DNA from: Prevotella sp. | GTDB lineage: Bacteria > Bacteroidota > Bacteroidia > Bacteroidales > Bacteroidaceae | NCBI GenBank assembly: GCA_017458225.1 | Contig: JAFTFX010000022.1 | Location: forward strand, 62,001 to 126,000 | Direction: 5' to 3' | Length of the DNA stretch: 64,000 nt | Shown: in pieces, positions 1-64,000 of the stretch | Position numbering within the stretch: position 1 is the first letter of the stretch | Layout: every line of letters begins with the position of its first letter | Notes under the pieces: generated by a model | What the model saw: only the letters and a program-made list of their open reading frames with translations | Told to the model about the DNA's origin: nothing | Databases searched by the model: none | Program-made: the position numbers and the translations under genes

Positions 1-2936
1 GAGAAGGTGTAGGTGCCGCCGTTGAAGGCAACACCGCTGGTAGGCATTTGCTCATTGACGGTGATGCTGCGGTTGGCTCCGCTGGCATCGAAGATGACGG
101 CATCGCCCGGCACGAAGGTGGTGGCGTTGCCGCCCAGCAGGAAGTTCTCTGCCTTATAGTCCCACAGCTTGCTCTCTGCACCTGTCCACACCACGTTGGT
201 CTGTGGCGCACGGGTGGCGTGTATCTTCAGTATGAGCTTGTTGCCATCGACCACGAAGTCGTAGTTAATGCCCTCAAGTCCGCGAGCCTTCAGCTTGGAA
301 ACATCGCAGGTGAGCACTCCCGTACATTCGGCCACCACATAGTTGGCTGCATCGCTCGTTGTGAGGTTCACGGTGATATAGTTGGTGTTCTTGAAGGTAA
401 GATCGCCTTCCACCTTCAGCATGCCGCAGGTGTAAAGCGACGGACAGTCCTCACAATCTGGGTCTAAGCGTTCGGTTTTCACTTCCAGATAGACATTGCC
501 GGGAAGGGTCACGCTCTTTTTCGACGTGATGACACTCGAAGCATCCGCAGGCATCAGTCGACAGCCCTCGTAGTTGAGTGCACCCTCGAAGGTGATGGTG
601 TCCTGCAGCGTGGCATTGCCGCTCAACGTTCCGCGTGCCCGCAGTTCCACGGGGCCTGCTATGGTGCCATTGACTGCAAGGGTGCCTTCGCTGATCAGGT
701 TCTTACCCGTATGGGCAAGGTCGCAGTTGAATGTCACCGTTCCCAGCATCGACTTGATGAGCTGTCCGCTGCCCGTAGTGCCTTGACCGTTGAAGGTATA
801 GTCATGTCCGCGTGGATTCATCAGATAGAGGATGGTGGGCTGTGCTGCTGTGCTGATTGTAACGGGAGCAGCATTGTTGCCCTGCAGGTCGAACATCACG
901 CTTTTGCCACTTGCCATCTCGTTGAGCACATCAGCTGTATACACCGGCGGCAGGGGAGGCATGGGCATGCCGACACCCAGATAGAACGAGGTGTTGGGGT
1001 GCTGGTAGTAGCCGCGCGTGGTGCAGTCGAGCCGGTAGTGGGGGTCTTGCTGCAGACAGTAGATGCTGTAAGTGGTGGCAATGTTGGTGGTATAGCCCAC
1101 GAGTCCCGTACAAATATCGGCATTTTGCTTAGCCAAAATAATCTCCTCGCGCCAGTCGCCGGTGATGTCGCCCATGAAGGCTGGTCGGGTGCCGGTGCCG
1201 CCGTGGGTGGCCCAGCTGCTTTCCTGCGAGAACTCGCACAGGCGGTCGCCCAAAACGCGCGTAATCATCACATTGGTGCCCCAGCCGCTGCCGCCGGGTG
1301 AGTTGAGCCACTCGCGCTGCAAGCGTCCGTCCCACCAAACGCCCTCGAACATCGAGCCTGTGCGTGTCTGTCCGGTCTTCTCGCCCTTACAGTCGTAGAC
1401 GAATTCGTCGGCATAGCTCAGAATTTCATATCCTTTATGAGAGTCATCGATGTCCAGACAGGCACCACGGCCCACGTCGTAGACGCTGGGCAGGTACCAT
1501 TCCTTGATGGGCTCAGCCGTGCGGGCATCATAGAGAATCTGTCCCAGAAGGGCACTCTGCTGAATGGCATAGCCTTCCAAGCCTGGGCGGTCGGGGTCTA
1601 TGTCGCTGATGATGAAACGGTCGCCGTGGCCGATGCCTGTCGATGTGAAGCGGTCTTGTGCAGGATTCACTCCGTAGCCGCCAGCCCACATCTCGTCGCA
1701 ACCGTCGCCGTCGCTGTCCAGAATACGTATCTGGTGGAATTCAACACAGCCTGGTCTCTTCGGATTGCGCACCCAAGTATGGCTGTGATGCCAGTTGGTT
1801 GCAGTGCCTCCTGTCCAGTCGAAGTCCCATGTCAATATATAGCCGTGGTGCGACTTTTGAACGTCGCGGTCCTCACATTCCATGATGAGCGAGGGATGAA
1901 TGCCGTCAAGATAGGCAATGCCATAGTGGCCCTCCATGGCTCCATAGCCGAAGTTCATGTAGTTGCTGCGGTTGTTGCGGCGATAGGCATCGCCGTTGGG
2001 CTCAGTCAGCTCGTTGTATTTCAGTTCATTCCATGCCAACTCGGCACCTGTCTGACCGTCTATCACCGAGATATAGAAAGGAGGGTTATACGTGTTCTGC
2101 GTGCGATAGTCGATGATGCCGTCGTGGTCGGTGTCAGGATTATTGCTGCCGCCTACATAGCTGCCCCACGTCTCGTTCTGCTTGTCCCAGAAGCGTGTGC
2201 CGTCGCTGGAACGGATGATAACCTCGCAGCGGCCGTCACAGTTGATGTCGTAGGCCAGCACCATGTCGTTTTGCCCGGCGCAGATGTTCACGTTCGGACC
2301 CATGTCGACGGTCCAAAGCAGGGTGCCGTCGAGTTTATAGGCCTGAATCTTGTGAGTTGTGGCAGCAGTGTTGTCTTGTGCATCCTCGGCATCATCGCTG
2401 CTGGTGGCTCCGGCAAACAATCGGTCAACAACTACGGCATCAAATTCACCGTTGCCGTCCAAGTCCATGGGCCAGGCATATTTCGTGCGATAGTCGTTGC
2501 GTGGAATGACCTTGTTGTCGAAGTCGAAATTGAACCATACGTTCGGGTAGACCTGCGTCTTGTACAGGAATGGCCGGCTCAGCTCACCTTCTACGCCGTC
2601 GGGACTGATGGCCGTCACGGCATATTCGGTATTGTTGGTGAGCGACGATGGCGCGTAGCAGGTCACCTTCAGTGGTGTGGCGTTCATCTTCGTGAACTCG
2701 CTCGCACCGCTTGCACGACGGTATACATTGTAGGTGGTGCCTTCTGGCTCTTGGGCCAGTTTGCGCCAGGAGATGAGGTTGCCCTGTCCGGCCGAGCTGG
2801 TCACACTGCGAATGGTGGAGCCCGAACGGTTCACGGCGACGACGCTGCGTCCTAAAGGTTGCTGAATACGCTGTGCCAACAGGTTCGTCGGCATCAAGAT
2901 GCTGAGGACAGCAAGTTGCAGTAGTCTTAGTTTCAT
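1..2936 (-). CDS. Rhamnogalacturonan lyase, PL11-type, with C-terminal strand-repeat region (3' end outside window)
   Basis: Open from ATG 2936 to the left edge, about 978 codons with no stop. Residues 1-22 are a signal peptide ending LLAQ. A fibronectin-like domain (GNLISWRKL, TTYNVYRRASG) is followed by a PL11 beta-propeller rich in calcium-type loops: DINCDGRCEV near residue 230, NPDTDHDGIIDY near 262, DSDGDGCDEMW near 407. PL11 enzymes cleave the rhamnose-galacturonate backbone of rhamnogalacturonan I by beta-elimination. After about residue 650 the protein changes to glycine-rich strands (TLAVNGTIAG, GTLSGNATLQ, AVIFDASGANRS) resembling the autotransporter-associated strand repeat, so it is longer than a plain PL11 enzyme. 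It starts 90 nt after rpsJ on the same strand, with the rpsJ terminator between them and no TAnnTTTG box in the gap. Family assignment is firm; the role of the tail is unknown. Confidence 0.85.
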   Translation of the reverse strand, partial: MKLRLLQLAVLSILMPTNLLAQRIQQPLGRSVVAVNRSGSTIRSVTSSAGQGNLISWRKLAQEPEGTTYNVYRRASGASEFTKMNATPLKVTCYAPSSLTNNTEYAVTAISPDGVEGELSRPFLYKTQVYPNVWFNFDFDNKVIPRNDYRTKYAWPMDLDGNGEFDAVVVDRLFAGATSSDDAEDAQDNTAATTHKIQAYKLDGTLLWTVDMGPNVNICAGQNDMVLAYDINCDGRCEVIIRSSDGTRFWDKQNETWGSYVGGSNNPDTDHDGIIDYRTQNTYNPPFYISVIDGQTGAELAWNELKYNELTEPNGDAYRRNNRSNYMNFGYGAMEGHYGIAYLDGIHPSLIMECEDRDVQKSHHGYILTWDFDWTGGTATNWHHSHTWVRNPKRPGCVEFHQIRILDSDGDGCDEMWAGGYGVNPAQDRFTSTGIGHGDRFIISDIDPDRPGLEGYAIQQSALLGQILYDARTAEPIKEWYLPSVYDVGRGACLDIDDSHKGYEILSYADEFVYDCKGEKTGQTRTGSMFEGVWWDGRLQREWLNSPGGSGWGTNVMITRVLGDRLCEFSQESSWATHGGTGTRPAFMGDITGDWREEIILAKQNADICTGLVGYTTNIATTYSIYCLQQDPHYRLDCTTRGYYQHPNTSFYLGVGMPMPPLPPVYTADVLNEMASGKSVMFDLQGNNAAPVTISTAAQPTILYLMNPRGHDYTFNGQGTTGSGQLIKSMLGTVTFNCDLAHTGKNLISEGTLAVNGTIAGPVELRARGTLSGNATLQDTITFEGALNYEGCRLMPADASSVITSKKSVTLPGNVYLEVKTERLDPDCEDCPSLYTCGMLKVEGDLTFKNTNYITVNLTTSDAANYVVAECTGVLTCDVSKLKARGLEGINYDFVVDGNKLILKIHATRAPQTNVVWTGAESKLWDYKAENFLLGGNATTFVPGDAVIFDASGANRSITVNEQMPTSGVAFNGGTYTF

Positions 2937-2959
2937 AGGTTTATGGTTGTTGGTTTTTA

Positions 2960-2994
2960 AAAAAGAAGGACAATGCCCAAGAAGACATTGTCCT
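2960..2994 (-). terminator. Rho-independent terminator after rpsJ
   Basis: AGGACAATG (2967-2975) pairs with CATTGTCCT (2986-2994) around a 10-nt loop. Read on the minus strand the stem is followed by a T-rich run (2960-2966). It lies between rpsJ and the lyase start, so the lyase is reached only by read-through or from a promoter inside rpsJ. Confidence 0.8.
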
Positions 2995-3025
2995 GTTGCA
3001 GATTTTTCGTATTCAGCGAGAAAAA

Positions 3026-3331
3026 CTACACCTTGATCTCAACCTCAACACCGCTGGGGAGTTCGAGCTTCATCAGGGCATCGACGGTCTTGGCTGTCGA
3101 GCTGTAGATGTCGATCAGACGCTTGTAGTCGCTCAGCTGGAACTGCTCACGGCTCTTCTTGTTAACGAAGGTAGAGCGGTTCACGGTGAAGATGCGCTTG
3201 TGGGTGGGAAGGGGGATAGGACCGCTGATGATAGCACCTGTGGCCTTCACGGCCTTCACGATTTTCTCTGCTGATTTGTCGACCAATTTGTGGTCGTAGC
3301 TCTTCAGCTTGATACGAATTTTTTGACTCAT
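3026..3331 (-). CDS. rpsJ: 30S ribosomal protein S10
   Basis: The 101-residue protein matches S10 from end to end ([31 protein letters not shown], a C-terminal strand ending EVEIKV). S10 sits in the 30S head and also acts as NusE in transcription antitermination. Here it stands alone: a canonical promoter lies 84 nt upstream, a terminator follows, the gene beyond it is a pectin lyase instead of rplC, and 3.2 kb separate it from fusA. In most Bacteroidetes rpsJ joins fusA to the S10 operon. Identification is essentially certain. Confidence 0.98.
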
Positions 3332-3414
3332 GATAAATTATAAATTTTAAATTGTTAATTTTTAACGAGCTGCCGCTAAAGAGTCATTTGCTCAACGACA
3401 GTCGTTTCAGGGTG

Positions 3415-3446
3415 CAAAAGTACGGATAATTGCCGATATACACAAA
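3415..3446 (-). promoter_or_regulatory. Promoter of rpsJ
   Basis: On the minus strand there is a TTTG -33 box (3443-3446), a 20-nt spacer and a -7 box TACTTTTG (3415-3422), the Bacteroidetes primary sigma consensus. It predicts a leader of roughly 75-80 nt before the ATG at 3331. Confidence 0.75.
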
Positions 3447-3529
3447 ACCGCTGCATCCAAGCAGATTAGTTTTAATTTTTTTTAAGTTTTGAGCACGTGT
3501 CATCTTTTAAATACTTGAAAAATTGTATT

Positions 3530-3537
3530 TACCTTTG
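3530..3537 (+). promoter_or_regulatory. -7 box for the 3568 lipoprotein gene
   Basis: TACCTTTG fits TAnnTTTG and lies 30 nt before the ATG. No TTTG occurs at the usual -33 distance. Confidence 0.6.
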
Positions 3538-3567
3538 CAATAATGGTCTAACATAAATGTTAATAGT

Positions 3568-4173
3568 ATGAGAAAAACAAGTCTTTTTATTGCAGTCGTA
3601 TGCGGCTTGTCGCTACTGACGGCCTGCGGTGGTTCGTCAAGCAACAGAGTAGCGGGGAATGCTGCCACTACGTCCGTTTTGGCTGAAAACGCTGTGAAGG
3701 GTGAATTGGGTCTCTTCGAACTACAAGGTCCGGTGAAGAAATGTACCGTCATCAACGACTGGGGCAATGTGGAGCGCACCTTTGACGAGCAGGGATTCTG
3801 GCTGACCCACGGCGGCAAGCAGCTGAGCGAGATTTATTCCAGCGGTATTGAGCGCGACGAGTACGGTCGTATTGTAACGGGCAAAATCGACGATGAAGGC
3901 AATGGCGAAGACTACACTTACAGCAAGTTTGGCAAGGTGCTGAAATACAACTACCGTTTCTATGACAGCCTTGAAGAAGATGTTTATTCCTACGATGAGA
4001 ATGGAAACCTGCTGAAGAAGCATGTCGAATTGGGTGGCATGGATGCTGAAGAACCTTACGACGAGACCTATACCGATGTGGTTACTGATAGCTATGGTAA
4101 TTGGACCAGTCGCAAGGCTAATGGCGTGGTGCAGAAACGCCAAATAGAATACTATGATTTTGCGGTACAATAA
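3568..4173 (+). CDS. Small lipoprotein with RHS/YD-like repeats
   Basis: 201 residues. It starts with a type II signal peptide and lipobox LLTAC, followed by a serine-rich linker. The body has repeated beta-strand motifs of the RHS/YD type (DEYGRIVTGKIDDEGNG, YTYSKFGKVLKYNYRFY, YSYDENGNLLKKHVE, DSYGNWTSRK). It is probably anchored in the outer membrane or periplasm. No catalytic motif is visible and the function is unknown. It is a single-gene unit with its own promoter, convergent with the GH43 gene; its stop codon lies in the first unit of a 22-nt-period array. Confidence 0.8.
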   Translation: MRKTSLFIAVVCGLSLLTACGGSSSNRVAGNAATTSVLAENAVKGELGLFELQGPVKKCTVINDWGNVERTFDEQGFWLTHGGKQLSEIYSSGIERDEYGRIVTGKIDDEGNGEDYTYSKFGKVLKYNYRFYDSLEEDVYSYDENGNLLKKHVELGGMDAEEPYDETYTDVVTDSYGNWTSRKANGVVQKRQIEYYDFAVQ

Positions 4174-4312
4174 CCGTCATTTTGCGGTACAAAATCAGTC
4201 GTTTCGAGGTGCAAAACAACGCACTTTACAACTTTTGCTTACAAGCAAAAGACCTTCCGCTTGTAAGCAAAAGGTCTTTTGGTTATAAGCAGAAGGGTAT
4301 TCACTTGTAAGC
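4157..4312. repeat. Degenerate tandem array, 22-nt period (locus A)
   Basis: Seven units start at 4157, 4179, 4201, 4223, 4247, 4269 and 4291, so spacing is 22 nt except one of 24. Units 1-3 share TTTGCGGTACAA-like cores and units 4-7 end in ACAAGC, GTAAGC or ATAAGC. The stop codons of both convergent genes (4171-4173 and 4301-4303) lie in the array. Inverted pairs inside it (GCTTACAAGC 4237-4246 with GCTTGTAAGC 4259-4268; AAAAGACCTT 4247-4256 with AAGGTCTTTT 4271-4280) could act as a bidirectional terminator. Confidence 0.85.
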
Positions 4313-6235
4313 AAATCCCACACCTTCGGCTGTTGGTGGGATATTGCGGATGGTGCCGTCGGCATTGTAGTGCATCGGTTCGGCAACGACCGAGCGGCTG
4401 TAGCTGGTGCCGTCGGGCAGACCGCCGTTGTGGCTGAAGAAGAGCCACTGGCCCTTAAACTGCACGATGGCCGGATGCGTGGTGTTCGAGTTGCCTGCAA
4501 TCTCGCTGATGACACCCTTGGTCTCGTAGGGTCCCCAGATGTTGTCGGCTACGGCGTAGGCAATCTTCTCAGGCCACTCAGAGGCGTATGTTAGGTAGTA
4601 CTTTCCTTGATACTTATGCAGCCAGGGAGCCTCGGTGAAGGGGTGGTCTTCGCTGATGGCGATGCGCTTGATGGGACCGTCGAGCTCAATCATATTGTCC
4701 TTCAGTTTGGCCATGTAGCACTCGCGGTTGCCCCAGACGATATAGGGCGTGCCGTCGTCGTCGATGAGAATGGCCGGGTCGATGACGCACCAGCTGTGCT
4801 TCGAGTCGAAGCAATCCTCCTTGGTGAGCAATGGCTTTCCGAGGGCATCCTTATAGGGCCCCGTAATCTTGTCGCTTACGGCCACGCCGATGCCGCACCA
4901 GTTGGTCGACACGTACCAGTAGTAGCGTCCGTCTTTGCCCTTGGCCACATGTCCGGCGTAGGCCTGCTTGCTCTTAGCCCACTTGAAGTCGTCGATATGC
5001 AGGGGCGAGGGGTGCTCGGTCCAGTGCTTCATGTCGGTAGTGCTGTAGAGCAGCCAGTCGCGCATCACGTAGCCTTTCTGATTGCCTTCCATGTCGTGGC
5101 CGGCAAAGAGCCACAGCGTGTCGCCCTCCACGAAGACGGCAGGGTCGGCGGTGTGCTTGTCGCGAATAATGGGGTTGCCCTTCGACTCGAACTCATGCGT
5201 CAGCACCCATCCCCACTTTTGCTGAACGCGCTCCAGTTCGTCCTTGGTCACCGAGATGACGCTTCCGTGACGGGGGAAGAAGTTCTTGCGGAACGACAGC
5301 GGCTTCTCGCTGAAGTGAACGAGGTCTTTCGACAGCTGGTACTCATAGCGGCCACTGCCATAGAGGTCGTACATCAGAATCCAGTCGCCCGAGCCGTCGT
5401 GCAGGGGGAACACGCTCGAACCTTCCACATGCGTCCTGGTGCCGGCGTAGGCATCAAGATACTTGAAGTCTTCTTTCCACGGGCCCAGCAGCTTTTTCGA
5501 GGTGGCCTGCTCAATGCCGTTCTTCACTTCCTTGCCGTTCTCGTCTTTGGTGTTGCCCTTATAGAAATTGTGGTACACGCCATTCTTATAGATGATATCG
5601 TTGTCGATAGAGCCGTATTTGGCAGCGAAGAGCTGTTTCGGCTCGCTCTCAAAGGCAGTGAAATCCTTGTTGGCATAGGCGTAGTAGGTGATGAGGCTCT
5701 TGCGGCTGTCGCCTGTGCGCTGCAGTGTGAAGTAGATCATGTACTTCTTGGCTTTCTGGTCGTAGATGGTCTGCGGAGCCCATACCCAGTAGGCATCGCT
5801 GAAGGCCGGCCAGTCCTTTCCCAAGTTGATCTTGGCGTGAGTCCAGTTGACGAGGTCGCTCGACTTCATCAGCACGATGCCGGGGTTCTCGTTCCAACCC
5901 TGCTTCGGATCGAAGGTATGCATGTCGGTAGCCACGATGTAGTAGCAGCCGTCTTCGCCGCGCAAGATGTGCGGATCGCGAATACCGCCGCTCTCGCTGA
6001 TGCTGTCGCTGCCGATGATGGGTCGGTTGCCGTTCAGTGCATACCAGTTGCGGGCATCCTCGCTGACGGCAAAGCGCAGTTGCTCCTGAAGGTTCTTGTC
6101 ACCACCGCCCTCGAAATAGGCGAACAGATAGCCTGCAAACTGAGGCTGTTTCACGGTCTGCTTCTTGGCTTGTACTTGCAGGGACATTCCCAGTACAAGG
6201 GCAAGCAGCAAGTTCGTAATAATAGCTTTTTTCAT
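4301..6235 (-). CDS. Secreted two-domain glycoside hydrolase, GH43-type
   Basis: 644 residues with a signal peptide (MKKAIITNLLLALVLGMS, cleavage near QAKK). Two five-bladed propeller domains follow. The N-terminal one (about 30-330) has GGIRDPHILRGEDGCYYIVA and VEGSSVF. The C-terminal one (about 345-640) has a full GH43 set: TADPAVFVEG (base Asp), VIDPAILIDDDGTPYIVWG (pKa-modulating Asp) and FTEAPWLHK (acid Glu). GH43 enzymes remove arabinose, xylose or galactose from hemicellulose and pectin side chains; the exact substrate cannot be read from sequence. The lyase at 2936 suggests rhamnogalacturonan side chains. It lies between fusA and rpsJ with its own promoter. Confidence 0.85.
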   Translation of the reverse strand: MKKAIITNLLLALVLGMSLQVQAKKQTVKQPQFAGYLFAYFEGGGDKNLQEQLRFAVSEDARNWYALNGNRPIIGSDSISESGGIRDPHILRGEDGCYYIVATDMHTFDPKQGWNENPGIVLMKSSDLVNWTHAKINLGKDWPAFSDAYWVWAPQTIYDQKAKKYMIYFTLQRTGDSRKSLITYYAYANKDFTAFESEPKQLFAAKYGSIDNDIIYKNGVYHNFYKGNTKDENGKEVKNGIEQATSKKLLGPWKEDFKYLDAYAGTRTHVEGSSVFPLHDGSGDWILMYDLYGSGRYEYQLSKDLVHFSEKPLSFRKNFFPRHGSVISVTKDELERVQQKWGWVLTHEFESKGNPIIRDKHTADPAVFVEGDTLWLFAGHDMEGNQKGYVMRDWLLYSTTDMKHWTEHPSPLHIDDFKWAKSKQAYAGHVAKGKDGRYYWYVSTNWCGIGVAVSDKITGPYKDALGKPLLTKEDCFDSKHSWCVIDPAILIDDDGTPYIVWGNRECYMAKLKDNMIELDGPIKRIAISEDHPFTEAPWLHKYQGKYYLTYASEWPEKIAYAVADNIWGPYETKGVISEIAGNSNTTHPAIVQFKGQWLFFSHNGGLPDGTSYSRSVVAEPMHYNADGTIRNIPPTAEGVGFAYK

Positions 6236-6267
6236 TGTTGTTGGCAGTTGTTAGTAGAATGGTTGTG

Positions 6268-6298
6268 CAAAGTTACGAAAAGTCGAGAGAAGAACAAA
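6268..6298 (-). promoter_or_regulatory. Promoter of the GH43 gene
   Basis: TTTG (6295-6298), 19-nt spacer and TAACTTTG (6268-6275) on the minus strand, 33 nt upstream of the ATG. Confidence 0.7.
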
Positions 6299-6392
6299 AC
6301 AAACTCGTTTGTTTTTTCTTCCGAGACGGAGTAACTTCGCCAACTTGTTGGCAAAGTTTAGAAAAAAAACGAGATAATGGTATTGTGAGAAC

Positions 6393-6432
6393 AAAAAAAA
6401 TCCCGGAACCATTGCGATTCCGGGATTTTTTC
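6393..6432. terminator. Bidirectional hairpin terminator after fusA
   Basis: TCCCGGAA (6401-6408) pairs with TTCCGGGA (6418-6425) around a 9-nt loop, with an A-run on the left and a T-run on the right that extend the stem. It ends the rpsL-rpsG-fusA unit on the minus strand. Confidence 0.85.
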
Positions 6433-6437
6433 TTGAA

Positions 6438-6500
6438 TTCGATATTTCGATGTTTCGTTATTTCGATATTTCGAGATTCCGATGTTTCGAGATTTCGTCA
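6438..6500. repeat. Degenerate 8-nt tandem array after fusA
   Basis: About seven consecutive octamers of the form CGATATTT, CGATGTTT, CGTTATTT or CGAGATTT fill the gap between the terminator hairpin and the fusA stop codon. No coding sense is apparent. Confidence 0.75.
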
Positions 6501-6506
6501 AAATAT

Positions 6507-8633
6507 TTACACCAGGTCGGCACGGCCCTTCACTTCCTCGAGCACTGCCTTGGCGATAGCGCTGCTCAGTGCTGCGTGGTGGCTGTACTCCATAGAGCTG
6601 GTAGCACGGCCAGAGGTGATGGTGCGCAGAGCGGTTACATAGCCGAACATCTCTGACAGGGGCACCTTAGCCTTCACGACGCGGGCACCGCTGCGGCTCT
6701 CTTCCATGCCTTCCACCTGACCACGACGCTTGTTCAGGTCGCCGATCACGTCACCCATGTTCTCCTCGGGTGTCACCACCTCGAGCTTCATGATGGGCTC
6801 CATCAGCACGGGCTTAGCCTTGGCGCAAGCCTCCTTGTATGCCATCTGGGCTGCAATCTCGAACGACAGCTGGTCAGAGTCAACGGGGTGGAAGCCACCA
6901 TCGACCACCGTCACCTTCAGCGAATCCATAGGATAGCCACCGAGGATACCATTCTTCATGGCTGCCTCGAAGCCCTTCTGGATAGAGGGGATGAACTCCT
7001 TAGGAATGTTACCGCCCTTCACTTCGTTGACGAACTGCAGACCGCCGTTGGTCTTGATATCGTAATCCTCGTCGACAGGACCTACCTGAACGAGCATCTT
7101 AGCGTACTTACCGCGACCACCCGACTGCTTCTTGTAGGTCTCGTCGATCTCAACAGTCTTGGTGATGGCCTCCTTGTAGTTAACCTGAGGCTTACCCTGG
7201 TTGCACTCTACCTTGAACTCGCGCTTCAGACGGTCGATGATGATGTCGAGGTGCAGCTCACCCATACCCGAGATGATGGTCTGACCACTCTGCTCGTCGG
7301 TACGAACGGTGAACGTGGGGTCCTCTTCGGCCAGCTTAGCCAGACCGTTGTCCAGCTTGGCGATGTCGGCCTGGCTCTTCGGCTCAACGGCAATCGAGAT
7401 CACGGTGTCGGGGAAGGTCATTGACTCCAGCACGATGGGCTTCTCCTCGTCGCAGAGGGTGTCGCCGGTGCGGATGTCCTTGAAGCCTACGCCTGCGCCG
7501 ATGTCGCCAGCGTCGATAGAGTCCATAGGAATCTCCTTGTTTGAGTTCATCTGGAACAGACGACTGATGCGCTCCTTCTTGCCCGAACGGGGATTGAAGA
7601 CGTAAGAGCCAGCCTTCACGCTGCCTGAGTAGACGCGGAAGAACACCAGACGGCCCATGTAGGGATCGGTGGCAATCTTGAAAGCCAAGGCTGCGGTGGG
7701 CTCGTCCTCGCTGGGCTTGCGGTCTTCCTCTTCCTCAGTGCTGGGGTTGGTGCCCTTGATGACTTCAACATCGACAGGAGCAGGCAGGAAGGCGCAAACA
7801 TAGTCGAGCAGAGGCTGAACGCCCTTGTTCTTGTAAGAAGAGCCGCAGAGCATAGGCGTGCACTCCATGGCGCAGGTGCCCTTGCGGATGGCGGCGATGA
7901 TCTCGTCCTCGGTGATCGAGGCGGGGTCGTCGAAGAACTTCTCCATCAGAGCCTCGTCGTACTCAGCAGCGGCCTCGAGCAGCTTGTTGCGCCACTCGTC
8001 GCACTCGTCCTGCAGGTCGGCGGGGATGTCCTCGATGTCGTATTCAGCACCCATGGTCTCGTCGTGCCACAGGATGGCCTTCATCTTGATCAGGTCGACC
8101 AAACCCTTGAAGTTCTCCTCGGCACCGATGGGCACCTGGATCACAACGGGGTTGGCACCCAGGATATCCTTCATCTGCTGAACAGTCTCGAAGAAGTCGG
8201 CACCCGAACGGTCCATCTTGTTCACGTAGCCGATGCGAGGCACGTTGTACTTGTCGGCCTGGCGCCACACAGTCTCAGACTGGGGCTGAACGCCGTCGGC
8301 AGCCGAGTAGGTAGCCACGGCACCGTCGAGCACGCGCAGTGAGCGCTCCACCTCAGCGGTGAAGTCCACGTGTCCCGGAGTATCGATCAGGTTGATCTTG
8401 TACTTGTTCTTGTTCCACTCCCAATAGCAGGTGGTAGCTGCTGAGGTAATGGTGATACCGCGCTCCTGCTCCTGAGCCATCCAGTCCATGGTGGCTGCAC
8501 CGTCGTGCACCTCACCAATCTTGTGGGTCTTACCTGTGTAGAACAGGATACGCTCTGAAGTGGTGGTCTTACCAGCATCGATGTGGGCCATGATGCCGAT
8601 GTTGCGGGTCAAATGCAAATCTTGTTTTGCCAT
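6507..8633 (-). CDS. fusA: Translation elongation factor G
   Basis: 708 residues, usual EF-G length. The GTPase motifs are intact: G1 AHIDAGKTT near residue 20, G3 DTPGH, G4 NKMD; the switch I segment reads [11 protein letters not shown]. Domains II-V follow, including [14 protein letters not shown] and a C-terminal domain with [12 protein letters not shown]. It catalyses GTP-driven translocation of tRNA-mRNA on the ribosome. It is last in the rpsL-rpsG-fusA unit, 23 nt after rpsG. An acidic insertion (about residue 305, [14 protein letters not shown]) between the G domain and domain II is seen in other Bacteroidetes EF-G proteins. Confidence 0.98.
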
Positions 8634-8656
8634 TGTCTTTTTACCTTATTAATGAT

Positions 8657-9133
8657 TTAGAAACGGAAGTGAGCGAATGCACGGTTAGCCTCGGCCATGC
8701 GGTGCATGTCCTCCTTACGCTTGAAGGCACCACCCTGGTTGTTGAATGCGTCCATGATCTCGGCAGCCAGCTTGTCGGCCATCGACTTGCCACTGCGCTT
8801 GCGGGCAAAGGCAATCATGTTCTTCATTGACACACTCTCCTTGCGGTCGGGACGAATCTCGGTAGGAACCTGGAACGTAGCACCACCGATACGGCGGCTC
8901 TTCACCTCCACCTGGGGAGTGATGTTGTCCAGAGCCTGCTTCCAGATCTCCAGCGGAGCCTTCTCGGCATCCTTCATCTTGTCCTTCACAATCTCCAGCG
9001 AGTTGTAGAAGATTTCATACGACTTCGACTTCTTGCCGTCGAACATCAGGTGATTCACAAACTTTGAGACCTTCTGGTCGTTGAACACGGGATCGGGAAG
9101 GATCACACGCTTCTTTGGTTTTGCTTTTCTCAT
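8657..9133 (-). CDS. rpsG: 30S ribosomal protein S7
   Basis: 158 residues, full length ([38 protein letters not shown], ending NRAFAHFRF). S7 nucleates assembly of the 30S head and in proteobacteria represses its own operon. It is the second gene of rpsL-rpsG-fusA. The 161-nt gap to rpsL has no second gene; it holds a small GCCC/GGGC hairpin near 9190. Confidence 0.98.
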
Positions 9134-9294
9134 TTTTGTTTTTTGATGTTTAAAAATTCTGCTTGGGGCTGTTCTTTGTCTGCGTCTTCAACGCCCACTC
9201 TCGGGCATTTACTCAACCTTCTTTTTAAGAATTCTCCAGCAAAACGTTTGATTTCTTTTTTCTTCTTCAGGCTAAAGAGACCATCACCGGCCGC

Positions 9295-9675
9295 TTACTT
9301 CTTAGCCTTGGGACGCTTGGCACCGTACTTCGAGCGGCGCTGTGTGCGGCTTGCTACACCGGCGGTATCGAGCGTACCGCGAACGATGTGATAGCGAACA
9401 CCGGGAAGGTCCTTCACACGACCGCCACGCACCAGCACGATGCTGTGCTCCTGCAGGTTGTGTCCCTCTCCGGGAATGTAACTGTTGACTTCCTTCTGGT
9501 TAGTCAAACGAACACGGGCTACCTTACGCATAGCCGAATTAGGCTTCTTGGGGGTCGTCGTGTAGACACGAACGCAGACACCACGGCGCTGAGGACAGTT
9601 GTCCAGCGCAGGCGACTTCGACTTGTCGACGATTACCTTTCTGCCTTTGCGAACCAATTGTGAAATTGTAGGCAT
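9295..9675 (-). CDS. rpsL: 30S ribosomal protein S12
   Basis: 126 residues, full length. It carries the conserved decoding-centre loops [19 protein letters not shown] and [16 protein letters not shown]. The lysine in PKKPNS is the wild-type residue at the classic streptomycin-resistance position. First gene of the str-type unit; the leader and promoter lie to its right. Confidence 0.98.
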
Positions 9676-9767
9676 GATTTTAATTTTTTAGTTTTTTGTT
9701 TATTATATAATATTGTGTAAATCCAAATTCGGCATACCCCTGCCTAATACAGGGATATTTCGGGCTG

Positions 9768-9775
9768 CAAAGGTA
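9768..9775 (-). promoter_or_regulatory. -7 box of the rpsL-rpsG-fusA unit
   Basis: TACCTTTG on the minus strand implies a start near 9761 and a leader of about 85 nt. The leader includes a CCCTG/CAGGG hairpin (about 9736-9754), a possible site for ribosomal-protein feedback. Confidence 0.65.
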
Positions 9776-9804
9776 CAAACTTTCTGTGAAACCACCTAAT
9801 ATAT

Positions 9805-9864
9805 AAAAAGTCAAAAGCCCTACATTTTGTGTCTTTTAACAAAATATAAGACTTTTGACTATTT
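9805..9864 (-). terminator. Terminator after the DUF3467 gene
   Basis: AGTCAAAAG (9809-9817) pairs with CTTTTGACT (9852-9860). On the minus strand the stem runs into a T-rich tract, separating the DUF3467 gene from the rpsL promoter. Confidence 0.7.
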
Positions 9865-9883
9865 TTAAACACGAAAATCGCGC

Positions 9884-10204
9884 TTATGCCTCACCGCTTC
9901 CAGTGCTGAAGGGTGCAATGGTGCGTGGTCCTTGCTGTGCCTCGGGTATTTTGATAGTACCAAACTGGCGCTCGTAGCGCATGATGTTCTCCTGCAGTGC
10001 GCCCAGCAGTCGCTTGGCATGTTCAGGTGCCATGATGATGCGGCTTTTCACGTTAGCCTTCGGCAGACCCGGCAGCATGCGTGCAAAGTCGAGGATGAAG
10101 TCACTGCTTGAGTGGGTGATAACGGCCAGGTTGGCATATTCGCCCTGTGCCACGTCGGGTGTCAGTTCAATCTGCAGTCCCTGTTGTTTGTTGTTCTCTT
10201 CCAT
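9884..10204 (-). CDS. DUF3467 family protein
   Basis: 106 residues from the ATG at 10204 (MEENNKQQG). An upstream in-frame TTG at 10231 is rejected because it lies in the -7 promoter box and would not be transcribed. The body matches DUF3467 (EYANLAVITHSSSDFILDFARMLPG, RIIMAPEHAKRLLGAL), a small conserved protein of Bacteroidetes and some other phyla. Biochemical function is unknown. No signal peptide or membrane segment. It is a monocistron with a canonical promoter and terminator. Confidence 0.85.
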   Translation of the reverse strand: MEENNKQQGLQIELTPDVAQGEYANLAVITHSSSDFILDFARMLPGLPKANVKSRIIMAPEHAKRLLGALQENIMRYERQFGTIKIPEAQQGPRTIAPFSTGSGEA

Positions 10205-10228
10205 TTGTTCTCTTGTTTTTTTACTCAG

Positions 10229-10260
10229 CAAAGGTACAAGTATTTTTCAGAACCGTCAAA
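10229..10260 (-). promoter_or_regulatory. Promoter of the DUF3467 gene (duplicated copy 1)
   Basis: TTTG (10257-10260), 20-nt spacer, TACCTTTG (10229-10236). The 34 nt 10228-10261 recur at 11108-11141 with one mismatch, ahead of the PIN antitoxin gene. Confidence 0.85.
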
Positions 10261-10309
10261 TATTTCTCCACCTTTTTTCGCAGCGAAAAATCTTTTTGCG
10301 TATTTTGCA

Positions 10310-10513
10310 TACACTGCTGTCACTAAACAGGTGCTGACACTAACGGCATTCTCTTCGCTCGTTAATATCTTGTTTCGCTGCAGTTAATACTGAATCTCGC
10401 TGTAGTTAATATCAAGTCTCGCTGCAATTAATATCAAACCTCGCTGTAGTCTGACGTTAATTGCAGCGAGATTCAGTATTAACTGCAGCGAGACTTGACG
10501 TTAGTCAGAGCGC
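10310..10513. repeat. Composite repeat element, 22-nt period with inverted half (locus B)
   Basis: The module TACACTGCTGTCACT (10310-10324) is followed by tandem units whose TCGCT cores start at 10355, 10375, 10397, 10419 and 10441 (spacing 20, 22, 22, 22). Three inverted units follow with AGCG cores at 10465, 10487 and 10509. The lattice continues at 22 nt through the inversion. Unit text is like CTCGCTGCAATTAATATCAA. The same module and unit family occur at 49578-49867. Non-coding; no stretch of non-repeated spacers, so it is not a CRISPR array. Confidence 0.85.
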
Positions 10514-10550
10514 AACTTGCCGTCCGTTGATGTCTCCCTCTTTAGCCCCA

Positions 10551-10585
10551 TCAGGCGGCAGCACCGCTGGGATGCTGCCGCCTGA
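10551..10585. terminator. Hairpin after relic small-peptide gene
   Basis: TCAGGCGGCAGCA (10551-10563) pairs perfectly with TGCTGCCGCCTGA (10573-10585). A near-copy lies at 11226-11254 after the intact small-peptide gene. Confidence 0.8.
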
Positions 10586-10617
10586 AAAATTGAATTGTTG
10601 TATTCTGAGTGGGGAGG

Positions 10618-10656
10618 TTAGTCCTCGTCGTCCCAGAAGAAGTTGCCGTTATCATG
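10618..10656 (-). pseudogene. Relic 3' end of a small-peptide gene
   Basis: The last codons read HDNGNFFWDDED and a TAA stop. The DNA from this stop through the following hairpin closely matches the 3' end and downstream hairpin of the intact peptide gene at 11290-11463. The 5' part is missing and the truncated PIN gene runs into it, which points to a recombination joint near 10655. Confidence 0.7.
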
Positions 10657-10861
10657 TCTTTATAAATTCATCGAGAGTGACAAGATTGAGCTGTGGAAAC
10701 GGTGTTGCCCGTAATATGTTGAAATGATTATCCTCTGAAACCAAATAATCTGCGCCTGCTGCAAAGGCGCAATCTACAAACTTATTGTCGTCGGGGTCTG
10801 CACTAATAATGTTCATTCGGAAAAAGGGGTCTACAAGAGTCACTATAACAACAGGATGCAT
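10652..10861 (-). pseudogene. Truncated PIN-domain toxin
   Basis: 69 residues. The C-terminal half (ISADPDDNKFVDCAFAAGA, SEDNHFNILRATPFPQ) closely matches the 135-aa PIN toxin at 51590-51997. The first two PIN acidic positions (Asp in VLDTN, Glu in NEILAEYEE of the intact copy) are absent and only a short stretch (MHPVVIVTLVDPF) precedes the DPDD block. It begins 3 nt after the antitoxin stop, as expected for the original operon, so the deletion removed the start of the toxin. PIN proteins are Mg-dependent RNases; this copy is very probably inactive. Confidence 0.75.
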
Positions 10862-10864
10862 GGT

Positions 10865-11086
10865 CTATTTGTTATAAGGTGTACGAAAATGGGAACCACG
10901 AAGAGCCTGTAGTTTTTCTTCATTCCAATCGCCGTTCTCCCAAAGTTGGTCCATCTCGTCATCTATCTGCTTAGCATAGAATGCGGCCAGTTGTTTCCTC
11001 AGTTGTTCCAATCCTACTGCTGACTTGATGTGTGATACCAAGTTAAATACATGTACCTGTGCTGGACTAAAAGTGATTGCTTCCAT
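10865..11086 (-). CDS. Antitoxin-like partner of the truncated PIN gene
   Basis: 73 residues, paralogous to the 78-aa protein at 51997-52233: both begin MEA and share FxxxQxxxxxLVS, helical regions with LxQYFAK/LAAFYAK, a DxLW motif and an RTPY ending. By position (directly upstream of a PIN gene) it is the antitoxin, but it matches no antitoxin DNA-binding fold I can name. Its toxin is broken, so it may persist as an orphan or solitary antitoxin. It has a full promoter that duplicates the DUF3467 promoter. Confidence 0.7.
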   Translation of the reverse strand: MEAITFSPAQVHVFNLVSHIKSAVGLEQLRKQLAAFYAKQIDDEMDQLWENGDWNEEKLQALRGSHFRTPYNK

Positions 11087-11108
11087 AAATTATAAATCTT
11101 TAGTGTTG

Positions 11109-11140
11109 CAAAGATACAAGTATTTTTCAGAACCGTCAAA
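11109..11140 (-). promoter_or_regulatory. Promoter of the antitoxin gene (duplicated copy 2)
   Basis: TTTG, 20-nt spacer, TATCTTTG. It is within a 34-nt block (11108-11141) identical to 10228-10261 at all but one base. Confidence 0.85.
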
Positions 11141-11225
11141 TTTTCCCCTGTTTTTTTGCCGATAGGCGGAAAGTGGTGGGGGCTAAAGCGGCGGACTTTA
11201 AAACGGCGGACGTTTCAAACCCATC

Positions 11226-11254
11226 AGGCGGCAGCACCGCTGGGATGCTGCCGC
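11226..11254. terminator. Hairpin after small-peptide gene 1
   Basis: GCGGCAGCA pairs with TGCTGCCGC around an 9-nt loop. It is a near-copy of the hairpin at 10551-10585. The rest of 11142-11225 holds only short CGGCGGAC direct repeats. Confidence 0.65.
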
Positions 11255-11289
11255 TTGGATGATTGGAATGTTGTTCTGAGTGGGGGAGG

Positions 11290-11463
11290 TTAGTCCTCGT
11301 CGTCCCAGAAGCCGCCGCGAGAATCAACGCCGCCACCGACGAAGTCGCCGTTGCCTTTTCCTAGGCCATCAACGCCTGTAACGTCTGTGACCGAGTTGCT
11401 TTGCATTAACGACTGCACTTCGACCAGCAAAATGTTTGTATTTGGTTTGATATACTTTTTCAT
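11290..11463 (-). CDS. Small peptide, MKKYIKP-type, partner of the 1515-aa protein
   Basis: 57 residues from the ATG at 11463 (MKKYIKPNTNILLVEVQSLM), chosen over an ATG four codons upstream because the MKK-Y-xP start is typical of this class. After the leader-like N-terminus the chain is glycine and aspartate rich and ends FWDDED. There is no signal peptide or transmembrane helix. It lies 22 nt after the stop of the giant secreted protein and before a hairpin. I know many such short hypothetical peptides in Prevotella but no assigned function; a structural partner, regulator or peptide precursor are all possible. Confidence 0.7.
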   Translation of the reverse strand: MKKYIKPNTNILLVEVQSLMQSNSVTDVTGVDGLGKGNGDFVGGGVDSRGGFWDDED

Positions 11464-11485
11464 TGTCAAAATCATTTTTTGTTAA

Positions 11486-14400
11486 TTACTTAATCACAAC
11501 TTTCTTGCCATTCTTGATGAAGAGACCCTTTTGAGCCTTCTCTACGCGCTGACCCTGCAGGTTGTAGACGGTGCCTTCAATGGCCTTTGTCTCGGCATTG
11601 ATACCCTCGATGCCAGTCGTCTCGTCACCGTCAATGAAGAAGCTCAGAGCGCGAGCATTAACCGTCTGGTCAATCTGGATATAAGCACGATAGGGGTTGA
11701 TGGTGGCACCGGCTGTACCCACTGAGTAGATCTTGTTGCTGCTCAGCACGTAGTTCTTCTCGGCATTCGTGATGTCAGTAGTGGTGTAAGCACCTTTCAA
11801 CGAAGCCTCGCTCTTGGTGATAGCAGGAGAGGCAGCGGTAGCGGACACGCCTACGTTGCTCAGAGTGATTTCCGTCTTGTCAGAAGTTGAGCGCATCAAG
11901 AACGGCTCGTTAGCCACGCTTGCAGCTGCGCTTGTGAAGCCCAGAGCACCAGTCTCCTTATTATAGCTGTCAAGCACAGCGATATTGTCCACGCCGCTCA
12001 CTGCGAACGGATAGACTGCTGTTGCCCAACGGTCAGCGGTCAGCGAGCGAGTAATCTTCACCGTAGGATAGGTGCCGGGAGCGTAGGTGGGAACAGTGCC
12101 GTCGGCAAATTCGAGGGCTGAAGCCGTGCGGAGGTCGATGTTACCCATAACAAGTTGGCGCTGAACATGTCCTCCCATATTGATACGATTGATGTTGAGA
12201 ATATAATTACCATCAGCAGGCACAGCAAAGTAGCCTTCGTAATTAGCCCAGGCTTTTGTACTTGAATTGCCATTCTGAGCTGTACCACTTACAGTAACGA
12301 CACCACTTATTGCCAGAGGATTCTCACCGTTCTCATCAGTAATACTAATAGTTGACTCTGATGGTTCTGTCCAACCAGCATACTTGAATGCCAGTTTATA
12401 AGTGCGGTTAGCCTTTAGAGGCAGCGTATAACCTTCAACTTTACCATAGTTGGTGCTGATTTTAGTGAAGAGAGCTACATTGTGATTAACAGCAGCAAGA
12501 CCAGGATTGCTGTCTGTTCCATCACCTTTAATTCCATTGACATGATTGAACACACGGGTAGCGTACATCGAGCCTTCTGCATTTCCACTGAGTGCAGGAT
12601 CATACCAGCCATAAGCTTTCGATTTATCCGTAGTTGCCAAAGTTGAGTAATCCCAGTAGATAGCATTCACCTCACCATCATTAGCTACCATGGCACTGGT
12701 TGCAGTGGTTAGAGCTGTAGTAGCAGCAACGACGGCGGCACCAGATGCGGTCTCGGGAACGATGGCCTTGGCTGCAGCGAGAGCCACAATAGCGTCTACG
12801 TTGTTATAAGGTGCGTATTCTTTATTCTCAAAACCAAGAGTCTTAGCCTCAGCAGCATCAATTGCATCAGCCAAAGCTTCTTTCTCTGCGTCAGTAGGCT
12901 TGGCATCAAAACGTACCAGTGAGAAGTCGTTGTAGCATATCCATGCACCCCGATCGCCGTCATTTCCATAGCGATGTGGCTTGTTGATACCGAACGTGAT
13001 AGAACCTGTGGTCTCTCCTTCGTCTGCTGTGACGTATACATATACATCATTTGAGTATTTCCCTGCATCGAAGTAAGCCTGAGCACTTGATTGTGTGTCA
13101 GGGTAATACTTTCCATTGATTTCAACATCACCACTAGCCAGACTAGCGTCTGCAGGGTAGTCAAACAAAGAATACAACTGTACCTTCTGATCATTGGCAT
13201 AAACGTAGGTTAGGCCAGCTGCGCCACCTACATTGGCAACATCACCATACCAAGTGATTCGTTCCAATGCTTTCACGCTTAGGCGATACAAACCAGGTGT
13301 AAGTCCTGAAACAGTTTCTTTGAAAATCTCCAGAGGCCCACTGTCTCGCTCTTTTCCACCACCTTGCTTCCAGCTTTGACTATTCGTACCGCCGGTTCCT
13401 GTAATAGCGATGTCAGTCTCTCCATAGTTTGCACTCAATTCTGAAGCCATAGCAGCCTGAGTTGATGCGCTAATCCCAGCCGATGTAGCCACTGCAGCGG
13501 CTTGTGCGTCCTTTAGAGCTTGCATCTGCAGTTTATGAGCAGTTGTCGTCGCGTCTTCAAACTGCCAAACAGTTGAATTAGTCGTCGAAGACTTTACACG
13601 GTTACCATCGGCAGTGTCAATATACATCTTACCGCCATAGCTGCTACTGGCCGTGGTGTTTCTGTTAATTACATAATAACCGCCATCTGTGGCTTCAACC
13701 TCAAAATTCGGATAGGTGTTATTGTCAGTAAACAAAGTTCCTCCATCGCCATCAAACAGGTGGAACCAGTTGTCAATGAAAATAAATTCTGTGATATTGT
13801 TGGCATTAGTGGTAACTCTCATTGGAACACCATAGTCATCGGCGATGGCCTGAGTGTTATAATTGCCGCCACGGCTGAGGTATTTGTATCCAGAAGTCCT
13901 GAGGAAGTAATAGCCATCGAATATTGCAGGGGTCTTCAGTACAATGTTCTGTGCTTCGTTATATGTGCTACCTTCTGAATAACCGATAGCACCAGCAGGA
14001 ATAGCCAAGGTGTAGTCGGTTGCAGCCGTCACTGTGGGAACGGTGAAGGTGAAGCCGTTAGCAGTAGGAGTAACGGAGATGGAGTTGCCGCCAAAGGTCA
14101 CTCCACTAAAGTCTGTAGTCAGAGAGGCCGATGTGTCAGTTGTTGTTGCATCTGGATAGGATACAGTAACTGTGTTGCCCTCTTGGATGTAAGCTACATT
14201 GGCAGAGGCAGAGCCTACCACATAAGTGTGGGCTGCCACGGAGATTTCCAGATTGTTCGAAGAAGAAGATTTTACATAGTAGCGAGTAGCAGACAGACTG
14301 TTGTCTTCGGCTGTGAAGTGAGCTGTCACCGTACTTTCATTCTCTATCAGGATATCTGGATTGGTCGTATAAACGATGTTTGTCAATGTCGTGGCAGTTG

Positions 14401-16033
14401 CTAAGTAATTGTCGGCAGCAGTTGCCACATCAAAATAGTACCACTGTCCGGCGACCATAGCTCCGCCATCAGGCAAAGCAAGTGCTTCACCGCCGACTGT
14501 GGGGCCGTAATAGAAAAGCTGGAAGTTGTCGAAGACAGTCCAAGCCCCAGCATTCTTCTCGCGGAAACCAACGGTAAGATTACCGTCAGTGACGTTAACA
14601 TCTGTATAGATGCGTCCCCATGTTGCATCATTGAACATATTCACGACCTGATCTTTGGCAGCATTGCTTGTTACTGTCTGTGTGACGGTTGCCGTGGATT
14701 CGCCAAGAGCAGTCGTTGCATAAAGTTCCTGCTGGTTCTGATCGCGCCATGCGGCTTGAACGTAAACGCGATACAGTCCATTAGGCATGTTAGTGAGACT
14801 CTGCGAGAACTCTCCTTGACCATGGTAGATTTCATAGCCTCGATCTTCATTTTTATCTGCTGTGATACGGTTTAAGTTGCCAGTGCCAGGATTGGCATAA
14901 GTCCAGTTCTCGTTGCTGATGGCAGCATTCAGGTTGGCGTTCTTCAGCAGGCCGGTGAGATTGGCTGGTGAGGAAGAAGATACCGTGTTGCCGAGATAAG
15001 CGAGCGTTACATTGTCGAAATTAGACCAAAGGTGCTCAGCCGTTGCAGCACCACTGATAGTTATTGTCAATGTCCCATCTGTTACCTTAGCCACAACGTC
15101 ATTATAGCGCCATCCTTGATAAGTGCCGTCTCCGCCAATTGTCGTGACGGATCCGTCTGCCTTGATATTTCCATTGGCATCACCGTTGACCATGAAATAA
15201 CTTTCGTATCCGTTGGCTATAAGTTTCTGCCAAATTTTGTCAGGAGAATTCGCAATCTGAGCAGCAACCTTTACGCGATAGTAACCATTAGGCAGGTTGC
15301 TGATAGTCTGGCTGTATGTCTGGTTCCATGATGCTGCTCCCCAATTGCTTGGCTCAAAGAAACCTGCGTTTCCGTCAAACCCGTTTTTCGCGTTGCGAGA
15401 AACTGTGCCACTGGCTGCAGTCCAACCAGAGCCATCAGATGCAGCATTAGGGTTGGCAATATGTGCGGTCATGTCAATAGACCCATTTGCAGCGATGTAA
15501 GCATCCAGATAGGTCCTATAATCAGACTCGGTGACAAATTGCCAAATAGTCAACGCTTCATCAAGGCCAGCCTGTTCGTTAGAGTTAGCAGCAATGCGAT
15601 TGGCATTTGATGTGTTGATGTATACGTAGGCATTGTCTGTACCGTTCCAGGCATAACTGTGAATCTTATACTTACTGTCTGTACCAGTGGCTACAAGCTG
15701 CATATTCACCTCGCCTGCATAGCTCTGACCAACAAAACTTGAACTTACTTCTGCCCAATACTTGCCCCAGAAGTAACCTGTGGCATTGTTTTGCATGCGC
15801 AACTTCACGTAGCCTTCTACGTCAGAAGTTTCGATCGTCCATGCACAACCAGCAGGCTTTACATAGGGGACAGAACCACCGTCGGTGGTAAGGAATAACT
15901 GCGTGGAAGGGTTATAAAGATAATAAGTTTCTCCTGTGGATGGTTCAGAAGCCGTTGGTTGGCCCCACGCCAAATTGCCCCCCCCAGTAAGCATAGTGAG
16001 GGCTGTTAATAAAAATAATTTTAGTTTTCTCAT
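11486..16033 (-). CDS. Giant secreted multidomain protein (1515 aa)
   Basis: Signal peptide 1-24 (ending NLAWG), then a beta-trefoil-like segment (TYYLYNPSTQLFLTTDGG), several galactose-binding/CBM-like jelly-roll modules (LPNGYYRVKVAAQ near 250, MPNGLYRVYVQAAW near 420, LTPGLYRLSVKALERITWYG near 925), a further module (TYKLAFKYAGW) and a C-terminal region ending VYNLQGQRVE then KGLFIKNGKKVVIK. The ending resembles T9SS-type sorting or surface domains common in Prevotella. No catalytic domain is evident, so it is probably a surface adhesin or glycan-binding protein. The protein is similar in plan to the 1416-aa neighbour. No TAnnTTTG box was found directly upstream; a hairpin separates it from the preceding unit. 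Confidence 0.8.
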   Translation of the reverse strand: MRKLKLFLLTALTMLTGGGNLAWGQPTASEPSTGETYYLYNPSTQLFLTTDGGSVPYVKPAGCAWTIETSDVEGYVKLRMQNNATGYFWGKYWAEVSSSFVGQSYAGEVNMQLVATGTDSKYKIHSYAWNGTDNAYVYINTSNANRIAANSNEQAGLDEALTIWQFVTESDYRTYLDAYIAANGSIDMTAHIANPNAASDGSGWTAASGTVSRNAKNGFDGNAGFFEPSNWGAASWNQTYSQTISNLPNGYYRVKVAAQIANSPDKIWQKLIANGYESYFMVNGDANGNIKADGSVTTIGGDGTYQGWRYNDVVAKVTDGTLTITISGAATAEHLWSNFDNVTLAYLGNTVSSSSPANLTGLLKNANLNAAISNENWTYANPGTGNLNRITADKNEDRGYEIYHGQGEFSQSLTNMPNGLYRVYVQAAWRDQNQQELYATTALGESTATVTQTVTSNAAKDQVVNMFNDATWGRIYTDVNVTDGNLTVGFREKNAGAWTVFDNFQLFYYGPTVGGEALALPDGGAMVAGQWYYFDVATAADNYLATATTLTNIVYTTNPDILIENESTVTAHFTAEDNSLSATRYYVKSSSSNNLEISVAAHTYVVGSASANVAYIQEGNTVTVSYPDATTTDTSASLTTDFSGVTFGGNSISVTPTANGFTFTVPTVTAATDYTLAIPAGAIGYSEGSTYNEAQNIVLKTPAIFDGYYFLRTSGYKYLSRGGNYNTQAIADDYGVPMRVTTNANNITEFIFIDNWFHLFDGDGGTLFTDNNTYPNFEVEATDGGYYVINRNTTASSSYGGKMYIDTADGNRVKSSTTNSTVWQFEDATTTAHKLQMQALKDAQAAAVATSAGISASTQAAMASELSANYGETDIAITGTGGTNSQSWKQGGGKERDSGPLEIFKETVSGLTPGLYRLSVKALERITWYGDVANVGGAAGLTYVYANDQKVQLYSLFDYPADASLASGDVEINGKYYPDTQSSAQAYFDAGKYSNDVYVYVTADEGETTGSITFGINKPHRYGNDGDRGAWICYNDFSLVRFDAKPTDAEKEALADAIDAAEAKTLGFENKEYAPYNNVDAIVALAAAKAIVPETASGAAVVAATTALTTATSAMVANDGEVNAIYWDYSTLATTDKSKAYGWYDPALSGNAEGSMYATRVFNHVNGIKGDGTDSNPGLAAVNHNVALFTKISTNYGKVEGYTLPLKANRTYKLAFKYAGWTEPSESTISITDENGENPLAISGVVTVSGTAQNGNSSTKAWANYEGYFAVPADGNYILNINRINMGGHVQRQLVMGNIDLRTASALEFADGTVPTYAPGTYPTVKITRSLTADRWATAVYPFAVSGVDNIAVLDSYNKETGALGFTSAAASVANEPFLMRSTSDKTEITLSNVGVSATAASPAITKSEASLKGAYTTTDITNAEKNYVLSSNKIYSVGTAGATINPYRAYIQIDQTVNARALSFFIDGDETTGIEGINAETKAIEGTVYNLQGQRVEKAQKGLFIKNGKKVVIK

Positions 16034-16084
16034 GTAAAAATAGTAGTTAAATTATTTTGTAATAGTTGTTGTTTCTTTTCTACA

Positions 16085-16125
16085 GGCTACAGCGACAGTG
16101 CTTGTGTCGCACTGCCGCTGTAGCC
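16085..16125. terminator. Hairpin after small-peptide gene 2
   Basis: GGCTACAGCGACAGTGC (16085-16101) pairs with GCACTGCCGCTGTAGCC (16109-16125) with one mismatch. It closes the 20699-16155 unit before the next giant gene. Confidence 0.75.
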
Positions 16126-16154
16126 GTCAGCGTGTTATGATGGTATTTTTTGCG

Positions 16155-16376
16155 TTACCACTGTTCTTCATCCATTTCGTCGTCTTCCCACTGGTTGCGG
16201 GCATTGCCGCGACCACGGCGACGAGAGAAATCACCAGGATCATTACCTCCGTCACCAAGATCTTCGCCCAGACCATCGGTGGGCGCGTCACCGTTGATGG
16301 AACCGTTGCAGAGGTGGAAGTCGGTGGCAAGGAGCGTCACCAGGGCTTCGGGTGTCATATATGTTTTCTTGCACAT
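16155..16376 (-). CDS. Small peptide, partner of the 1416-aa protein
   Basis: 73 residues from ATG 16376 (MCKKTYMTPEALVTLLATDF). Same plan as the peptide at 11290: KK-Y-xP start, hydrophobic stretch, then a glycine/aspartate-rich region, basic RRRGRG, and an acidic tryptophan-containing end (QWEDDEMDEEQW). Not exported by any visible signal. It lies 72 nt after the giant gene. Function unknown; the repeated pairing with giant secreted proteins is its most informative feature. Confidence 0.7.
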   Translation of the reverse strand: MCKKTYMTPEALVTLLATDFHLCNGSINGDAPTDGLGEDLGDGGNDPGDFSRRRGRGNARNQWEDDEMDEEQW

Positions 16377-16448
16377 AGTAGAATCTTCTTTTTGTTGATG
16401 AAACATTCTTTGTCAAGCAAAGCGACCGAGGTCGAGTGCTCTAATTCT

Positions 16449-19400
16449 TTAATACTTGATAATTTTTTTGCCGTTCATGATGTACAGCCCCTTCTTGGCG
16501 TTCTCCACCTTGCGGCCCTGCAGGTCGTAGATGGTGCCAGCCGTCTGGTTGGTCTTACCGCTGATCTCGCTGATGCCAGTAGCCATCTCGTCGTCGAGGT
16601 TGAAGCTTACGCGAGCGGCACCGGGATCGGTAGAGTTGTTCTCGAAGTAAGCACGGAAGGCCTTGGCTGAAGAGCTGTTCACACCGGCAGTGTGATAGAA
16701 GTACTTCGTGCCCTGGATGAGTGCGAAGCTCACGCCAGTCAGGTCGGTCGTAGCAGCATAGGTACCCTTCATCGTGTACTCAGCCGTTGCGTCAGTCTTC
16801 GTAATGTTCTGCAGAGCGTCGGCAGGCAGGATGACATTGTTGATGGTATAGCTGGTGCCAGCAGCATCAGCCTTCACGAGGAACGGTTGTCCAGCCTTCA
16901 GCTCGGTAGCGTCGGCAAAGTTCAGCGTTACGCCCTTTTCATCGTCGAACGTGATGCCGTTGAACACTTTCACCTTAGAAGCATCGAATGTGGTCTTAAC
17001 ATCAGTAGCTGTCATATCGAAGGGCAGCACGAGGCCGTTCCATCCCTCCACCAGCGTGCGCTGGAAGGTAACGTTGGCATACTTTGCAGCAGGAGTGTAG
17101 TCGGCAGTCTCAGCGATAGTGATGTCCTCAGCAACGGCCTTCTTCAAGTCTATATTGGCCATTACGATCTGGCGCTGTTCGCCGTTGTTGTCCTTAGTCA
17201 GGGTCAGTACATAGTTGCCTGCGCCATTGGTCTTGAAGTAACCAGTATAGTCGAACCATGCTTCTGTAGACTCGTTGGCCAGTCCGCTGTTGTTTGCACG
17301 TGTGAACGAAGCAGGAATGATTGCCACGGGGTCACCGTTAGCATCGGCGATCGCCAGACGAGAAACTATCTCCTTGTTTTCGCCCCATGCGCCGAACTTG
17401 AACGACAGCTTATAGACGGTGGAAGCCTTCAGAGGCATTGTGTAGCCTTCTTCCTCACCATATTTGGTTCCATACTTTGTGAAGAGAGCAAGTTCGTTAT
17501 CGGCAGCAGCCATACCAGCATTGCCTGTGGATCCCTTGATCAGTCGGGTGTTGTAAGCGTCATCTCTTCCTGCCTTGTCCCAACCAGCAGCGAAAAGACG
17601 GTTGTCACCATCCTTGCTGTCAGCATCGTAGCTTGCCGTGAGCTTGATAGCACTCTGCTCACCGTCATTAGCCGTCCAAGTCATACCAGTAATAGCATCC
17701 TTTACTGCATTGATTTCACTCTGTGATGTTGCATCCTGTGCATCCAGCATGTTCTTTGCAGCAGTGATATTATTCAGATTCTCAACATTGTTATAAGGAG
17801 CATATTCGGCATTATCGAAGCCGAGCGTAGGAATAGAAACTGCATCATAAGCAGCTTGCAGAGCGCTGTAGTCCAAAGCAGCAGGGTTGCAAAGCAACTC
17901 AATGTCGTCAAGGCCTACCCAGTTATTGCTTGCTGTGGTCCAATTGAATGTCAGCGTGGTAGCCGTTTCACCATCAGAAGTGAAGGTCATTACGCGATAC
18001 TCCCAACCGCGGCCAGTTGTGTTGGCATAAGTTGCGCCATCGGCAAAGGTCGCAGTGCCATCGGTAGCGATGCCACGACCAACAGAGCTCTTGTGAGCAT
18101 ATGTGATGGTTTCATCACCAACGGTCAATGTGAGTTTGCCATTAACAGAAGCACGACCCTTTGCAATCAGGGCATAGTCGCCTGCGGGCAAAGTTACAGT
18201 CTGTGACATTGTGCGAGCAGCTGCGTTGTATAGGTCATAATAGGTGTCCTCACTTGTTCCGTCCCAGCTCTCGCCCTTGTTTGTTCCAGGAGCATTTGCC
18301 CATGTACCGAGCTTGTCGGTATAGTTCTGAGCATAGGCTTTGGCAGCAGTGTACTCGTCTACGATATAGCTCTCTACGTCAAGGTCGGCAGCAACGGTAG
18401 CATTGGTGATGGTGGGCAGAGAAACACCCAACTTGGTTGCAACGTTCTTGTTCAGCTCAGCAAAGGTGGTGTAGGTCGTGGCTGCGGCTACGAATGTGTT
18501 AGATACGGTCTCCAAGGCTTCTTTTGCTGCAATCAGGGCGGCCTTGTCTGTGTTGTCGACAGTAGCATAGGTCACAAGAGCAGCCTCCAGATCGGCTCTT
18601 TCCTTACCTGTAATGGCCGCGTAAGCTGGATTGGTAGAATTAGCGGTAGCTGTGTTCAAAGCAAATTCGTAGTCGGCGATGTAAGCAGACAGGTCTTCAC
18701 CCTCGGTGTAGCGAACATTATAGAATGACAGCCAGCTCACATTGCTTGCGTCGGCAACGGTGATAGTTGTTACAAGCTTACCCTCTGCATCAGTCTGGCC
18801 AACAGCTGAGAAGTTGCCAATATAGTAGTTTGTAGATCCAAACTTCGCACCATTACTGATGCAAACAGCCTCGCCCTCGCCAACTTTCATCAGGATGGCA
18901 TTGTCAATCATGGTCTCGTTGTCAGTAGGCTGCACGCGAGCACGGATAGTTACAGAATATGTCTCGTTGGGTGTCAAACCGGTGATGGTCGATGTGAATG
19001 TTCTTGCAGCCAGTATGTTACCAGAGCTAACCCAATACTCATAGAAAGGAGCATAGAACTCTGAGCCGTCGGTATTGCCTTCGATAGACCATGTGTTCAC
19101 ATAGAGCCTTTCGCTGTAATTGTCGTAGTCCTTGCACTGATTGCCGTTAACTGTCCATGTGGAAAGCATGATGTCGTCGATATAGTTAGCGGCATGCCAT
19201 GCTGTTCCCGACTGATAAGCCGACTCTGCTGTCAGACCAGAAGTTTCTGCTGTGGTCAGTGTACGAGCATCATACTTCGTCTTGATGTTAGCATAAATTG
19301 TGTTGTAAGCGTCTGTGGTATAGAAGTTAGTAAAGGTATTCTCGCCAGTCAGATAGCCGTTGATGCGGTCCAAATATGCTTTAACATTGGCATAAGCTGT

Positions 19401-20699
19401 AACAGATGCTTGAGCCTCTGTTACGGCAGCGGAAAGAATATTATAGTTGGCAATTGTCTTTGCACCGTCAAAAGTGGCCTTGGCGTTTGTCAGAGCATCC
19501 TTAATTGTTGTTTGCATCGGCTCGCTAAGGAGGCTTTCAGTCTGAGCGAGGATTGCTGTAGCATCTTCAGTAGACACTTTGTCAGAATAATAGGTGAGAG
19601 TTACATTTGCGAAGCAGAACCAGCGTGAGCCAACAGCTGCACCAGGCTGCCCAATAACGATTTTGAGTTTGCCATCCTCACCTACTTCTGTGAACAATTC
19701 GGTTAAATACTTGCCTGCATCGAAAAGAGTCTTGGCCGCAGCACGGTCGTTGGGGGCGTTGTCACTGGTACGGTCACTTGCCCAGTCGGCAATCATGGCT
19801 TGAGTGCCATTAGCCTCCAAGTAAGCATTTGACACTTGCCATCCATCTTTGCTGTATTGAGAGCAGCTACCGTTGCTGCCGTCGCGGAAAAAAGCACTAA
19901 TAGTGACTTTGTAGATACCTGCATTTAGGCCAGTAACCTCTTGAGTAAATGTTCCACTTTTCTGATATAGCTCCATTACTCCAGACTGGGCACCAATTCC
20001 ACCGTTGTTGTTACTTGTTTCGGCATAGGTCCAACCACTATAACCTGTAGATAATGTAGGGTTGTTTATGGAAGTGGTTTTTGATGTTGATGCAAAAGTG
20101 TTGGCATCTGAAAGAAGGTCCTTTAATGATGTAGTAATGGTGTAACCATAAGCAGTAGCAATGGCTGCTTCTTTCTCTGCCTTTTTGCTTGCTACTGTCT
20201 CGTCGCGTTCGGCAGAGGTAAGGAACTGCCACACGTCCCAGTTCTCATTGCAGTTGTCACCATATTTTCCATTTGATGCAATCTGACGAGAAAAGCCAGA
20301 TGTGTTGGCACCTTCAGCAATATACAGCGTCAGGTTGTTCGTACCGTGCGCCGTATTGATGAGCTTATAGCCTCCTGAAACTTCAGAGAGTGTGTAAGTC
20401 TGTGCGCGGCTTTCACCACCATCCGCCCATGACCAGTAGGCATCGCTGACGTACTGAGTGGAAGCGTCAAGGTATTGCAGGCGATAACCTTCGCCATTAG
20501 CAACAAGCTTAACGGGAATACCAAAGTTGTCGGCCCAAGCGGCAGTACCATAGCCGGCACCACGACTCAAGAACAAGCCTGTGGTGGGGTTGTACAAATA
20601 ATATGTTCCTCCACTTGTGGGAGTCTGTGAAGCCCATGCGGAATTCCCTCCCATTGCAAACAGGGCGCAGCAAGCCAATAATAGTTTTAGTTTTCTCAT
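16449..20699 (-). CDS. Giant secreted multidomain protein (1416 aa)
   Basis: Signal peptide 1-23 (ending SAWAS), then the YYLYNPTTGLFL start shared with the 1515-aa protein and a WADNFGIPVKLV segment that the latter has internally (DDYGVPMRVT). CBM-like modules follow (LNAGIYKVTISAFFRDG near 240, LTPNETYSVTIRARV near 585, LPAGDYALIAKGRASV near 840), separated by helical FIVAR-like stretches (TIKDALTNAKATFDGAKTI). The C-terminus has IYDLQGRKVE and KGLYIMNGKKIIKY. No enzyme motif. Likely a surface-exposed binding protein. A -7 box at 20887 gives a leader of about 180 nt. Confidence 0.8.
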   Translation of the reverse strand: MRKLKLLLACCALFAMGGNSAWASQTPTSGGTYYLYNPTTGLFLSRGAGYGTAAWADNFGIPVKLVANGEGYRLQYLDASTQYVSDAYWSWADGGESRAQTYTLSEVSGGYKLINTAHGTNNLTLYIAEGANTSGFSRQIASNGKYGDNCNENWDVWQFLTSAERDETVASKKAEKEAAIATAYGYTITTSLKDLLSDANTFASTSKTTSINNPTLSTGYSGWTYAETSNNNGGIGAQSGVMELYQKSGTFTQEVTGLNAGIYKVTISAFFRDGSNGSCSQYSKDGWQVSNAYLEANGTQAMIADWASDRTSDNAPNDRAAAKTLFDAGKYLTELFTEVGEDGKLKIVIGQPGAAVGSRWFCFANVTLTYYSDKVSTEDATAILAQTESLLSEPMQTTIKDALTNAKATFDGAKTIANYNILSAAVTEAQASVTAYANVKAYLDRINGYLTGENTFTNFYTTDAYNTIYANIKTKYDARTLTTAETSGLTAESAYQSGTAWHAANYIDDIMLSTWTVNGNQCKDYDNYSERLYVNTWSIEGNTDGSEFYAPFYEYWVSSGNILAARTFTSTITGLTPNETYSVTIRARVQPTDNETMIDNAILMKVGEGEAVCISNGAKFGSTNYYIGNFSAVGQTDAEGKLVTTITVADASNVSWLSFYNVRYTEGEDLSAYIADYEFALNTATANSTNPAYAAITGKERADLEAALVTYATVDNTDKAALIAAKEALETVSNTFVAAATTYTTFAELNKNVATKLGVSLPTITNATVAADLDVESYIVDEYTAAKAYAQNYTDKLGTWANAPGTNKGESWDGTSEDTYYDLYNAAARTMSQTVTLPAGDYALIAKGRASVNGKLTLTVGDETITYAHKSSVGRGIATDGTATFADGATYANTTGRGWEYRVMTFTSDGETATTLTFNWTTASNNWVGLDDIELLCNPAALDYSALQAAYDAVSIPTLGFDNAEYAPYNNVENLNNITAAKNMLDAQDATSQSEINAVKDAITGMTWTANDGEQSAIKLTASYDADSKDGDNRLFAAGWDKAGRDDAYNTRLIKGSTGNAGMAAADNELALFTKYGTKYGEEEGYTMPLKASTVYKLSFKFGAWGENKEIVSRLAIADANGDPVAIIPASFTRANNSGLANESTEAWFDYTGYFKTNGAGNYVLTLTKDNNGEQRQIVMANIDLKKAVAEDITIAETADYTPAAKYANVTFQRTLVEGWNGLVLPFDMTATDVKTTFDASKVKVFNGITFDDEKGVTLNFADATELKAGQPFLVKADAAGTSYTINNVILPADALQNITKTDATAEYTMKGTYAATTDLTGVSFALIQGTKYFYHTAGVNSSSAKAFRAYFENNSTDPGAARVSFNLDDEMATGISEISGKTNQTAGTIYDLQGRKVENAKKGLYIMNGKKIIKY

Positions 20700-20886
20700 A
20701 AATGTGAATTTTATTGTTAGTAATTATTGTGTCTGCAAACTCGGTTTCGCTTCCCCTTATAATATATATAATAAGGTGTAGCTGCGTATCCTGAGCAATC
20801 TGATTACCTCATGGGGCTAATCCTATCTTTCTTGTAAAAACTAACTAAATAATTTATAAAAGATAAGGCCTCACGGCTTCAACTTG

Positions 20887-20920
20887 CAAAATTATAAAAA
20901 ATGTATAGTGGATATGCAAA
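20887..20920 (-). promoter_or_regulatory. Promoter of the 1416-aa secreted protein gene
   Basis: TTTG (20917-20920), 22-nt spacer, TAATTTTG (20887-20894). The approximately 180-nt leader (20700-20880) contains a CCTTAT/ATAAGG hairpin near 20755-20776, unusually long for this window. To the right, 20938-20962 is a run of about 20 T. Confidence 0.55.
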
Positions 20921-21000
20921 AAGGGACTTTTTATTTAAAATTATTGTTTTTTTTTTTTTTTTGTTAACGCGCGCAGCGCGGAATGTTTGTCTGCGACGCT

Positions 21001-21078
21001 ACGTAAATGCCCACGAATAACCACGAATTAGCCATAAATATTTATGGAAAATTCGTGGTTATTCGTGAGCATTTACGT
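21001..21078. repeat. Near-perfect 78-nt palindrome
   Basis: Arms 21001-21029 and 21050-21078 are complementary at all but one position. The centre is another palindrome (CCATAAATATTTATGG, 21032-21047). Each arm carries two CCACGAATNA-like direct repeats. It lies downstream of the deacetylase gene (stop 21132) and could be a MITE-like repeat or a terminator. Confidence 0.8.
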
Positions 21079-21131
21079 TCTTTGCGGAGCAAAGCGTCCA
21101 AAGGCCGAGCGACGCCGTAGGCAAATTGGCG

Positions 21132-21746
21132 CTACCAGAAGACTTTGAAGGCGTAGCCCTGTTCTTTGAGCCATTGCAGACAGGCGGGGAGGGCGGTGCG
21201 TAGTTTTTCGATGGATTTCAGTGAGTCGTGGAAGGTGATGATGGAGCCGTTGCGGGCGTAGCGCTTCACGTTGGCCACGATGTCGGCAGCGGTCATCCAC
21301 TTGGAGTAGTCGCGCGTGACGAGGTCCCACATCACCATCTTGTATTTCTCTTTGGTGAGGGCGGCATACTGGTCGTGGCGTATCCAGCCGTGGGGCGGAC
21401 GGAACAGGTGACTGTGGATGTAGGCATTGGCCTTGTCGACATTGAAGACGTATTTGCGAAGCGAGTGGCGGAAACCGCTGATGTGGTTGTGGGTGTGGTT
21501 GCCCACCTGGTGACCATCGTCAACAATCTGCTGATAGAGTTCGGGGTACTTCCTGACATTGTCGCCCACCATGAAGAAGGTGGCCTTGATGCCGAAGTCG
21601 CGCAGCGTCTGCAGAATGAAAGGCGTTGACTGGGGAATGGGCCCGTCGTCGAAGGTCAGGTAGACGGCCTTCTCGTCGGGGTCCATTCGCCATAGCGCCT
21701 TTGGATAGAGCCATCGCAGATAGATGGCAGGTTGCTCGATGATCAT
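21132..21746 (-). CDS. Polysaccharide deacetylase (NodB domain)
   Basis: 204 residues forming one NodB/CE4 domain: LTFDDGP (metal and catalytic Asp), NHTHNH (metal histidines) and RPPHG (active-site arginine region), with ITFHD near the end. CE4 enzymes remove N- or O-acetyl groups from peptidoglycan, chitin-like or exopolysaccharides. There is no clear signal peptide; the N-terminus (MIIEQPAIYLRWLYPKALWR) is amphipathic. It is 34 nt downstream of the DUF2723 gene and probably cotranscribed, which fits a role in cell-envelope glycan modification. Substrate unknown. Confidence 0.9.
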   Translation of the reverse strand: MIIEQPAIYLRWLYPKALWRMDPDEKAVYLTFDDGPIPQSTPFILQTLRDFGIKATFFMVGDNVRKYPELYQQIVDDGHQVGNHTHNHISGFRHSLRKYVFNVDKANAYIHSHLFRPPHGWIRHDQYAALTKEKYKMVMWDLVTRDYSKWMTAADIVANVKRYARNGSIITFHDSLKSIEKLRTALPACLQWLKEQGYAFKVFW

Positions 21747-21780
21747 GTTCTTTCGTTTCGGAGGTACGGGGGTGCGGAGG

Positions 21781-24700
21781 TCAGTTGAAACGACCGCCGC
21801 GTGCCGAGTAGCGACCGGCTATCTCGTTGAACTGGCGTGAGTAGGTGGCACCCAGATCATCGCTGATCATGCCGCACAGGTCGACCAGATGGTTCAGCAC
21901 GTAGAGGTGCAGCATGCAGTCGCTCTGCGAGGCATTGAACTTGCCGGGCGAGAGTGAGCAGTAGTACTGCATGTACTGGCTGGACTTTTTCCACAGCAGT
22001 TCGATGAGTTGCTGTGCCTTGTCGTCCTGCTCGATGGCGATGTAGGTGCGAATCATGTCGAGCGATCCGCTCTGGAAGTCGTGGGGCACGTTGGCCTGCG
22101 GCAGTTCCAGCTCGGCACGCTCCAGCACCTCGGCAGCCTTGTCGAACTGCTCCTCCTGTGCCAGGTGGAGTGCCAGCTGCGACATCAGTCGACGGTGGGT
22201 GTAGCACATGCGCATGACGGTCTCGTCGAAGTAGATGCCGGGCGTGTTGGCTCCACCGAACTTGAAGCGGTGCATCACGTTGTCGTAGACTTTCTCGGTG
22301 TCGAAGTTAGTCATGCCGGGCACCACCTTGCCGTTGACGTTGGTGGTGAAGGGGGTGATGCGGTTCACCAGTCCCTCCTGCACGAAGTTGTCGCCTAGGT
22401 TCATGTAGTTCTCCGAGCCCACGGTGGTGGCTACGTAGATGGGGCGTGTCCAGTTGGCATGGGCAATCATCTCGAGCATCATCAGGTCGCCCTTGTAGAG
22501 GGCACCCTTGCCCTTCAGCGAGATGACCATGCGGTCGGGTATCGAGTCGCCCTGCATGAGCATGCCGCTCTTGCGGACGGCCTCCTTGTCGATGGTGACA
22601 TAGACGGTGTCGGTGGGTATGACGTGCAGGTCGCCATCGGTGCTGCGCACCCAGTGGTCCAGAATGTTGCGCAGTTCGAAGGGCTCGTCGCCAAACTGTG
22701 CACGGGCCTGCTCAGGCTGTTCCTTGTAGTAGGCCTTCAGTGTCTCCTTCAGGCGTGGGTCTATCTGGCAGTATTCGTTGGTGCCGGCACAGTACTCCAG
22801 TCGCTTCCATGTGATGGGCAGCGAGGGCGAGTCGTAGGCCGGGCGCACCATCTGGTCGATGTACCAGTCGGTCTGCAGGTAGCTGAGGTTGCACACGCGG
22901 GCATCGGTGCGCACACCCTCGGTGTCCTGGTTGTACCAGAGGGGGAAGGTGTCGTTGTCGCCGTTGGTGAAAATGATGGGGTAGCTCTTCTGCTTTTCGC
23001 CGTCAGGGAGTGTCACCTCCTCCTGCAGGGAGTTCAGGTAGTTCTGTCCGAAGTCGCGGCAGGTGTAACGGCCCGAGCGGTCGTGGTCGTCCCAGGTCTG
23101 CGAGGCCATCTGCAGGGGAACGAGGAGGGTTATGAGAGCGACGAGGGTGGCGAGAATGATCGGAGTAATCTGATTATTCTGAGTGCTCGGAGTATTCTGA
23201 TTACTCGGAGTACTCTGAGTGTTCTGATTTTTCAGAAGAAGTCTTTTGAGGGTTTCCCAGATGGCGGCTACGCCCATGCCGCACCAGATGGCGAAGGCAT
23301 AGAACGAGCCAGCGTAGGCATAGTCGCGCTCACGCGGCTGCATGGGCGTCTGGTTCAGATAGATGACGATGGCCAGACCTGTCATGAAGAACAGGAAGAA
23401 CACCACCCAGAACTGCTTCACACCCTTCTGGCCACAGCTGACCGACTGCCAGAGCAGGCCCAGCAGGCCCAGCAGCAGGGGCAGGCAGTAGAACACGTTG
23501 TGGCCCTTGTTCTCCTTGAGTTCGTCGGGCAGCAGGTCCTGGTTGCCCAGACGGGCATTGTCGATGAAGGAGATGCCCGTGAGCCAGTTGCCGTGCTCGG
23601 GCTCGCCGTGGCCCTGAATATCGTTCTGACGGCCTGCGAAGTTCCAAAGGAAGTAGCGCCAGTACATCCAGTTACACTGATAGCTGATGAAGAAGCTGAT
23701 GTTGTCGACCTGTGAGGGCACCTTCACCATGATGTTCTCACCGCAGCGGTCGTAGGGCACCTGCGTGCCGCTGACCTCGCCGCCCATCCAACTCTCGTAG
23801 TACTGTGCATGCGACGAGCTGTACATGCGTGGGAACAGCATGTTCTGTGCATAGACGTACTCGTCCTTGGTGCGCACCACGAAGTAGGAGTCTTTCTCGT
23901 CCTCGGAAGCCTTCTCCTTGCGCTGCCATACGGGCTTGCCCTTCGACATGACCGGACGGCAGTAGCCGCCGTCTTTCTCCAGAGCCACCTGCGAGGTGTA
24001 GGCCTGTCCATAGAACAGCGGACGCTGTCCGTACTGGTCGCGGCCCAGATAGTCGCCCAGGGTAAAGATGTCCTCCGGCGAGTTCTGGTCCATAGGCGGG
24101 TTGGCGCTCGAACGTATCACGATGACGGCATACGTGGAGTAGCCTATCATGAGCATCAGCATGCAGAGCAGCGTGGTGTTCTTGAAACGGGCGCTGACCA
24201 GCGGTATGCGCTGGCTCTCAGCCGATGGCTTGTAGTGGCGCGTCAGCACGTACCACAGCAGAGCCAGCACGACGATGCCGATGAAGGCTGCCGACCAGCC
24301 GAAGCCGTAGAACGGTATGCCCAGCATGCCCACAGAGAGCAGATAGGCAATGTTCTGCCGTTTCCAGTTCTTGGCACTGGCATTCTGCGTTTCATAGACG
24401 GCCCAGAGCACCACGGCAATGAGCAACAGTATATAGATGTACTCGCCCGTGTTGAAGGGCATGCCCAGCGTGTTGACGAAGAACAACTCGAACCATCCGC
24501 CCACAGTGATGATGCCCGGCACCACGCCATAGAGCACCACGGCCACGAGGGCAAACGAGATGAGCAGTGCAATGCACGAGCCTTTCAGGTCGGCATTGGG
24601 GAACCGCTTGTAGTAGTAGACCAGCACGATGGCCGGCAGGCACAGCAGGTTGAGCAGGTGCACGCCGATGGAGAGGCCCGTCATATAGGCGATGAGCACC

Positions 24701-25233
24701 AGCCAGCGGTCGCTGTGAGGCTCGTCGGCATGGTCTTCCCATTTCAGAATGAGCCAGAACACCACGGCGGTGAAGGCCGACGAGTAGGCATAGACCTCGC
24801 CCTCGACAGCCGAGAACCAGAACGTGTCGCTGAAGGTGTAGATGAGCGCACCCACCAGTCCGCTGGCCTCAATGGCGATGAGCTTAGCCGTGGTCAGCTG
24901 GTCCCAACGGTCGATGAGCAGGCGGCGCACCAGATGCGTGATGGTCCAGAACAGGAACAGTATGCACGTGGCCGAGAGCAGCGCGCTCATGGTGTTCACC
25001 CAGTAGGCCACCTGTGTAGCATCGCTGGCAAACTGCGAGAACAGGTTGGCGGTGAGCATGAAGAACGGTGCACCGGGCGGATGGCCCACTTCAAGACGGT
25101 AGCCGGTGGTTATAAACTCGGGGCAGTCCCAGAACGAGGCTGTCGGTTCGATGGTGGAGCAGTAGACGAAGGCTGCAATCAAGAACGTCAGCCAACCTAC
25201 CACGTTGTCCACAATGCGGTACTGTTTCATCAC
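21781..25233 (-). CDS. DUF2723 integral membrane protein, GT-C-like
   Basis: 1150 residues. The N-terminal half has about twelve membrane helices and the family motif SFWDCPEFI-TTGYRLEVGHPPGAPFF near residue 35, typical of DUF2723 (related to TMEM260 and GT-C glycosyltransferases). A soluble C-terminal part with helical repeats follows. Members are widespread in Bacteroidetes and are thought to transfer sugars from lipid carriers; the acceptor is not known here. Around residues 665-690 a low-complexity Asn/Gln/Thr/Pro/Ser segment is coded by degenerate 9-nt repeats. It leads a two-gene unit with the deacetylase. Confidence 0.85.
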   Translation of the reverse strand: MMKQYRIVDNVVGWLTFLIAAFVYCSTIEPTASFWDCPEFITTGYRLEVGHPPGAPFFMLTANLFSQFASDATQVAYWVNTMSALLSATCILFLFWTITHLVRRLLIDRWDQLTTAKLIAIEASGLVGALIYTFSDTFWFSAVEGEVYAYSSAFTAVVFWLILKWEDHADEPHSDRWLVLIAYMTGLSIGVHLLNLLCLPAIVLVYYYKRFPNADLKGSCIALLISFALVAVVLYGVVPGIITVGGWFELFFVNTLGMPFNTGEYIYILLLIAVVLWAVYETQNASAKNWKRQNIAYLLSVGMLGIPFYGFGWSAAFIGIVVLALLWYVLTRHYKPSAESQRIPLVSARFKNTTLLCMLMLMIGYSTYAVIVIRSSANPPMDQNSPEDIFTLGDYLGRDQYGQRPLFYGQAYTSQVALEKDGGYCRPVMSKGKPVWQRKEKASEDEKDSYFVVRTKDEYVYAQNMLFPRMYSSSHAQYYESWMGGEVSGTQVPYDRCGENIMVKVPSQVDNISFFISYQCNWMYWRYFLWNFAGRQNDIQGHGEPEHGNWLTGISFIDNARLGNQDLLPDELKENKGHNVFYCLPLLLGLLGLLWQSVSCGQKGVKQFWVVFFLFFMTGLAIVIYLNQTPMQPRERDYAYAGSFYAFAIWCGMGVAAIWETLKRLLLKNQNTQSTPSNQNTPSTQNNQITPIILATLVALITLLVPLQMASQTWDDHDRSGRYTCRDFGQNYLNSLQEEVTLPDGEKQKSYPIIFTNGDNDTFPLWYNQDTEGVRTDARVCNLSYLQTDWYIDQMVRPAYDSPSLPITWKRLEYCAGTNEYCQIDPRLKETLKAYYKEQPEQARAQFGDEPFELRNILDHWVRSTDGDLHVIPTDTVYVTIDKEAVRKSGMLMQGDSIPDRMVISLKGKGALYKGDLMMLEMIAHANWTRPIYVATTVGSENYMNLGDNFVQEGLVNRITPFTTNVNGKVVPGMTNFDTEKVYDNVMHRFKFGGANTPGIYFDETVMRMCYTHRRLMSQLALHLAQEEQFDKAAEVLERAELELPQANVPHDFQSGSLDMIRTYIAIEQDDKAQQLIELLWKKSSQYMQYYCSLSPGKFNASQSDCMLHLYVLNHLVDLCGMISDDLGATYSRQFNEIAGRYSARGGRFN
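23161..23228. repeat. In-frame degenerate 9-nt repeat within the DUF2723 gene
   Basis: Successive nonamers such as GATTATTCT, GAGTGCTCG, GAGTATTCT, GATTACTCG, GAGTACTCT and GAGTGTTCT. They code a polar linker of Asn, Gln, Thr, Ser and Pro between the membrane half and the next helix. Confidence 0.75.
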
Positions 25234-25243
25234 GAATATTGTA

Positions 25244-25271
25244 TTTTAACGTTAAAACAGGTGCAAAGATA
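25244..25271 (-). promoter_or_regulatory. -7 box and start-site palindrome of the DUF2723 unit
   Basis: TATCTTTG on the minus strand (25264-25271). The perfect palindrome TTTTAACGTTAAAA (25244-25257) sits at the expected start point and could be an operator. Confidence 0.6.
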
Positions 25272-25282
25272 CTATTTTTTAG

Positions 25283-25311
25283 TGAAGAATGAAGAATGAA
25301 GAATGAAGAAT
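25283..25311. repeat. GAAGAAT heptamer tandem repeat
   Basis: Four consecutive GAAGAAT-type heptamers just upstream of the DUF2723 -7 box, where the -33 region would be. Confidence 0.8.
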
Positions 25312-25363
25312 TTGCTTTCGCTCTACATTAATTAACAGAATAATATGCCTGCGATGAAAATAA

Positions 25364-25420
25364 ATTTATGCATAAATTGGGCGGATTTATGCATAAATTG
25401 AACGAATTTACGCATAAATT
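25364..25420. repeat. Tandem array, 21-nt period (locus D)
   Basis: Three copies of ATTTATGCATAAATT (third with one change) start at 25364, 25385 and 25406. Each core is an internal palindrome. The array ends at the stop codon of the YqaA-like gene (25420-25422). Confidence 0.85.
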
Positions 25421-25872
25421 CAAAGCAGAAGACCTGCGCCGTAGATGAGAATCAAGTAGCGCAACAACTTGCCGAGAGTGATACTGATCAGCGAAATGAC
25501 GATGTTTGCACGCATCAGTCCCAACAGAATGGTGATGGCCGACCCCAGCACGGGCAGGAAGGCAAAGAAGCCCATCCACGCACCGCGTCCGGCCATGAAG
25601 CGCTCGGCCTTGTCGAGATCCTGCTTTTTGACGTGCAGGTATTTCTCAATCCACTCCAACCGGCCCATGCGGCCCACGCCGTAGTTGAAGCAGCTGCCAA
25701 GCACGTTGCCGATGGTGCCGTAGACCATGAGCTGCCAGGGGTCGAGACCTGTGGCCATCAAGCCTACCATGACGGCCTCGCTGCTGAAAGGGAAGAAACT
25801 GCCAGCCAGAAAGGCTGCCAGCAGCATGCCGATATAGCCGTAGCCTGTCAGAAGATCGATGAACCACTCCAT
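25420..25872 (-). CDS. YqaA/DedA-like membrane protein (SNARE-associated/VTT domain)
   Basis: 150 residues with four or five hydrophobic segments. Motifs: FLAGSFFPFSSEAVMVGL, GNVLGSCFNYGVGRMGR, GRGAWMGFFAFLPVLGSAI, the latter resembling the re-entrant loop of DedA/VTT proteins. DedA relatives act as lipid flippases or scramblases and affect membrane homeostasis; the role of the short YqaA branch is not settled. The start overlaps the previous gene by 25 nt, so translation is probably coupled. Confidence 0.8.
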   Translation of the reverse strand: MEWFIDLLTGYGYIGMLLAAFLAGSFFPFSSEAVMVGLMATGLDPWQLMVYGTIGNVLGSCFNYGVGRMGRLEWIEKYLHVKKQDLDKAERFMAGRGAWMGFFAFLPVLGSAITILLGLMRANIVISLISITLGKLLRYLILIYGAGLLL

Positions 25873-26831
25873 AGGCTGCTGACAAGTTGAACGAGCGTGT
25901 CGGTGGCAGTGGGAAACAGACTGCCAAGTGTGAGCACGACGGTGATGACGATGGTGGCGATGAACAGCACATTGGTGGCCTTTGTGCCCGTCAGGGTGAA
26001 GAAATGGGCTATCAGCGGACTTGCACAGACAAAGATGATGGGCAGGAGCGTCTCGTAGAGGGCCGGCTGCACCACCAGAAACAGGACTGCCAGCACAAAG
26101 CCGGTAGAAAAGATACCGAAGATCTGACGTATGCGGATGCGGTCCTCATAGCCTTTCTGCACAAAATGAATCATGCTCACCAAGGTCAGGAGGGCTATCA
26201 GCACGAGCGTGGCCAGCTGACAGGCAGGAAGAATGCTGAAGTCGAAAGCCGGACTGAATGTAGCCAACTGAGAGAAATGGGCGACAGCCGGCTGCAGGCT
26301 TCCCTTTAGGAACAACCAGGGGGTGACCAGCCAATAGGGAGTGAGCAGTCCCAAGAAGGAGGTTGTCCAGGTGCGTGCGTTGAGCGACTGCAGCTGTGTG
26401 GCGCAGAGCAGCCATAGTATGGGCACGAAATAAAGCACGTGGACAGCCACCATGCTGGCCAGACCAATGAAGATGAATGCAAAATACATGCGGCCTTCCG
26501 ATTGCGGATCCTGATAGGTGCGGAACAACAAGCGAAAGAGGGTGATGATGCAGACGTAGAGCAGGCTGCTGCGGAGCGAGGCAAACAGCAGAGGCGAGGC
26601 CGAAGTGATGAACAGGAAGGAACAGGCTACCATGCGGCTGCGCACACGGATGAGCGTGTTGCTGTTGTTCAGCTCCATAATCAGGTAGGTGGCCACGGCC
26701 ATACAGCCAAGCTGCAACCACCAGTGGTGCTGAATGGCTCCGGCCAGTAACCATACCAGAACGGCATAGAGAGCGGAGACGAAAAAGGCCGTCTCGCTCT
26801 CTGCTATCCGGTTCTGCAGAAGTTTGTTCAT
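25848..26831 (-). CDS. Polytopic membrane protein of unknown function
   Basis: 327 residues with roughly ten hydrophobic helices (for example YAVLVWLLAG, MVAVHVLYFVPILWLL, TGFVLAVLFLVVQPALYE). No catalytic signature. The layout resembles uncharacterised Bacteroidales membrane proteins found beside purD; I cannot assign a family securely. It starts 31 nt after purD and overlaps the YqaA-like gene, suggesting one transcript from purD to 25420. Confidence 0.75.
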   Translation of the reverse strand: MNKLLQNRIAESETAFFVSALYAVLVWLLAGAIQHHWWLQLGCMAVATYLIMELNNSNTLIRVRSRMVACSFLFITSASPLLFASLRSSLLYVCIITLFRLLFRTYQDPQSEGRMYFAFIFIGLASMVAVHVLYFVPILWLLCATQLQSLNARTWTTSFLGLLTPYWLVTPWLFLKGSLQPAVAHFSQLATFSPAFDFSILPACQLATLVLIALLTLVSMIHFVQKGYEDRIRIRQIFGIFSTGFVLAVLFLVVQPALYETLLPIIFVCASPLIAHFFTLTGTKATNVLFIATIVITVVLTLGSLFPTATDTLVQLVSSLWSGSSIF

Positions 26832-26862
26832 GTCGCTACCTGCCTCCTATGCTAAGCTCTCT

Positions 26863-28155
26863 CTATGCCAGGTCGCGGCCAATGTCACGACGGAAATACT
26901 TGCCCTGGAACTGAATCTTCTGGGCCTCTTCGAACGACTTGCGAAGGGCTTCTTCCTTGTTCTTTCCGTAAGAGGAAACGGCGATGACGCGACCACCGTT
27001 GGTGACGATGGAATCGGCCTTTTTTGTGTCTTTCGAGGTTCCGAAAGCGGTGCCGGCGTGGAAAATTACTGAGCCCTCTACCTGGTCGATGCCTGTAATC
27101 TCGAATCCCTTCTCGTAGGCTCCGGGATAGCCGCCGCTGACCAGCATCACGCAGACGGCAGCCCGCTCGTCGAACTCGACTGGGTGCTGGTCGAGGTTGC
27201 CCTCAGCCACACCCTCGAACAGGTCGACGATGTCGCTCTTCAGACGGAGCATTACGCTCTCGGTCTCAGGATCGCCCATGCGGCAGTTGTATTCAATGAC
27301 CATCGGTTCGCCCTCTACGTTGATGAGGCCGAAGAAGATGAAGCCCTTGTAGTCGATGCCCTCAGCCTTCAGCCCTTCCACCGTGGGACGGATGATGCGG
27401 TCGTCTACCTTCTGCATCCACTCTTTCGTGGCAAAGGGAACGGGCGATACCGAGCCCATGCCGCCAGTGTTCAGACCTGTGTCGCCCTCGCCGATGCGCT
27501 TGTAGTCCTTGGCTTCGGGCAGAATCTGATAGTGGTCGCCGTCGGTGAGCACGAACACCGAGCACTCAATGCCGCTGAGAAACTCCTCGATGACCACGCG
27601 AGCCGAGGCATTGCCGAACATGCCGCCCAGCATTTCCTTCAGTTCCCGCTTGGCTTCGTCGAGCGTGGGCAGAATCAGTACGCCCTTGCCGGCACACAGG
27701 CCGTCGGCCTTCAGCACGTAGGGGGCTTTCAGGGTCTCAAGGAAGGCCAGTCCTTCCTGCAGATGCTCGCCGTCGAAAGTCTCGTAGCGTGCAGTAGGAA
27801 TGTTGTGACGCTGCATGAAGCCCTTGGCGAAATCCTTCGAGCCTTCGAGCACAGCACCGGCCTTAGACGGACCGATGACGGGCACCTTGCTGGTGCGAGG
27901 GTCAGCCTTCAGGTCGTCGTAGATGCCTTTCACCAACGGGTCTTCTGGACCAACGACCACCATGCTGATGTTTTCTTTCTGCACGAACTGCTTGATGGCC
28001 TCGAAGTCGTCGGCCTTCATGGCCACGTTCGTGCCACAATTGCAGGTGCCGGCATTGCCAGGGGCGATAAACAGTTTCTCACATTTCTCACTCTGGGCAA
28101 TCTTCCATGCCAAGGCGTGCTCACGGCCGCCACTGCCTAAAAGTAATATTTTCAT
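26863..28155 (-). CDS. purD: Phosphoribosylamine-glycine ligase
   Basis: 430 residues, usual GARS length. N-terminal [17 protein letters not shown], the ATP-grasp core ([34 protein letters not shown]), [10 protein letters not shown] and the metal site [10 protein letters not shown]. It catalyses the second step of de novo purine synthesis (phosphoribosylamine + glycine + ATP to GAR). The gap of 55 nt to the upstream peptidase gene is filled by a 9-nt repeat; no TAnnTTTG box is seen there, so it may be read from the rlmL promoter. Confidence 0.97.
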
Positions 28156-28170
28156 GTTGTTGAGTATTTG

Positions 28171-28216
28171 GGTCTTATTGGTCTTATTGGTCTTATGGGC
28201 CTTATTGGGCTTATTT
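28171..28216. repeat. 9-nt tandem array between the peptidase gene and purD
   Basis: Five consecutive nonamers: GTCTTATTG twice, then GTCTTATGG, GCCTTATTG, GGCTTATTT. The peptidase stop codon (28211-28213) lies in the last unit. Confidence 0.8.
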
Positions 28217-30382
28217 TAGATAGTCCTCAAAATACTGGGTGATGCGCTCATGCAGGTGCACGCTGTTGTGTCCCCTCATGTTGTGGCCTTCGCCCGGATA
28301 GGCAAAAAAGTCGGGCTGTGTGCCGGCCTCTGCACAGGCCTTGAGGAACGACAGCGCATGCTGGGGCACCACTGTCGGGTCGTTATAGCCGATGATGATT
28401 TGCAGTTTGCCCTTCAGCTGGCCAGCCTTGTTGATGAGACTGGTCTTGGCATAGCCCTCGGGGTTCTGTTCTGGGGTGTCCATATAGCGTTCGCCGTACA
28501 TCACCTCGTACCACTGCCAGTCGATGACAGGACCGCCAGCTACACCCGTCTTGAACACGTCGGGATAGTTCAGCATGAGCGAGATGGTCATGAAGCCGCC
28601 GAACGACCATCCATGAACGCCCAAGCGCGACATGTCGACATAGGGCAGTGTGCGCAGAAAGGCGACACCCTTCATCTGGTCCTGCATCTCAATCTGTCCG
28701 AGCTGTCGGAAGGTTGCCTGTTCGAAGTCGCGGCCACGGTTCTCCGATCCCCGGTTGTCGAGAATGAAGACGATATAGCCTTTCTGTGCCATATAGGTCT
28801 CCCAGGAGCGGCTGCCCCAGTGCCAGGAGGCATCAACGTTATGGGCATGCGGACCGCCGTAGACATAGACCACGGTGGGGTACTTCTTCTGTGGGTCGAA
28901 GTCGGCAGGCTTCACCATTCTATAATATAGGTCGGTCACGCCGTCGGCAGCCTTGATGGTGCCGCTCTCGTAGTGCGGAATGACGAAATCCTTCCAAGGG
29001 TCTTCTGCTGTCAGCAGGCGTGTGCCCTTCCCGTTGGCAGTGTTCACCACGTCGATGTTGCGCGGAAGGATGGGGGTTGCGTATTTGTCGTAGAGCTTAG
29101 TGCCGTTTTCCGAGAGCGTTGCGTAGTGCATGCCCTCGCCATTGTCGAGTGGTGTGCGCTTGCCGTTGGCCACGTTGACACTGTAGAGGTTGCGCTGTAG
29201 CGGGTGCTTCTCGTTTGACGCAATGACAACCGACTTGGTCTTCTTGTTGAAACCAATCAGTTCCATGACCACCCACGGGCCACTCGTCAACTGCTTCTGT
29301 TCTTCTCCTTTTATATTATATAGGTATAAGTGGTTGTAGCCGTCGCGCTGACTTTGGAGGATGAATTTCGTATTGTCCCACGGAAGGAATACGATGGGGT
29401 GGAGCGGCTCTACATATTTCGGGCTTGTCTCGCGATACAGTTCTGCGATGCGCTCGCCTGTGGCAGCATCGTAGCTGACCAGTCGGCAGTCGTTTTGGTC
29501 GCGGTTCAACTCAAACATGTAGACAGTATGACAGTCGGGACTCCACGCAATGTTGGTGAAATAACGGTCGGTGGGGTCGCCAGCCTGCAAGTAGACGGTC
29601 TTTTCTGTAGTCAGGTCATAGATGCCGACGGTTACTTTGTGCGAGGTCATGCCAGCCATCGGGTATTTGTCGGGCTGGTATTCCGCCACTCGAGGGTCGA
29701 TGTCCACCTGTGGATAGTCGGTTACCATCGACTGGTCCATGCGGTAGAAAGCCAGTCGCTGGCCGTCGGGACTCCAGAACAGGCCTTCGTCGATGCCGAA
29801 CTCATTGCGGTGGACGGCCTCGCCATAGACAATCTCGTGCGAGCCATCGGTAGTCAGTTGCACCTCGTTGCCTTCGGCATTGCGCACAAAGAGTTGATTG
29901 TCGCGTTTGAAAGCCAGTGCCCGTGAGGCCTTGTTCCAGTGCTGTTCGGTCTCGTTGGGCAGAGCGTCTTGTCGCCAGGCGATGCTCTTCTCCTGAAAGT
30001 TGAACAGAATGCGCCCCTTGGTACTCTTCAGCAGCACCAGCGGCTCGTTGGCATAGGGATAGGAGGCATAGAACGCTGAATGTGCTTTTTCGCCGATTTC
30101 ATCGGTTCTAAACAACGTTTTCTTCTGTCCTTTCGCGTCGATGGTGCCCCCCTCTTCGGCATCCTGATACATCAACTGCTCACCCCACCAGGTGAGGAAC
30201 AGGTTCTTTGGGCGCAGGTTGTGGAAGTTCGTGCCGCCGAAGTTCAGGTCTTCAAGGGTGAACAGCTTTTTCTGCGTCTGTGTTGCTGATGGATTCTGGC
30301 CTCTCATTGCTGTCAGGATGGGTGCTGCGCATAAAAAGCATAGGGCCATGATGGCCCTTATGCAGTGTTGATTATTTGTCAT
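28211..30382 (-). CDS. Prolyl oligopeptidase family peptidase, DPP-IV-like (S9B)
   Basis: 723 residues from the ATG at 30382 ([20 protein letters not shown]), chosen because a signal peptide follows directly; the open frame extends further 5' only through the end of rlmL. An N-terminal beta-propeller ([16 protein letters not shown]) precedes the hydrolase domain with Ser in [10 protein letters not shown], Asp in GYNDPTV and His in GEGHNMRG. The propeller lacks an obvious double-Glu helix to confirm N-terminal dipeptide specificity. Such periplasmic enzymes release X-Pro dipeptides. The start overlaps the rlmL stop by 11 nt, so the two are coupled. Confidence 0.9.
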
Positions 30383-31904
30383 GATTAAAACGTCTGTTGT
30401 TCTTGAATGGCTTCTTTCCACCACTTCGGTCGAAGTTCTCATGGCCGCCACGGTTCTTGCTCTCGAAACGTTTCCCGAAAGGCCGGTCTTTCCGCTCTTC
30501 ATTCTTCTCTCTTCTCTCCGCTTTCCTCTCATTCCCGAGCAAAGCTCGCCTACCCGTAGTCTTTTCTCTGTTGAAGTCGTGCTTGTGGAAAGTGAATGAG
30601 CGAATGTCGCCGTCTTCGTTGTCGTCTTCTTCGTCTATCCGCTTCTTGAACTCGCGTTCCTTCTTGAAACGGTGTTTCTCGGACATTTGGCGCTTCTCGT
30701 CGTCGGTTTTTACAATGCCGCCCTCGCTGCGGAACTGCTTCAGCTTGCCGTCGAACATGGTGTACTTGCGGAACTCGCATTCCAGCGATCCGTTGAATAC
30801 GGGAATCTTGATGCTGGGCTTCAGTCCGATTTGCTCGAAACACTCCTCACGATAGCTTAGAATCCAAGCATCGCCTCCCATGAACTGGTGCTTCAGTCGC
30901 TCGCCGATCATGCGGTAGGTGCCCAGCAGGTCGGGTGTTGAGATACGCTCGCCGTAGGGTGGGTTGGTGACGATGATGCTCTTCTCCTTGGGTTGTGTGA
31001 AGTCCTTGAAGTCCTGTTGCTCGACGGTGATGTCGGCGGTCAGGCCGGCAGCCTTGGCGTTCAGCCGGGCTGTGTTGACGGCCTTCATGTCAACATCGTA
31101 GCCGTAGATGTGATGATTGAACTCACGCTCCTGCGAATCGTCATTATAGATACGGTCGAAGAGGTCGGCATCGAAGTCGGGCCATTTTTCAAAGGCATAC
31201 TCCTTGCGGAACAAACCGGGAGCCATGTTGCGCGCAATGAGGGCGGCCTCTACGAGCAGTGTGCCGCTGCCGCACATTGGGTCGATGAAGTCGGTGTCGC
31301 CCTTCCAGCCGGTCATGAGTATCATGCCAGCGGCCAGCACCTCGTTCAGCGGAGCCTCTACACTCTCCTGACGATAGCCACGACGGTGCAGGCTCTCGCC
31401 CGACGAGTCGAGACACAGCGTGCAGTCGGCATCGGCAACGTGGATGTGCAGGCGCAGGTCGGGGTTGGCCACTGAGATGTTCGGGCGGCTTCCCGTCTTC
31501 TCGCGGAACTGGTCGACGATAGCATCCTTCACCTTGTAGCTGACGAACTTGGAGTGGCGGAACTCTTCAGAGAACACCACGGCATCGACAGCGAACGTGC
31601 GGTCGTTGTCCAAATAGTTGCTCCAGTCAATTTTCTTGATTTCGTTGTAGACGTCGTCGGCGCTCTGTGCCTTGAAGCGTGCAATGGGCTTCAGCACCTT
31701 GATGGCCGTGTGTAGAGAAAAATTGGCGCGGTACATCAGTTCTTTGTCGCCCGTGAACGATACCATACGTCTACCCATGTGAATTTTTTTTGCCCCCAGT
31801 TGGGCCAGTTCTTTCGCCAGTACAGGTTCCAGTCCCATGAACGTCTTGGCGATAAACTCCTGCTCAGCGTTTTGAGTCAGGACAGTGTCAATTTGTTGTT
31901 CCAT
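30372..31904 (-). CDS. rlmL: 23S rRNA (guanine-N2) methyltransferase, RlmL N-domain type, with basic tail
   Basis: 510 residues from ATG 31904 (MEQQIDTVLTQN). The in-frame start at 31958 is rejected because it lies in the -33 box. Order: THUMP domain (FMGLEPVLAKELAQLG to about 160), RFM methyltransferase domain with DPMCGSGTLLVEAA (SAM site) and TNPPYGER (catalytic NPPY). RlmL makes m2G2445 in 23S rRNA; this form lacks the RlmK half of the E. coli fusion. From about residue 400 a charged, Lys/Arg/Asp-rich tail (KRIDEEDDNEDGD, FGKRFESKNRGG) looks disordered and may bind RNA. Confidence 0.88.
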   Translation of the reverse strand: MEQQIDTVLTQNAEQEFIAKTFMGLEPVLAKELAQLGAKKIHMGRRMVSFTGDKELMYRANFSLHTAIKVLKPIARFKAQSADDVYNEIKKIDWSNYLDNDRTFAVDAVVFSEEFRHSKFVSYKVKDAIVDQFREKTGSRPNISVANPDLRLHIHVADADCTLCLDSSGESLHRRGYRQESVEAPLNEVLAAGMILMTGWKGDTDFIDPMCGSGTLLVEAALIARNMAPGLFRKEYAFEKWPDFDADLFDRIYNDDSQEREFNHHIYGYDVDMKAVNTARLNAKAAGLTADITVEQQDFKDFTQPKEKSIIVTNPPYGERISTPDLLGTYRMIGERLKHQFMGGDAWILSYREECFEQIGLKPSIKIPVFNGSLECEFRKYTMFDGKLKQFRSEGGIVKTDDEKRQMSEKHRFKKEREFKKRIDEEDDNEDGDIRSFTFHKHDFNREKTTGRRALLGNERKAERREKNEERKDRPFGKRFESKNRGGHENFDRSGGKKPFKNNRRFNHDK

Positions 31905-31928
31905 TATCAATGAAGTGAATTTGGACTG

Positions 31929-31959
31929 CAAAGTTACGTTAAAAGACGCAAAATACAAA
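31929..31959 (-). promoter_or_regulatory. Promoter of the rlmL-peptidase unit
   Basis: TTTG (31956-31959), 19-nt spacer, TAACTTTG (31929-31936), 25 nt before the chosen ATG. Confidence 0.75.
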
Positions 31960-31999
31960 ATTATTCCTAATTAATAATTCATAATTCAATAATAATTTG

Positions 32000-32007
32000 T
32001 ACTTTTG
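32000..32007 (+). promoter_or_regulatory. -7 box of the histidine kinase gene
   Basis: TACTTTTG, 32 nt upstream of the ATG. Divergent from the rlmL promoter. Confidence 0.6.
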
Positions 32008-32038
32008 CAGTTGTTCTTAATGTCAACTATCTGAACCT

Positions 32039-33301
32039 ATGACATCACTCTTTCTATATGCCTCGCAGCACTCGGAGCTCACGGATTATATTATTTGGAC
32101 CGTGCTTCTGCTTATTCTGCTGATTTTTATTGTCTTTATTTTCTGGCAGCGCAAAGCTGGCCGTGAGTTGTCGTACGAACTGAAACTGCTCGAAAAGGTC
32201 AAGAAGAGCAATATTGAATATGAGTTCGTGCTGAAGGCCATGAAACTTTCCACGTGGCATATAGACCCAGAAACCATGAACGTGACCTACGACAACGACT
32301 TCCGCGACAAGGGCGATTTGTGGAAGCCCGAGGAAGACGGATCGGGTCTGAAAGCCAGCTCTACGCTGCTCTACGAGCAAGACGGCGAGCGTGTCTTTGA
32401 GGCACTGAAGAAGATTTGTGAGGGTCTGACCGAAGAGTATCATGAGATTTACCGCGTGATGATTCCCAACTCCAACAAGTTCTACTGGGAAGAGAGCTAT
32501 GCTACCATCGCCGAGCGCAATGTGGAAGGTAAGCCGCTGAAGATTGTGGGAACGTCGATGCGCATTGATGACCGTAAGGATATGGAGAACGCCTTGGTAG
32601 AGGCACGCTACAAGGCTGAGGAGAGCGATCGTCTGAAGACGGCCTTCCTGGCGAATATGAGCCATGAAATCCGCACGCCGCTGAATGCCATCGTGGGCTT
32701 TACCAGTGTGCTGCCCGACGTTACTGAGGCTGAGGAACGACAGACACTGCTCGACCTGATTCACGAGAATACTCAGAAACTGTTGCGCATCGTTGACGAT
32801 GTGGTGAGCATATCGAAAGTCGAGGCTGGCAAGGAAGAACTGATGATTTCAACGTTTGACCTGTCGATCACACTGCGTGAGATTATAGACCAGTATACCC
32901 CGAAACTGAAGCCCGGCGTGGAGATGAAGACCAACTTCCAAGACCAGTCGCTGATGGTGGTTACCGACAAGAACCGCGTGCAGGAAATAGTGCGGCATTT
33001 GTTGTCGAATGCCGTGAAGTTTACCGATCATGGCCATGTGGAGGTGGGATTCGAACAGCATGGCAGCGAACATGTGCGCCTGTGGGTTGAAGATACTGGC
33101 AAGGGAATCTCGCCCGATAATCAAGAGCGAGTGTTCGAACGTTTCTTCAAAGTCGATGAGTTCGTACCAGGTGCAGGTCTCGGACTGAGCACCTGTCGCA
33201 CGATGGCCTATAGCTTGGGCGGCAGCGTTACGGTACAGTCGGAACTGGATGAGGGTTCAACGTTCACTTTCGAGTTCCCACAGCAGAAGGTTGCCATGTA
33301 G
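32039..33301 (+). CDS. Membrane-bound sensor histidine kinase (orphan)
   Basis: 420 residues. One membrane helix (about 17-36), a short coiled stretch, a PAS-like domain (about 60-185, LSTWHIDPETMNVTYDNDF), then HisKA with the phospho-acceptor His209 in NMSHEIRTPL and HATPase_c motifs HLLSNAVKFT (N box), VEDTGKGISP (G1) and GAGLGLSTC (G2). It autophosphorylates and passes phosphate to a response regulator, but no receiver protein is encoded in this window. The short exposed N-terminus suggests cytoplasmic sensing through PAS. Confidence 0.93.
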   Translation: MTSLFLYASQHSELTDYIIWTVLLLILLIFIVFIFWQRKAGRELSYELKLLEKVKKSNIEYEFVLKAMKLSTWHIDPETMNVTYDNDFRDKGDLWKPEEDGSGLKASSTLLYEQDGERVFEALKKICEGLTEEYHEIYRVMIPNSNKFYWEESYATIAERNVEGKPLKIVGTSMRIDDRKDMENALVEARYKAEESDRLKTAFLANMSHEIRTPLNAIVGFTSVLPDVTEAEERQTLLDLIHENTQKLLRIVDDVVSISKVEAGKEELMISTFDLSITLREIIDQYTPKLKPGVEMKTNFQDQSLMVVTDKNRVQEIVRHLLSNAVKFTDHGHVEVGFEQHGSEHVRLWVEDTGKGISPDNQERVFERFFKVDEFVPGAGLGLSTCRTMAYSLGGSVTVQSELDEGSTFTFEFPQQKVAM

Positions 33302-33332
33302 TTTCGGCTCAGAAAGTCGTTGTGAATGATTC

Positions 33333-33363
33333 AAAAAAAGTCGCTGTGCTACAGCGACTTTTT
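33333..33363. terminator. Bidirectional terminator between kinase gene and lptB
   Basis: AAAAAGTCGCTGT (33335-33347) pairs with ACAGCGACTTTTT (33351-33363) around a 3-nt loop. The lptB stop codon (33349-33351) is in the loop, so the last lptB codons form one arm. Confidence 0.9.
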
Positions 33364-34155
33364 GTCTTCTTCCTCCTCTTTCTTTTTCCTTTCTTCCTCC
33401 AGCAGTTGGAAGTCTTTTTTGCGTAGTACAAACGATGTTGTGAGGTATTTCTCGCGTACAATCTTATTCTCTGCCAGTTCTTCAGGCGAGCCGTGAAAAA
33501 GGATACGGCCCTCGAAGAGCAGGTAGGCACGGTCGGTGATGGTGAGTGTCTCGTCGACGTTGTGGTCGGTGATCAGAATGCCGATGTTGCGGTCTTTCAG
33601 TTTCCATACAATTTGCTGAATATCTTCCACGGCAATGGGGTCGACACCGGCAAACGGCTCGTCAAGCATGATGAAGCGCGGCTCGATGGCTAGGCAGCGT
33701 GCAATCTCGCAACGTCGGCGTTCGCCGCCCGACAACTGGTCGCCCTTGTTCTTGCGCACCTTGCCCAGACGGAACTCCTTGATGAGGCTCTCCAGTTTCT
33801 CCAACTGGTAGTCGCGCGGCTTTCCCGTCATCTCCAGCACCGACAAGATGTTGTCTTCCACGCTCATCTTGCGGAACACCGAAGCCTCCTGCGCCAGGTA
33901 GCCGATACCGGCACGTGCACGCTTGTAGACGGGGTAGGTGGTCACCTCCTCGTCGCCCAGGTAGATATGCCCGCCGTTGGGCACCACCAGTCCGGTAGTC
34001 ATATAGAACGAGGTGGTTTTGCCGGCACCGTTAGGTCCCAGCAGACCCACGATCTCTCCCTGTGCCACATGAAAGCTTACGTCGTTGACCACGGTGCGTT
34101 TGCCGTAGCGCTTGATGAGCCCTTCTGTGCGAAGTATCAATGAATCTTCAGCCAT
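33349..34155 (-). CDS. lptB: LPS export ABC transporter ATP-binding protein
   Basis: 268 residues from ATG 34155 ([13 protein letters not shown]); the longer open frame starts upstream of the promoter. Walker [11 protein letters not shown]-loop LAQEASVF, signature LSGGERRR, Walker [14 protein letters not shown] and the switch His in ITDHNVDET match LptB. LptB2FG extracts lipopolysaccharide from the inner membrane for the Lpt bridge. The C-terminus carries a charged [10 protein letters not shown] tail. No other lpt gene is adjacent; it is divergent from mlaE. Confidence 0.95.
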
Positions 34156-34174
34156 AATTTGAATAATTTTCGTG

Positions 34175-34211
34175 CAAAGATACGATATTTTTGGAAAAAT
34201 GACTACCTTTG
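34175..34211. promoter_or_regulatory. Divergent -7 boxes for lptB (minus) and mlaE (plus)
   Basis: Minus strand TATCTTTG at 34175-34182 for lptB, plus strand TACCTTTG at 34204-34211 for mlaE, only 21 nt apart. Both genes therefore have very short leaders, and their promoters overlap, so they may compete. Confidence 0.7.
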
Positions 34212-34232
34212 CACGATAAAAAGACAAAAACT

Positions 34233-34988
34233 GTGCAGAAAAATATATTTTATAGGTGGCTGACCGCCTTTGGCCGCTATCTGATTCTGATGGGCAGAAC
34301 TTTCAGCGTGCCCGAGCGTTTCCGCATGTTTTGGAAGCAATATGTTAAGGAGATGGCCCAACTGGGTGTTAACTCGATAGGCATTGTGTTGCTGATATCG
34401 TTTTTTATCGGTGCGGTCATCTGCATTCAGATGAAGCTGAACATTGAGAGCCCGTGGATGCCTCGCTGGGTGGCAGGCTACACCACACGCGAAATCATGC
34501 TGCTGGAGTTTTCCAGTTCTATCATGTGTCTGATTCTGGCCGGCAAGGTGGGGTCGAATATCGCCTCGGAAATTGGCACGATGCGCGTGACACAGCAGAT
34601 TGATGCCCTCGACATCATGGGTGTTAACTCGGCCAGCTACCTCATTCTTCCGAAGATTATGGGCATGGTGACCATCATGCCGTTCCTGGTCATCTTCTCA
34701 TCGGTGATGGGCATCGTGGGTGCCTATGGTACGGCCTATATCGGTCATATCATGCCACCCGACGACCTGACGGCCGGCCTGCAGCATGATTTCCAGTCGT
34801 GGTTCGTGTGGATGTCGATCATCAAGAGCCTGTTCTTTGCCTTTATTATTACGAGTGTGGCTTCTTATTTCGGCTATACGGTAGAAGGCGGCTCGGTGAA
34901 TGTGGGCAAGGCTTCGACCGATGCCGTGGTGTCGTCGAGTGCGCTCATCTTGTTTTCTGATGTGTTCTTAACCCAGTTGCTGTCATGA
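34233..34988 (+). CDS. mlaE: MlaE-family lipid transport permease
   Basis: About 251 residues from GTG 34233 (VQKNIFYRW). A TTG at 34209 is rejected because it overlaps the -7 box; ATG 34290 is the alternative but would remove conserved N-terminal sequence. The MlaE (DUF140) core is clear: [52 protein letters not shown]. It is the inner-membrane permease of a Mla-type transporter that moves phospholipids between inner and outer membranes. mlaF follows with a 4-nt overlap. No MCE-domain protein (MlaD) is encoded nearby. Confidence 0.9.
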
Positions 34989-35761
34989 TTGAAGTAAGGA
35001 ACCTGTATAAATCGTTTGACGAAAAAGATGTGCTGAAGGGCATCTCCACCGTGTTCGAAGACGGCAAGACAAACCTGATTATCGGTCAGTCGGGCTCGGG
35101 TAAGACTGTGCTGATGAAGAACCTTGTGGGACTGCTGGAGCCTACCAGTGGCCAGATACTGTATGACGATCGCGACTTTGTCAAGATGACGAAGAAAGAG
35201 AAAGTGATGATGCGTCGCGAGATGGGTATGATTTTCCAGAGTGCCGCCCTCTTTGACTCGTTGACGGTGCTGGAGAACGTGATGTTCCCACTAGACATGT
35301 TCTCGTCGATGACGCTGCGTGAGCGTACAAAGCGCGCAATGGACTGTCTGGATCGTGTGAACCTGGTGGGAGCCGAACAGAAGTACCCTGGCGAGATATC
35401 GGGCGGCATGCAGAAGCGCGTGGCCATTGCCCGTGCCATTGCCCTGAACCCGAAGTATCTGTTCTGCGACGAGCCGAACAGTGGTCTTGACCCGAAGACC
35501 TCGCTGGTCATCGACGAGTTGCTGCACTCCATTACCCGTGAGTTCAACATGACCACCATCATCAACACCCACGACATGAACTCGGTGATGGGCATCGGTG
35601 AGAATATCATCTTCATTTATGAAGGACACAAGGAGTGGCAGGGCGTATCGGCCGACATCATGGGCTCTACCAACAAGCGGCTCACCGACTTCATCTTTGC
35701 CAGTGATTTGCTGAAAGAGATGCGCCAGGCCATTGTGCATGAAACCATACAAAAAAAGTGA
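34985..35761 (+). CDS. mlaF: MlaF-family ABC transporter ATPase
   Basis: 258 residues. Walker A GQSGSGKT (about 35-42), Q-loop MIFQSAALFD, signature SGGMQKRVAIARA, Walker B LFCDEPNSGLDP, switch His in NTHDMNSVM. It energises the MlaE permease. ATG overlaps the mlaE stop (ATGA), indicating coupled translation. The unit ends here; the next gene has its own -7 box. Confidence 0.93.
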   Translation: MIEVRNLYKSFDEKDVLKGISTVFEDGKTNLIIGQSGSGKTVLMKNLVGLLEPTSGQILYDDRDFVKMTKKEKVMMRREMGMIFQSAALFDSLTVLENVMFPLDMFSSMTLRERTKRAMDCLDRVNLVGAEQKYPGEISGGMQKRVAIARAIALNPKYLFCDEPNSGLDPKTSLVIDELLHSITREFNMTTIINTHDMNSVMGIGENIIFIYEGHKEWQGVSADIMGSTNKRLTDFIFASDLLKEMRQAIVHETIQKK

Positions 35762-35800
35762 AATAATGGTGCAAAGCGATAGATTTATACGGAAAATGTG

Positions 35801-35808
35801 TATCTTTG
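35801..35808 (+). promoter_or_regulatory. -7 box of the parA operon
   Basis: TATCTTTG, 32 nt upstream of the parA ATG, in the short gap after mlaF. Confidence 0.65.
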
Positions 35809-35839
35809 CATTTTGATTATTAAAGGAAAGAGATTGGAA

Positions 35840-36604
35840 ATGGGAAAAATTATTGCATTAGCCAACCAAAAAGGTGGTGTGGGAAAGACGACAACCACCA
35901 TTAATCTTGCCGCTTCGCTTGCCACACTGGAGAAGACTGTGCTGGTGGTCGATGCCGATCCTCAGGCCAACGCTTCCAGCGGTTTGGGTGTGGATATCAA
36001 GGAAGTGGATTGCTCTATCTATGAATGTATTATCGACAAGGCCGATGTGCGCGATGCCATCTATACCACCGATATCGACGGGCTTGACATCATCCCCAGC
36101 CATATAGACTTGGTGGGTGCCGAGATAGAAATGCTGAATTTGGAGAACCGCGAGAAAATCATTAAGCAGCTGCTTGACCCACTGCGTAGCGAATACGACT
36201 ATATACTGATTGACTGCTCGCCTTCGCTGGGACTGATTACAGTTAACGCGCTGACAGCTGCCGACTCGGTCATCATTCCTGTGCAGTGTGAGTATTTTGC
36301 GCTTGAAGGCATCTCGAAACTGCTGAATACCATTAAAATCATCAAGTCGAAACTGAACCCGAGGCTTGAGATAGAGGGTTTCCTGCTGACTATGTACGAT
36401 TCGCGCCTGCGTCTGGCCAACCAGATTTATGACGAGGTGAAGCGCCACTTCCAGGAACTGGTGTTCAAGACCGTCATTCAGCGCAACGTGAAACTTTCTG
36501 AGAGCCCCTCACACGGTCTGCCCGTCATTCTCTACGATGCCGATTCGACAGGCTCGAAGAATCATCTGGCTTTGGCCAAAGAAATCATAAATAAGAATAA
36601 GTAA
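35840..36604 (+). CDS. parA: Chromosome-partitioning ATPase
   Basis: 254 residues from ATG 35840 (MGKIIALANQKGG); the upstream in-frame TTG at 35798 precedes the -7 box. Deviant Walker A KGGVGKTT, VDADPQANAS (Walker A'), IDCSPSLG (Walker B). ParA forms ATP-dependent dimers on DNA and segregates ParB-parS complexes. Start of the conserved Bacteroidales run parA-parB-DUF5683-lytic transglycosylase-relA. Its stop overlaps the parB ATG by one base. Confidence 0.97.
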   Translation: MGKIIALANQKGGVGKTTTTINLAASLATLEKTVLVVDADPQANASSGLGVDIKEVDCSIYECIIDKADVRDAIYTTDIDGLDIIPSHIDLVGAEIEMLNLENREKIIKQLLDPLRSEYDYILIDCSPSLGLITVNALTAADSVIIPVQCEYFALEGISKLLNTIKIIKSKLNPRLEIEGFLLTMYDSRLRLANQIYDEVKRHFQELVFKTVIQRNVKLSESPSHGLPVILYDADSTGSKNHLALAKEIINKNK

Positions 36605-37533
36605 TGGCTGTACACAAGAAATACACGAAGACCTCGGCTGTGCTGGGCCGTGGCCTTGACGATATAGGCAACGGCCGTGGGCTGGACGCACTCATAGATA
36701 CCAGCGATGTGAAGACGCAGGGCTCGTCGAACCTGAACGAGATACCCATTGAGCAGATAGAACCCAATCCTGATCAGCCTCGCCGCGAGTTTGACCCTAC
36801 GGCTCTGCAGGAACTGGCCGCCAGCATACAGAACATGGGCATCATCGCCCCCATTACCCTGCGGCAGGTGGCCACCGACCGCTATCAGATTATAGCAGGT
36901 GAACGCCGTTGGCGAGCCTCGCAGATGGCTGGCCTGACAACGATTCCCGCCTATATCCGCACCGTGGAAGACGAGAACGTGATGGAGTTGGCACTGGTGG
37001 AGAATATCCAGCGCGAAGACCTGAACGCCATTGAGATTGCACTGGCCTACGAACATCTAGCCGAGACAACTGGCATGACGCAGGAGAAAATATCAGAGCG
37101 CGTGGGTAAAAGCCGAACGGCCGTTACTAATTACATGCGTCTGCTGAAATTACCTGCACAGATTCAGATGGCCTTGAAGAATCACGAAATTGACATGGGA
37201 CATGCCCGCGCGCTGCTCTCTGTCGACTCGCCCTCCATGCAGCTGAAGCTGTTCAAGGAGGTACAGAAGAATCAGTATTCCGTGCGCAAGGTGGAAGAGA
37301 TGGTTCAGATGCTGAAGAACGGTGAGGACGTGCAGAGCGTCAATAAGAAAATTGCGTCGAAGACACCGTTGCCAGCTGAGTTCAATGTACTGAAAAAGCG
37401 GCTCTCCGACCTGTTCCAGGCCAAGGTGCAGATGACCTGCTCGCCCACAGGAAAAGGTAAGATTAGTATTCCCTTTGCCAACGACGAGGAACTGGAGCGC
37501 ATCATGAACGTGATAGACCGACTGAGAAATTGA
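36604..37533 (+). CDS. parB: Chromosome-partitioning CTPase/DNA-binding protein
   Basis: 309 residues. N-terminal ParB/Srx domain with PNPDQPRREFD and the arginine patch GERRWRAS (about 101-108); central HTH (KISERVGKSRTAVTNYMRLL) for parS; C-terminal dimerisation domain. It loads at parS and slides as a CTP clamp. I saw no TGTTTCACGTGAAACA-like parS site in the window, so the site is presumably elsewhere. Overlaps the next gene by 4 nt. Confidence 0.97.
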   Translation: MAVHKKYTKTSAVLGRGLDDIGNGRGLDALIDTSDVKTQGSSNLNEIPIEQIEPNPDQPRREFDPTALQELAASIQNMGIIAPITLRQVATDRYQIIAGERRWRASQMAGLTTIPAYIRTVEDENVMELALVENIQREDLNAIEIALAYEHLAETTGMTQEKISERVGKSRTAVTNYMRLLKLPAQIQMALKNHEIDMGHARALLSVDSPSMQLKLFKEVQKNQYSVRKVEEMVQMLKNGEDVQSVNKKIASKTPLPAEFNVLKKRLSDLFQAKVQMTCSPTGKGKISIPFANDEELERIMNVIDRLRN

Positions 37534-38303
37534 GACAACACCTTATTTATATTTATACGCGCGTGAGACTGACAGCCGCTGTTCTGTTCTTAATGGCAAG
37601 CAGCGTGGTTAAGGCTCAGACAGTAGCTGCCGACTCGGTTGTTGCTGCTGTCGACTCGTTGTATGAACAAATGGCCGTCGACTCGCTATCGGAAAAAATG
37701 ATTGTTGACTCAGTCGTCGCCACTGCCGACTCGTCGGTCTCGCTGATGGTTGCCTCAAAGCCTCTTAAGAAGATGCGCGAGCAGCGCGACTGGAGTACCT
37801 GGCGGCCCGATCCGCAGCGGGCACTGTGGCTGGCACTGGTCTTCCCCGGGGGCGGACAAATTTATAATCGCAAATACTGGAAGCTGCCGTTAGTCTATGG
37901 AGGCTTCATCGGATGCGTTTACGCCATGTCGTGGAACAGTATGATGTACAAGGACTATCAGCAGGCCTATCTGGACATCATGGATGACGACCCGAACACG
38001 GCCAGCTATAACAAGTTCCTGCATCTGGGCCGGCAGATTGACTCGTCGAACATGGAGCACTACAAGCAGATTTTCAAAAGCCGTAAAGACATGTACCGAC
38101 GTTGGCGCGACCTGAGTTTTTTCGCTATGGTGGGTGTCTACGCACTGTCGGTCATCGATGCCTACGTTGATGCAGAACTGTCGGAATTCGATATCTCGAA
38201 GGAACTGTCGATGAAGGTGCGACCGGCTGTCATCAGTAATGGACAGTCGCAGAATCCCCTCTATGCCGCGTCGTTAGGTGTGAACTGCAGCTTGAATTTT
38301 TAA
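37530..38303 (+). CDS. DUF5683 membrane protein
   Basis: 257 residues: signal peptide ending VVKAQ, a degenerate linker rich in VDS repeats (about 34-70), then the DUF5683 core with PDPQRALWLALVFPGGGQIYNRKYWKLPLVYGG and two further hydrophobic helices. Always near parAB in Bacteroidales, function unknown; probably an envelope protein. Overlaps parB by 4 nt. Confidence 0.85.
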   Translation: MRQHLIYIYTRVRLTAAVLFLMASSVVKAQTVAADSVVAAVDSLYEQMAVDSLSEKMIVDSVVATADSSVSLMVASKPLKKMREQRDWSTWRPDPQRALWLALVFPGGGQIYNRKYWKLPLVYGGFIGCVYAMSWNSMMYKDYQQAYLDIMDDDPNTASYNKFLHLGRQIDSSNMEHYKQIFKSRKDMYRRWRDLSFFAMVGVYALSVIDAYVDAELSEFDISKELSMKVRPAVISNGQSQNPLYAASLGVNCSLNF

Positions 38304-38320
38304 AACTGAACGAAACGAAA

Positions 38321-39619
38321 ATGACCTACAAACGACTGATAATAGCCGCCATGCTGCTGACTGGAGTCTGCTCGATGCAGGCCCAAATCAGTGTTGATGA
38401 CGATGAAGTGGTGATCAGCAACTCACAGGGTGACGAGGAAGAAATAGAATTCCCCGAAGCCATGAATGAGGATGTTGACAGCCTGTTGAAACTCTATCAT
38501 GCCAAGACCTATCTGATCGCTAACGACGACTGTGAGATGTCGGGTGTGAATCCTGTCTATAGCCGCGAAGTCTATATCGACCGGTTAAAGCGTATGCCCA
38601 CCGTGATGGAGATGGCCTACAACGATGTGGTGCAGACTTTCATTGACCGCTATACGGGGCGTCTGCGCCGTACGGTCAGCCTGATGCTTGGGGCTGCCAA
38701 TTTCTACATGCCAATCTTCGAAGAGGCCCTTGAAGTCTATCAAGTGCCTTTGGAACTGAAATACCTGCCCATCATAGAGTCAGCATTGAATCCCAATGCC
38801 GTGTCGCGTGTGGGAGCCACGGGTCTGTGGCAGTTCATGTTGTCCACGGGGCGCGACTATGGGCTGGAAGTGAACTCGCTGGTCGACGAGCGTCGCGATG
38901 TGCTTCGCTCATCGTATGCTGCCGCCCACTACCTGAGCGACCTCTATAAGATTTTCGGCGACTGGAATCTGGTGATTGCCGCCTATAACTGTGGCCCGGC
39001 AAACATCAACAAAGCCATCCACCGTGCTGGTGGTGAGAAGGACTACTGGAAAATCTATCCCTATCTGCCCAAGGAAACACGTGGTTATGTGCCGGCTTTC
39101 ATCGCTGCCAACTATGTGATGACTTACTACTGCGAACACAATATCTGTCCGATGCGGTGCGAACTGCCTTTGAAAACCGATACGGTGATGGTGAACCGCA
39201 ATGTGAATCTTGGTCAGATAGCCGCTGTTTTAAATCTGGACGTTGACATGCTGCGCGACTTGAATCCCAGCTATCGGCGCAGTGTGGTGCCAGGCGATAC
39301 CAAGCCCTTGCCCATTCGTATGCATCCTGATGATATTGTGCGCTTCATTGATCAGCAAGACTCTATCTATAATTATAATACAGCCACAATGCTGCCCAAG
39401 CGCGATGTGGTGCCGGTCGAAGTGCCCATTGCCTCGTCGCGCAACTCCAAGGCGCGCAGCAGGAGCAAGTCGCGTGGTGCCAGTTCGGTTACTGTTCGCC
39501 GCGGCGACACCCTTGGTGCCATAGCTAAGCGCAACGGTACGACGGTTGCCAAGATACGCCAGTTGAACGGCATCAAAGGCAATAATATCCAGGCAGGAAA
39601 GAAACTGAGAGTGAAATAG
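38321..39619 (+). CDS. Membrane-bound lytic murein transglycosylase with LysM, MltD-like
   Basis: 432 residues: signal peptide (ending SMQAQ), SLT domain with catalytic Glu in LPIIESALNP (about residue 150) and GATGLWQFM, AAYNCGPANINKAI, and a C-terminal LysM repeat (VRRGDTLGAIAKRNGTTVAK, about 385-430). It cleaves glycan strands of peptidoglycan to form 1,6-anhydro-MurNAc ends. A basic Ser/Arg/Lys linker joins the domains. Fourth gene of the parA operon. Confidence 0.93.
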   Translation: MTYKRLIIAAMLLTGVCSMQAQISVDDDEVVISNSQGDEEEIEFPEAMNEDVDSLLKLYHAKTYLIANDDCEMSGVNPVYSREVYIDRLKRMPTVMEMAYNDVVQTFIDRYTGRLRRTVSLMLGAANFYMPIFEEALEVYQVPLELKYLPIIESALNPNAVSRVGATGLWQFMLSTGRDYGLEVNSLVDERRDVLRSSYAAAHYLSDLYKIFGDWNLVIAAYNCGPANINKAIHRAGGEKDYWKIYPYLPKETRGYVPAFIAANYVMTYYCEHNICPMRCELPLKTDTVMVNRNVNLGQIAAVLNLDVDMLRDLNPSYRRSVVPGDTKPLPIRMHPDDIVRFIDQQDSIYNYNTATMLPKRDVVPVEVPIASSRNSKARSRSKSRGASSVTVRRGDTLGAIAKRNGTTVAKIRQLNGIKGNNIQAGKKLRVK

Positions 39620-39656
39620 CAGAACAGGTCCACCCCAACAAAAATCCTTTACGACT

Positions 39657-41912
39657 ATGGACGAAGAGCAGAAACAGCGGGAAGCAGCCGACGAGAAAAT
39701 GATCAACGATGCGTTTCAGGAATTGTTGAATAACTACTTGAACTCGCGTCACAGAAAGAAGACCGACTTGATTACGAAAGCCTTCAACTTTGCCAAGCAG
39801 GCGCATAAAGGCGTTCGCCGTCTGTCGGGCGAACCCTATATCATGCATCCTATCTCCGTGGCACAGATTGTATGTTCGGAGATCGGGCTCGGCTCGACCA
39901 GCATCTGCTCGGCACTGCTCCACGACGTGGTGGAGGACACGGAATATACCGTCGAGGATATCGAGAATATCTTCGGGCCGAAAATAGCGCAGATTGTGGA
40001 CGGACTGACCAAGATTAGCGGCGGCATCTTTGGTGAGCAGGCATCGGCACAGGCCGAGAACTTCAAGAAACTGCTGCTGACGATGAGCGAGGACATCCGT
40101 GTCATCCTCATCAAGATTGCCGACCGTTTGCATAATATGCGCACACTCGACTCCCAGCCGGCCAATAAACAGTACAAGATAGCTGGTGAAACGCTCTATC
40201 TCTATGCTCCGCTGGCTCACCGCTTGGGACTGAATAAGATCAAGTCGGAACTGGAAAACCTTAGTTTCCGTTTTGAGCATCCTGAGGAGTATGCTGATAT
40301 CGAACGCAAACTGGAGGCTACTCGCGTTTCGCGCCATCAGTCGTTCGACCAGTTCACGGCCCCCATCGAAGAAATGCTGAAGCGCATGGGGCTGCACTAT
40401 GAGATTCGTGAGCGTGTGAAGACCCCTTACTCCATTTGGACGAAGATGCAGAACAAACACGTGTCGTTCGATGAAATCTACGATATTCTGGCTGTCCGCA
40501 TCATCTTTACGCCTTCCAGCCGCGAGATGGAGGCCAAGGAGTGCTTCAATATCTACGTGGAGTTGAGCCAGCTTTACAGGAGCCATCCTGATCGCCTGCG
40601 TGACTGGGTGAACCACCCGAAGTCGAATGGCTACCAGGCACTCCATGTAACCCTTATGTCAAAAGAGGGACATTGGATTGAGGTACAGATACGCTCCGAC
40701 CGCATGGACGAGATAGCCGAGCAGGGACTGGCTGCCCACTGGAAATACAAAGAGGGCGGCGAGTACACCGAGGATGAGAACGAACTGAACGAATGGCTGC
40801 ACACCATCAAGGAAATTCTGGACGATCCGCAGCCCGACGCAATGGACTTCCTCGATGCCATTAAGCTGAACCTCTTCGCCAGCGAGATATTCATTTTTAC
40901 GCCGAAGGGAGAAATCAAGACAATGCCAGCCGGCTGTACGGCGCTCGATTTCGCTTTCTCCATCCATACATTCTTGGGCAGTCATTGCATCGGGGCCAAG
41001 GTCAACCATAAGCTGGTGCCGCTGAGCCATAAGCTGCAGAGCGGCGATCAGGTGGAAATTCTCACTTCGAAGTCGCAGCACGTGTCGCCCTCTTGGATAG
41101 GCTTCGTTTCAACAGCCAAGGCCAAGGCGAAAATACAGGCAATTCTGCGCCACGATAACCGCGAAGTGCTGAAGCAGGGTGAGACTATGCTTCAGGAGTG
41201 GATGCGACAGAACGGACTGGAATCATCGCTGACCCTGACCGACCAGTTGGTGGCTTTCCACGACATGCAGCGTAGGGAAGAGTTCTACAAGGCGCTGGGC
41301 GAAAAGACCATCCTGCTGGGCGAGAAAGACCTGGAGGAACTGAAAGGCACCAGCAAGAAGCAGACCAGCAGCGGCGGCTGGCGCAAATACGTGCCTTTTG
41401 TGAAGGCCAAGAAAGAGGAAGAACAGCAGCCCGAGTTGTTCGTGGTGCCCGAGAAGTTCAACCGCAAGAAGCCCATCTATATTACTGACGATAATCTCAC
41501 GCAGTATAAGTTCCCCTCTTGTTGTCATCCCATTCCGGGCGATGACGTGCTGGGATATATCGACAACAAGAACCAGATAGAGATTCACAAGCGTGCCTGT
41601 CCGGTGGCCAACCGACTGAAGACCAGCTACGGCAACCGCATCCTTGATGCCAAGTGGGACATGCACAAGAAACTCTTCTTCGATGCCACCATCCGTTTGG
41701 GCGGTATCGACCGTCGCGGTCTGGTGCATGAGGTGACCAGCATCATCTCTCAACAATTGTCTGTCGATATCCGTCGTTTGACGTTTACAACCGAGGATGG
41801 TGTTTTTGACGGGACCATTGACTTGCGCGTTCATGACCGTGAGGATGTAAAATCAATTATGGACAGTTTGAAACACGTGAGTGATTTGAAGGAGATTTCA
41901 CAAATATTATAA
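39657..41912 (+). CDS. relA: Bifunctional (p)ppGpp synthetase/hydrolase, RelA/SpoT family
   Basis: 751 residues with the full long-RSH order: HD hydrolase (HDVVEDT near 85, IADRLHNMRTL), synthetase (YDILAVRIIF, HPKSNGYQALH), TGS (about 410-470), helical/zinc-finger-like part with a CCHP motif (FPSCCHPIPGD) and a C-terminal ACT domain. The intact HD motif indicates (p)ppGpp hydrolysis as well as synthesis. Controls the stringent response. It follows the lytic transglycosylase by 37 nt. Confidence 0.95.
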   Translation: MDEEQKQREAADEKMINDAFQELLNNYLNSRHRKKTDLITKAFNFAKQAHKGVRRLSGEPYIMHPISVAQIVCSEIGLGSTSICSALLHDVVEDTEYTVEDIENIFGPKIAQIVDGLTKISGGIFGEQASAQAENFKKLLLTMSEDIRVILIKIADRLHNMRTLDSQPANKQYKIAGETLYLYAPLAHRLGLNKIKSELENLSFRFEHPEEYADIERKLEATRVSRHQSFDQFTAPIEEMLKRMGLHYEIRERVKTPYSIWTKMQNKHVSFDEIYDILAVRIIFTPSSREMEAKECFNIYVELSQLYRSHPDRLRDWVNHPKSNGYQALHVTLMSKEGHWIEVQIRSDRMDEIAEQGLAAHWKYKEGGEYTEDENELNEWLHTIKEILDDPQPDAMDFLDAIKLNLFASEIFIFTPKGEIKTMPAGCTALDFAFSIHTFLGSHCIGAKVNHKLVPLSHKLQSGDQVEILTSKSQHVSPSWIGFVSTAKAKAKIQAILRHDNREVLKQGETMLQEWMRQNGLESSLTLTDQLVAFHDMQRREEFYKALGEKTILLGEKDLEELKGTSKKQTSSGGWRKYVPFVKAKKEEEQQPELFVVPEKFNRKKPIYITDDNLTQYKFPSCCHPIPGDDVLGYIDNKNQIEIHKRACPVANRLKTSYGNRILDAKWDMHKKLFFDATIRLGGIDRRGLVHEVTSIISQQLSVDIRRLTFTTEDGVFDGTIDLRVHDREDVKSIMDSLKHVSDLKEISQIL

Positions 41913-41913
41913 T

Positions 41914-42933
41914 ATGAAATACAATATATTCCTGACCTTGTTATTGTTGTGCTGCAGCCATTTTGTTCATGCTGCCAGCAAGTACGACAATCCTGATACC
42001 ATCGTGGTGGCGCGCGACGGTACGGGCGAATTTCGTACCGTTACCCAGGCCATCGAGGTGTGTCGTGCCTTCATGGATTATCATAAGGTGATCTATGTGA
42101 AGAAAGGCACGTACAAGGAGAAGGTCATCATGCCACAGTGGCTGCAGAATGTTGAGATATGTGGTGAGGACTGCGACGAGACCATCATTACCTACGACGA
42201 CCATGCGAACCTCAGCATGGATGGCTACTACTGGTCGGCCCAGCTGAAAGAGCAGCTGCTGGCCATGGGCAACCGTCCGATACTGGGCACGTTCCGTTCG
42301 TTCACGGTGCGTGTCGATGCCAACGATGTCACGTTCAAGAATATCACTATCGAGAACAATGCCGCCCGACTGGGACAAGCAGTGGCTGTACATACGCAAG
42401 GTGACCGCATCGTGTTTGTGAACTGTCGTCTGCTGGGCAATCAGGATACCGTCTATACCGGCATGCCAAACACCCGTGTGTTCTTTGACCACTGTTATAT
42501 AGAAGGTACTACCGATTTTATCTTTGGCGCCGCTACGGTTTGGTTCGAGCAGTGCACCATTCACTGCAAGCTGAACAGCTTTATCACAGCTGCCTCCACA
42601 CCGCAGGAGGCTGAGTTCGGCTACGTGTTCAACCAGTGCACGATTACGGCGGCTGAAAATGTCACCAAGCTCTATCTGGGTCGTCCCTGGCGCGACTATG
42701 GCTACACGCTGTTCATGCATTGCACGCTGCCTAAGCAGATACGTCCTGAAGGATGGCACAACTGGGAGAAACATCGTGAGCAGACTGCACGCTATATGGA
42801 GTTCGAGAACACTGGCGAAGGTGCCGATACCAGCCAGCGTGTCGCCTGGAGCCGTCAGCTTTCTAAGAAGGAGGCTAAGACCATTACCCGTGAGCGTGTC
42901 TTCCAGCGTACCGATGGATGGAATCCTCGTTGA
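41914..42933 (+). CDS. Secreted pectinesterase (CE8)
   Basis: 339 residues, signal peptide ending HAASK. Right-handed beta-helix with the CE8 set: GQAVAVHTQGDR, GNQDTVYTG (catalytic Asp), DFIFGAATVWFEQC (nucleophile Asp) and LGRPWRDYG (Arg binding the carboxylate). It de-esterifies homogalacturonan, making it open to lyases and polygalacturonases. It begins 1 nt after the relA stop with no promoter box, so it appears to be transcribed from the parA-relA operon, an unusual place for a pectin enzyme. Confidence 0.92.
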   Translation: MKYNIFLTLLLLCCSHFVHAASKYDNPDTIVVARDGTGEFRTVTQAIEVCRAFMDYHKVIYVKKGTYKEKVIMPQWLQNVEICGEDCDETIITYDDHANLSMDGYYWSAQLKEQLLAMGNRPILGTFRSFTVRVDANDVTFKNITIENNAARLGQAVAVHTQGDRIVFVNCRLLGNQDTVYTGMPNTRVFFDHCYIEGTTDFIFGAATVWFEQCTIHCKLNSFITAASTPQEAEFGYVFNQCTITAAENVTKLYLGRPWRDYGYTLFMHCTLPKQIRPEGWHNWEKHREQTARYMEFENTGEGADTSQRVAWSRQLSKKEAKTITRERVFQRTDGWNPR

Positions 42934-42936
42934 TAA

Positions 42937-42973
42937 ATTATGGCCATTTTTTTTTGAATTATGGCCATAATTG
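42937..42973. terminator. Convergent terminator with ATTATGGCCAT repeats
   Basis: AATTATGGCCAT (42937-42948), T-run, then the palindrome AATTATGGCCATAATT (42958-42973). It separates the pectinesterase from the convergent hydrolase. Confidence 0.7.
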
Positions 42974-42980
42974 ATTTTGG

Positions 42981-44156
42981 CTACAGGTTCTTTTTGAAGA
43001 ACTCTAATACGCGCTGTTGTGCCTTTAGCGGACAACTATGTGGCATGTCCCATAGTTCTGTCTCCAGATTCTCGTCGGCTCCCTGGCTTTTCCAAACCTC
43101 GTGCATGATGTTGAACGCCTTCTCTGCACCGGCTTTGGGGAAGAGCTTGTCCTGACTGCCGTTGATGAAGAGCATGGGTTTCGGACAGGCCATCGAGGCT
43201 ATGTGTGGATAGTCGAGCCAGCGGCGCAGGCCTGGCAGGCAGTTGGCAAAGCCGCCGTTCTCCGTCCGCTTGTATTTCAGCGACATCTGTTCGTCGGTGG
43301 TCACCATCCAGCAGATGGCAGCTCCGGCCTTAATGCGGTCACTCAAGGCTGCCAGCATCCATGCCCGATAGGCTCCCATTGAACATCCCATGCATCCGAT
43401 GCGGCTGGCATCTACTTGGGGCAGGGTGGCCAGAAACTCCGTGCCGCTGAGGTCGTCGTAGGTCATGTAGGCACTCAGGTCGATGCCATACATCATCATG
43501 TTGCCGGCTATCATGTCATAGCGGTCGCGCCGAGGACCTTCCTGCTGGCCGCGTTCGCCCCACATGGGGGCATCGGCCGAGAAGACCACAAAGCCCTGAC
43601 GTGCCAGGTCGTCACCCACGAAGTGGCCTTCGTAGAGCGTTGCTGCCCACGCTTCGGCATCGACCTTCACCAGCGAGTCTTCGCAGGCCAAGGGCCGGAT
43701 CATTTTCTCCTTGCCGATGAACAGGTGGGCACCATGATCATGTAGCACGTTCACGGCAGGGAAGGGGCCCTCGCCGTCGGGTATCAGCACATAGGCAGGC
43801 ACCGTGTAGTAGCGCGACAGACGCACTTCCAACTTCAGTGCCCTGTAGCCCTCGCGTTGTTCCTCAAGTAGGGTAGTATAGACAAACTTCCCTTTCTCCT
43901 CTTTTCCCTCGCCACTCTCCTCTAAGCGAGGTGGTGGCATCAACATGCAGTCGAACACCTTCTGTCGGGCGGCTTGTCGCCACTCATCGAAGTCGCTAAT
44001 GCTGCTATTGCCCCATGCTAAAGGGTAGGTGAGGTCCTTTAATAGCGAGTCGGCATAGACGGGAAGATTGCGCGTGAACTCATATTTGTCGCGCTTCTGA
44101 GCAACTGCACAGAAACTGAATGCCAACAGCGCGATGCCAACAGCTAACAGTCTCAT
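42981..44156 (-). CDS. Secreted alpha/beta hydrolase, possible carbohydrate esterase
   Basis: 391 residues, signal peptide ending CAVAQ. Alpha/beta-hydrolase triad candidates: Ser in MGCSMGAYRAW, Asp in INGSQDKLFP, His in MPHSCPL. The scaffold resembles dienelactone hydrolase/acetylxylan esterase-like proteins (Abhydrolase). Closeness to the pectinesterase suggests deacylation of plant polysaccharide, but no motif proves this. The start overlaps the MerR gene stop by 4 nt, so both form one unit. Confidence 0.82.
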   Translation of the reverse strand: MRLLAVGIALLAFSFCAVAQKRDKYEFTRNLPVYADSLLKDLTYPLAWGNSSISDFDEWRQAARQKVFDCMLMPPPRLEESGEGKEEKGKFVYTTLLEEQREGYRALKLEVRLSRYYTVPAYVLIPDGEGPFPAVNVLHDHGAHLFIGKEKMIRPLACEDSLVKVDAEAWAATLYEGHFVGDDLARQGFVVFSADAPMWGERGQQEGPRRDRYDMIAGNMMMYGIDLSAYMTYDDLSGTEFLATLPQVDASRIGCMGCSMGAYRAWMLAALSDRIKAGAAICWMVTTDEQMSLKYKRTENGGFANCLPGLRRWLDYPHIASMACPKPMLFINGSQDKLFPKAGAEKAFNIMHEVWKSQGADENLETELWDMPHSCPLKAQQRVLEFFKKNL

Positions 44157-44503
44157 TGTATATAGTCTAACTGCTTCTTGAGTGCCTGCAGGTCGTCGCG
44201 CACACCAATCAGCCGCGTCAGCACGTCGGCCCGGCGGTCGGCACCATCGCGGTTGGCATTGATCATTTTCTTGGCGGCAGCCAGCTTAAAGCCGCGCACT
44301 TTCACCAAGTTGTGAATCAGTTTGATCTGCTCAATGTCTTTCTCCGTATATTGGCGTACCTTGCTGGGGCCGGCAGTCTTAGGCTTCAGGTAGGGAAACT
44401 CGGTTTCCCAGTAGCGAAGCGTACTTTCGTTCAGGTCAAACATCTCAGCCACCTCCTTGATGGAGTAGTAGAGTTTCAAGTTCTTGTTCAGATTCAGTGC
44501 CAT
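44153..44503 (-). CDS. MerR-family transcriptional regulator
   Basis: 116 residues from ATG 44503 (MALNLNKNLKLYYSI); the earlier in-frame ATG at 44524 lies in the -7 box. Winged HTH: YYSIKEVAEMFDLNESTLRYWE, then PKTAGPSKVRQYTEKDIEQI. No cysteine-rich metal site at the short C-terminus, so it is not a metal sensor; coiled helix ends KKQLDYIQ. A very similar small MerR protein is common across Bacteroidetes. It leads the unit with the secreted hydrolase. Confidence 0.9.
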   Translation of the reverse strand: MALNLNKNLKLYYSIKEVAEMFDLNESTLRYWETEFPYLKPKTAGPSKVRQYTEKDIEQIKLIHNLVKVRGFKLAAAKKMINANRDGADRRADVLTRLIGVRDDLQALKKQLDYIQ

Positions 44504-44521
44504 ATCCGTATTGTTTGATGG

Positions 44522-44529
44522 CAAAATTA
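44522..44529 (-). promoter_or_regulatory. -7 box of the merR unit
   Basis: TAATTTTG on the minus strand, 18 nt from the chosen ATG. Confidence 0.6.
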
Positions 44530-44615
44530 CGAAAAAAAAGCTAATCCAATAGTTATTGACTGTTAATTTAATGTTAAATTCGCAAAGTACTCATTGTCGT
44601 ATGCTGGATAATACA

Positions 44616-44623
44616 TATCTTTG
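44616..44623 (+). promoter_or_regulatory. -7 box of the SPFH unit
   Basis: TATCTTTG, 31 nt before ATG 44655. The rest of the 44530-44615 gap shows nothing else. Confidence 0.65.
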
Positions 44624-44654
44624 CGATATCAAAATGATATTATTTTATTTTTAA

Positions 44655-45641
44655 ATGCTTATGAATATGGAAACAAATGAGAAGAGATTTGACGGTAGCG
44701 TTTGGAATGGATTCCTGATGCTGTTTGTGTGTATGATTCTGACGGTGGTCAGCCTTGCAGGGACCATCTGGGGTATCGTTGTTCTTTCCGACGAGGCTGG
44801 CAGCACCGCACTGGGCTCGTCGTTGCTCTGTGGGGGCTTGGTGCTGCTTGTAGTGACCATTATCATGTGGTGCGGCTTTATGATGTTGGAACCCAATGAG
44901 GCCCGTGTCATCAACTGGTTCGGCAAGTATGCCGGCACCTTCACCGAGACGGGCTACTACTGGATCAACCCTTTCTACTCGCTGAAGACGGTGTCGCTGC
45001 GTGCACGCAACCTGGATGCCGAGCCTATCAAGGTGAACGACAAGGTGGGCAATCCGGTGATGATCGGTCTTGTGCTGGTATGGAAACTGAAGGACACCTA
45101 TAAGGCTATCTTCGAGGTTGACTCGCAGACGATGGCAACCACGGCGCAGGGCCAGATAGGCACTGACGTAAAGAGTCTGATGAAGGCACTGGAGAACTTC
45201 GTCAAGGTGCAGAGCGATGCCGCCCTTCGTCAGGTGGCAGGTCAGTATGCCTACGACGATACCGACGAGAAGACCAACGAGCTGACCCTTCGTGATGGCG
45301 GCGACGAAATCAACCAGCAACTGGAGGCCAAGTTGACCGAACGTCTGGCGATGGCCGGCATCGAGGTGGTTGAGGCTCGCATCAACTATCTGGCATACGC
45401 TCCTGAGATTGCCGCTGTGATGTTGCGTCGCCAGCAGGCATCGGCCATCATCACTGCACGCGAGAAGATTGTGGAGGGTGCCGTGTCGATGGTGAAGATG
45501 GCTCTCGACAAGCTCTCCAACGAGAATATCGTCGAACTCGATGACGACAAGAAGGCTGCCATGGTGAGCAACTTGCTCGTGGTGCTCTGCGGCGACGACT
45601 CGGCACAGCCTGTTGTGAATACTGGAACCCTGAACCATTGA
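44655..45641 (+). CDS. SPFH/Band 7 membrane protein
   Basis: 328 residues. Two N-terminal membrane helices (about 20-45 and 55-78), then the SPFH domain (PNEARVINWFGKYAGTF, LKTVSLRARNLDAEPIKVND) and a helical region with GIEVVEARINYLAYAPEIAAVMLRRQQA. SPFH proteins form membrane microdomain scaffolds or large cages. ATGs at 44655, 44661 and 44667 are all possible. It heads a three-gene unit with the Arc-like and DUF1648-type proteins, spaced 4 nt and overlapped by 23 nt. Confidence 0.9.
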   Translation: MLMNMETNEKRFDGSVWNGFLMLFVCMILTVVSLAGTIWGIVVLSDEAGSTALGSSLLCGGLVLLVVTIIMWCGFMMLEPNEARVINWFGKYAGTFTETGYYWINPFYSLKTVSLRARNLDAEPIKVNDKVGNPVMIGLVLVWKLKDTYKAIFEVDSQTMATTAQGQIGTDVKSLMKALENFVKVQSDAALRQVAGQYAYDDTDEKTNELTLRDGGDEINQQLEAKLTERLAMAGIEVVEARINYLAYAPEIAAVMLRRQQASAIITAREKIVEGAVSMVKMALDKLSNENIVELDDDKKAAMVSNLLVVLCGDDSAQPVVNTGTLNH

Positions 45642-45645
45642 TAAT

Positions 45646-45834
45646 ATGACAAAACCGACGAAGAATTTCATCCTGCGCATGGATGCCGACATGATGAATG
45701 CCATTGAAGCCTGGGCCGCTGATGAGTTCCGCTCAACCAACGGCCAGCTGCAATGGATCATCACCGAGGCCCTGCGCAAGGCTCATCGTCTGCCCAAAAA
45801 GAAACTGAACAATGAAAAACTTGATGAAAAATAG
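45646..45834 (+). CDS. Arc-family small DNA-binding-like protein
   Basis: 62 residues matching the ribbon-helix-helix Arc layout: strand FILRMDADMMNAIEAWA, then helix RSTNGQLQWIITEALRKAHR and a basic tail. RHH dimers bind operators, but placement between two membrane proteins suggests it is a partner of the SPFH protein; this SPFH-Arc pairing is seen in many Bacteroidetes, mechanism unknown. Four bases after the SPFH stop. Confidence 0.75.
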   Translation: MTKPTKNFILRMDADMMNAIEAWAADEFRSTNGQLQWIITEALRKAHRLPKKKLNNEKLDEK

Positions 45835-46282
45835 ACAAGGACGAACGCTGGAAGGCACCGTCTTTGAAGTGGCCTTTCTGGTGCTGGCTGCACTTGTGTG
45901 GGGGCTCATCGCATGGCTCTATGTGCGTGCACCAGAGTCTGTACCTACCCATTTCAATGCTTTGGGCAATCCTGATGCATGGGGCCATCCGTCTAACATG
46001 CTGGCCGTCTGCGGACTGATGACGATTCTCGGCTTCCTCATGCTCCTTGGTGCCTATTTCCCCAGCACTATCAGCATGCCTTTCGAGATTCGTACTCCGC
46101 GGCAGACAGCCCTCGGGCAGCGCCTGCTGCGCATCACGGCCTTGTTGTTCCTCTTGCTGACGATAGCCATCGCTTTCGGAGCCATGAAGCCTCCCTACAC
46201 CCTGTGGCCCCTTTTCGTGGTTACCGGTGTAATCATCATTGTCGTTCTGGTGTTCGCGGTACTGATGTGGAAGGCTCGCTGA
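45812..46282 (+). CDS. DUF1648-type membrane protein
   Basis: 156 residues, four hydrophobic segments. The motif PTHFNALGNPDAWGHPSNML near residue 45 is typical of DUF1648 (SdpI-related). Function unknown; SdpI is an immunity protein, but most homologues are not. Its start overlaps the Arc-like gene by 23 nt. An internal second Met (residue 5) is an alternative start. Confidence 0.8.
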   Translation: MKNLMKNRQGRTLEGTVFEVAFLVLAALVWGLIAWLYVRAPESVPTHFNALGNPDAWGHPSNMLAVCGLMTILGFLMLLGAYFPSTISMPFEIRTPRQTALGQRLLRITALLFLLLTIAIAFGAMKPPYTLWPLFVVTGVIIIVVLVFAVLMWKAR

Positions 46283-46348
46283 CGGTCCTCAGTTGTCATT
46301 TGACGCAAATTACACCCTGTTTTTTTGTTGAATTCAGAAAATAATGTG

Positions 46349-46356
46349 TACCTTTG
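46349..46356 (+). promoter_or_regulatory. -7 box of alaS
   Basis: TACCTTTG, 43 nt upstream of the alaS ATG. Confidence 0.65.
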
Positions 46357-46399
46357 CGGCCAAATTATAAATAATAAATAGTCAAATTGTAAATTAAGA

Positions 46400-49099
46400 A
46401 TGATGACTGCAAAAGAAATCCGCGACTCCTACAAGAAGTTTTTCGAGTCGAAAGGACACGCCATTGTGCCTTCTGCACCGATGGTTATCAAGGATGACCC
46501 TACGTTGATGTTCACCAACGCCGGCATGAACCAGTGGAAAGACATTATCCTCGGCACACGCGACCCTGAGCCGCGCCGCCGTGCTGACACTCAGAAGTGC
46601 CTGCGCGTTAGCGGTAAGCACAACGACCTGGAAGAGGTAGGCCACGACACCTATCACCACACCATGTTCGAAATGCTGGGCAACTGGTCGTTTGGCGACT
46701 ACTTCAAGGAGGGTGCTATTGATATGGCCTGGGAATATCTGGTCGACGTGCTGAAACTGAATCCTGAAGATCTCTATGTCACCGTCTTCGAGGGCGACCC
46801 CAAAGAGGGACTGGAGCGCGACGATGAGGCTGCTGGCTACTGGCTGAAGCATGTGCCTGCCGACCATATCATCAACGGTAATAAACACGACAACTTCTGG
46901 GAAATGGGCGACACGGGTCCTTGCGGCCCCTGTTCAGAGATTCATGTGGACTCTCGCACACCTGAGCAGAAGGCTGCCAGCGGCAAGAGCGGTCGTGAGC
47001 TGGTGAATCAGGACGACCCGCAGGTCATCGAGATATGGAACCTCGTGTTCATGCAGTATAACCGCAAGGCCGACGGCTCGTTGGAGAAACTCTCTATGAA
47101 CGTCATTGATACGGGCATGGGCTTCGAGCGTCTGGTCCGCATGATGCAGGGCAAGCACTCCAACTACGACACCGACGTGTTCCAGCCCATCATCAAGGCT
47201 GAACAGCAGATAACAGGTCTGAAGTACTACACCTTCGAGGAAGAGGCTAGTCTGGCTAATTCAACTAGTACGACTAATGCAACGAGTTCTTCTCAAGAGC
47301 AGATCAACGTTGCCATGCGCGTCTGCGCCGACCACCTGCGTGCTGTGGCCTTCTCGATTGCCGATGGCCAGCTGCCCTCGAATGCAAAGGCCGGCTACGT
47401 CATCCGTCGCATTCTGCGCCGTGCCGTGCGCTATGCCTATACGTTCCTGGGTCAGAAAGAGGCGTTCCTCTATAAACTGCTGCCCACGCTCGTTGAGGAG
47501 ATGGGCGATGCTTTCCCTGAACTGAAGGCTCAGCAGCAGCTCATCGCGAAGGTGATGAAGGAAGAGGAAGACTCGTTCCTGCGCACCCTTGACAAGGGCA
47601 TCCAGTTGCTCGACAAGGCGATGGAACAGCTGCGTCAGGAGAAGAAGACCGAGCTCGACGGTGTACAGGCTTTCCGCATGTTCGACACTTTCGGATTCCC
47701 CCTCGACCTCACTGAGCTAATCTGCCGCGAAAACGGTTTTACGGTCGACGAAAAGCAGTTTGCCGAGGAGATGCAGAAGCAAAAGGACCGCGCCCGCAAT
47801 GCCGCTTCTGTTGAGAACAGCGATTGGGTCATCGTGTCCGGTGCTTCTCCGTCGGAAGAACAGCAGTTCGTGGGCTACGACTACACCGAATATGAATGCC
47901 GCATTCTGCGCTACCGCAAGGTTACTCAGAAGAAGAGCGAGTTCTACGAGCTGGTTCTCTCGGCCACTCCTTTCTATGGCGAGATGGGCGGACAGGTAGG
48001 CGACTGCGGTGTGCTTGTCAGCGAGAACGAGACCGTTGAGGTCATTGATGCCAAGCGCGAAAACAACCAGACTGTCCACATTGTGAAGCAGCTGCCTAAG
48101 GATCCTGCTGCTCCCTTCATGGCTTGCGTCGACACCGACAAACGCAAGGCCAGCGCTGCCAACCATACGGCTACCCACCTGCTCGACTATGCATTAAAGC
48201 AGGTGCTGGGCGACCATGTGGAGCAGAAAGGCTCGTTCGTCAGCCCCGACACACTGCGTTTCGACTTCTCGCATTTCGAGAAGGTCAGCGACGAGCAGTT
48301 GCGCCAGGTGGAGCGCATCGTCAACGATATGATTCGTCAGGACCTGCCGCTCGACGAGCATCGCGACACCCCGTTCGAGGAAGCTAAGAAGATGGGGGCC
48401 ATCGCCCTCTTCGGCGAGAAATATGGCGATAAGGTGCGTGTGGTTCGCTTCGGTCCTTCCTGCGAGTTCTGCGGCGGTATCCATGCCAAGAGCACTGGTC
48501 GCATCGGCATGTTCAAGATTGTATCAGAGAGTTCGGTGGCTGCCGGCATCCGTCGTATCGAAGCCAAGACTGGCAAGGAGTGCGAGGAACTGCTCTATAA
48601 CCTGGAGGACACGCTGAGAGCAGTGAAGTCGTTCTTCAACAATGCCAAGGACCTGCAGGGTGTCATCCGTAAGTATATTGACGAGCACGACTCGATGAAG
48701 AAGGAGATAGAGTCGTTTCAGGCACAGGCCGTGGAGCGTGCTGCCAAGCAGTTGGTGGAGAAAGCCCGTGTGGTGGGCGGTGTGAAGGTCATCACCACCG
48801 TGTTGCCCATGGAGCCGGCCGCTGCCAAGGATCTGGCCTTCAAGGTGCGTGCTGCTGTCGATGGCTCGTTGCTCTGTGTTCTAGGCACCAAGCATCAGGA
48901 CAAGCCCCAGCTCACCATCATGCTGAGCGACGACCTCGTGGCCAGCCACGGTCTGAATGCCGGTCAGATGGTGCGCGAAGCCGCCAAACTCATTCAGGGT
49001 GGCGGCGGTGGTCAGCCTCACTTCGCTCAGGCCGGCGGCAAGAGCGTTGATGGACTGAGTGCCGCAGTCGACAAAGTGGTTGAGCTGGCCAAGCTATAG
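46400..49099 (+). CDS. alaS: Alanyl-tRNA synthetase
   Basis: 899 residues, full length. Class II catalytic core ([28 protein letters not shown]), tRNA-recognition domain ([14 protein letters not shown]), editing domain with HTATHLL and CEFCGGIH (zinc-binding Cys/His) and C-Ala domain with [14 protein letters not shown]. Charges tRNA-Ala. Near residues 283-300 a polar insert ([16 protein letters not shown]) is coded by degenerate 9-nt repeats and lies before [18 protein letters not shown] start: 46403 is an alternative. Confidence 0.97.
47249..47300. repeat. In-frame 9-nt degenerate repeat within alaS
   Basis: Nonamers CTAGTCTGG, CTAATTCAA, CTAGTACGA, CTAATGCAA and CGAGTTCTT in a row, coding a Ser/Thr/Asn linker. 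Base use is AT-richer than the flanking coding sequence. Confidence 0.75.
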
Positions 49100-49366
49100 A
49101 TTGGTCATCCTGCGTAGATAAGCTTCTATCAGCTGGAGGTTGATAGTTTCAATGGCGGTGAGTTTAGCTGACTTGCCGCCATTTCTTGTGTACAGCTCTT
49201 CGCGCATCTGCTGGAGCGTCTCTGCAGGCAGACGGCGCAGAGCCTCCTTCTCAAGAGAGTTGTCAGGAGAGCGCCTGCTTTATACCTCGCCGGAGTCGGC
49301 CACATAAACACTCATGGGCAAAAGGACGCTTAGTAGTGGAATAATGATACGGATGAATGTTGTCAT
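49094..49366 (-). pseudogene. Broken gene for a small exported protein
   Basis: ATG 49366 starts a signal-like peptide (MTTFIRIIIPLLSVLLPMSV) that meets TAA at 49280-49282. In the same frame the sequence then reads on with coding-like codon use (EKEALRRLPAETLQQMREEL, KLTAIETINLQLIEAYLRRM) to a TAG at 49094, overlapping the alaS 3' end. One nonsense change thus seems to have split an 81-codon downstream-facing gene. No family recognised. Confidence 0.6.
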
Positions 49367-49369
49367 TTC

Positions 49370-49535
49370 TTACTGGATGATTTTTTCTTGGTTGTGCTTG
49401 GAGAGCATGTCGGCATTGGGGAATAGGTGCTCTGTAGCCCTCAGCACTCCCTTCACCGACTCGAAGATGACGCTCTGATACTTCATTCCGTTGGCATGAC
49501 GGGCAACGATGTTCAGTCCAAATGCCCTGAAAGTT
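49370..49535 (-). pseudogene. Remnant 3' end of an unknown gene
   Basis: In frame up to TAA 49370-49372: RAFGLNIVARHANGMKYQ, SVIFESVKGVLRATEHLF, NADMLSKHNQEKIIQ. Codon third positions are GC-rich as in real genes here, but there is no start codon: TGA lies just upstream. It ends 3 nt before the next remnant's ATG, so both are what is left of an operon. Family not recognised. Confidence 0.55.
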
Positions 49536-49577
49536 CAACTTTTTGATGTGGAAGTGATGATAATTTTTTTTGGCTTT

Positions 49578-49666
49578 TTTGCCTACACTGCTGTCACTCC
49601 GCTTGCATCGTGCTGATATTCAGATTATCAGGCTGTTACGGTCGGAGTGACAGCAGTGTAGGCAAA
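49578..49666. repeat. Perfect 24-nt inverted repeat
   Basis: Arms 49578-49601 and 49643-49666 match over 24 nt and contain TACACTGCTGTCACT, the same module seen at 10310-10324. Loop of 41 nt. It forms the left part of the composite element whose array begins at 49711. Confidence 0.9.
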
Positions 49667-49710
49667 TTTGCGAAAAATAAAAATCAACGATAATGTGGTT
49701 GATTCTGTAA

Positions 49711-49867
49711 CGAGCGTCAAGTTCCGCTGCAATGAACGTCAAGTCTCGCTGCAATTAACGTCAAGTCTCGCTGCAACTAACGTCAGATTACAGCGAGGTT
49801 TGATATTAATTGCAGTAGAATTCAATATTAATTGCAGCAGAATTCAATATTAATTTCAGCAGAATTC
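49711..49867. repeat. Tandem array, exact 22-nt period, inverted half (locus C)
   Basis: CGCTG cores at 49725, 49747 and 49769, then inverted cores CAGCG/CAGTA/CAGCA at 49791, 49813, 49835 and 49857: every step is 22 nt, including across the inversion. Unit sequence belongs to the same family as locus B (CTCGCTGCAATTAA). It ends 16 nt after (minus strand) the hipT stop codon. No function known. Confidence 0.9.
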
Positions 49868-49882
49868 GCTACTCTTTATTGA

Positions 49883-50896
49883 CTACTTTTCAGACTTTCG
49901 AATAAATCGTGTATGCCGTTCTTCAATCACTCGTTTGTAAGTGCGCTTCATTTTGTCGTTCAAGAACGAGCGTTCAATGAGGGCGTAGGTCTCCTGAGGT
50001 ATCTGCATAAACATATCTAATACCTGTGCGGCACGTTTCTTGGGTAGTCCTATCCTGTCGGCAAAACGCTCGAAGTCCAGACGGCAGGGGTGGCCCGTCC
50101 TGTCATAGTCATCGCTCTTTTCTATGTCGGGTGCGAGTCTCTCTTTTAGTCCCAGGTCGTTGCCGCTTTGAATATGAATGCAAGTGTTGATCAAGTCATA
50201 GGCTGGTGCCAGGAAATACTCACCGTCTCTGTTGATGAGTGAGAAGTTCTTCATGTGGGCATCCTCGTTGGCAAAGAGATAGTCGAACACCACCAGCCTG
50301 AAGAACTGTTCCATCTGTGGCATCCAGGCCGGTACATACTGACGGATGGCACCGGCAATCTGTGCGTAGTTGCCACTATATTTGAAATTACTGTCGCTGC
50401 CCTCTTCCGTCATTCCCAAAATTGCGGCAAAGTCTTCTTGTGCATACTCTTTTACGCCGTTCACTACATCAAAGCGCTTGGTGATGTATACTGGCTGTCC
50501 GCTGCTGCTGAAACAGAGACCGTTAAGGGCAGTGCGTATGCCATACACCTGAGAGGCTATCTGCATGGTCACGTGCTCGTTGGCCGGAATCTGTTTGCGC
50601 GTGGAAAGACTTAGGTTAAAAGGCGACGGCTTTAGGATATAGGTAGCCTGTTCTCCATCATGTGTCAGACGGATCTTTCCATTGTCGATAATGGCCGAGA
50701 ACTTCTCCTGTGCGCCGGAGATAGACATGTTGTTCATGTTCTCCATCGCCTGTCGCTGGTCACTTTCCTTTTCAAAGTCTATGTCGATGTAGGGTGATAC
50801 CTGCTGACCGTCAAAGAGTTCTTTGATGGCCTGAGGCGAATAAGTATCGAATCCAGGGCGCAGGGTTGAAGGGCAAACTCTTATCGTTTTCATCAT
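49883..50896 (-). CDS. hipT: HipT-like Ser/Thr kinase toxin
   Basis: 337 residues, matching the C-terminal kinase part of HipA. SISGAQEKFSAI (about 58-69) is the glycine-rich loop; it holds an SIS motif like the autophosphorylated one of enteropathogenic E. coli HipT. Also YILKPSP (Lys), NEDAHMKN near 209-216 (catalytic loop) and LAPAYDL near 231 (metal Asp). HipA kinases phosphorylate aminoacyl-tRNA synthetases (GltX or TrpS) and cause growth arrest. The N-terminal subdomain is on a separate gene (hipS) with a 4-nt overlap. Confidence 0.88.
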   Translation of the reverse strand: MMKTIRVCPSTLRPGFDTYSPQAIKELFDGQQVSPYIDIDFEKESDQRQAMENMNNMSISGAQEKFSAIIDNGKIRLTHDGEQATYILKPSPFNLSLSTRKQIPANEHVTMQIASQVYGIRTALNGLCFSSSGQPVYITKRFDVVNGVKEYAQEDFAAILGMTEEGSDSNFKYSGNYAQIAGAIRQYVPAWMPQMEQFFRLVVFDYLFANEDAHMKNFSLINRDGEYFLAPAYDLINTCIHIQSGNDLGLKERLAPDIEKSDDYDRTGHPCRLDFERFADRIGLPKKRAAQVLDMFMQIPQETYALIERSFLNDKMKRTYKRVIEERHTRFIRKSEK

Positions 50897-51216
50897 TCAG
50901 CTTTTTTTAAAACAAACTTACCGATGGCATCCATCCCACAGATCATCTCCAACATTCCGAAGAAGTCCTGTTCATCTACCTTCCTGGCTCTGCACAAGGC
51001 CCTGCGGTTGGCACCTTCCGGCAACATGTTGGTAAAGACGGGGAAGATTCGCTCTGCATGATACACCTGCTGTGTCTTGGGCAGGTTGACGGAAACGGGC
51101 GGCAGGCTCTTGTTCGTGAGATAGGCTTCATCGTAGGCAAACTCATAACTGCCTCTGGCCAACTCCGTGAGTTGCCCGGCATAGATGTCACCATAATAGA
51201 CTCCCACCTTTCTCAT
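50893..51216 (-). CDS. hipS: HipS-like protein (free HipA N-subdomain 1)
   Basis: 107 residues corresponding to the HipA N-terminal subdomain (VGVYYGDIYAGQLTEL, FAYDEAYLTN, PVSVNLPKTQQVY, FPVFTNMLPEGANRR). In HipBST systems this small protein, not HipB, neutralises the kinase. It sits between hipB (18 nt away) and hipT (overlap 4 nt). Split HipA is also seen in other Bacteroidetes. Confidence 0.85.
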   Translation of the reverse strand: MRKVGVYYGDIYAGQLTELARGSYEFAYDEAYLTNKSLPPVSVNLPKTQQVYHAERIFPVFTNMLPEGANRRALCRARKVDEQDFFGMLEMICGMDAIGKFVLKKAE

Positions 51217-51234
51217 GCCTTATCCTCCTATACA

Positions 51235-51435
51235 CTATACAGTTTGTTTCACTTGCAGCACCATCTCCATACCCACCACGTCGAGCATTTTCTGTAGCGT
51301 CTGCAGCGACGGGTTACCCACTCCTCGCTCCAGATCCTTCACGGTTGAGATGCTCACACCGGAGTAATCTGCCAAATCCTGCTGCGAGATTCCTAACAGT
51401 GCTCTCCGCTCCTTGATGATATTACCGATATCCAT
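51235..51435 (-). CDS. hipB: HipB-like helix-turn-helix regulator
   Basis: 66 residues from ATG 51435 (MDIGNIIKERRALLGISQ). HTH_3 (Cro/C1) domain: QQDLADYSGVSISTVKDLERG. The longer in-frame start at 51498 lies upstream of the promoter. Short C-terminus VLQVKQTV may be the strand for dimerisation. It likely represses the operon through two flanking operators. Confidence 0.88.
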   Translation of the reverse strand: MDIGNIIKERRALLGISQQDLADYSGVSISTVKDLERGVGNPSLQTLQKMLDVVGMEMVLQVKQTV

Positions 51436-51438
51436 AAG

Positions 51439-51517
51439 AGTATGATTTATCGTACTTTTGGTGCAAAGATAGCAATAATTATTGAAACAAACAAGCAAAA
51501 GTATGATATTTTGTACT
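51439..51517 (-). promoter_or_regulatory. hip promoter with two matching operators
   Basis: Minus-strand -7 box TATCTTTG (51464-51471). On each side lies an 18-nt imperfect palindrome with the same ends: AGTATGATTTATCGTACT (51439-51456) and AGTATGATATTTTGTACT (51500-51517). The first is between the start site and the ATG, the second at about -40; binding of HipB at both would block the promoter. Confidence 0.8.
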
Positions 51518-51589
51518 TATCAACTAAAAAGATTCCTCATTATGAATATAAACGTCGGCACTAGCCCTCCTGTTGGGGGTACCCAGTTT

Positions 51590-51997
51590 CTATCCTCGCA
51601 GAACTTTGACAAAGTCGTCAATGCCCACCACATCAATGTATGGGAAAGGTGTCTGTTTGAGAATATCGTAGTGATGGTCTTCTGTAACGATGTAGCGAGC
51701 ATTGGCCTTGAAAGCACAATCTACGAATTTGTCATCATCGGGGTCTGTCGTAATGAGACGAAGATGATAGTACACTTGTACCATCTTGGTATTAGGCAAG
51801 TCAAGAATAGCAGTTATAACGTTGGATGCAATTTCATGTCCAACTTTCTGAGTAAGAATCTCCTCGTATTCAGCAAGAATCTCATTGGTGACACAGAGTG
51901 TGTACTTGCCGTCGACAAAATATCGCCAGACAGGATAGTAGGCACTGCGTCGCGAAAGCGACATTAGCAGGCAGTTGGTGTCAAGGACGATGTTCAT
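51590..51997 (-). CDS. PIN-domain toxin (putative RNase)
   Basis: 135 residues. PIN acid set: Asp6 in VLDTNCLL, Glu in NEILAEYEEIL, DPDDDKFVDCA and TEDHH. It matches the family of 'putative toxin-antitoxin system toxin component, PIN family'. Start ATG overlaps the antitoxin stop (TAATG). A truncated paralogue exists at 10652-10861. A decayed hairpin-like sequence (GTCGGCACTAGCCC) follows the gene at about 51555. Confidence 0.88.
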   Translation of the reverse strand: MNIVLDTNCLLMSLSRRSAYYPVWRYFVDGKYTLCVTNEILAEYEEILTQKVGHEIASNVITAILDLPNTKMVQVYYHLRLITTDPDDDKFVDCAFKANARYIVTEDHHYDILKQTPFPYIDVVGIDDFVKVLRG

Positions 51998-52233
51998 TAT
52001 TGCTTGTATGGTGTGCGCATGTGTTCAGACTTCCACTCCTCCATCACGTTGTCGTTGAGTACGCCCTCATCCCAAAGGTGGTCGATAGCATCTTCGGCTC
52101 GCTTGGCAAAATATTGGCCAAGCAAGCTGCGAATGTCTTGCATCTCTATTTCTGAGGATACTCTAGACACCAATTCCAGCATCTCAATCTGGAATGGGGT
52201 GAACGGCTTTGCTCGTAAAGTTGCTGCTTCCAT
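51997..52233 (-). CDS. Antitoxin-like partner of the PIN toxin
   Basis: 78 residues from ATG 52233 (MEAATLRAKPFTPFQIEMLE). Helical, with FTPFQIEMLELVS, LGQYFAKRAEDAIDHLWDEG, and SEHMRTPYKQ, all mirrored in the 73-aa paralogue at 10865. By position and pairing it is the antitoxin. The fold is not recognised; an earlier ATG at 52266 is in the -7 region. Confidence 0.8.
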   Translation of the reverse strand: MEAATLRAKPFTPFQIEMLELVSRVSSEIEMQDIRSLLGQYFAKRAEDAIDHLWDEGVLNDNVMEEWKSEHMRTPYKQ

Positions 52234-52263
52234 ACAATGTCTTGTTCTATCTAATTCTAGGTG

Positions 52264-52271
52264 CAAATTTA
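52264..52271 (-). promoter_or_regulatory. -7 box of the PIN pair
   Basis: TAAATTTG on the minus strand, 30 nt before the antitoxin ATG. Confidence 0.55.
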
Positions 52272-52338
52272 GAATAATTCTCTGAAATAAACGAATAAAG
52301 TGATAAAAACTTACATTTTATGTAGAAACTTCTTGAAA

Positions 52339-52381
52339 GCGCCGGCACTGGCCCTTCTGTTGTGGGCGGCAGTGCCGGCGC
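52339..52381. terminator. Strong hairpin after the 584-aa secreted protein gene
   Basis: GCGCCGGCACTG (52339-52350) pairs perfectly with CAGTGCCGGCGC (52370-52381). A decayed relative of its left half occurs near 51556 after the PIN gene. Confidence 0.8.
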
Positions 52382-52424
52382 GGATAGATAGTTTACACAG
52401 CAATAGGAGCTGCGTGGGGTGTTG

Positions 52425-54179
52425 TTACTGGGCAACAGGGGTCTTGGGCTTGCTGGCATCCTCCAGAGCCTTCTGCATGCTCCAAGTTGTACCGGAGAAG
52501 AACACGCGCATGTAGTTGCTGCGCGTAATCACCATCGACGTAACAATAGAGGTGCCGTTCTTGAAGCAACCAGCACTGTTGTCCCACTTGAAGTTCTGGG
52601 TAGAGCTGTCCTTCTTGAAGCCACAGTTAGCGGTCCGGAAGGCGCCGCTTGTGCCGGGAGTAGCCTTGAATACAGGTGTGCCATTTGTAGTGGTGCGGAG
52701 CGTTGCTTCCATTGCGTTGAATGCCGTGCTACCCTTAGGAGCATAGATACACGTCTTGGGAGAAGTGGCGTTCAGATTGAAGTTGTTGAATGTCAGGCTA
52801 GAAGTTGGGTAGAAAGCATATTCCTTGGCGGTGACATCCAGACGAGCAGAGGTCGTTGTACCCCAGAAGTGGAAATCGCCCGAGAAAGCTGTCTTATTCA
52901 CATTGACGGTATTGGTGCCCTCAACGGCTACAGACAGACACTTGCTGGTATTGACCCAAGCAGAGGAAACTGTGGGACTGACGCGGACATTCTTCAGGTA
53001 CAGGGTGGTGACTGAAGGCAGATAGTAAACCGAACCTGCCGACTTGCCTTTCAGGCTGACCAACTCGAAAGCCGTCACGCTGCCTTCAATTTTATATTCC
53101 GGCGAGACCAGCTTGTTCTTGGCGAACTTGAACTGATGTGCAGCAGTTCCGTCAATCGTGGCAGGGAGATTGATTTGATATGCAACGTCAGGCGTATAGA
53201 AATCCTTGTTGTTGTCGTCTTTATACCTGTAGTTTTCCCCCCATGTTCCAAATGCATAGTACTGGCCGGGAGTGTTGACGATAGCGAAGTCTTTACTATG
53301 AATGGTCTTACCGCCAGAAGTAACAAATTTTGCTTGAGGGTTCAGATAGGGGTGATAGAGGAAACGACCATCAGCCGGCGTAAAGTATACAACCTTCTTA
53401 AGCTTATCAATATAACTCTTAGAGAGGCCGCAGTTCTTCATGGTGATAATACCTTTCTGGAATCCGGCCAACAGCTCACCGCCGCCACCGTTAGAGGCAC
53501 TGCAGTTGTCCAAAGTAAGCTTACCAGCATAGTTCTTGCCATAGAACACACGACCGACATCGCCGCTACGAGTAGAGGCAATAACCGAGCAGTTGGTCAT
53601 CCCCAATTGACCTACTTCGATAGCAGTTCCACCCTTTGTTGTCAGGAAGAGAAATCCCTTCGAAGGGGCAGAGTGCTTGATAGCTTTGTAACCGGGGAAA
53701 ATTCTCACACTGGTGGAGGGATAGCCGACAGAAATGCAGTCACCGCTCTCGCAGGTGATGTATGCCGAGCTGTTAAAGATAATCTGCCAAGGCCAATCGC
53801 TCCTGTTGTTGTTGATGCGAATACCGGCATTATTACCTGTAGCCGTGATTTTGGCAGCATCCAGCAAAATGATGCAGTCTTTAGGGTTAATCCATACGCC
53901 AGTCTGGCCCTCAACACGGTAGAAGGTACCCTCTGCCGATGTCTTCGCCTCCTTGTAGTTTGCTCTTGCACCGCGGTCAGGCTGGGTGCGAATCGTCTGG
54001 TCACACGTGCTAGTGACAGCAAACTCAGAAGATGTCTTGTACATCAGATTGGAATTGCCGTTAATGGAAACCAAGCCATTAAGATCGGGAATCTTAGCAG
54101 CTGTCTTCAGCGTCTTGGCTGCCATCATGGGCAGCGACACCATCATGGCCAGGGCCAAAAGAAATAGATTCTTTTTCAT
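52425..54179 (-). CDS. Secreted beta-rich protein of unknown function (584 aa)
   Basis: Signal peptide (MKKNLFLLALAMMVSLPMMA). The remainder has repeated short strands and many cysteine-containing turns (CIILLDAAKITATGNNAG, ITCESGDCISVGYPS, GKLTLDNCSASNGGGG, FHFWGTTTSARLDVTAKE) as in right-handed beta-helix proteins, but no catalytic signature. Probably periplasmic or surface. It follows the Ig-like pseudogene by 80 nt and is the last gene of the unit starting at 57705. No promoter box is seen directly upstream. Family not recognised. Confidence 0.75.
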   Translation of the reverse strand: MKKNLFLLALAMMVSLPMMAAKTLKTAAKIPDLNGLVSINGNSNLMYKTSSEFAVTSTCDQTIRTQPDRGARANYKEAKTSAEGTFYRVEGQTGVWINPKDCIILLDAAKITATGNNAGIRINNNRSDWPWQIIFNSSAYITCESGDCISVGYPSTSVRIFPGYKAIKHSAPSKGFLFLTTKGGTAIEVGQLGMTNCSVIASTRSGDVGRVFYGKNYAGKLTLDNCSASNGGGGELLAGFQKGIITMKNCGLSKSYIDKLKKVVYFTPADGRFLYHPYLNPQAKFVTSGGKTIHSKDFAIVNTPGQYYAFGTWGENYRYKDDNNKDFYTPDVAYQINLPATIDGTAAHQFKFAKNKLVSPEYKIEGSVTAFELVSLKGKSAGSVYYLPSVTTLYLKNVRVSPTVSSAWVNTSKCLSVAVEGTNTVNVNKTAFSGDFHFWGTTTSARLDVTAKEYAFYPTSSLTFNNFNLNATSPKTCIYAPKGSTAFNAMEATLRTTTNGTPVFKATPGTSGAFRTANCGFKKDSSTQNFKWDNSAGCFKNGTSIVTSMVITRSNYMRVFFSGTTWSMQKALEDASKPKTPVAQ

Positions 54180-54259
54180 AGTGATAATGTTTTGAAGTTA
54201 ATATAAATTGTTGATTAAAACAGTTTTCGTTTAAAACAGGTTGTGTACGTTCCGCATGC

Positions 54260-55198
54260 TTAGTACGACACGTTGACGGTGAACGAGCGCTGGTTGCCCT
54301 CCTCGTCGGTTGCCGTGATGAGGCATTCACCCGGTTGGTCGAAGTAGATCTTGATGGAGTAGCCACTGTCTTCGCCGAACGAGCAGACACGCGGACGGCT
54401 GCGCGACCAGGTGATGTTGCGCAAGTAGTTGGGCTGCTTGCTGTTGCGGTCGCCGATGAACACCTTCATGCTTCCGCCCTTGCTGCCGCGCACCGTAGTG
54501 CCGCTGACCACAGCTTCGGTATCTCAGTCCAGAATAGCGTCGTTGGTGTCGAATATGTCTGGATCGCCGCCGTCATCGTAGCCGCCGTTGTCTCCGCCAT
54601 TGTCGTCTCCGCCTCCGTCATCATAGCCTCCGTCGTCGCCACCGCCATCATCATATCCACCATCATCTCCGCCGCCATCGTCATAGCCTCCGTCGTCTCC
54701 GCCGCCATCATCATAGCCGCCGTCATCGTCACCACCATCGTCATAGCCTCCGTTGTCACCGCCGCCATCGTCATAGCCGCTGTCGTCGTCATACGCTACA
54801 CAAGAGACGTTGACAGTCATCATATTGCCGTCAATATCAGTGACTGTAATCATGGCAATGCCCTCAGCATGCAACGTGACGGCGGTTGCGTTGCCCGTGT
54901 CGGGGCTGACGGTAGCCACGCTGGTATCGTCGCTGGCCCACTTGGCCTTGCTGTAGCCCTTGCCTATCTTGTCGTTGATGTTGGCGATGTAGAGCACTAT
55001 CCGGTCGCCTATATGTCCGGTGATGGTTGATGACTGTACGTCTTTTTGTGTCTTCTGCTCAATGATGGTGTCGTCTTTGTCAAACGAATTGGCACCAGCC
55101 AAGTCGAGCATCTCATCAGCCACTTCGTGGCACGATGTCAGTGCCATCATGCCCAAAAGGACGGCTAATGTGGTTCGGATTTTGTTTGTCTTCATCAT
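54260..55198 (-). pseudogene. Ig-like lipoprotein gene interrupted by an in-frame TGA
   Basis: The 5' part encodes a lipoprotein (signal and lipobox LTSC, residues 1-24), a Big_2-type Ig domain (GDRIVLYIANINDK, SDDTSVATVSPDTGN, GIAMITVTDIDGNMM) and a Gly/Asp/Tyr repeat. TGA at 54524-54526 follows DAILD. In the same frame the sequence continues as a second Ig domain (DTEAVVSGTTVRG, KVFIGDRNSKQP, GECLITATDEEGNQRSF) to 54260. A single nonsense change explains the break; the truncated 224-aa lipoprotein may still be made. No catalytic role; likely surface adhesive or binding. Confidence 0.7.
54562..54798. repeat. 30-nt coding repeat (YDDGGGDDGG)
   Basis: Degenerate repeat of a 10-residue unit (GGYDDGGGDD), about eight copies, residues 135-212. 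Acidic and flexible; a candidate for length variation by slippage and for calcium binding. Confidence 0.85.
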
Positions 55199-55209
55199 GT
55201 ATCGTTTTT

Positions 55210-55869
55210 TTAGGGTTCTTCAGTTTCTACTCCGGTTTCAGAGTCTTCAGGCTCTTCTTCCTGACGGCTCACAATGCTGCCGTCCTTCTTGCGAAGGGTC
55301 AGCCGGACGGCACCCATACTGGGATGGGCCGTGTTGGCTACAAAGATGTTGTATTCGTTCCGCCACGTCTCTGTCGTGTCGTTATCGGCAACGCGACGGA
55401 AGGTCATCAGACAGGTTGTCTCGTAGATGCTGTCGGTAGCGGCCAGCTCGGCTGCCTGCTGCTGCATGTCCTCACGGGCAATGCCGTCCATCTCAGGATT
55501 GGCATCCAGTTCCTCCTGTGTGGGGAATCCGCCAAAGGTAGCCTCGGCCAGCTCGTTCCATTTCATTGCAGCACAGCTGCGGACGAAACTTTCAAAGTCG
55601 CCTTGGAAAGCGGGAAGGGGCTTCAGCGGACGGTCGTTGTCATCGGTGTCGAAGAACATCTGCTCGCAGACAAACTGTGCCAGTGTGCGCTGTAGCAGCG
55701 TGTCCTGCGGCAGGTCCGACTTCAGGGTCATGCTGATGCCAATGCTGTCGATGCAGACCGCCAGTGGGAAGTCTTCTGTATGGGTGGCTGTCGTGTTGTT
55801 CGTCTGCCGTCCTGTGCAGGCTGTCAGCAGCAGGAGGGTCAGCAGGAATGGGGTGGTGAGTTTCTTCAT
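55210..55869 (-). CDS. Lipoprotein, DUF-type, unknown function
   Basis: 219 residues. Signal peptide and lipobox LLTAC (residue 18). Mixed alpha/beta body (DLPQDTLLQRTLAQFVCEQMF, EYNIFVANTAHPSMG, VRLTLRKKDGSIV) resembling the DUF3298/RsiV-like secreted fold, not proven. The C-terminus is very acidic (EEEPEDSETGVETEEP). It precedes the Ig-like gene by 11 nt. Confidence 0.72.
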   Translation of the reverse strand: MKKLTTPFLLTLLLLTACTGRQTNNTTATHTEDFPLAVCIDSIGISMTLKSDLPQDTLLQRTLAQFVCEQMFFDTDDNDRPLKPLPAFQGDFESFVRSCAAMKWNELAEATFGGFPTQEELDANPEMDGIAREDMQQQAAELAATDSIYETTCLMTFRRVADNDTTETWRNEYNIFVANTAHPSMGAVRLTLRKKDGSIVSRQEEEPEDSETGVETEEP

Positions 55870-55898
55870 GTGCGCGTACCTTATTATTATTTGTATTG

Positions 55899-57107
55899 TT
55901 ACATTTCTTCTTCTATGTCGTTGTTCTGCACGGATTGCCAGTGGCGCAGCAGGGCCTTGTTGAGCACGCCGATGGGTCTGCCGTTGAAGTCGATGGTGTT
56001 GTAGCGGCGCACCACTTCGTCAATATCGCCGTCCATGAACGTCAGCATGGCAGGGGTCACCAGTCGTTCTTCCTCCAGCACGTACATGTCGCGCCGCGGG
56101 GTCTGCTCCTTGCGCGGCAGTCGCAACAGCACCTTGCGCGGCTGGGCCTCGTCCCACTGTTCCTCGTCATCATCGTAGGCGGCAGCGAGCACCAGCAGCT
56201 CGTCGTCGTTGCTGAGCTGCAGGGCTACATGGCGGCCGTCGGGCAGTTTCACCACATTGGTCGGCATGTGGTAGAAGAGCTCCACGGTGTAGGGCTTGGC
56301 CCGTTCGTTCTGTGCGAGCTTGACAGTGCCGTCGGGCAACAGTGTCCACTCGGTCTTGCCGTCGGTGAAGGTGCCCTCAAGCAGGGCATAGATGCCTGCC
56401 AGTTCAAATTTCAGTTCGTCGCCGTCGTAGCGCTGCAGTGCGTCAACGGGTGTTTCCTCGTTGTCTTTGTCGTAGGCAATGAGCAGTTCGATGGCCGTCG
56501 AGTCGGCATTAGACAGCAGATAGCGATAGTGCTCCACCTTGCAGCCGATGGAAGCGAAGCTGCTCATGCCGCTGCGAGGCTTGGCCACCCACAAGGTCGC
56601 CGAGTCGCCGCGGGTCTCCAGCAGGGCTTCCATGCCGCCCTCGTGCAGGGTCATGCCCTCTAATGAGTAGGCGGCTCCTGTCTTAATTACGCGGAAATAG
56701 CGATGGCCGTTAGTCCACCAGCTGTCTTTCTCCAGCTGGTTGTTGAGCTGCTCTGCCGTCTGCACTGCATCGAGGAAAGTGATATTCTCGGCTTCAATCT
56801 GCTCCTGACGTGGCGGATGGTGCTGACCGGCACCGATGGCGATGGCGGTGTAGAAGCCTATGCCCAGACAGATGGCGATGCCTAACAGGCCTCCCAGTCC
56901 TATGATGATCTTCTTGGACATGAAGGCTGCAATCATGCCGGCCACGATGCTCGCCAGGCTCACGAGGGCCAGCACGGTGCCGATGTTCTGCAGCAGCGTG
57001 TTGTCCTTGACGATGCCGAAGGCTATCGCTATGCATGCTGCGAGCATGAAGAGCGGCGCTAAGACTCCGGCGGCAATGAGTAAGTTTGTCATCTTTTCTC
57101 TATTCAT
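55899..57107 (-). CDS. Membrane protein with soluble C-terminal domain
   Basis: 402 residues with three N-terminal hydrophobic helices (about 8-30, 38-60, 66-90) then a beta-rich extracytoplasmic or cytoplasmic domain (YFRVIKTGAAYSLEGMTLHEG, GIYALLEGTFTDGKTEW). Its start overlaps the AraC gene stop by 8 nt. Not recognised; probably a partner of the regulator or the lipoprotein. Confidence 0.7.
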   Translation of the reverse strand: MNREKMTNLLIAAGVLAPLFMLAACIAIAFGIVKDNTLLQNIGTVLALVSLASIVAGMIAAFMSKKIIIGLGGLLGIAICLGIGFYTAIAIGAGQHHPPRQEQIEAENITFLDAVQTAEQLNNQLEKDSWWTNGHRYFRVIKTGAAYSLEGMTLHEGGMEALLETRGDSATLWVAKPRSGMSSFASIGCKVEHYRYLLSNADSTAIELLIAYDKDNEETPVDALQRYDGDELKFELAGIYALLEGTFTDGKTEWTLLPDGTVKLAQNERAKPYTVELFYHMPTNVVKLPDGRHVALQLSNDDELLVLAAAYDDDEEQWDEAQPRKVLLRLPRKEQTPRRDMYVLEEERLVTPAMLTFMDGDIDEVVRRYNTIDFNGRPIGVLNKALLRHWQSVQNNDIEEEM

Positions 57108-57705
57108 TGTGATTGACTTTCATTTGTTCTATCGCGTTCTTGTTCTTTCTGAAGACACTCGGCGGCATGCCTACTCGCTGCTTGAAGATGCGCGCAAAGT
57201 AGGCGGCATCGTCGAATCCGCAGTGCAGGGCAATGGTGTTGACGGAGACATCGGGGGTGTTAATCAACTGTTCGCAGGCATACATCAGTCGCAACTGGAT
57301 GGAATAGTTAGAGGTGGACAGTCCCGTCAGGGCCTTCACACGGCGGTTCAGTTGCGAGCGACTGATGCACATCCGGTCGGCCAGCGTCTCAATGTCTACC
57401 TTTCCGTGTGTCATCTCTTCTTTGATGATGCTGCGCAGGCGCTCCATGAAGCGCTGGTCGTACTCGTTCACGACTGGGAAGACCGGCATTTTCTCACTTT
57501 GTAGCGTGCCGGAGTCGTGCTGGTCAATGACCGGTATCTTTCTCTCAAGATGTGGAAGTGTGGGCGATATGGAATATGGCTGTACCTCGTTCGTCTTTAC
57601 AGCGAACTGGTTTTTGCGCAGCTTGTGCACCGTATGATACAGATAAGCTATGATCAATAGCTCGAAGGCGCAAAGCAACAGAGATGGAACAACCATTTTT
57701 TCCAT
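57100..57705 (-). CDS. Membrane-anchored AraC-type regulator
   Basis: 201 residues from ATG 57705 (MEKMVVPSLLLCAFELLIIA), with one helix at about 5-25 and a linker. The C-terminal HTH_18 AraC domain has ISRSQLNRRVKALTGLS and CGFDDAAYFARIFKQRVGMPPS. The frame is open further upstream but those codons precede the -7 box. It heads the unit down to 52425 and probably regulates that unit or the divergent gene. Confidence 0.85.
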   Translation of the reverse strand: MEKMVVPSLLLCAFELLIIAYLYHTVHKLRKNQFAVKTNEVQPYSISPTLPHLERKIPVIDQHDSGTLQSEKMPVFPVVNEYDQRFMERLRSIIKEEMTHGKVDIETLADRMCISRSQLNRRVKALTGLSTSNYSIQLRLMYACEQLINTPDVSVNTIALHCGFDDAAYFARIFKQRVGMPPSVFRKNKNAIEQMKVNHNE

Positions 57706-57732
57706 GTATGTTGTAGAATTATTTGTTGCATG

Positions 57733-57740
57733 CAAAGATA
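57733..57740 (-). promoter_or_regulatory. -7 box of the membrane AraC unit
   Basis: TATCTTTG on the minus strand, 27 nt before ATG 57705. Confidence 0.65.
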
Positions 57741-57762
57741 CGATAAAATGCATGAATTGCAC

Positions 57763-57820
57763 TTGGACAAAAGAGTTTAAAGGTTGGACAAAACAAGCAA
57801 AATCAGTTATATTTGGACAC
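57763..57820. promoter_or_regulatory. Three TTGGACAA direct repeats between divergent regulators
   Basis: TTGGACAA at 57763-57770 and 57784-57791, TTGGACAC at 57813-57820, steps of 21 and 29 nt. Position in the 190-nt divergent spacer makes them candidates for AraC-type binding sites. Confidence 0.5.
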
Positions 57821-57870
57821 AAAACGCACTTTTTGACCACTAAGTCAGCGTTTTTTGACAAAAAAATCTA

Positions 57871-57878
57871 TATCTTTG
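57871..57878 (+). promoter_or_regulatory. -7 box of the TPR-AraC gene
   Basis: TATCTTTG; only 16 nt precede the ATG at 57895, so the leader is about 10 nt. Confidence 0.6.
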
Positions 57879-57894
57879 CAGAAAAGATGCAAAA

Positions 57895-59493
57895 ATGCGA
57901 AAAATACTTTTCCTGTGTGTCTGGAGTCTGGCGCTGTCATTAAGCGCCCAGACGAGTATTGATAGTCTGACACTCCAGTTTGAACAATCCAAGGCTCGGC
58001 AGCGCATAGAACTGGCGAACCATATCATGAATGTATTGTACCAAAAAGAGGTGGTGGACTCCCTCATTCAGTTCGACAATTCGGCTAAGGATGCTACTGT
58101 GGCGGCTGAGGTATATTTTTGGGTGGGAGAGAACAAGTTCTTCGATGATATGGACTTCAAGCGCTCTGCAGCGTACTTCGAGAAGGCGCTGGCACTGATT
58201 CCTGATGAAGACGTGGAGAGAAGGAGCGACTGCCTGAACGACCTCTCCATCAGCTATGCTCGCGAAGGTCTGTACTCACAGGCCTTGACTGCTGCTATGC
58301 AAACGGTGCGATTGGACGAACAACTGGACGATAAGGAACGGCAGATGTATTCGCTGAACAATCTGGGCGGTATCTACCTGATGGCCAAGCAGCCGGAGAA
58401 GGCAGAAAAGTACACGCGGCGCTCCTTGCAACTGGCTCGCGAACTGAACGACAGCGTGAAAATTGCCGTGCGCTTAGGGACTCTTGCTGAAATGGAGCAA
58501 ACCAATGGCAACTATCCTCAGGCATTGAAGTATGCCCATGAGGCTTTCATGCTCGACTCCTTGCGTGGCGACCGGATGAAGATGGCGGTGCGACAGGTGC
58601 AGATGGCCAATGCGCTGACGAAAACGGGCGATTTTGCGAAAGCCGACGAGTTGATGAAGGCGGCTAATCCTGTTTTGAACGAGGGAGGAAACTTGGTGTC
58701 GCTGGCCATCTGTCTGAACCAACAGGGTTACGTGGCTTACAACAATAAGCAGTGGAAGCAGGCTGCCGACTACTATAGTCGTGCGTACCTTATATATGAT
58801 AGGACTGGCGACCGTTCCAGCAAGTTGACCACGCTGTGGGGACTGTGGCATAGCTACAGCCATATTGATGCCCAAAAGGCTTATCAATATATGGAGAGCT
58901 ATTCGTTATTGAAAGACTCGCTCTATCAAGACGAGGTGGCACGGATGGGAGCCGACTATAATGCCCGTTATGAGAATGACAAGCTGAACTTGCAGAACGA
59001 GGAGATGAGGAGAAACAACCGGTATCTGGTCGTGGGAGGTTCCATTGCCATCTTGGTATTGCTGATGATTATTCTGCTGTTGGTATATGCACAGCGGAAG
59101 AAGGTACAGACCAGCCGACTGCAACAAGTTCTGCGCGAAGAGCGTAGCGGCAAGATCATTACTAACCAAGACCTGGAATTCCTGAACAAGGTGGATGCGC
59201 TCTTGCAGAGTCAGATGCGTGACTGTAGCGTCAGCCTGGAAAGTGTTGCCTCTGAACTCTGCATCACCCGACAGCAACTAAACAGGAAAGTCAAGGTGCT
59301 GTTGGGCGAGAATATGCGCGACCACGCCAATCGCATTCGTATGGAACAGGCCTGTCAGCTCTTGGCAGAGGGTGATATGAATGTCAGTGAGGTGGCCCGT
59401 GCCTGCGGCTTCGACGACATTGCCTACTTCAGCCGCTTCTTCCGAAAGATGACGGGGCAAGCCCCCAGCGAATACCGTAATAGCATACAGTAA
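57895..59493 (+). CDS. TPR-membrane-AraC hybrid regulator
   Basis: 532 residues: signal peptide ending LSAQ, six or seven TPR motifs in the periplasm (about 60-370; for example AYFEKALALIPDEDVERRSD, LNNLGGIYLMAKQPEKAEKY), one membrane helix (about 378-398, VVGGSIAILVLLMIILLLVY), a coiled coil, then a cytoplasmic HTH_18 DNA-binding domain (LCITRQQLNRKVKVLLGENM, CGFDDIAYFSRFFRKMTGQAPSEY). The layout is that of one-component Bacteroidetes transmembrane sensors. Divergent from the smaller membrane AraC protein; the DNA-binding domains are alike. Confidence 0.9.
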   Translation: MRKILFLCVWSLALSLSAQTSIDSLTLQFEQSKARQRIELANHIMNVLYQKEVVDSLIQFDNSAKDATVAAEVYFWVGENKFFDDMDFKRSAAYFEKALALIPDEDVERRSDCLNDLSISYAREGLYSQALTAAMQTVRLDEQLDDKERQMYSLNNLGGIYLMAKQPEKAEKYTRRSLQLARELNDSVKIAVRLGTLAEMEQTNGNYPQALKYAHEAFMLDSLRGDRMKMAVRQVQMANALTKTGDFAKADELMKAANPVLNEGGNLVSLAICLNQQGYVAYNNKQWKQAADYYSRAYLIYDRTGDRSSKLTTLWGLWHSYSHIDAQKAYQYMESYSLLKDSLYQDEVARMGADYNARYENDKLNLQNEEMRRNNRYLVVGGSIAILVLLMIILLLVYAQRKKVQTSRLQQVLREERSGKIITNQDLEFLNKVDALLQSQMRDCSVSLESVASELCITRQQLNRKVKVLLGENMRDHANRIRMEQACQLLAEGDMNVSEVARACGFDDIAYFSRFFRKMTGQAPSEYRNSIQ

Positions 59494-59513
59494 GATAGTC
59501 CTACGGCGACGAG

Positions 59514-60677
59514 CTATTGTTTGGGAAATTGTTGATAGATAGTCAGCCCAAACTCGCGGCTGGCGGCATAGATGTACTCCATGATGAGGGAGGTGGCATG
59601 CTCGTAGTCGGGCCCGCTTTTCTCCTTGAGCCAGAACACGAACTCGAGGGCCATGCCGGCTTGGGTGGCTTCGGCCTGACGCACCAGGATGGTCATGTCG
59701 CTAAGCACACTGGGCTGTGTGGCCAGCCAGCGTTCAATATGGTTGCGAAAAAGGGTGACATTAGAGACTTTCCCTTCGGCCTCCTCGGCAGTGGCAAAGC
59801 CGTTGGCGATGAGTTGTTGCTTGGTGGCTTCGTCGACCAGCTGCACGGAGCCGAAGTCGTAATAAATCTTGCGCGTCTGCTTGCGACCAGGTCCTTCCTT
59901 CATGCCTTTCCAGTTCTGGAATGAACCGTCGACGAGCACTTGCGGCGTGACGGTGACAATGGTGTTGTCGAAATTGCGCACCTTGACGACGGTCAGCGAG
60001 ATTTCCTCGACGGTGCCGTTGGCTCCGGCTGAGGGCACCGTGATCCAGTCACCCTTGCGCAGCATGTCGTTGGAGGTGAGACGGATGCCGGCAACAAGAC
60101 CTTTGATGGTGTCTTGAAAGACGAGCATGGTGACAGCCGAGGCGGCACCCAGTCCGGCCAGCAGCGTGGCAGGACTCTGGTTGATGAGGATGCTGATGAC
60201 CACGATGACGGCGATGCCCACCAAGACAATCTTCAGTACGCCGCAGAAGGAGTAGAGATACTGCTGGGTGGCCGTGCGGCGTTCGCCTTCGAGCAGTTTG
60301 AACGAGTCGATGAAGACGATGCCCGTGCGCACCATCATCACGGTGATATAGATGGCGGTGAGACGGGCCAGCACCTCGCGGACGGTGGGGAACTCGTAGA
60401 ACACCAGGGGCAGCAGCTGCCAGATGACGACGGCCGGCACGATGCGTGAGGCTGAGCGCAGCACACGGTCGTTGAGCAGTGCGTCGTCCCATCGGGAAGA
60501 AGTGCGTGCTGTCAGTTTGTGAATGAGCGGTATGAACTTCCGGCAGATGTAGCCAGCCAGAAACGACAGGATGACGGCTACCAGAACCAATACCAGATGG
60601 CGCACGTAGGGCACCCAGTCGCCCGTCAACCCACAGAGGTTGATCAGCTCTTCAACATAGATCTTTATCTTTTCCAT
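59514..60677 (-). CDS. MscS-family mechanosensitive channel, YbdG-like
   Basis: 387 residues. Five hydrophobic helices, the pore-lining TM3 with ATLLAGLGAASAVTMLVFQDTIKGLVAGI, then the beta domain (GDWITVPSAGANGTVEEISLTVVKVRNFDN) and C-terminal cytoplasmic domain. It gates on membrane tension to release solutes during hypo-osmotic shock. Ten bases after the PBP4 gene, same operon as der. Confidence 0.92.
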   Translation of the reverse strand: MEKIKIYVEELINLCGLTGDWVPYVRHLVLVLVAVILSFLAGYICRKFIPLIHKLTARTSSRWDDALLNDRVLRSASRIVPAVVIWQLLPLVFYEFPTVREVLARLTAIYITVMMVRTGIVFIDSFKLLEGERRTATQQYLYSFCGVLKIVLVGIAVIVVISILINQSPATLLAGLGAASAVTMLVFQDTIKGLVAGIRLTSNDMLRKGDWITVPSAGANGTVEEISLTVVKVRNFDNTIVTVTPQVLVDGSFQNWKGMKEGPGRKQTRKIYYDFGSVQLVDEATKQQLIANGFATAEEAEGKVSNVTLFRNHIERWLATQPSVLSDMTILVRQAEATQAGMALEFVFWLKEKSGPDYEHATSLIMEYIYAASREFGLTIYQQFPKQ

Positions 60678-60686
60678 TTTTCTATT

Positions 60687-61943
60687 TTATTTTCTTCGTT
60701 TTTTCGTTTTCGTCTTCGCTTCCGTCTCTTGTAGAATCTCTCCGCCACACATTGTGATGCAGAGGCGGTCGTGGAGTGTGCGAGCCTCACTGCTGCGCAA
60801 TACGCCTTGATGGATGATGGCGAAGCAGAGCTCGTGGCCGTTGGATGCCGTCAGATAGCCTGCCAGCGAGATGATGCCGGTCAATGTGCCAGTCTTGGCG
60901 CGCACGTTGCCCTGTGCTGCCGTGTTCTTCATGCGTTTTTTCAAGGTGCCGTCTTCGCCGGCAACAGGCAGTGAGGGCAACAGGTGGCTGTAAAGGGCCG
61001 GCTGTCGCCAGGCATGGCGTAGTAACAGGGTCAGCAGCTCGGGCGATACATAGTTATAAAGCGAGAGTCCACTGCCGTCAGCAAAGCGATAGTCGCCAGC
61101 GTTGAGGCCCAGATGGGTAACCAGTTGCTTCTCCTGTGAACGGGCATAGCTGGCACGGGCAGGACGATAGCCGAAGTGGGCGGCCAACTGATAGTAGAGA
61201 CATTCGGCATAGAGGTTGTCGCTTTCTTTCATCATGCGCAGCAATAGCTGGTCGATGTTGTGATAGCAGGTAGCCACAAGCGTGGCATCGGAAGGTGTGT
61301 AGTCGTCAAACCAAGTCAGACTGTCGAGTACGATGCCTGCGGCGGTCAGCTCGTTGATGAACCGTTCGGCGAAGTTAGGCCGGCGGCCAATCAGCAGGGG
61401 CGACAGCGTGGGGTTGTCGTCGTCCCAGCACCAGCCTTCGCCCCATTTCAGTTCGTCTTTCATGGAGAGGTCGGTGACGATGGATCCGCGCAGGGTGTCG
61501 ATTTGGAGTCGTCGCAACCGTTCGATGAAGTCGCGCAGATCGTTGATGTCGAACAGGGGATCCATGCCGCCCACGCAGTAGAGGTTGCCGCGCAAGGTGT
61601 GGTCGGCAATCTCGCCAGAGTAGTAGAGTGATGTCTTCAGTTGATAGTCGCCGCCCAAGCGGTCGAGGGCGGTGATGGCTGTGACGAGCTTCATGGTCGA
61701 GGCTGGGCGCATGACCTGTCGGTGATGACTGGTATAGAGCGTGGAGTCAGCCGTCAGGTCATAGACCATCAGTCCCAGCTGGGTGGTCTGTGGCAACGGC
61801 TCGGCAGCCAAGATGGAGTCGAGCCGTGTCTGCAGGTTGAGCGGCCAGGGCAGCGCCAGCGTGTCACAGTCAGAAAGCTGCTCCTGTGCCGTTATGTTCA
61901 GTGAAAGCAGGATGCAGAGTAAAGTATAGTAAAGTTTTTCCAT
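60687..61943 (-). CDS. dacB: D-alanyl-D-alanine carboxypeptidase/endopeptidase, PBP4-like (S13)
   Basis: 418 residues from ATG 61943 (MEKLYYTLLCILLSLNITAQ), preferred because the signal peptide starts there; 61967 would overlap the upstream gene. Active-site set: STMK (Ser82, Lys85), ESDNLYAE (SxN) and AKTGTL (KTG). Cleaves the terminal D-Ala or cross-links of peptidoglycan. C-terminus is lysine-rich (KTKTKKRRK), unusual for the family. Confidence 0.92.
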   Translation of the reverse strand: MEKLYYTLLCILLSLNITAQEQLSDCDTLALPWPLNLQTRLDSILAAEPLPQTTQLGLMVYDLTADSTLYTSHHRQVMRPASTMKLVTAITALDRLGGDYQLKTSLYYSGEIADHTLRGNLYCVGGMDPLFDINDLRDFIERLRRLQIDTLRGSIVTDLSMKDELKWGEGWCWDDDNPTLSPLLIGRRPNFAERFINELTAAGIVLDSLTWFDDYTPSDATLVATCYHNIDQLLLRMMKESDNLYAECLYYQLAAHFGYRPARASYARSQEKQLVTHLGLNAGDYRFADGSGLSLYNYVSPELLTLLLRHAWRQPALYSHLLPSLPVAGEDGTLKKRMKNTAAQGNVRAKTGTLTGIISLAGYLTASNGHELCFAIIHQGVLRSSEARTLHDRLCITMCGGEILQETEAKTKTKKRRK

Positions 61944-61951
61944 GTGTTGCG

Positions 61952-62398
61952 CTATTTCATTTTCCACTCTCCGTTGTGCTCCACCATCGGTACCACAATC
62001 TCTTCACGGGTAGAGTCGGCATAGTTCAGCATGAGGAACACTTGAATGATTTGCTGGGTGGAGTCGATGCGTGCATTGCTGACGTTGAACGAACGGATGC
62101 CGCCATGCTGTTCCTGCTGGGTGGCGGCAAACTGCTTGTAGGTGGTGATGAGCTGTTCGCGGTAGCTCTCCGGCAGACTGTCGCCGCCGGCGCGGTTGGC
62201 AAGGAACTGGTCGTAGTGGCCGTCGAGCAGTGTCTGATAGCTGTTTTTAGCCGCCTGTCGGGCAGCCTCAAGGGCTTTCTCTGCGTCGGAACGCTGGTCG
62301 GAACAGGCAGCAGCCAAGAATAGAAATACCCACATCGAGAGCAGCAGGGCTGTCTTCGATGAGGGTATGATGTGCAATCGCTGATTTTTCATTTTCAA
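61952..62398 (-). CDS. Small lipoprotein, DUF4878/DUF3887-like
   Basis: 148 residues, with a lipobox LAAAC near 32 after a long hydrophobic segment, then a NTF2-like alpha+beta body (SYQTLLDGHYDQFLANRAGG, EEIVVPMVEHNGEWKMK). The ending GEWKM is common in such lipoproteins. Function unknown. Start could be Met1 or Met3. Part of the der-to-MscS unit. Confidence 0.72.
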   Translation of the reverse strand: MKMKNQRLHIIPSSKTALLLSMWVFLFLAAACSDQRSDAEKALEAARQAAKNSYQTLLDGHYDQFLANRAGGDSLPESYREQLITTYKQFAATQQEQHGGIRSFNVSNARIDSTQQIIQVFLMLNYADSTREEIVVPMVEHNGEWKMK

Positions 62399-62433
62399 GA
62401 ACGGGATTCAGAAAGCCGTTAGTGATGGAAGAA

Positions 62434-63747
62434 CTATTTCTGTCGGATGAAGATGTTGATAGGTGAGCCCGTCAGTGTCCAGTTCTCACGAATCTTGTTC
62501 TCCAGAAAACGCTTGTAGGGCTCCTTGATGTACTGGGGCAGATTGGCATAGAAGATGAACGTAGGAATCTGCGTGTCGGGCACCTGCGATACATACTTGA
62601 TTTTGATATACTTACCCTTGATGGAGGGTGGGGGAGTAGCCTCCACAATGGGCAGCATCACTTCGTTGAGTTTCGACGTGCCAATCTTCACCTTACGATT
62701 CAGATAGACCTCCTTGGCCGTTTCGAGCACCTTGAAGATGCGCTGTTTGGTGAGTGCCGAGGCGAAGATGATGGGGAAGTCTACAAACGGAGCCATGCGC
62801 TCGCGGATGGCATTCTTAAAGGTATCGATGACAATCTGTGACTTGTCTTCCACCAAGTCCCACTTGTTGACCACTACCACCAGCGACTTGTTGTTCTTCT
62901 GGATGAGCTGGAAGATGTTCATGTCTTGTGCTTCAATGCCTCGGGTGGCATCAATCATGAGGATGCACACGTCGCTGTTCTCGATGGCACGGATGGAGCG
63001 CATCACAGAGTAGAACTCCAAATCCTCGGTCACCTTGTTCTTGCGTCGGATGCCGGCCGTGTCGACCAAGTAGAAGTCGAAGCCGAACTTGTCATAGCGC
63101 GTGTAGATGCTGTCGCGTGTGGTGCCGGCAATCTCGGTCACGATATGGCGGTCTTCACCGATGAAGGCGTTGATGATGCTCGACTTGCCAGCATTCGGAC
63201 GGCCCACGACGGCAAAACGGGGAATGCCTTCTTCCAGGTCGTCTTTCGACTTCTCGGGCAGCGTCTCAACAACTTTGTCGAGCAGATCGCCGGTGCCACT
63301 GCCAGTAGCAGCGCTCACACAGAAGGGATCGCCCAGGCCCAGTTTATAGAAGTCGTATTGTCCGTAAAGGTCTTTTCCGTCGTCGGCCTTGTTGGCGACA
63401 AGGATGACGGGCAGTTTGCTGCGGCGCAAAATCTGGGCAACATCCATGTCCCAGTCGGTTACTCCGTTTTTTATGTCGCACAGGAAGAGCACCAGGTCGG
63501 CCTCTTCGGTGGCGATAATCACCTGTTTGCGGATTTCCTCTTCAAAAATGTCGTCACTGTTGACCACCCAGCCGCCAGTGTCGACTACTGAAAATTCGTG
63601 ACCGCACCATTCACATTTGCCGTACTGACGGTCGCGCGTGGTGCCAGCTTCGTCGCTCACAATTGCCTGTCGGCTATTGGTTAATCTATTAAATAAGGTG
63701 GACTTGCCCACGTTCGGACGGCCCACAATCGCTACTAAATTTGCCAT
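62434..63747 (-). CDS. der: Ribosome assembly GTPase Der (EngA)
   Basis: 437 residues with two tandem G domains and a KH-like C-terminus. First: [17 protein letters not shown]. Second: [18 protein letters not shown]. Der assists late 50S assembly. First gene of a minus-strand unit running to the MscS gene; -7 box at 63767-63774. Confidence 0.97.
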
Positions 63748-63766
63748 AATTACAGTCTTTTCGCTG

Positions 63767-63774
63767 CAAAGTTA
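63767..63774 (-). promoter_or_regulatory. -7 box of the der operon
   Basis: TAACTTTG on the minus strand, 19 nt before the ATG. Confidence 0.65.
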
Positions 63775-63892
63775 CGATTAAGTGGGCGAATATCCAAATT
63801 AATTAGTGTTTTTTCCGAAACTCATTTTCAAGTCTAAATGTAGATTTATATATTTTTTACATACTGATTGATGGTGAATCGGAAAATTGTTG

Positions 63893-63997
63893 TACCTTTG
63901 CAAACGATTCGAGTTGACCAAAATGGAAAACTTTTTCGATTCAAAAAATAAAAAAGTTTTCCAAAACGGAAAACTTTTTATTCGGGAACATAACTAA
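63893..63997 (+). promoter_or_regulatory. Promoter and leader-like segment at right edge
   Basis: TACCTTTG (63893-63900), then a 24-codon frame from ATG 63923 to TAA 63995. In it GGAAAACTTTTT occurs at 63925-63936 and 63968-63979, and its complement AAAAAGTTTTCC at 63951-63962. The middle segment can pair with either side, as in attenuators. The downstream gene would lie outside the window. Confidence 0.5.
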
Positions 63998-64000
63998 AAG

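Follow-up and report, generated by a model that had tools for sequence, protein, structure and literature searches.

Intergenic arrays on a rigid 21- to 22-nt lattice in a Prevotella genome and their linkage to VapE/BT4734 genes

Four lattice arrays at one Prevotella locus

The 64,000-nt stretch of Prevotella sp. DNA analyzed here (contig JAFTFX010000022.1, positions 62,001 to 126,000; hereafter the window) carries four tandem arrays of short units, none of them assigned to a strand. An earlier note on this DNA had described arrays with a period of 22 or 21 nt at four places, and a lag scan recovers all of them, at lags of 22, 22, 21, and 22. Array 1 (4145–4313; family D; lag-scan span 4145–4320) lies on a 22-nt lattice between convergent genes whose 3′ ends fall at 4173 and 4301; by eye, it consists of about four GGTACAA-type units followed by about four palindromic units of the CTTTTGCTTACAAGCAAAAG type, a composite make-up found at three places in 864 kb, including stretches L037 and L050. 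Array 2 (10353–10514; family A), likewise on a 22-nt lattice and recovered by the lag scan over 10353–10460, has scored forward units at 10374, 10396, and 10418 and scored inverted units at 10449, 10471, and 10493. Beside it, at 10304–10324 on the forward strand (72304–72324 of the contig, C3), stands the 21-mer TTTGCATACACTGCTGTCACT, a border motif considered below. Array 3 (25363–25420; family B; lag-scan span 25353–25435) has a period of 21 and comprises three 16-nt palindromic cores (25363–25378, 25384–25399, and 25405–25420) separated by two 5-nt spacers. Array 4 (49696–49870; family A; lag-scan span 49696–49889) returns to the 22-nt lattice, with scored forward units at 49723, 49745, and 49767; its inverted units (about 49785–49867) were read by eye because only the forward units pass the score cut. 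Beside array 4, the border 21-mer forms an inverted pair, with the left arm TTTGCCTACACTGCTGTCACT at 49578–49598 on the forward strand (C3:111578–111598) and the right arm at 49646–49666 on the reverse strand (C3:111646–111666).

The two loci that had been described as running forward and then inverted on one lattice are arrays 2 and 4, the former on scored units and the latter with its inverted units read by eye. Unit sequences had been said to differ between loci, which holds for arrays 1 and 3 as members of other families, but not for arrays 2 and 4, which belong to the same dispersed family. Placement directly at gene 3′ ends applies to arrays 1, 3, and 4, where a stop codon falls inside the array or no more than about 16 nt from it, but not to array 2, which precedes a start codon by about 150–190 nt and has no called 3′ end closer than 776–830 nt. 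A PIN-like frame missed by the gene caller may end nearer array 2, at about 10655 as judged by eye. A search of the window against Rfam at gathering score gave 0 matches.

Distribution in the genome and in relatives

The wider survey covered 864 kb with 265 intergenic regions; the genome is 74.7% complete, and 39% of it was read. Arrays were accepted at 30/44 identities in the scans of this genome and its relatives and at 28/44 in the VapE-locus analyses and their controls; genes were called with our own ORF and codon-score procedure, and as longest ORFs for the window lag scan, the relative scans, and the VapE loci. Intergenic DNA in this sample holds 44 arrays with a period of 21–23, 36 of them at exactly 22. 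Across 20 dinucleotide-shuffled sets the count is 0.05 per set and never above 1, and the off-period lags 17–20 and 24–27 give four arrays in the genome. The period statistics are thus far from those of shuffled intergenic DNA, the comparison by which the earlier note had proposed that its claim be judged.

At least five unit families are present. Family A, which includes arrays 2 and 4, accounts for 70 unit matches genome-wide (1 for a reversed-pattern control), and family B, to which array 3 belongs, for 32 tandem core pairs. Arrays occupy 10/29 intergenic regions between convergent genes, 24/177 between co-directional genes, and 9/59 between divergent genes. This gene-orientation bias depends on the family: the 22 family A elements comprise 6 convergent, 12 co-directional, 2 divergent, and 2 edge cases; the 15 family C elements 1, 7, 5, and 2; and the 12 family B elements, one from the relative G244, 1 convergent, 8 co-directional, and 3 divergent.

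A search of related Prevotella genomes for arrays of this period had been proposed, and all seven genomes sampled from the taxonomic family carry 21- to 23-nt arrays, with other sequences. Searches of 100, 60, and 59 other genomes found neither unit B nor unit C, and unit A stays at background level in the set of 59; a scan found two Prevotella metagenome-assembled genomes (MAGs) with family C, one of them also with B. At two orthologous sites the element is present only in the relative. The array sequences are shown here to be nearly species-specific. Dispersal as elements had escaped the earlier note, as had the link to VapE/BT4734 genes described below.

A fixed lattice with drifting spacers

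The lattice is rigid. In family A, units of the same orientation stand at multiples of 22 from each other in 33/33 cases, and the junction between forward and inverted units is 9 modulo 22 in 15/15; family B cores are spaced by 21 in 23/23 (one G244 element included), and family C cores by 22 in 11/12 within this genome, the remaining spacing being 83, and in 12/12 within G244. Further afield, all 43 core spacings in the relative G065 are multiples of 22, while G084 gave a noisy spacing histogram with two short 8-mers. An exact search in G065 placed only 1 of 35 array places between 1.82 and 2.92 Mb.

Core number is as regular as spacing, with three cores in 12/12 B elements and in 15/15 C elements of this genome, and no near-perfect core was found alone, each having a lattice neighbor (16/16 in B, 27/27 in C). 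Between conserved cores, the spacers vary in sequence at fixed length. A family C element at an orthologous site of two species, upstream of an HU-HIG gene, exemplifies this contrast: 57/57 core bases are alike, whereas 5/6 spacer bases have changed. The earlier contention that the period is conserved while the unit sequence drifts is borne out by these rigid spacings across families A, B, and C and G065. Predicted curvature is strong in B (93 vs. 30 degrees), weak in A and G065, and absent in C, so that bending is not common to all families.

Linkage to VapE/BT4734 genes

On the same contig but outside the window, one element (C3:15541–17155) combines inverted 21-mer borders, each with one mismatch, with a family A array and a gene. 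The gene, which matches VapE-like (3.8e-32) and DUF3874 (2.2e-16) domains, starts 25 nt after the array, and the right border lies inside its last codons; the element contains no other likely gene, and no integrase was seen in it. VapE is no known transposase, and the element is only presumptively mobile. The border 21-mer (≤3 mismatches) recurs within 260 nt of 19/28 A arrays, on both sides of two (L176 and L183), on one side in terminal inverted repeat (TIR) orientation at 10, as an inverted pair on one side at six, and in the other orientation at L178; it is missing at 9/28. No target-site duplication was recognized by eye at the arrays and copies inspected.

The part of this genome read holds only one VapE gene and the sampled stretches of relatives none, which leaves families B to E without a known partner; a scan of viral contigs with the VapE protein returned no relative. 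Since arrays are so dense in this genome (38/124 genes with ≥200 nt upstream have one there), its own VapE gene and array prove little by themselves. Linkage was also assessed at 26 VapE/BT4734 loci of other records, 14 of them from three isolates. An array of period 21–23 lies within 900 nt upstream in 14/26 loci and within 900 nt downstream in 0/26. As controls for the 14/26, upstream arrays occur at 18/412 genes of seven relatives (p 3e-11), at 12/125 of the relatives' genes with ≥200 nt upstream (p 1.6e-6), and, among intergenic regions of ≥200 nt in the same 26 loci, at 12/19 upstream of VapE versus 1/17 elsewhere (p 4e-4); against this genome's dense baseline (38/124), the p value is only 0.04. 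Shuffled VapE-locus DNA yields 0 arrays in each of 10 sets, and a stricter cut retains the upstream array in 11/26 loci.

The 14 VapE-linked arrays represent 10 unit families. The 12 loci without a 21- to 23-nt upstream array at this cut include one with a 44-lag array (L246), one with a 20-lag array (L267), and two with almost no upstream DNA (L259 and L270); downstream exceptions are a 44-lag array (L252) and, at a distance of over 1 kb, arrays of lag 22 and 23 (L251 and L255). One VapE-linked array has similar DNA at 16 places in eight Parabacteroides distasonis records, and two others at four places in three and two places in two Bacteroides finegoldii records, the arrays themselves included. 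The three array copies read are intergenic and lattice-bearing, with no annotated VapE gene within 1.5 kb.

Alternative explanations

Several explanations that involve no element of this kind can be weighed against these observations. The earlier note had favored a face-of-helix or RNA-structure constraint over slippage, and its dismissal of slippage stands. Plain minisatellites born of replication slippage would account for the tandem layout and for adjacent units being slightly more alike than position-matched units in other elements (0.635 vs. 0.601, p 0.0016), but similarity within arms (0.635/0.559) hardly differs from that between elements (0.592). Plain slippage fails because units in one array are barely more alike than units across arrays; it is further contradicted by the constant three cores in B and C, by variable spacers between invariant cores, and by inverted arms on the same lattice, and we regard it as scarcely credible. 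RNA structure fares little better. Bidirectional terminators or 3′ stabilizing hairpins at gene ends would agree with the finding that the arrays of the window are predicted to fold strongly (z −3.8 to −11) and with the enrichment of family A between convergent genes (6/20 with known context), and palindromic candidate RNAs, many of them predicted terminators, are reported from Bacteroidetes (PMC8040213). However, exchanging the arms of an element for those of others does not on average weaken their pairing, in family A (−69.2 vs. −68.9 kcal/mol, p 0.45, n = 14) or in family C (−42.0 vs. −41.3 kcal/mol, p 0.19, n = 22, all oriented alike), which speaks against a selected RNA hairpin. A unit-by-unit mirror test in family A was negative, the B core commonly has dyad positions that do not match, B and C elements frequently sit between divergent genes, and a terminator scan gave 0, 1, and 0 matches at arrays 4, 1, and 2, compared with 0.4–0.5 in shuffles of those three arrays. 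An RNA role of this kind is therefore improbable.

Among DNA-level explanations, the arrays might be host regulatory or nucleoid sites, tandem operators phased on one helix face and selected in place, with VapE genes simply using an operator of this kind to control themselves. The core conserved at the orthologous site upstream of the HU-HIG gene fits such a role, as do the strong predicted curvature of family B and the operator-like location of a gene start, often that of a core gene by eye, beside 12/13 C elements with known context. Against it count the absence of units B and C from the genome sets searched, although two Prevotella MAGs carry C and one of them B, the background level of A in the set of 59, the presence or absence of elements at orthologous sites, and the inverted repeats at the borders; we consider this account unlikely. 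Repetitive extragenic palindromes (REPs) are short, intergenic, and palindromic, occur in many copies and in several families per genome, and are nearly species-specific. The arrays share all of these traits, and dispersal by a RAYT (Y1) transposase, as in REP/BIME, would explain them, were it not that no Y1_Tnp match exists in 4/4 array-bearing genomes at 99% completeness (G061, G063, G065, and G084) and that neither the one match in this genome nor the two in G244 adjoin a 21- to 23-nt array. That origin is very improbable.

Relation to known systems

In the iteron origins of plasmids, an initiator gene is accompanied by short repeats at a spacing of about two helical turns, with replicon-specific sequences. 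The arrays resemble them in spacing and in the adjacent gene, and tandem sites at about two turns beside an initiator-type gene are present in 14/26 VapE loci and in this genome's own element; they differ in their many gene-less chromosomal copies and in that their origin role is putative. With REP/BIME, the likeness lies in intergenic, many-copy palindrome mosaics, and the difference in the rigid 21- to 22-nt lattice and in the four genomes free of a Y1 transposase.

VirE is predicted to act as a helicase when mobile elements replicate, and BT4734 is counted among the primase families (PMC5862659); the VapE/VirE (PF05272) and BT4734 domains treated there are those of the bordered-element gene and of the array-linked genes. 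The main text of that source does not use the word iteron, and its relevant passages describe no 22-bp array; the VapE gene here stands alone with its array, with no integrase seen. BrickBuilt, a miniature inverted-repeat transposable element (MITE) of Porphyromonas gingivalis, is, as portrayed in the sections consulted (PMC4596501), also intergenic and dispersed, built of tandem 23-nt units in which one half varies more, limited to close species, and flanked by border inverted repeats. It has a leader and a tail, 1 to 22.8 units, and IS5-type TIRs of its own, whereas the present arrays, with periods of 21–22, consist of dyad units with spacers, keep to a constant number of cores in B and C, form several families within a genome, and are linked to VapE genes. 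By eye, the border 21-mer does not match the TIRs tabulated in that paper, and the arrays are not assigned to BrickBuilt. The same paper mentions 22-nt repeats in P. gingivalis. Within the open-licence literature, we found no title or abstract opening on 21- to 22-nt lattice arrays in Prevotella or Bacteroides, BrickBuilt being the nearest.

A putative iteron-like element and its implications

On balance, we think that these are probably recognition arrays, similar to iterons, that belong to VapE/BT4734 elements and to MITE-like derivatives of them, a reading in which both binding and mobility are inferred. A full element would comprise a lattice of short dyad sites, 21–22 bp or two helical turns apart, followed by a gene that encodes a VapE-type AAA+ protein, often fused to a BT4734-type primase domain; the window arrays would be gene-less, MITE-like copies of such elements. 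Most likely, neighboring dyads are occupied along a single face of the helix by the element's own protein, in the way that initiators occupy iterons. Binding on one helix face would keep core sequence and spacing while spacers drift, and a core proper to each protein lineage would let unit sequences differ among families and species at an unchanged period. Copying would be driven by this binding, and the mode of insertion likewise belongs to the conjectural part of the model.

More broadly, it is possible, and less assured than the recognition-array reading itself, that Bacteroidales harbor transposase-less elements that encode their own VapE/BT4734 primase-helicase and spread through its action on an iteron-like dyad lattice, two helical turns between dyads, the core co-evolving with the protein lineage and gene-less copies, amplified in trans, filling intergenic DNA throughout the order. 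The BT4734 (VirE N-terminal) family appears, in the part of the source concerned, among those over-represented in human gut genomes (PMC2880560). A candidate DNA site beside a BT4734/VapE gene, recurring elsewhere within the species, makes the role of that gene directly testable. If true, this explanation would account for much of the repeated intergenic DNA in the Prevotella/Bacteroides group and for repeat sequences that change between species at a constant period, and studies of regulation in Prevotella and Bacteroides should weigh such arrays as possible mobile DNA.

Period and unit families of the arrays

The tandem units at a 21- or 22-nt period that an earlier note had described are present at all four window places, namely, array 1 (about 4145-4313), array 2 (10353-10514), array 3 (25363-25420), and array 4 (49696-49870), with a period of 21 in array 3 and 22 in the others. 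Such arrays are best read as iteron-like sites of VapE/BT4734 mobile elements, those of the window belonging to probable gene-less, MITE-like copies. A scan of any lag from 8 to 60, extended from 464,000 to 863,701 bases of this genome, recovered 44 arrays at lags 21-23 (7, 36, and 1, respectively) in 265 intergenic regions. The same regions held four arrays at lags 17-20 and 24-27, two at lag 44, and at most four at any remaining lag. Dinucleotide-shuffled copies yielded 0.05 arrays per set at 21-23 (20 sets, maximum 1), so that arrays of this period far exceed chance, and a 50-kb stretch of E. coli held no array at these lags.

The units of this genome belong to at least five families. Family A (unit CTCGCTGYARTTAAYRTCAAGT) comprises window arrays 2 and 4 and gives 70 genome-wide unit matches versus one in a reversed control. 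Family B (AATTTATGCATAAATT plus five variable bases) includes array 3 and has 32 tandem pairs genome-wide, and family C (ACAAACTCGTCGACTTTGT plus three variable bases) occupies 15 places. The composite family D is found at three places in 864 kb, including array 1, and family E at two. None of 49 A, B, or C elements (48 from this genome, one from the Prevotella genome G244) lies inside a called gene. Two further features of the window lie on the minus strand: a frame whose coding sequence repeats at periods of 15/30/60/90 nt, Gly/Asp-rich by eye (54566-54791), and a frame for a PIN-like protein, seen by eye and missed by the gene caller (about 10655-11100).

Rigid spacing and conserved cores

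Among 20 family A elements, each with at least two units scoring 16/22, all 33 same-orientation pairs are spaced by 22, 44, or 66 nt, the units having been found independently of the lattice. In each of the 15 elements where both arms score, the forward arm lies ahead of the inverted arm and their junction equals 9 modulo 22. Family B has three cores in 12/12 elements (11 own, one in G244); family C has three in all 15 own places and all seven of G244, and four in one element of genome G245. Every near-perfect core in 864 kb has a lattice neighbour (16/16 for B, 27/27 for C). Across 36 family B cores, 10 of 16 columns are invariant and the spacers vary; in the first core of family C, 18 of 19 columns are invariant across 22 elements, with weaker flanks of about 45 nt reading inward (44 flanks). 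The short half-sites of genome G084 gave a spacing histogram that was not clean. From wedge values, strong intrinsic curvature is predicted for family B (25363-25420 and 11 other elements), at 93 versus 30 degrees in shuffles.

Orthologous sites reveal both constraint and turnover. In one such C element, upstream of an HU-HIG gene, 57/57 core bases are alike between this genome and G244, and five of six spacer bases have changed. At two further places (L153/L183 and L155/L043), G244 carries an element where this genome has a short intergenic region; two other alignments were uninformative. Family C mostly adjoins gene starts, an operator-like position that counts against the mobile-element reading.

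Slippage and RNA pairing

The earlier note held plain slippage to be insufficient, and family A bears this out: in 23 elements having both arms, units within an array are barely closer than units of different elements (identity 0.635 for neighbours, 0.559 for non-neighbours of the same arm, 0.617 for mirror partners, 0.592 between elements), which makes plain replication slippage very unlikely as the origin of the arrays. Once position is matched, neighbours still come out slightly higher (0.635 vs. 0.601, p 0.0016), indicating some exchange among units; mirror partners do not (0.620 vs. 0.640). The RNA-structure constraint that the note also suggested fared differently. As RNA, the window arrays are predicted to form strong folds (z -6.1, -11.0, -3.8, and -6.9; -6.7 for the opposite strand of array 4), but swapping arms among elements leaves mean pairing unchanged (-69.2 vs. 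-68.9 in A, n = 14; -42.0 vs. -41.3 in C, n = 22), array 2 pairing far better with its own arm and others far worse. Family B dyads are, moreover, often unpaired (5 T/T, 3 A/A, 7 T/G, and 4 C/A cells of 36 per pair). On these grounds a selected RNA hairpin is unlikely. In G065, a genome of another genus, core positions 6 and 9 covary (27 C-G beside 77 A-T among 109 listed cells), a pattern compatible with pairing but also with the inheritance of a single unit type at set positions.

Distribution among relatives

The unit sequences of families A-C are almost private to this genome. Family A (≤2 mismatches) is dense only here, with one or two scattered matches in 10 of 59 other genus genomes; family B was found in 0/100 other genomes of the family, and family C in 0/60 others of the phylum and 0/59 relatives. 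Scanning a genome collection revealed exact C pairs at eight loci in two other Prevotella MAGs, one of which, G244, also carries one B element. Arrays as such recur in relatives: in 7/7 same-family genomes sampled (100 kb each; four of the same genus, three of other genera), intergenic DNA contains 21-23 arrays of other sequences, 15 in all, plus two at lag 44 and 12 across the remaining lags. Only two such arrays turned up in 587 kb from eight less closely related genomes of the phylum. In G065 (3.7 Mb, 99% complete), AAACAATATTGTTT forms 204 tandem pairs separated by 8-nt spacers (≤3 mismatches; controls 0). Among 26 elements read there, one has three units, 17 four, and eight five; in the 13 whose flanks match best, common outer parts extend >100 nt on the left. 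Exact pairs are unevenly spread on its contig C1 (1/35 places between 1.82 and 2.92 Mb).

A bordered element carrying a VapE gene

Many family A arrays are flanked by a border 21-mer, TTTGCMTACACTGCTGTCACT. Allowing ≤1 mismatch, this sequence occurs 32 times here and in none of 59 other genus genomes. Its 16-mer core (≤3 mismatches) stands no farther than 260 nt from 19/28 A arrays. L176 and L183 have it on both sides; 10 others carry it on a single side in terminal-repeat orientation, six have an inverted pair on one side, and L178 has it in the opposite orientation. In places the border motif also makes separate small hairpins beside family-A or A-like arrays, as inverted pairs with a separation of about 67-68 nt (window 49578-49666; also L034, L040, L042, L183, L188, L191). 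Outside the window on the same contig, two inverted 21-mers form the ends of a 1.6-kb element (C3:15541-17155, L031), which holds a family A array (15701-15896) and a single frame of 422 aa starting at 15921. Its protein has VapE-like (PF05272, 3.8e-32) and DUF3874 (2.2e-16) domains. The right border falls within the last codons of the VapE gene, and no target-site duplication was recognised.

Array linkage to VapE genes

Relatives of this protein were found by tblastn in 71 plasmid and 504 phage records. Of 40 places listed, 26 (H1-H18, H21-H26, H28, H29) were examined, comprising the Bacteroidales records listed and most gut scaffolds among the matches listed. At 14/26 loci a 21-23 array is present within 900 nt upstream of VapE, as against 0/26 for the 900 nt downstream, where L252 has a 44-lag array; 12/26 lack a 21-23 array at the cut used. 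Other upstream lags are 42 in L263 and 20 in L267, with a 44-lag array in L246. Array ends range from 23 nt inside the called frame to 615 nt ahead of it, most of them falling 8-280 nt ahead. A stricter cut of 30 leaves 11/26 loci with an array no more than 2 kb upstream of the match.

Control genes of seven relatives have an upstream array in 18/412 cases; the figure is 12/125 (p 1.6e-6) for those preceded by at least 200 nt and 10/68 (p 3e-4) for those preceded by at least 400 nt, all in species other than those of the VapE records. Within the 26 loci themselves, other genes have an array in 11/78 cases, some sharing one region, and intergenic regions of at least 200 nt carry one in 12/19 cases directly upstream of VapE versus 1/17 elsewhere (p 4e-4), the sole exception being the L269 array, itself among the 14. 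Compared with the dense background of this genome (38/124), 14/26 gives p 0.04; shuffles gave 0 arrays in 10 sets.

The 14 linked arrays fall into 10 sequence families by shared 9-mers. Three isolates, whose contigs are labelled plasmids, account for 14 of the 26 loci (five Bacteroides finegoldii, seven Phocaeicola massiliensis, two Parabacteroides distasonis). Four of five array-linked proteins tested combine BT4734-like_N, VapE, and DUF3874; one, like the VapE protein of this genome, is without the primase domain. Of the nine loci that carry annotation, five (L246, L247, L250, L257, L267) list a gene for an HU-family DNA-binding protein close to VapE/BT4734, and in this genome a C element (L087) adjoins an HU-HIG gene.

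Gene-less copies also occur. DNA similar to the VapE-adjacent array L249 of P. distasonis lies at 16 places in eight records, all P. distasonis; the B. finegoldii arrays L247 and L250 have four places in three records and two in two (each count including itself). Three copies read (L272, L273, L274) lie between genes with lags of 22 or 44, and none has a VapE annotation within 1.5 kb. Families B-E so far lack a partner gene, since the DNA examined of this genome (39% of an assembly 74.7% complete) yielded a single VapE gene and the examined stretches of relatives none. This counts against the mobile-element reading, as do the 12 VapE loci lacking a 21-23 array and the failure to recognise a target-site duplication.

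Proposed mechanism

In iteron origins, an initiator acts beside tandem sites two helical turns apart; the arrangement here, with tandem dyads at that spacing next to the gene of an initiator-like protein, resembles this. By this analogy, the VapE-type protein may bind the array lattice on one face of the DNA. BT4734 is counted among the archaeo-eukaryotic primase families, and the VirE (PF05272) ATPase is predicted to serve as a helicase in mobile-element replication (PMC5862659). Binding of one face by the element's own protein would account for the rigid spacing, the conserved cores, and the free spacers, and likewise for the change of unit sequence between lineages.
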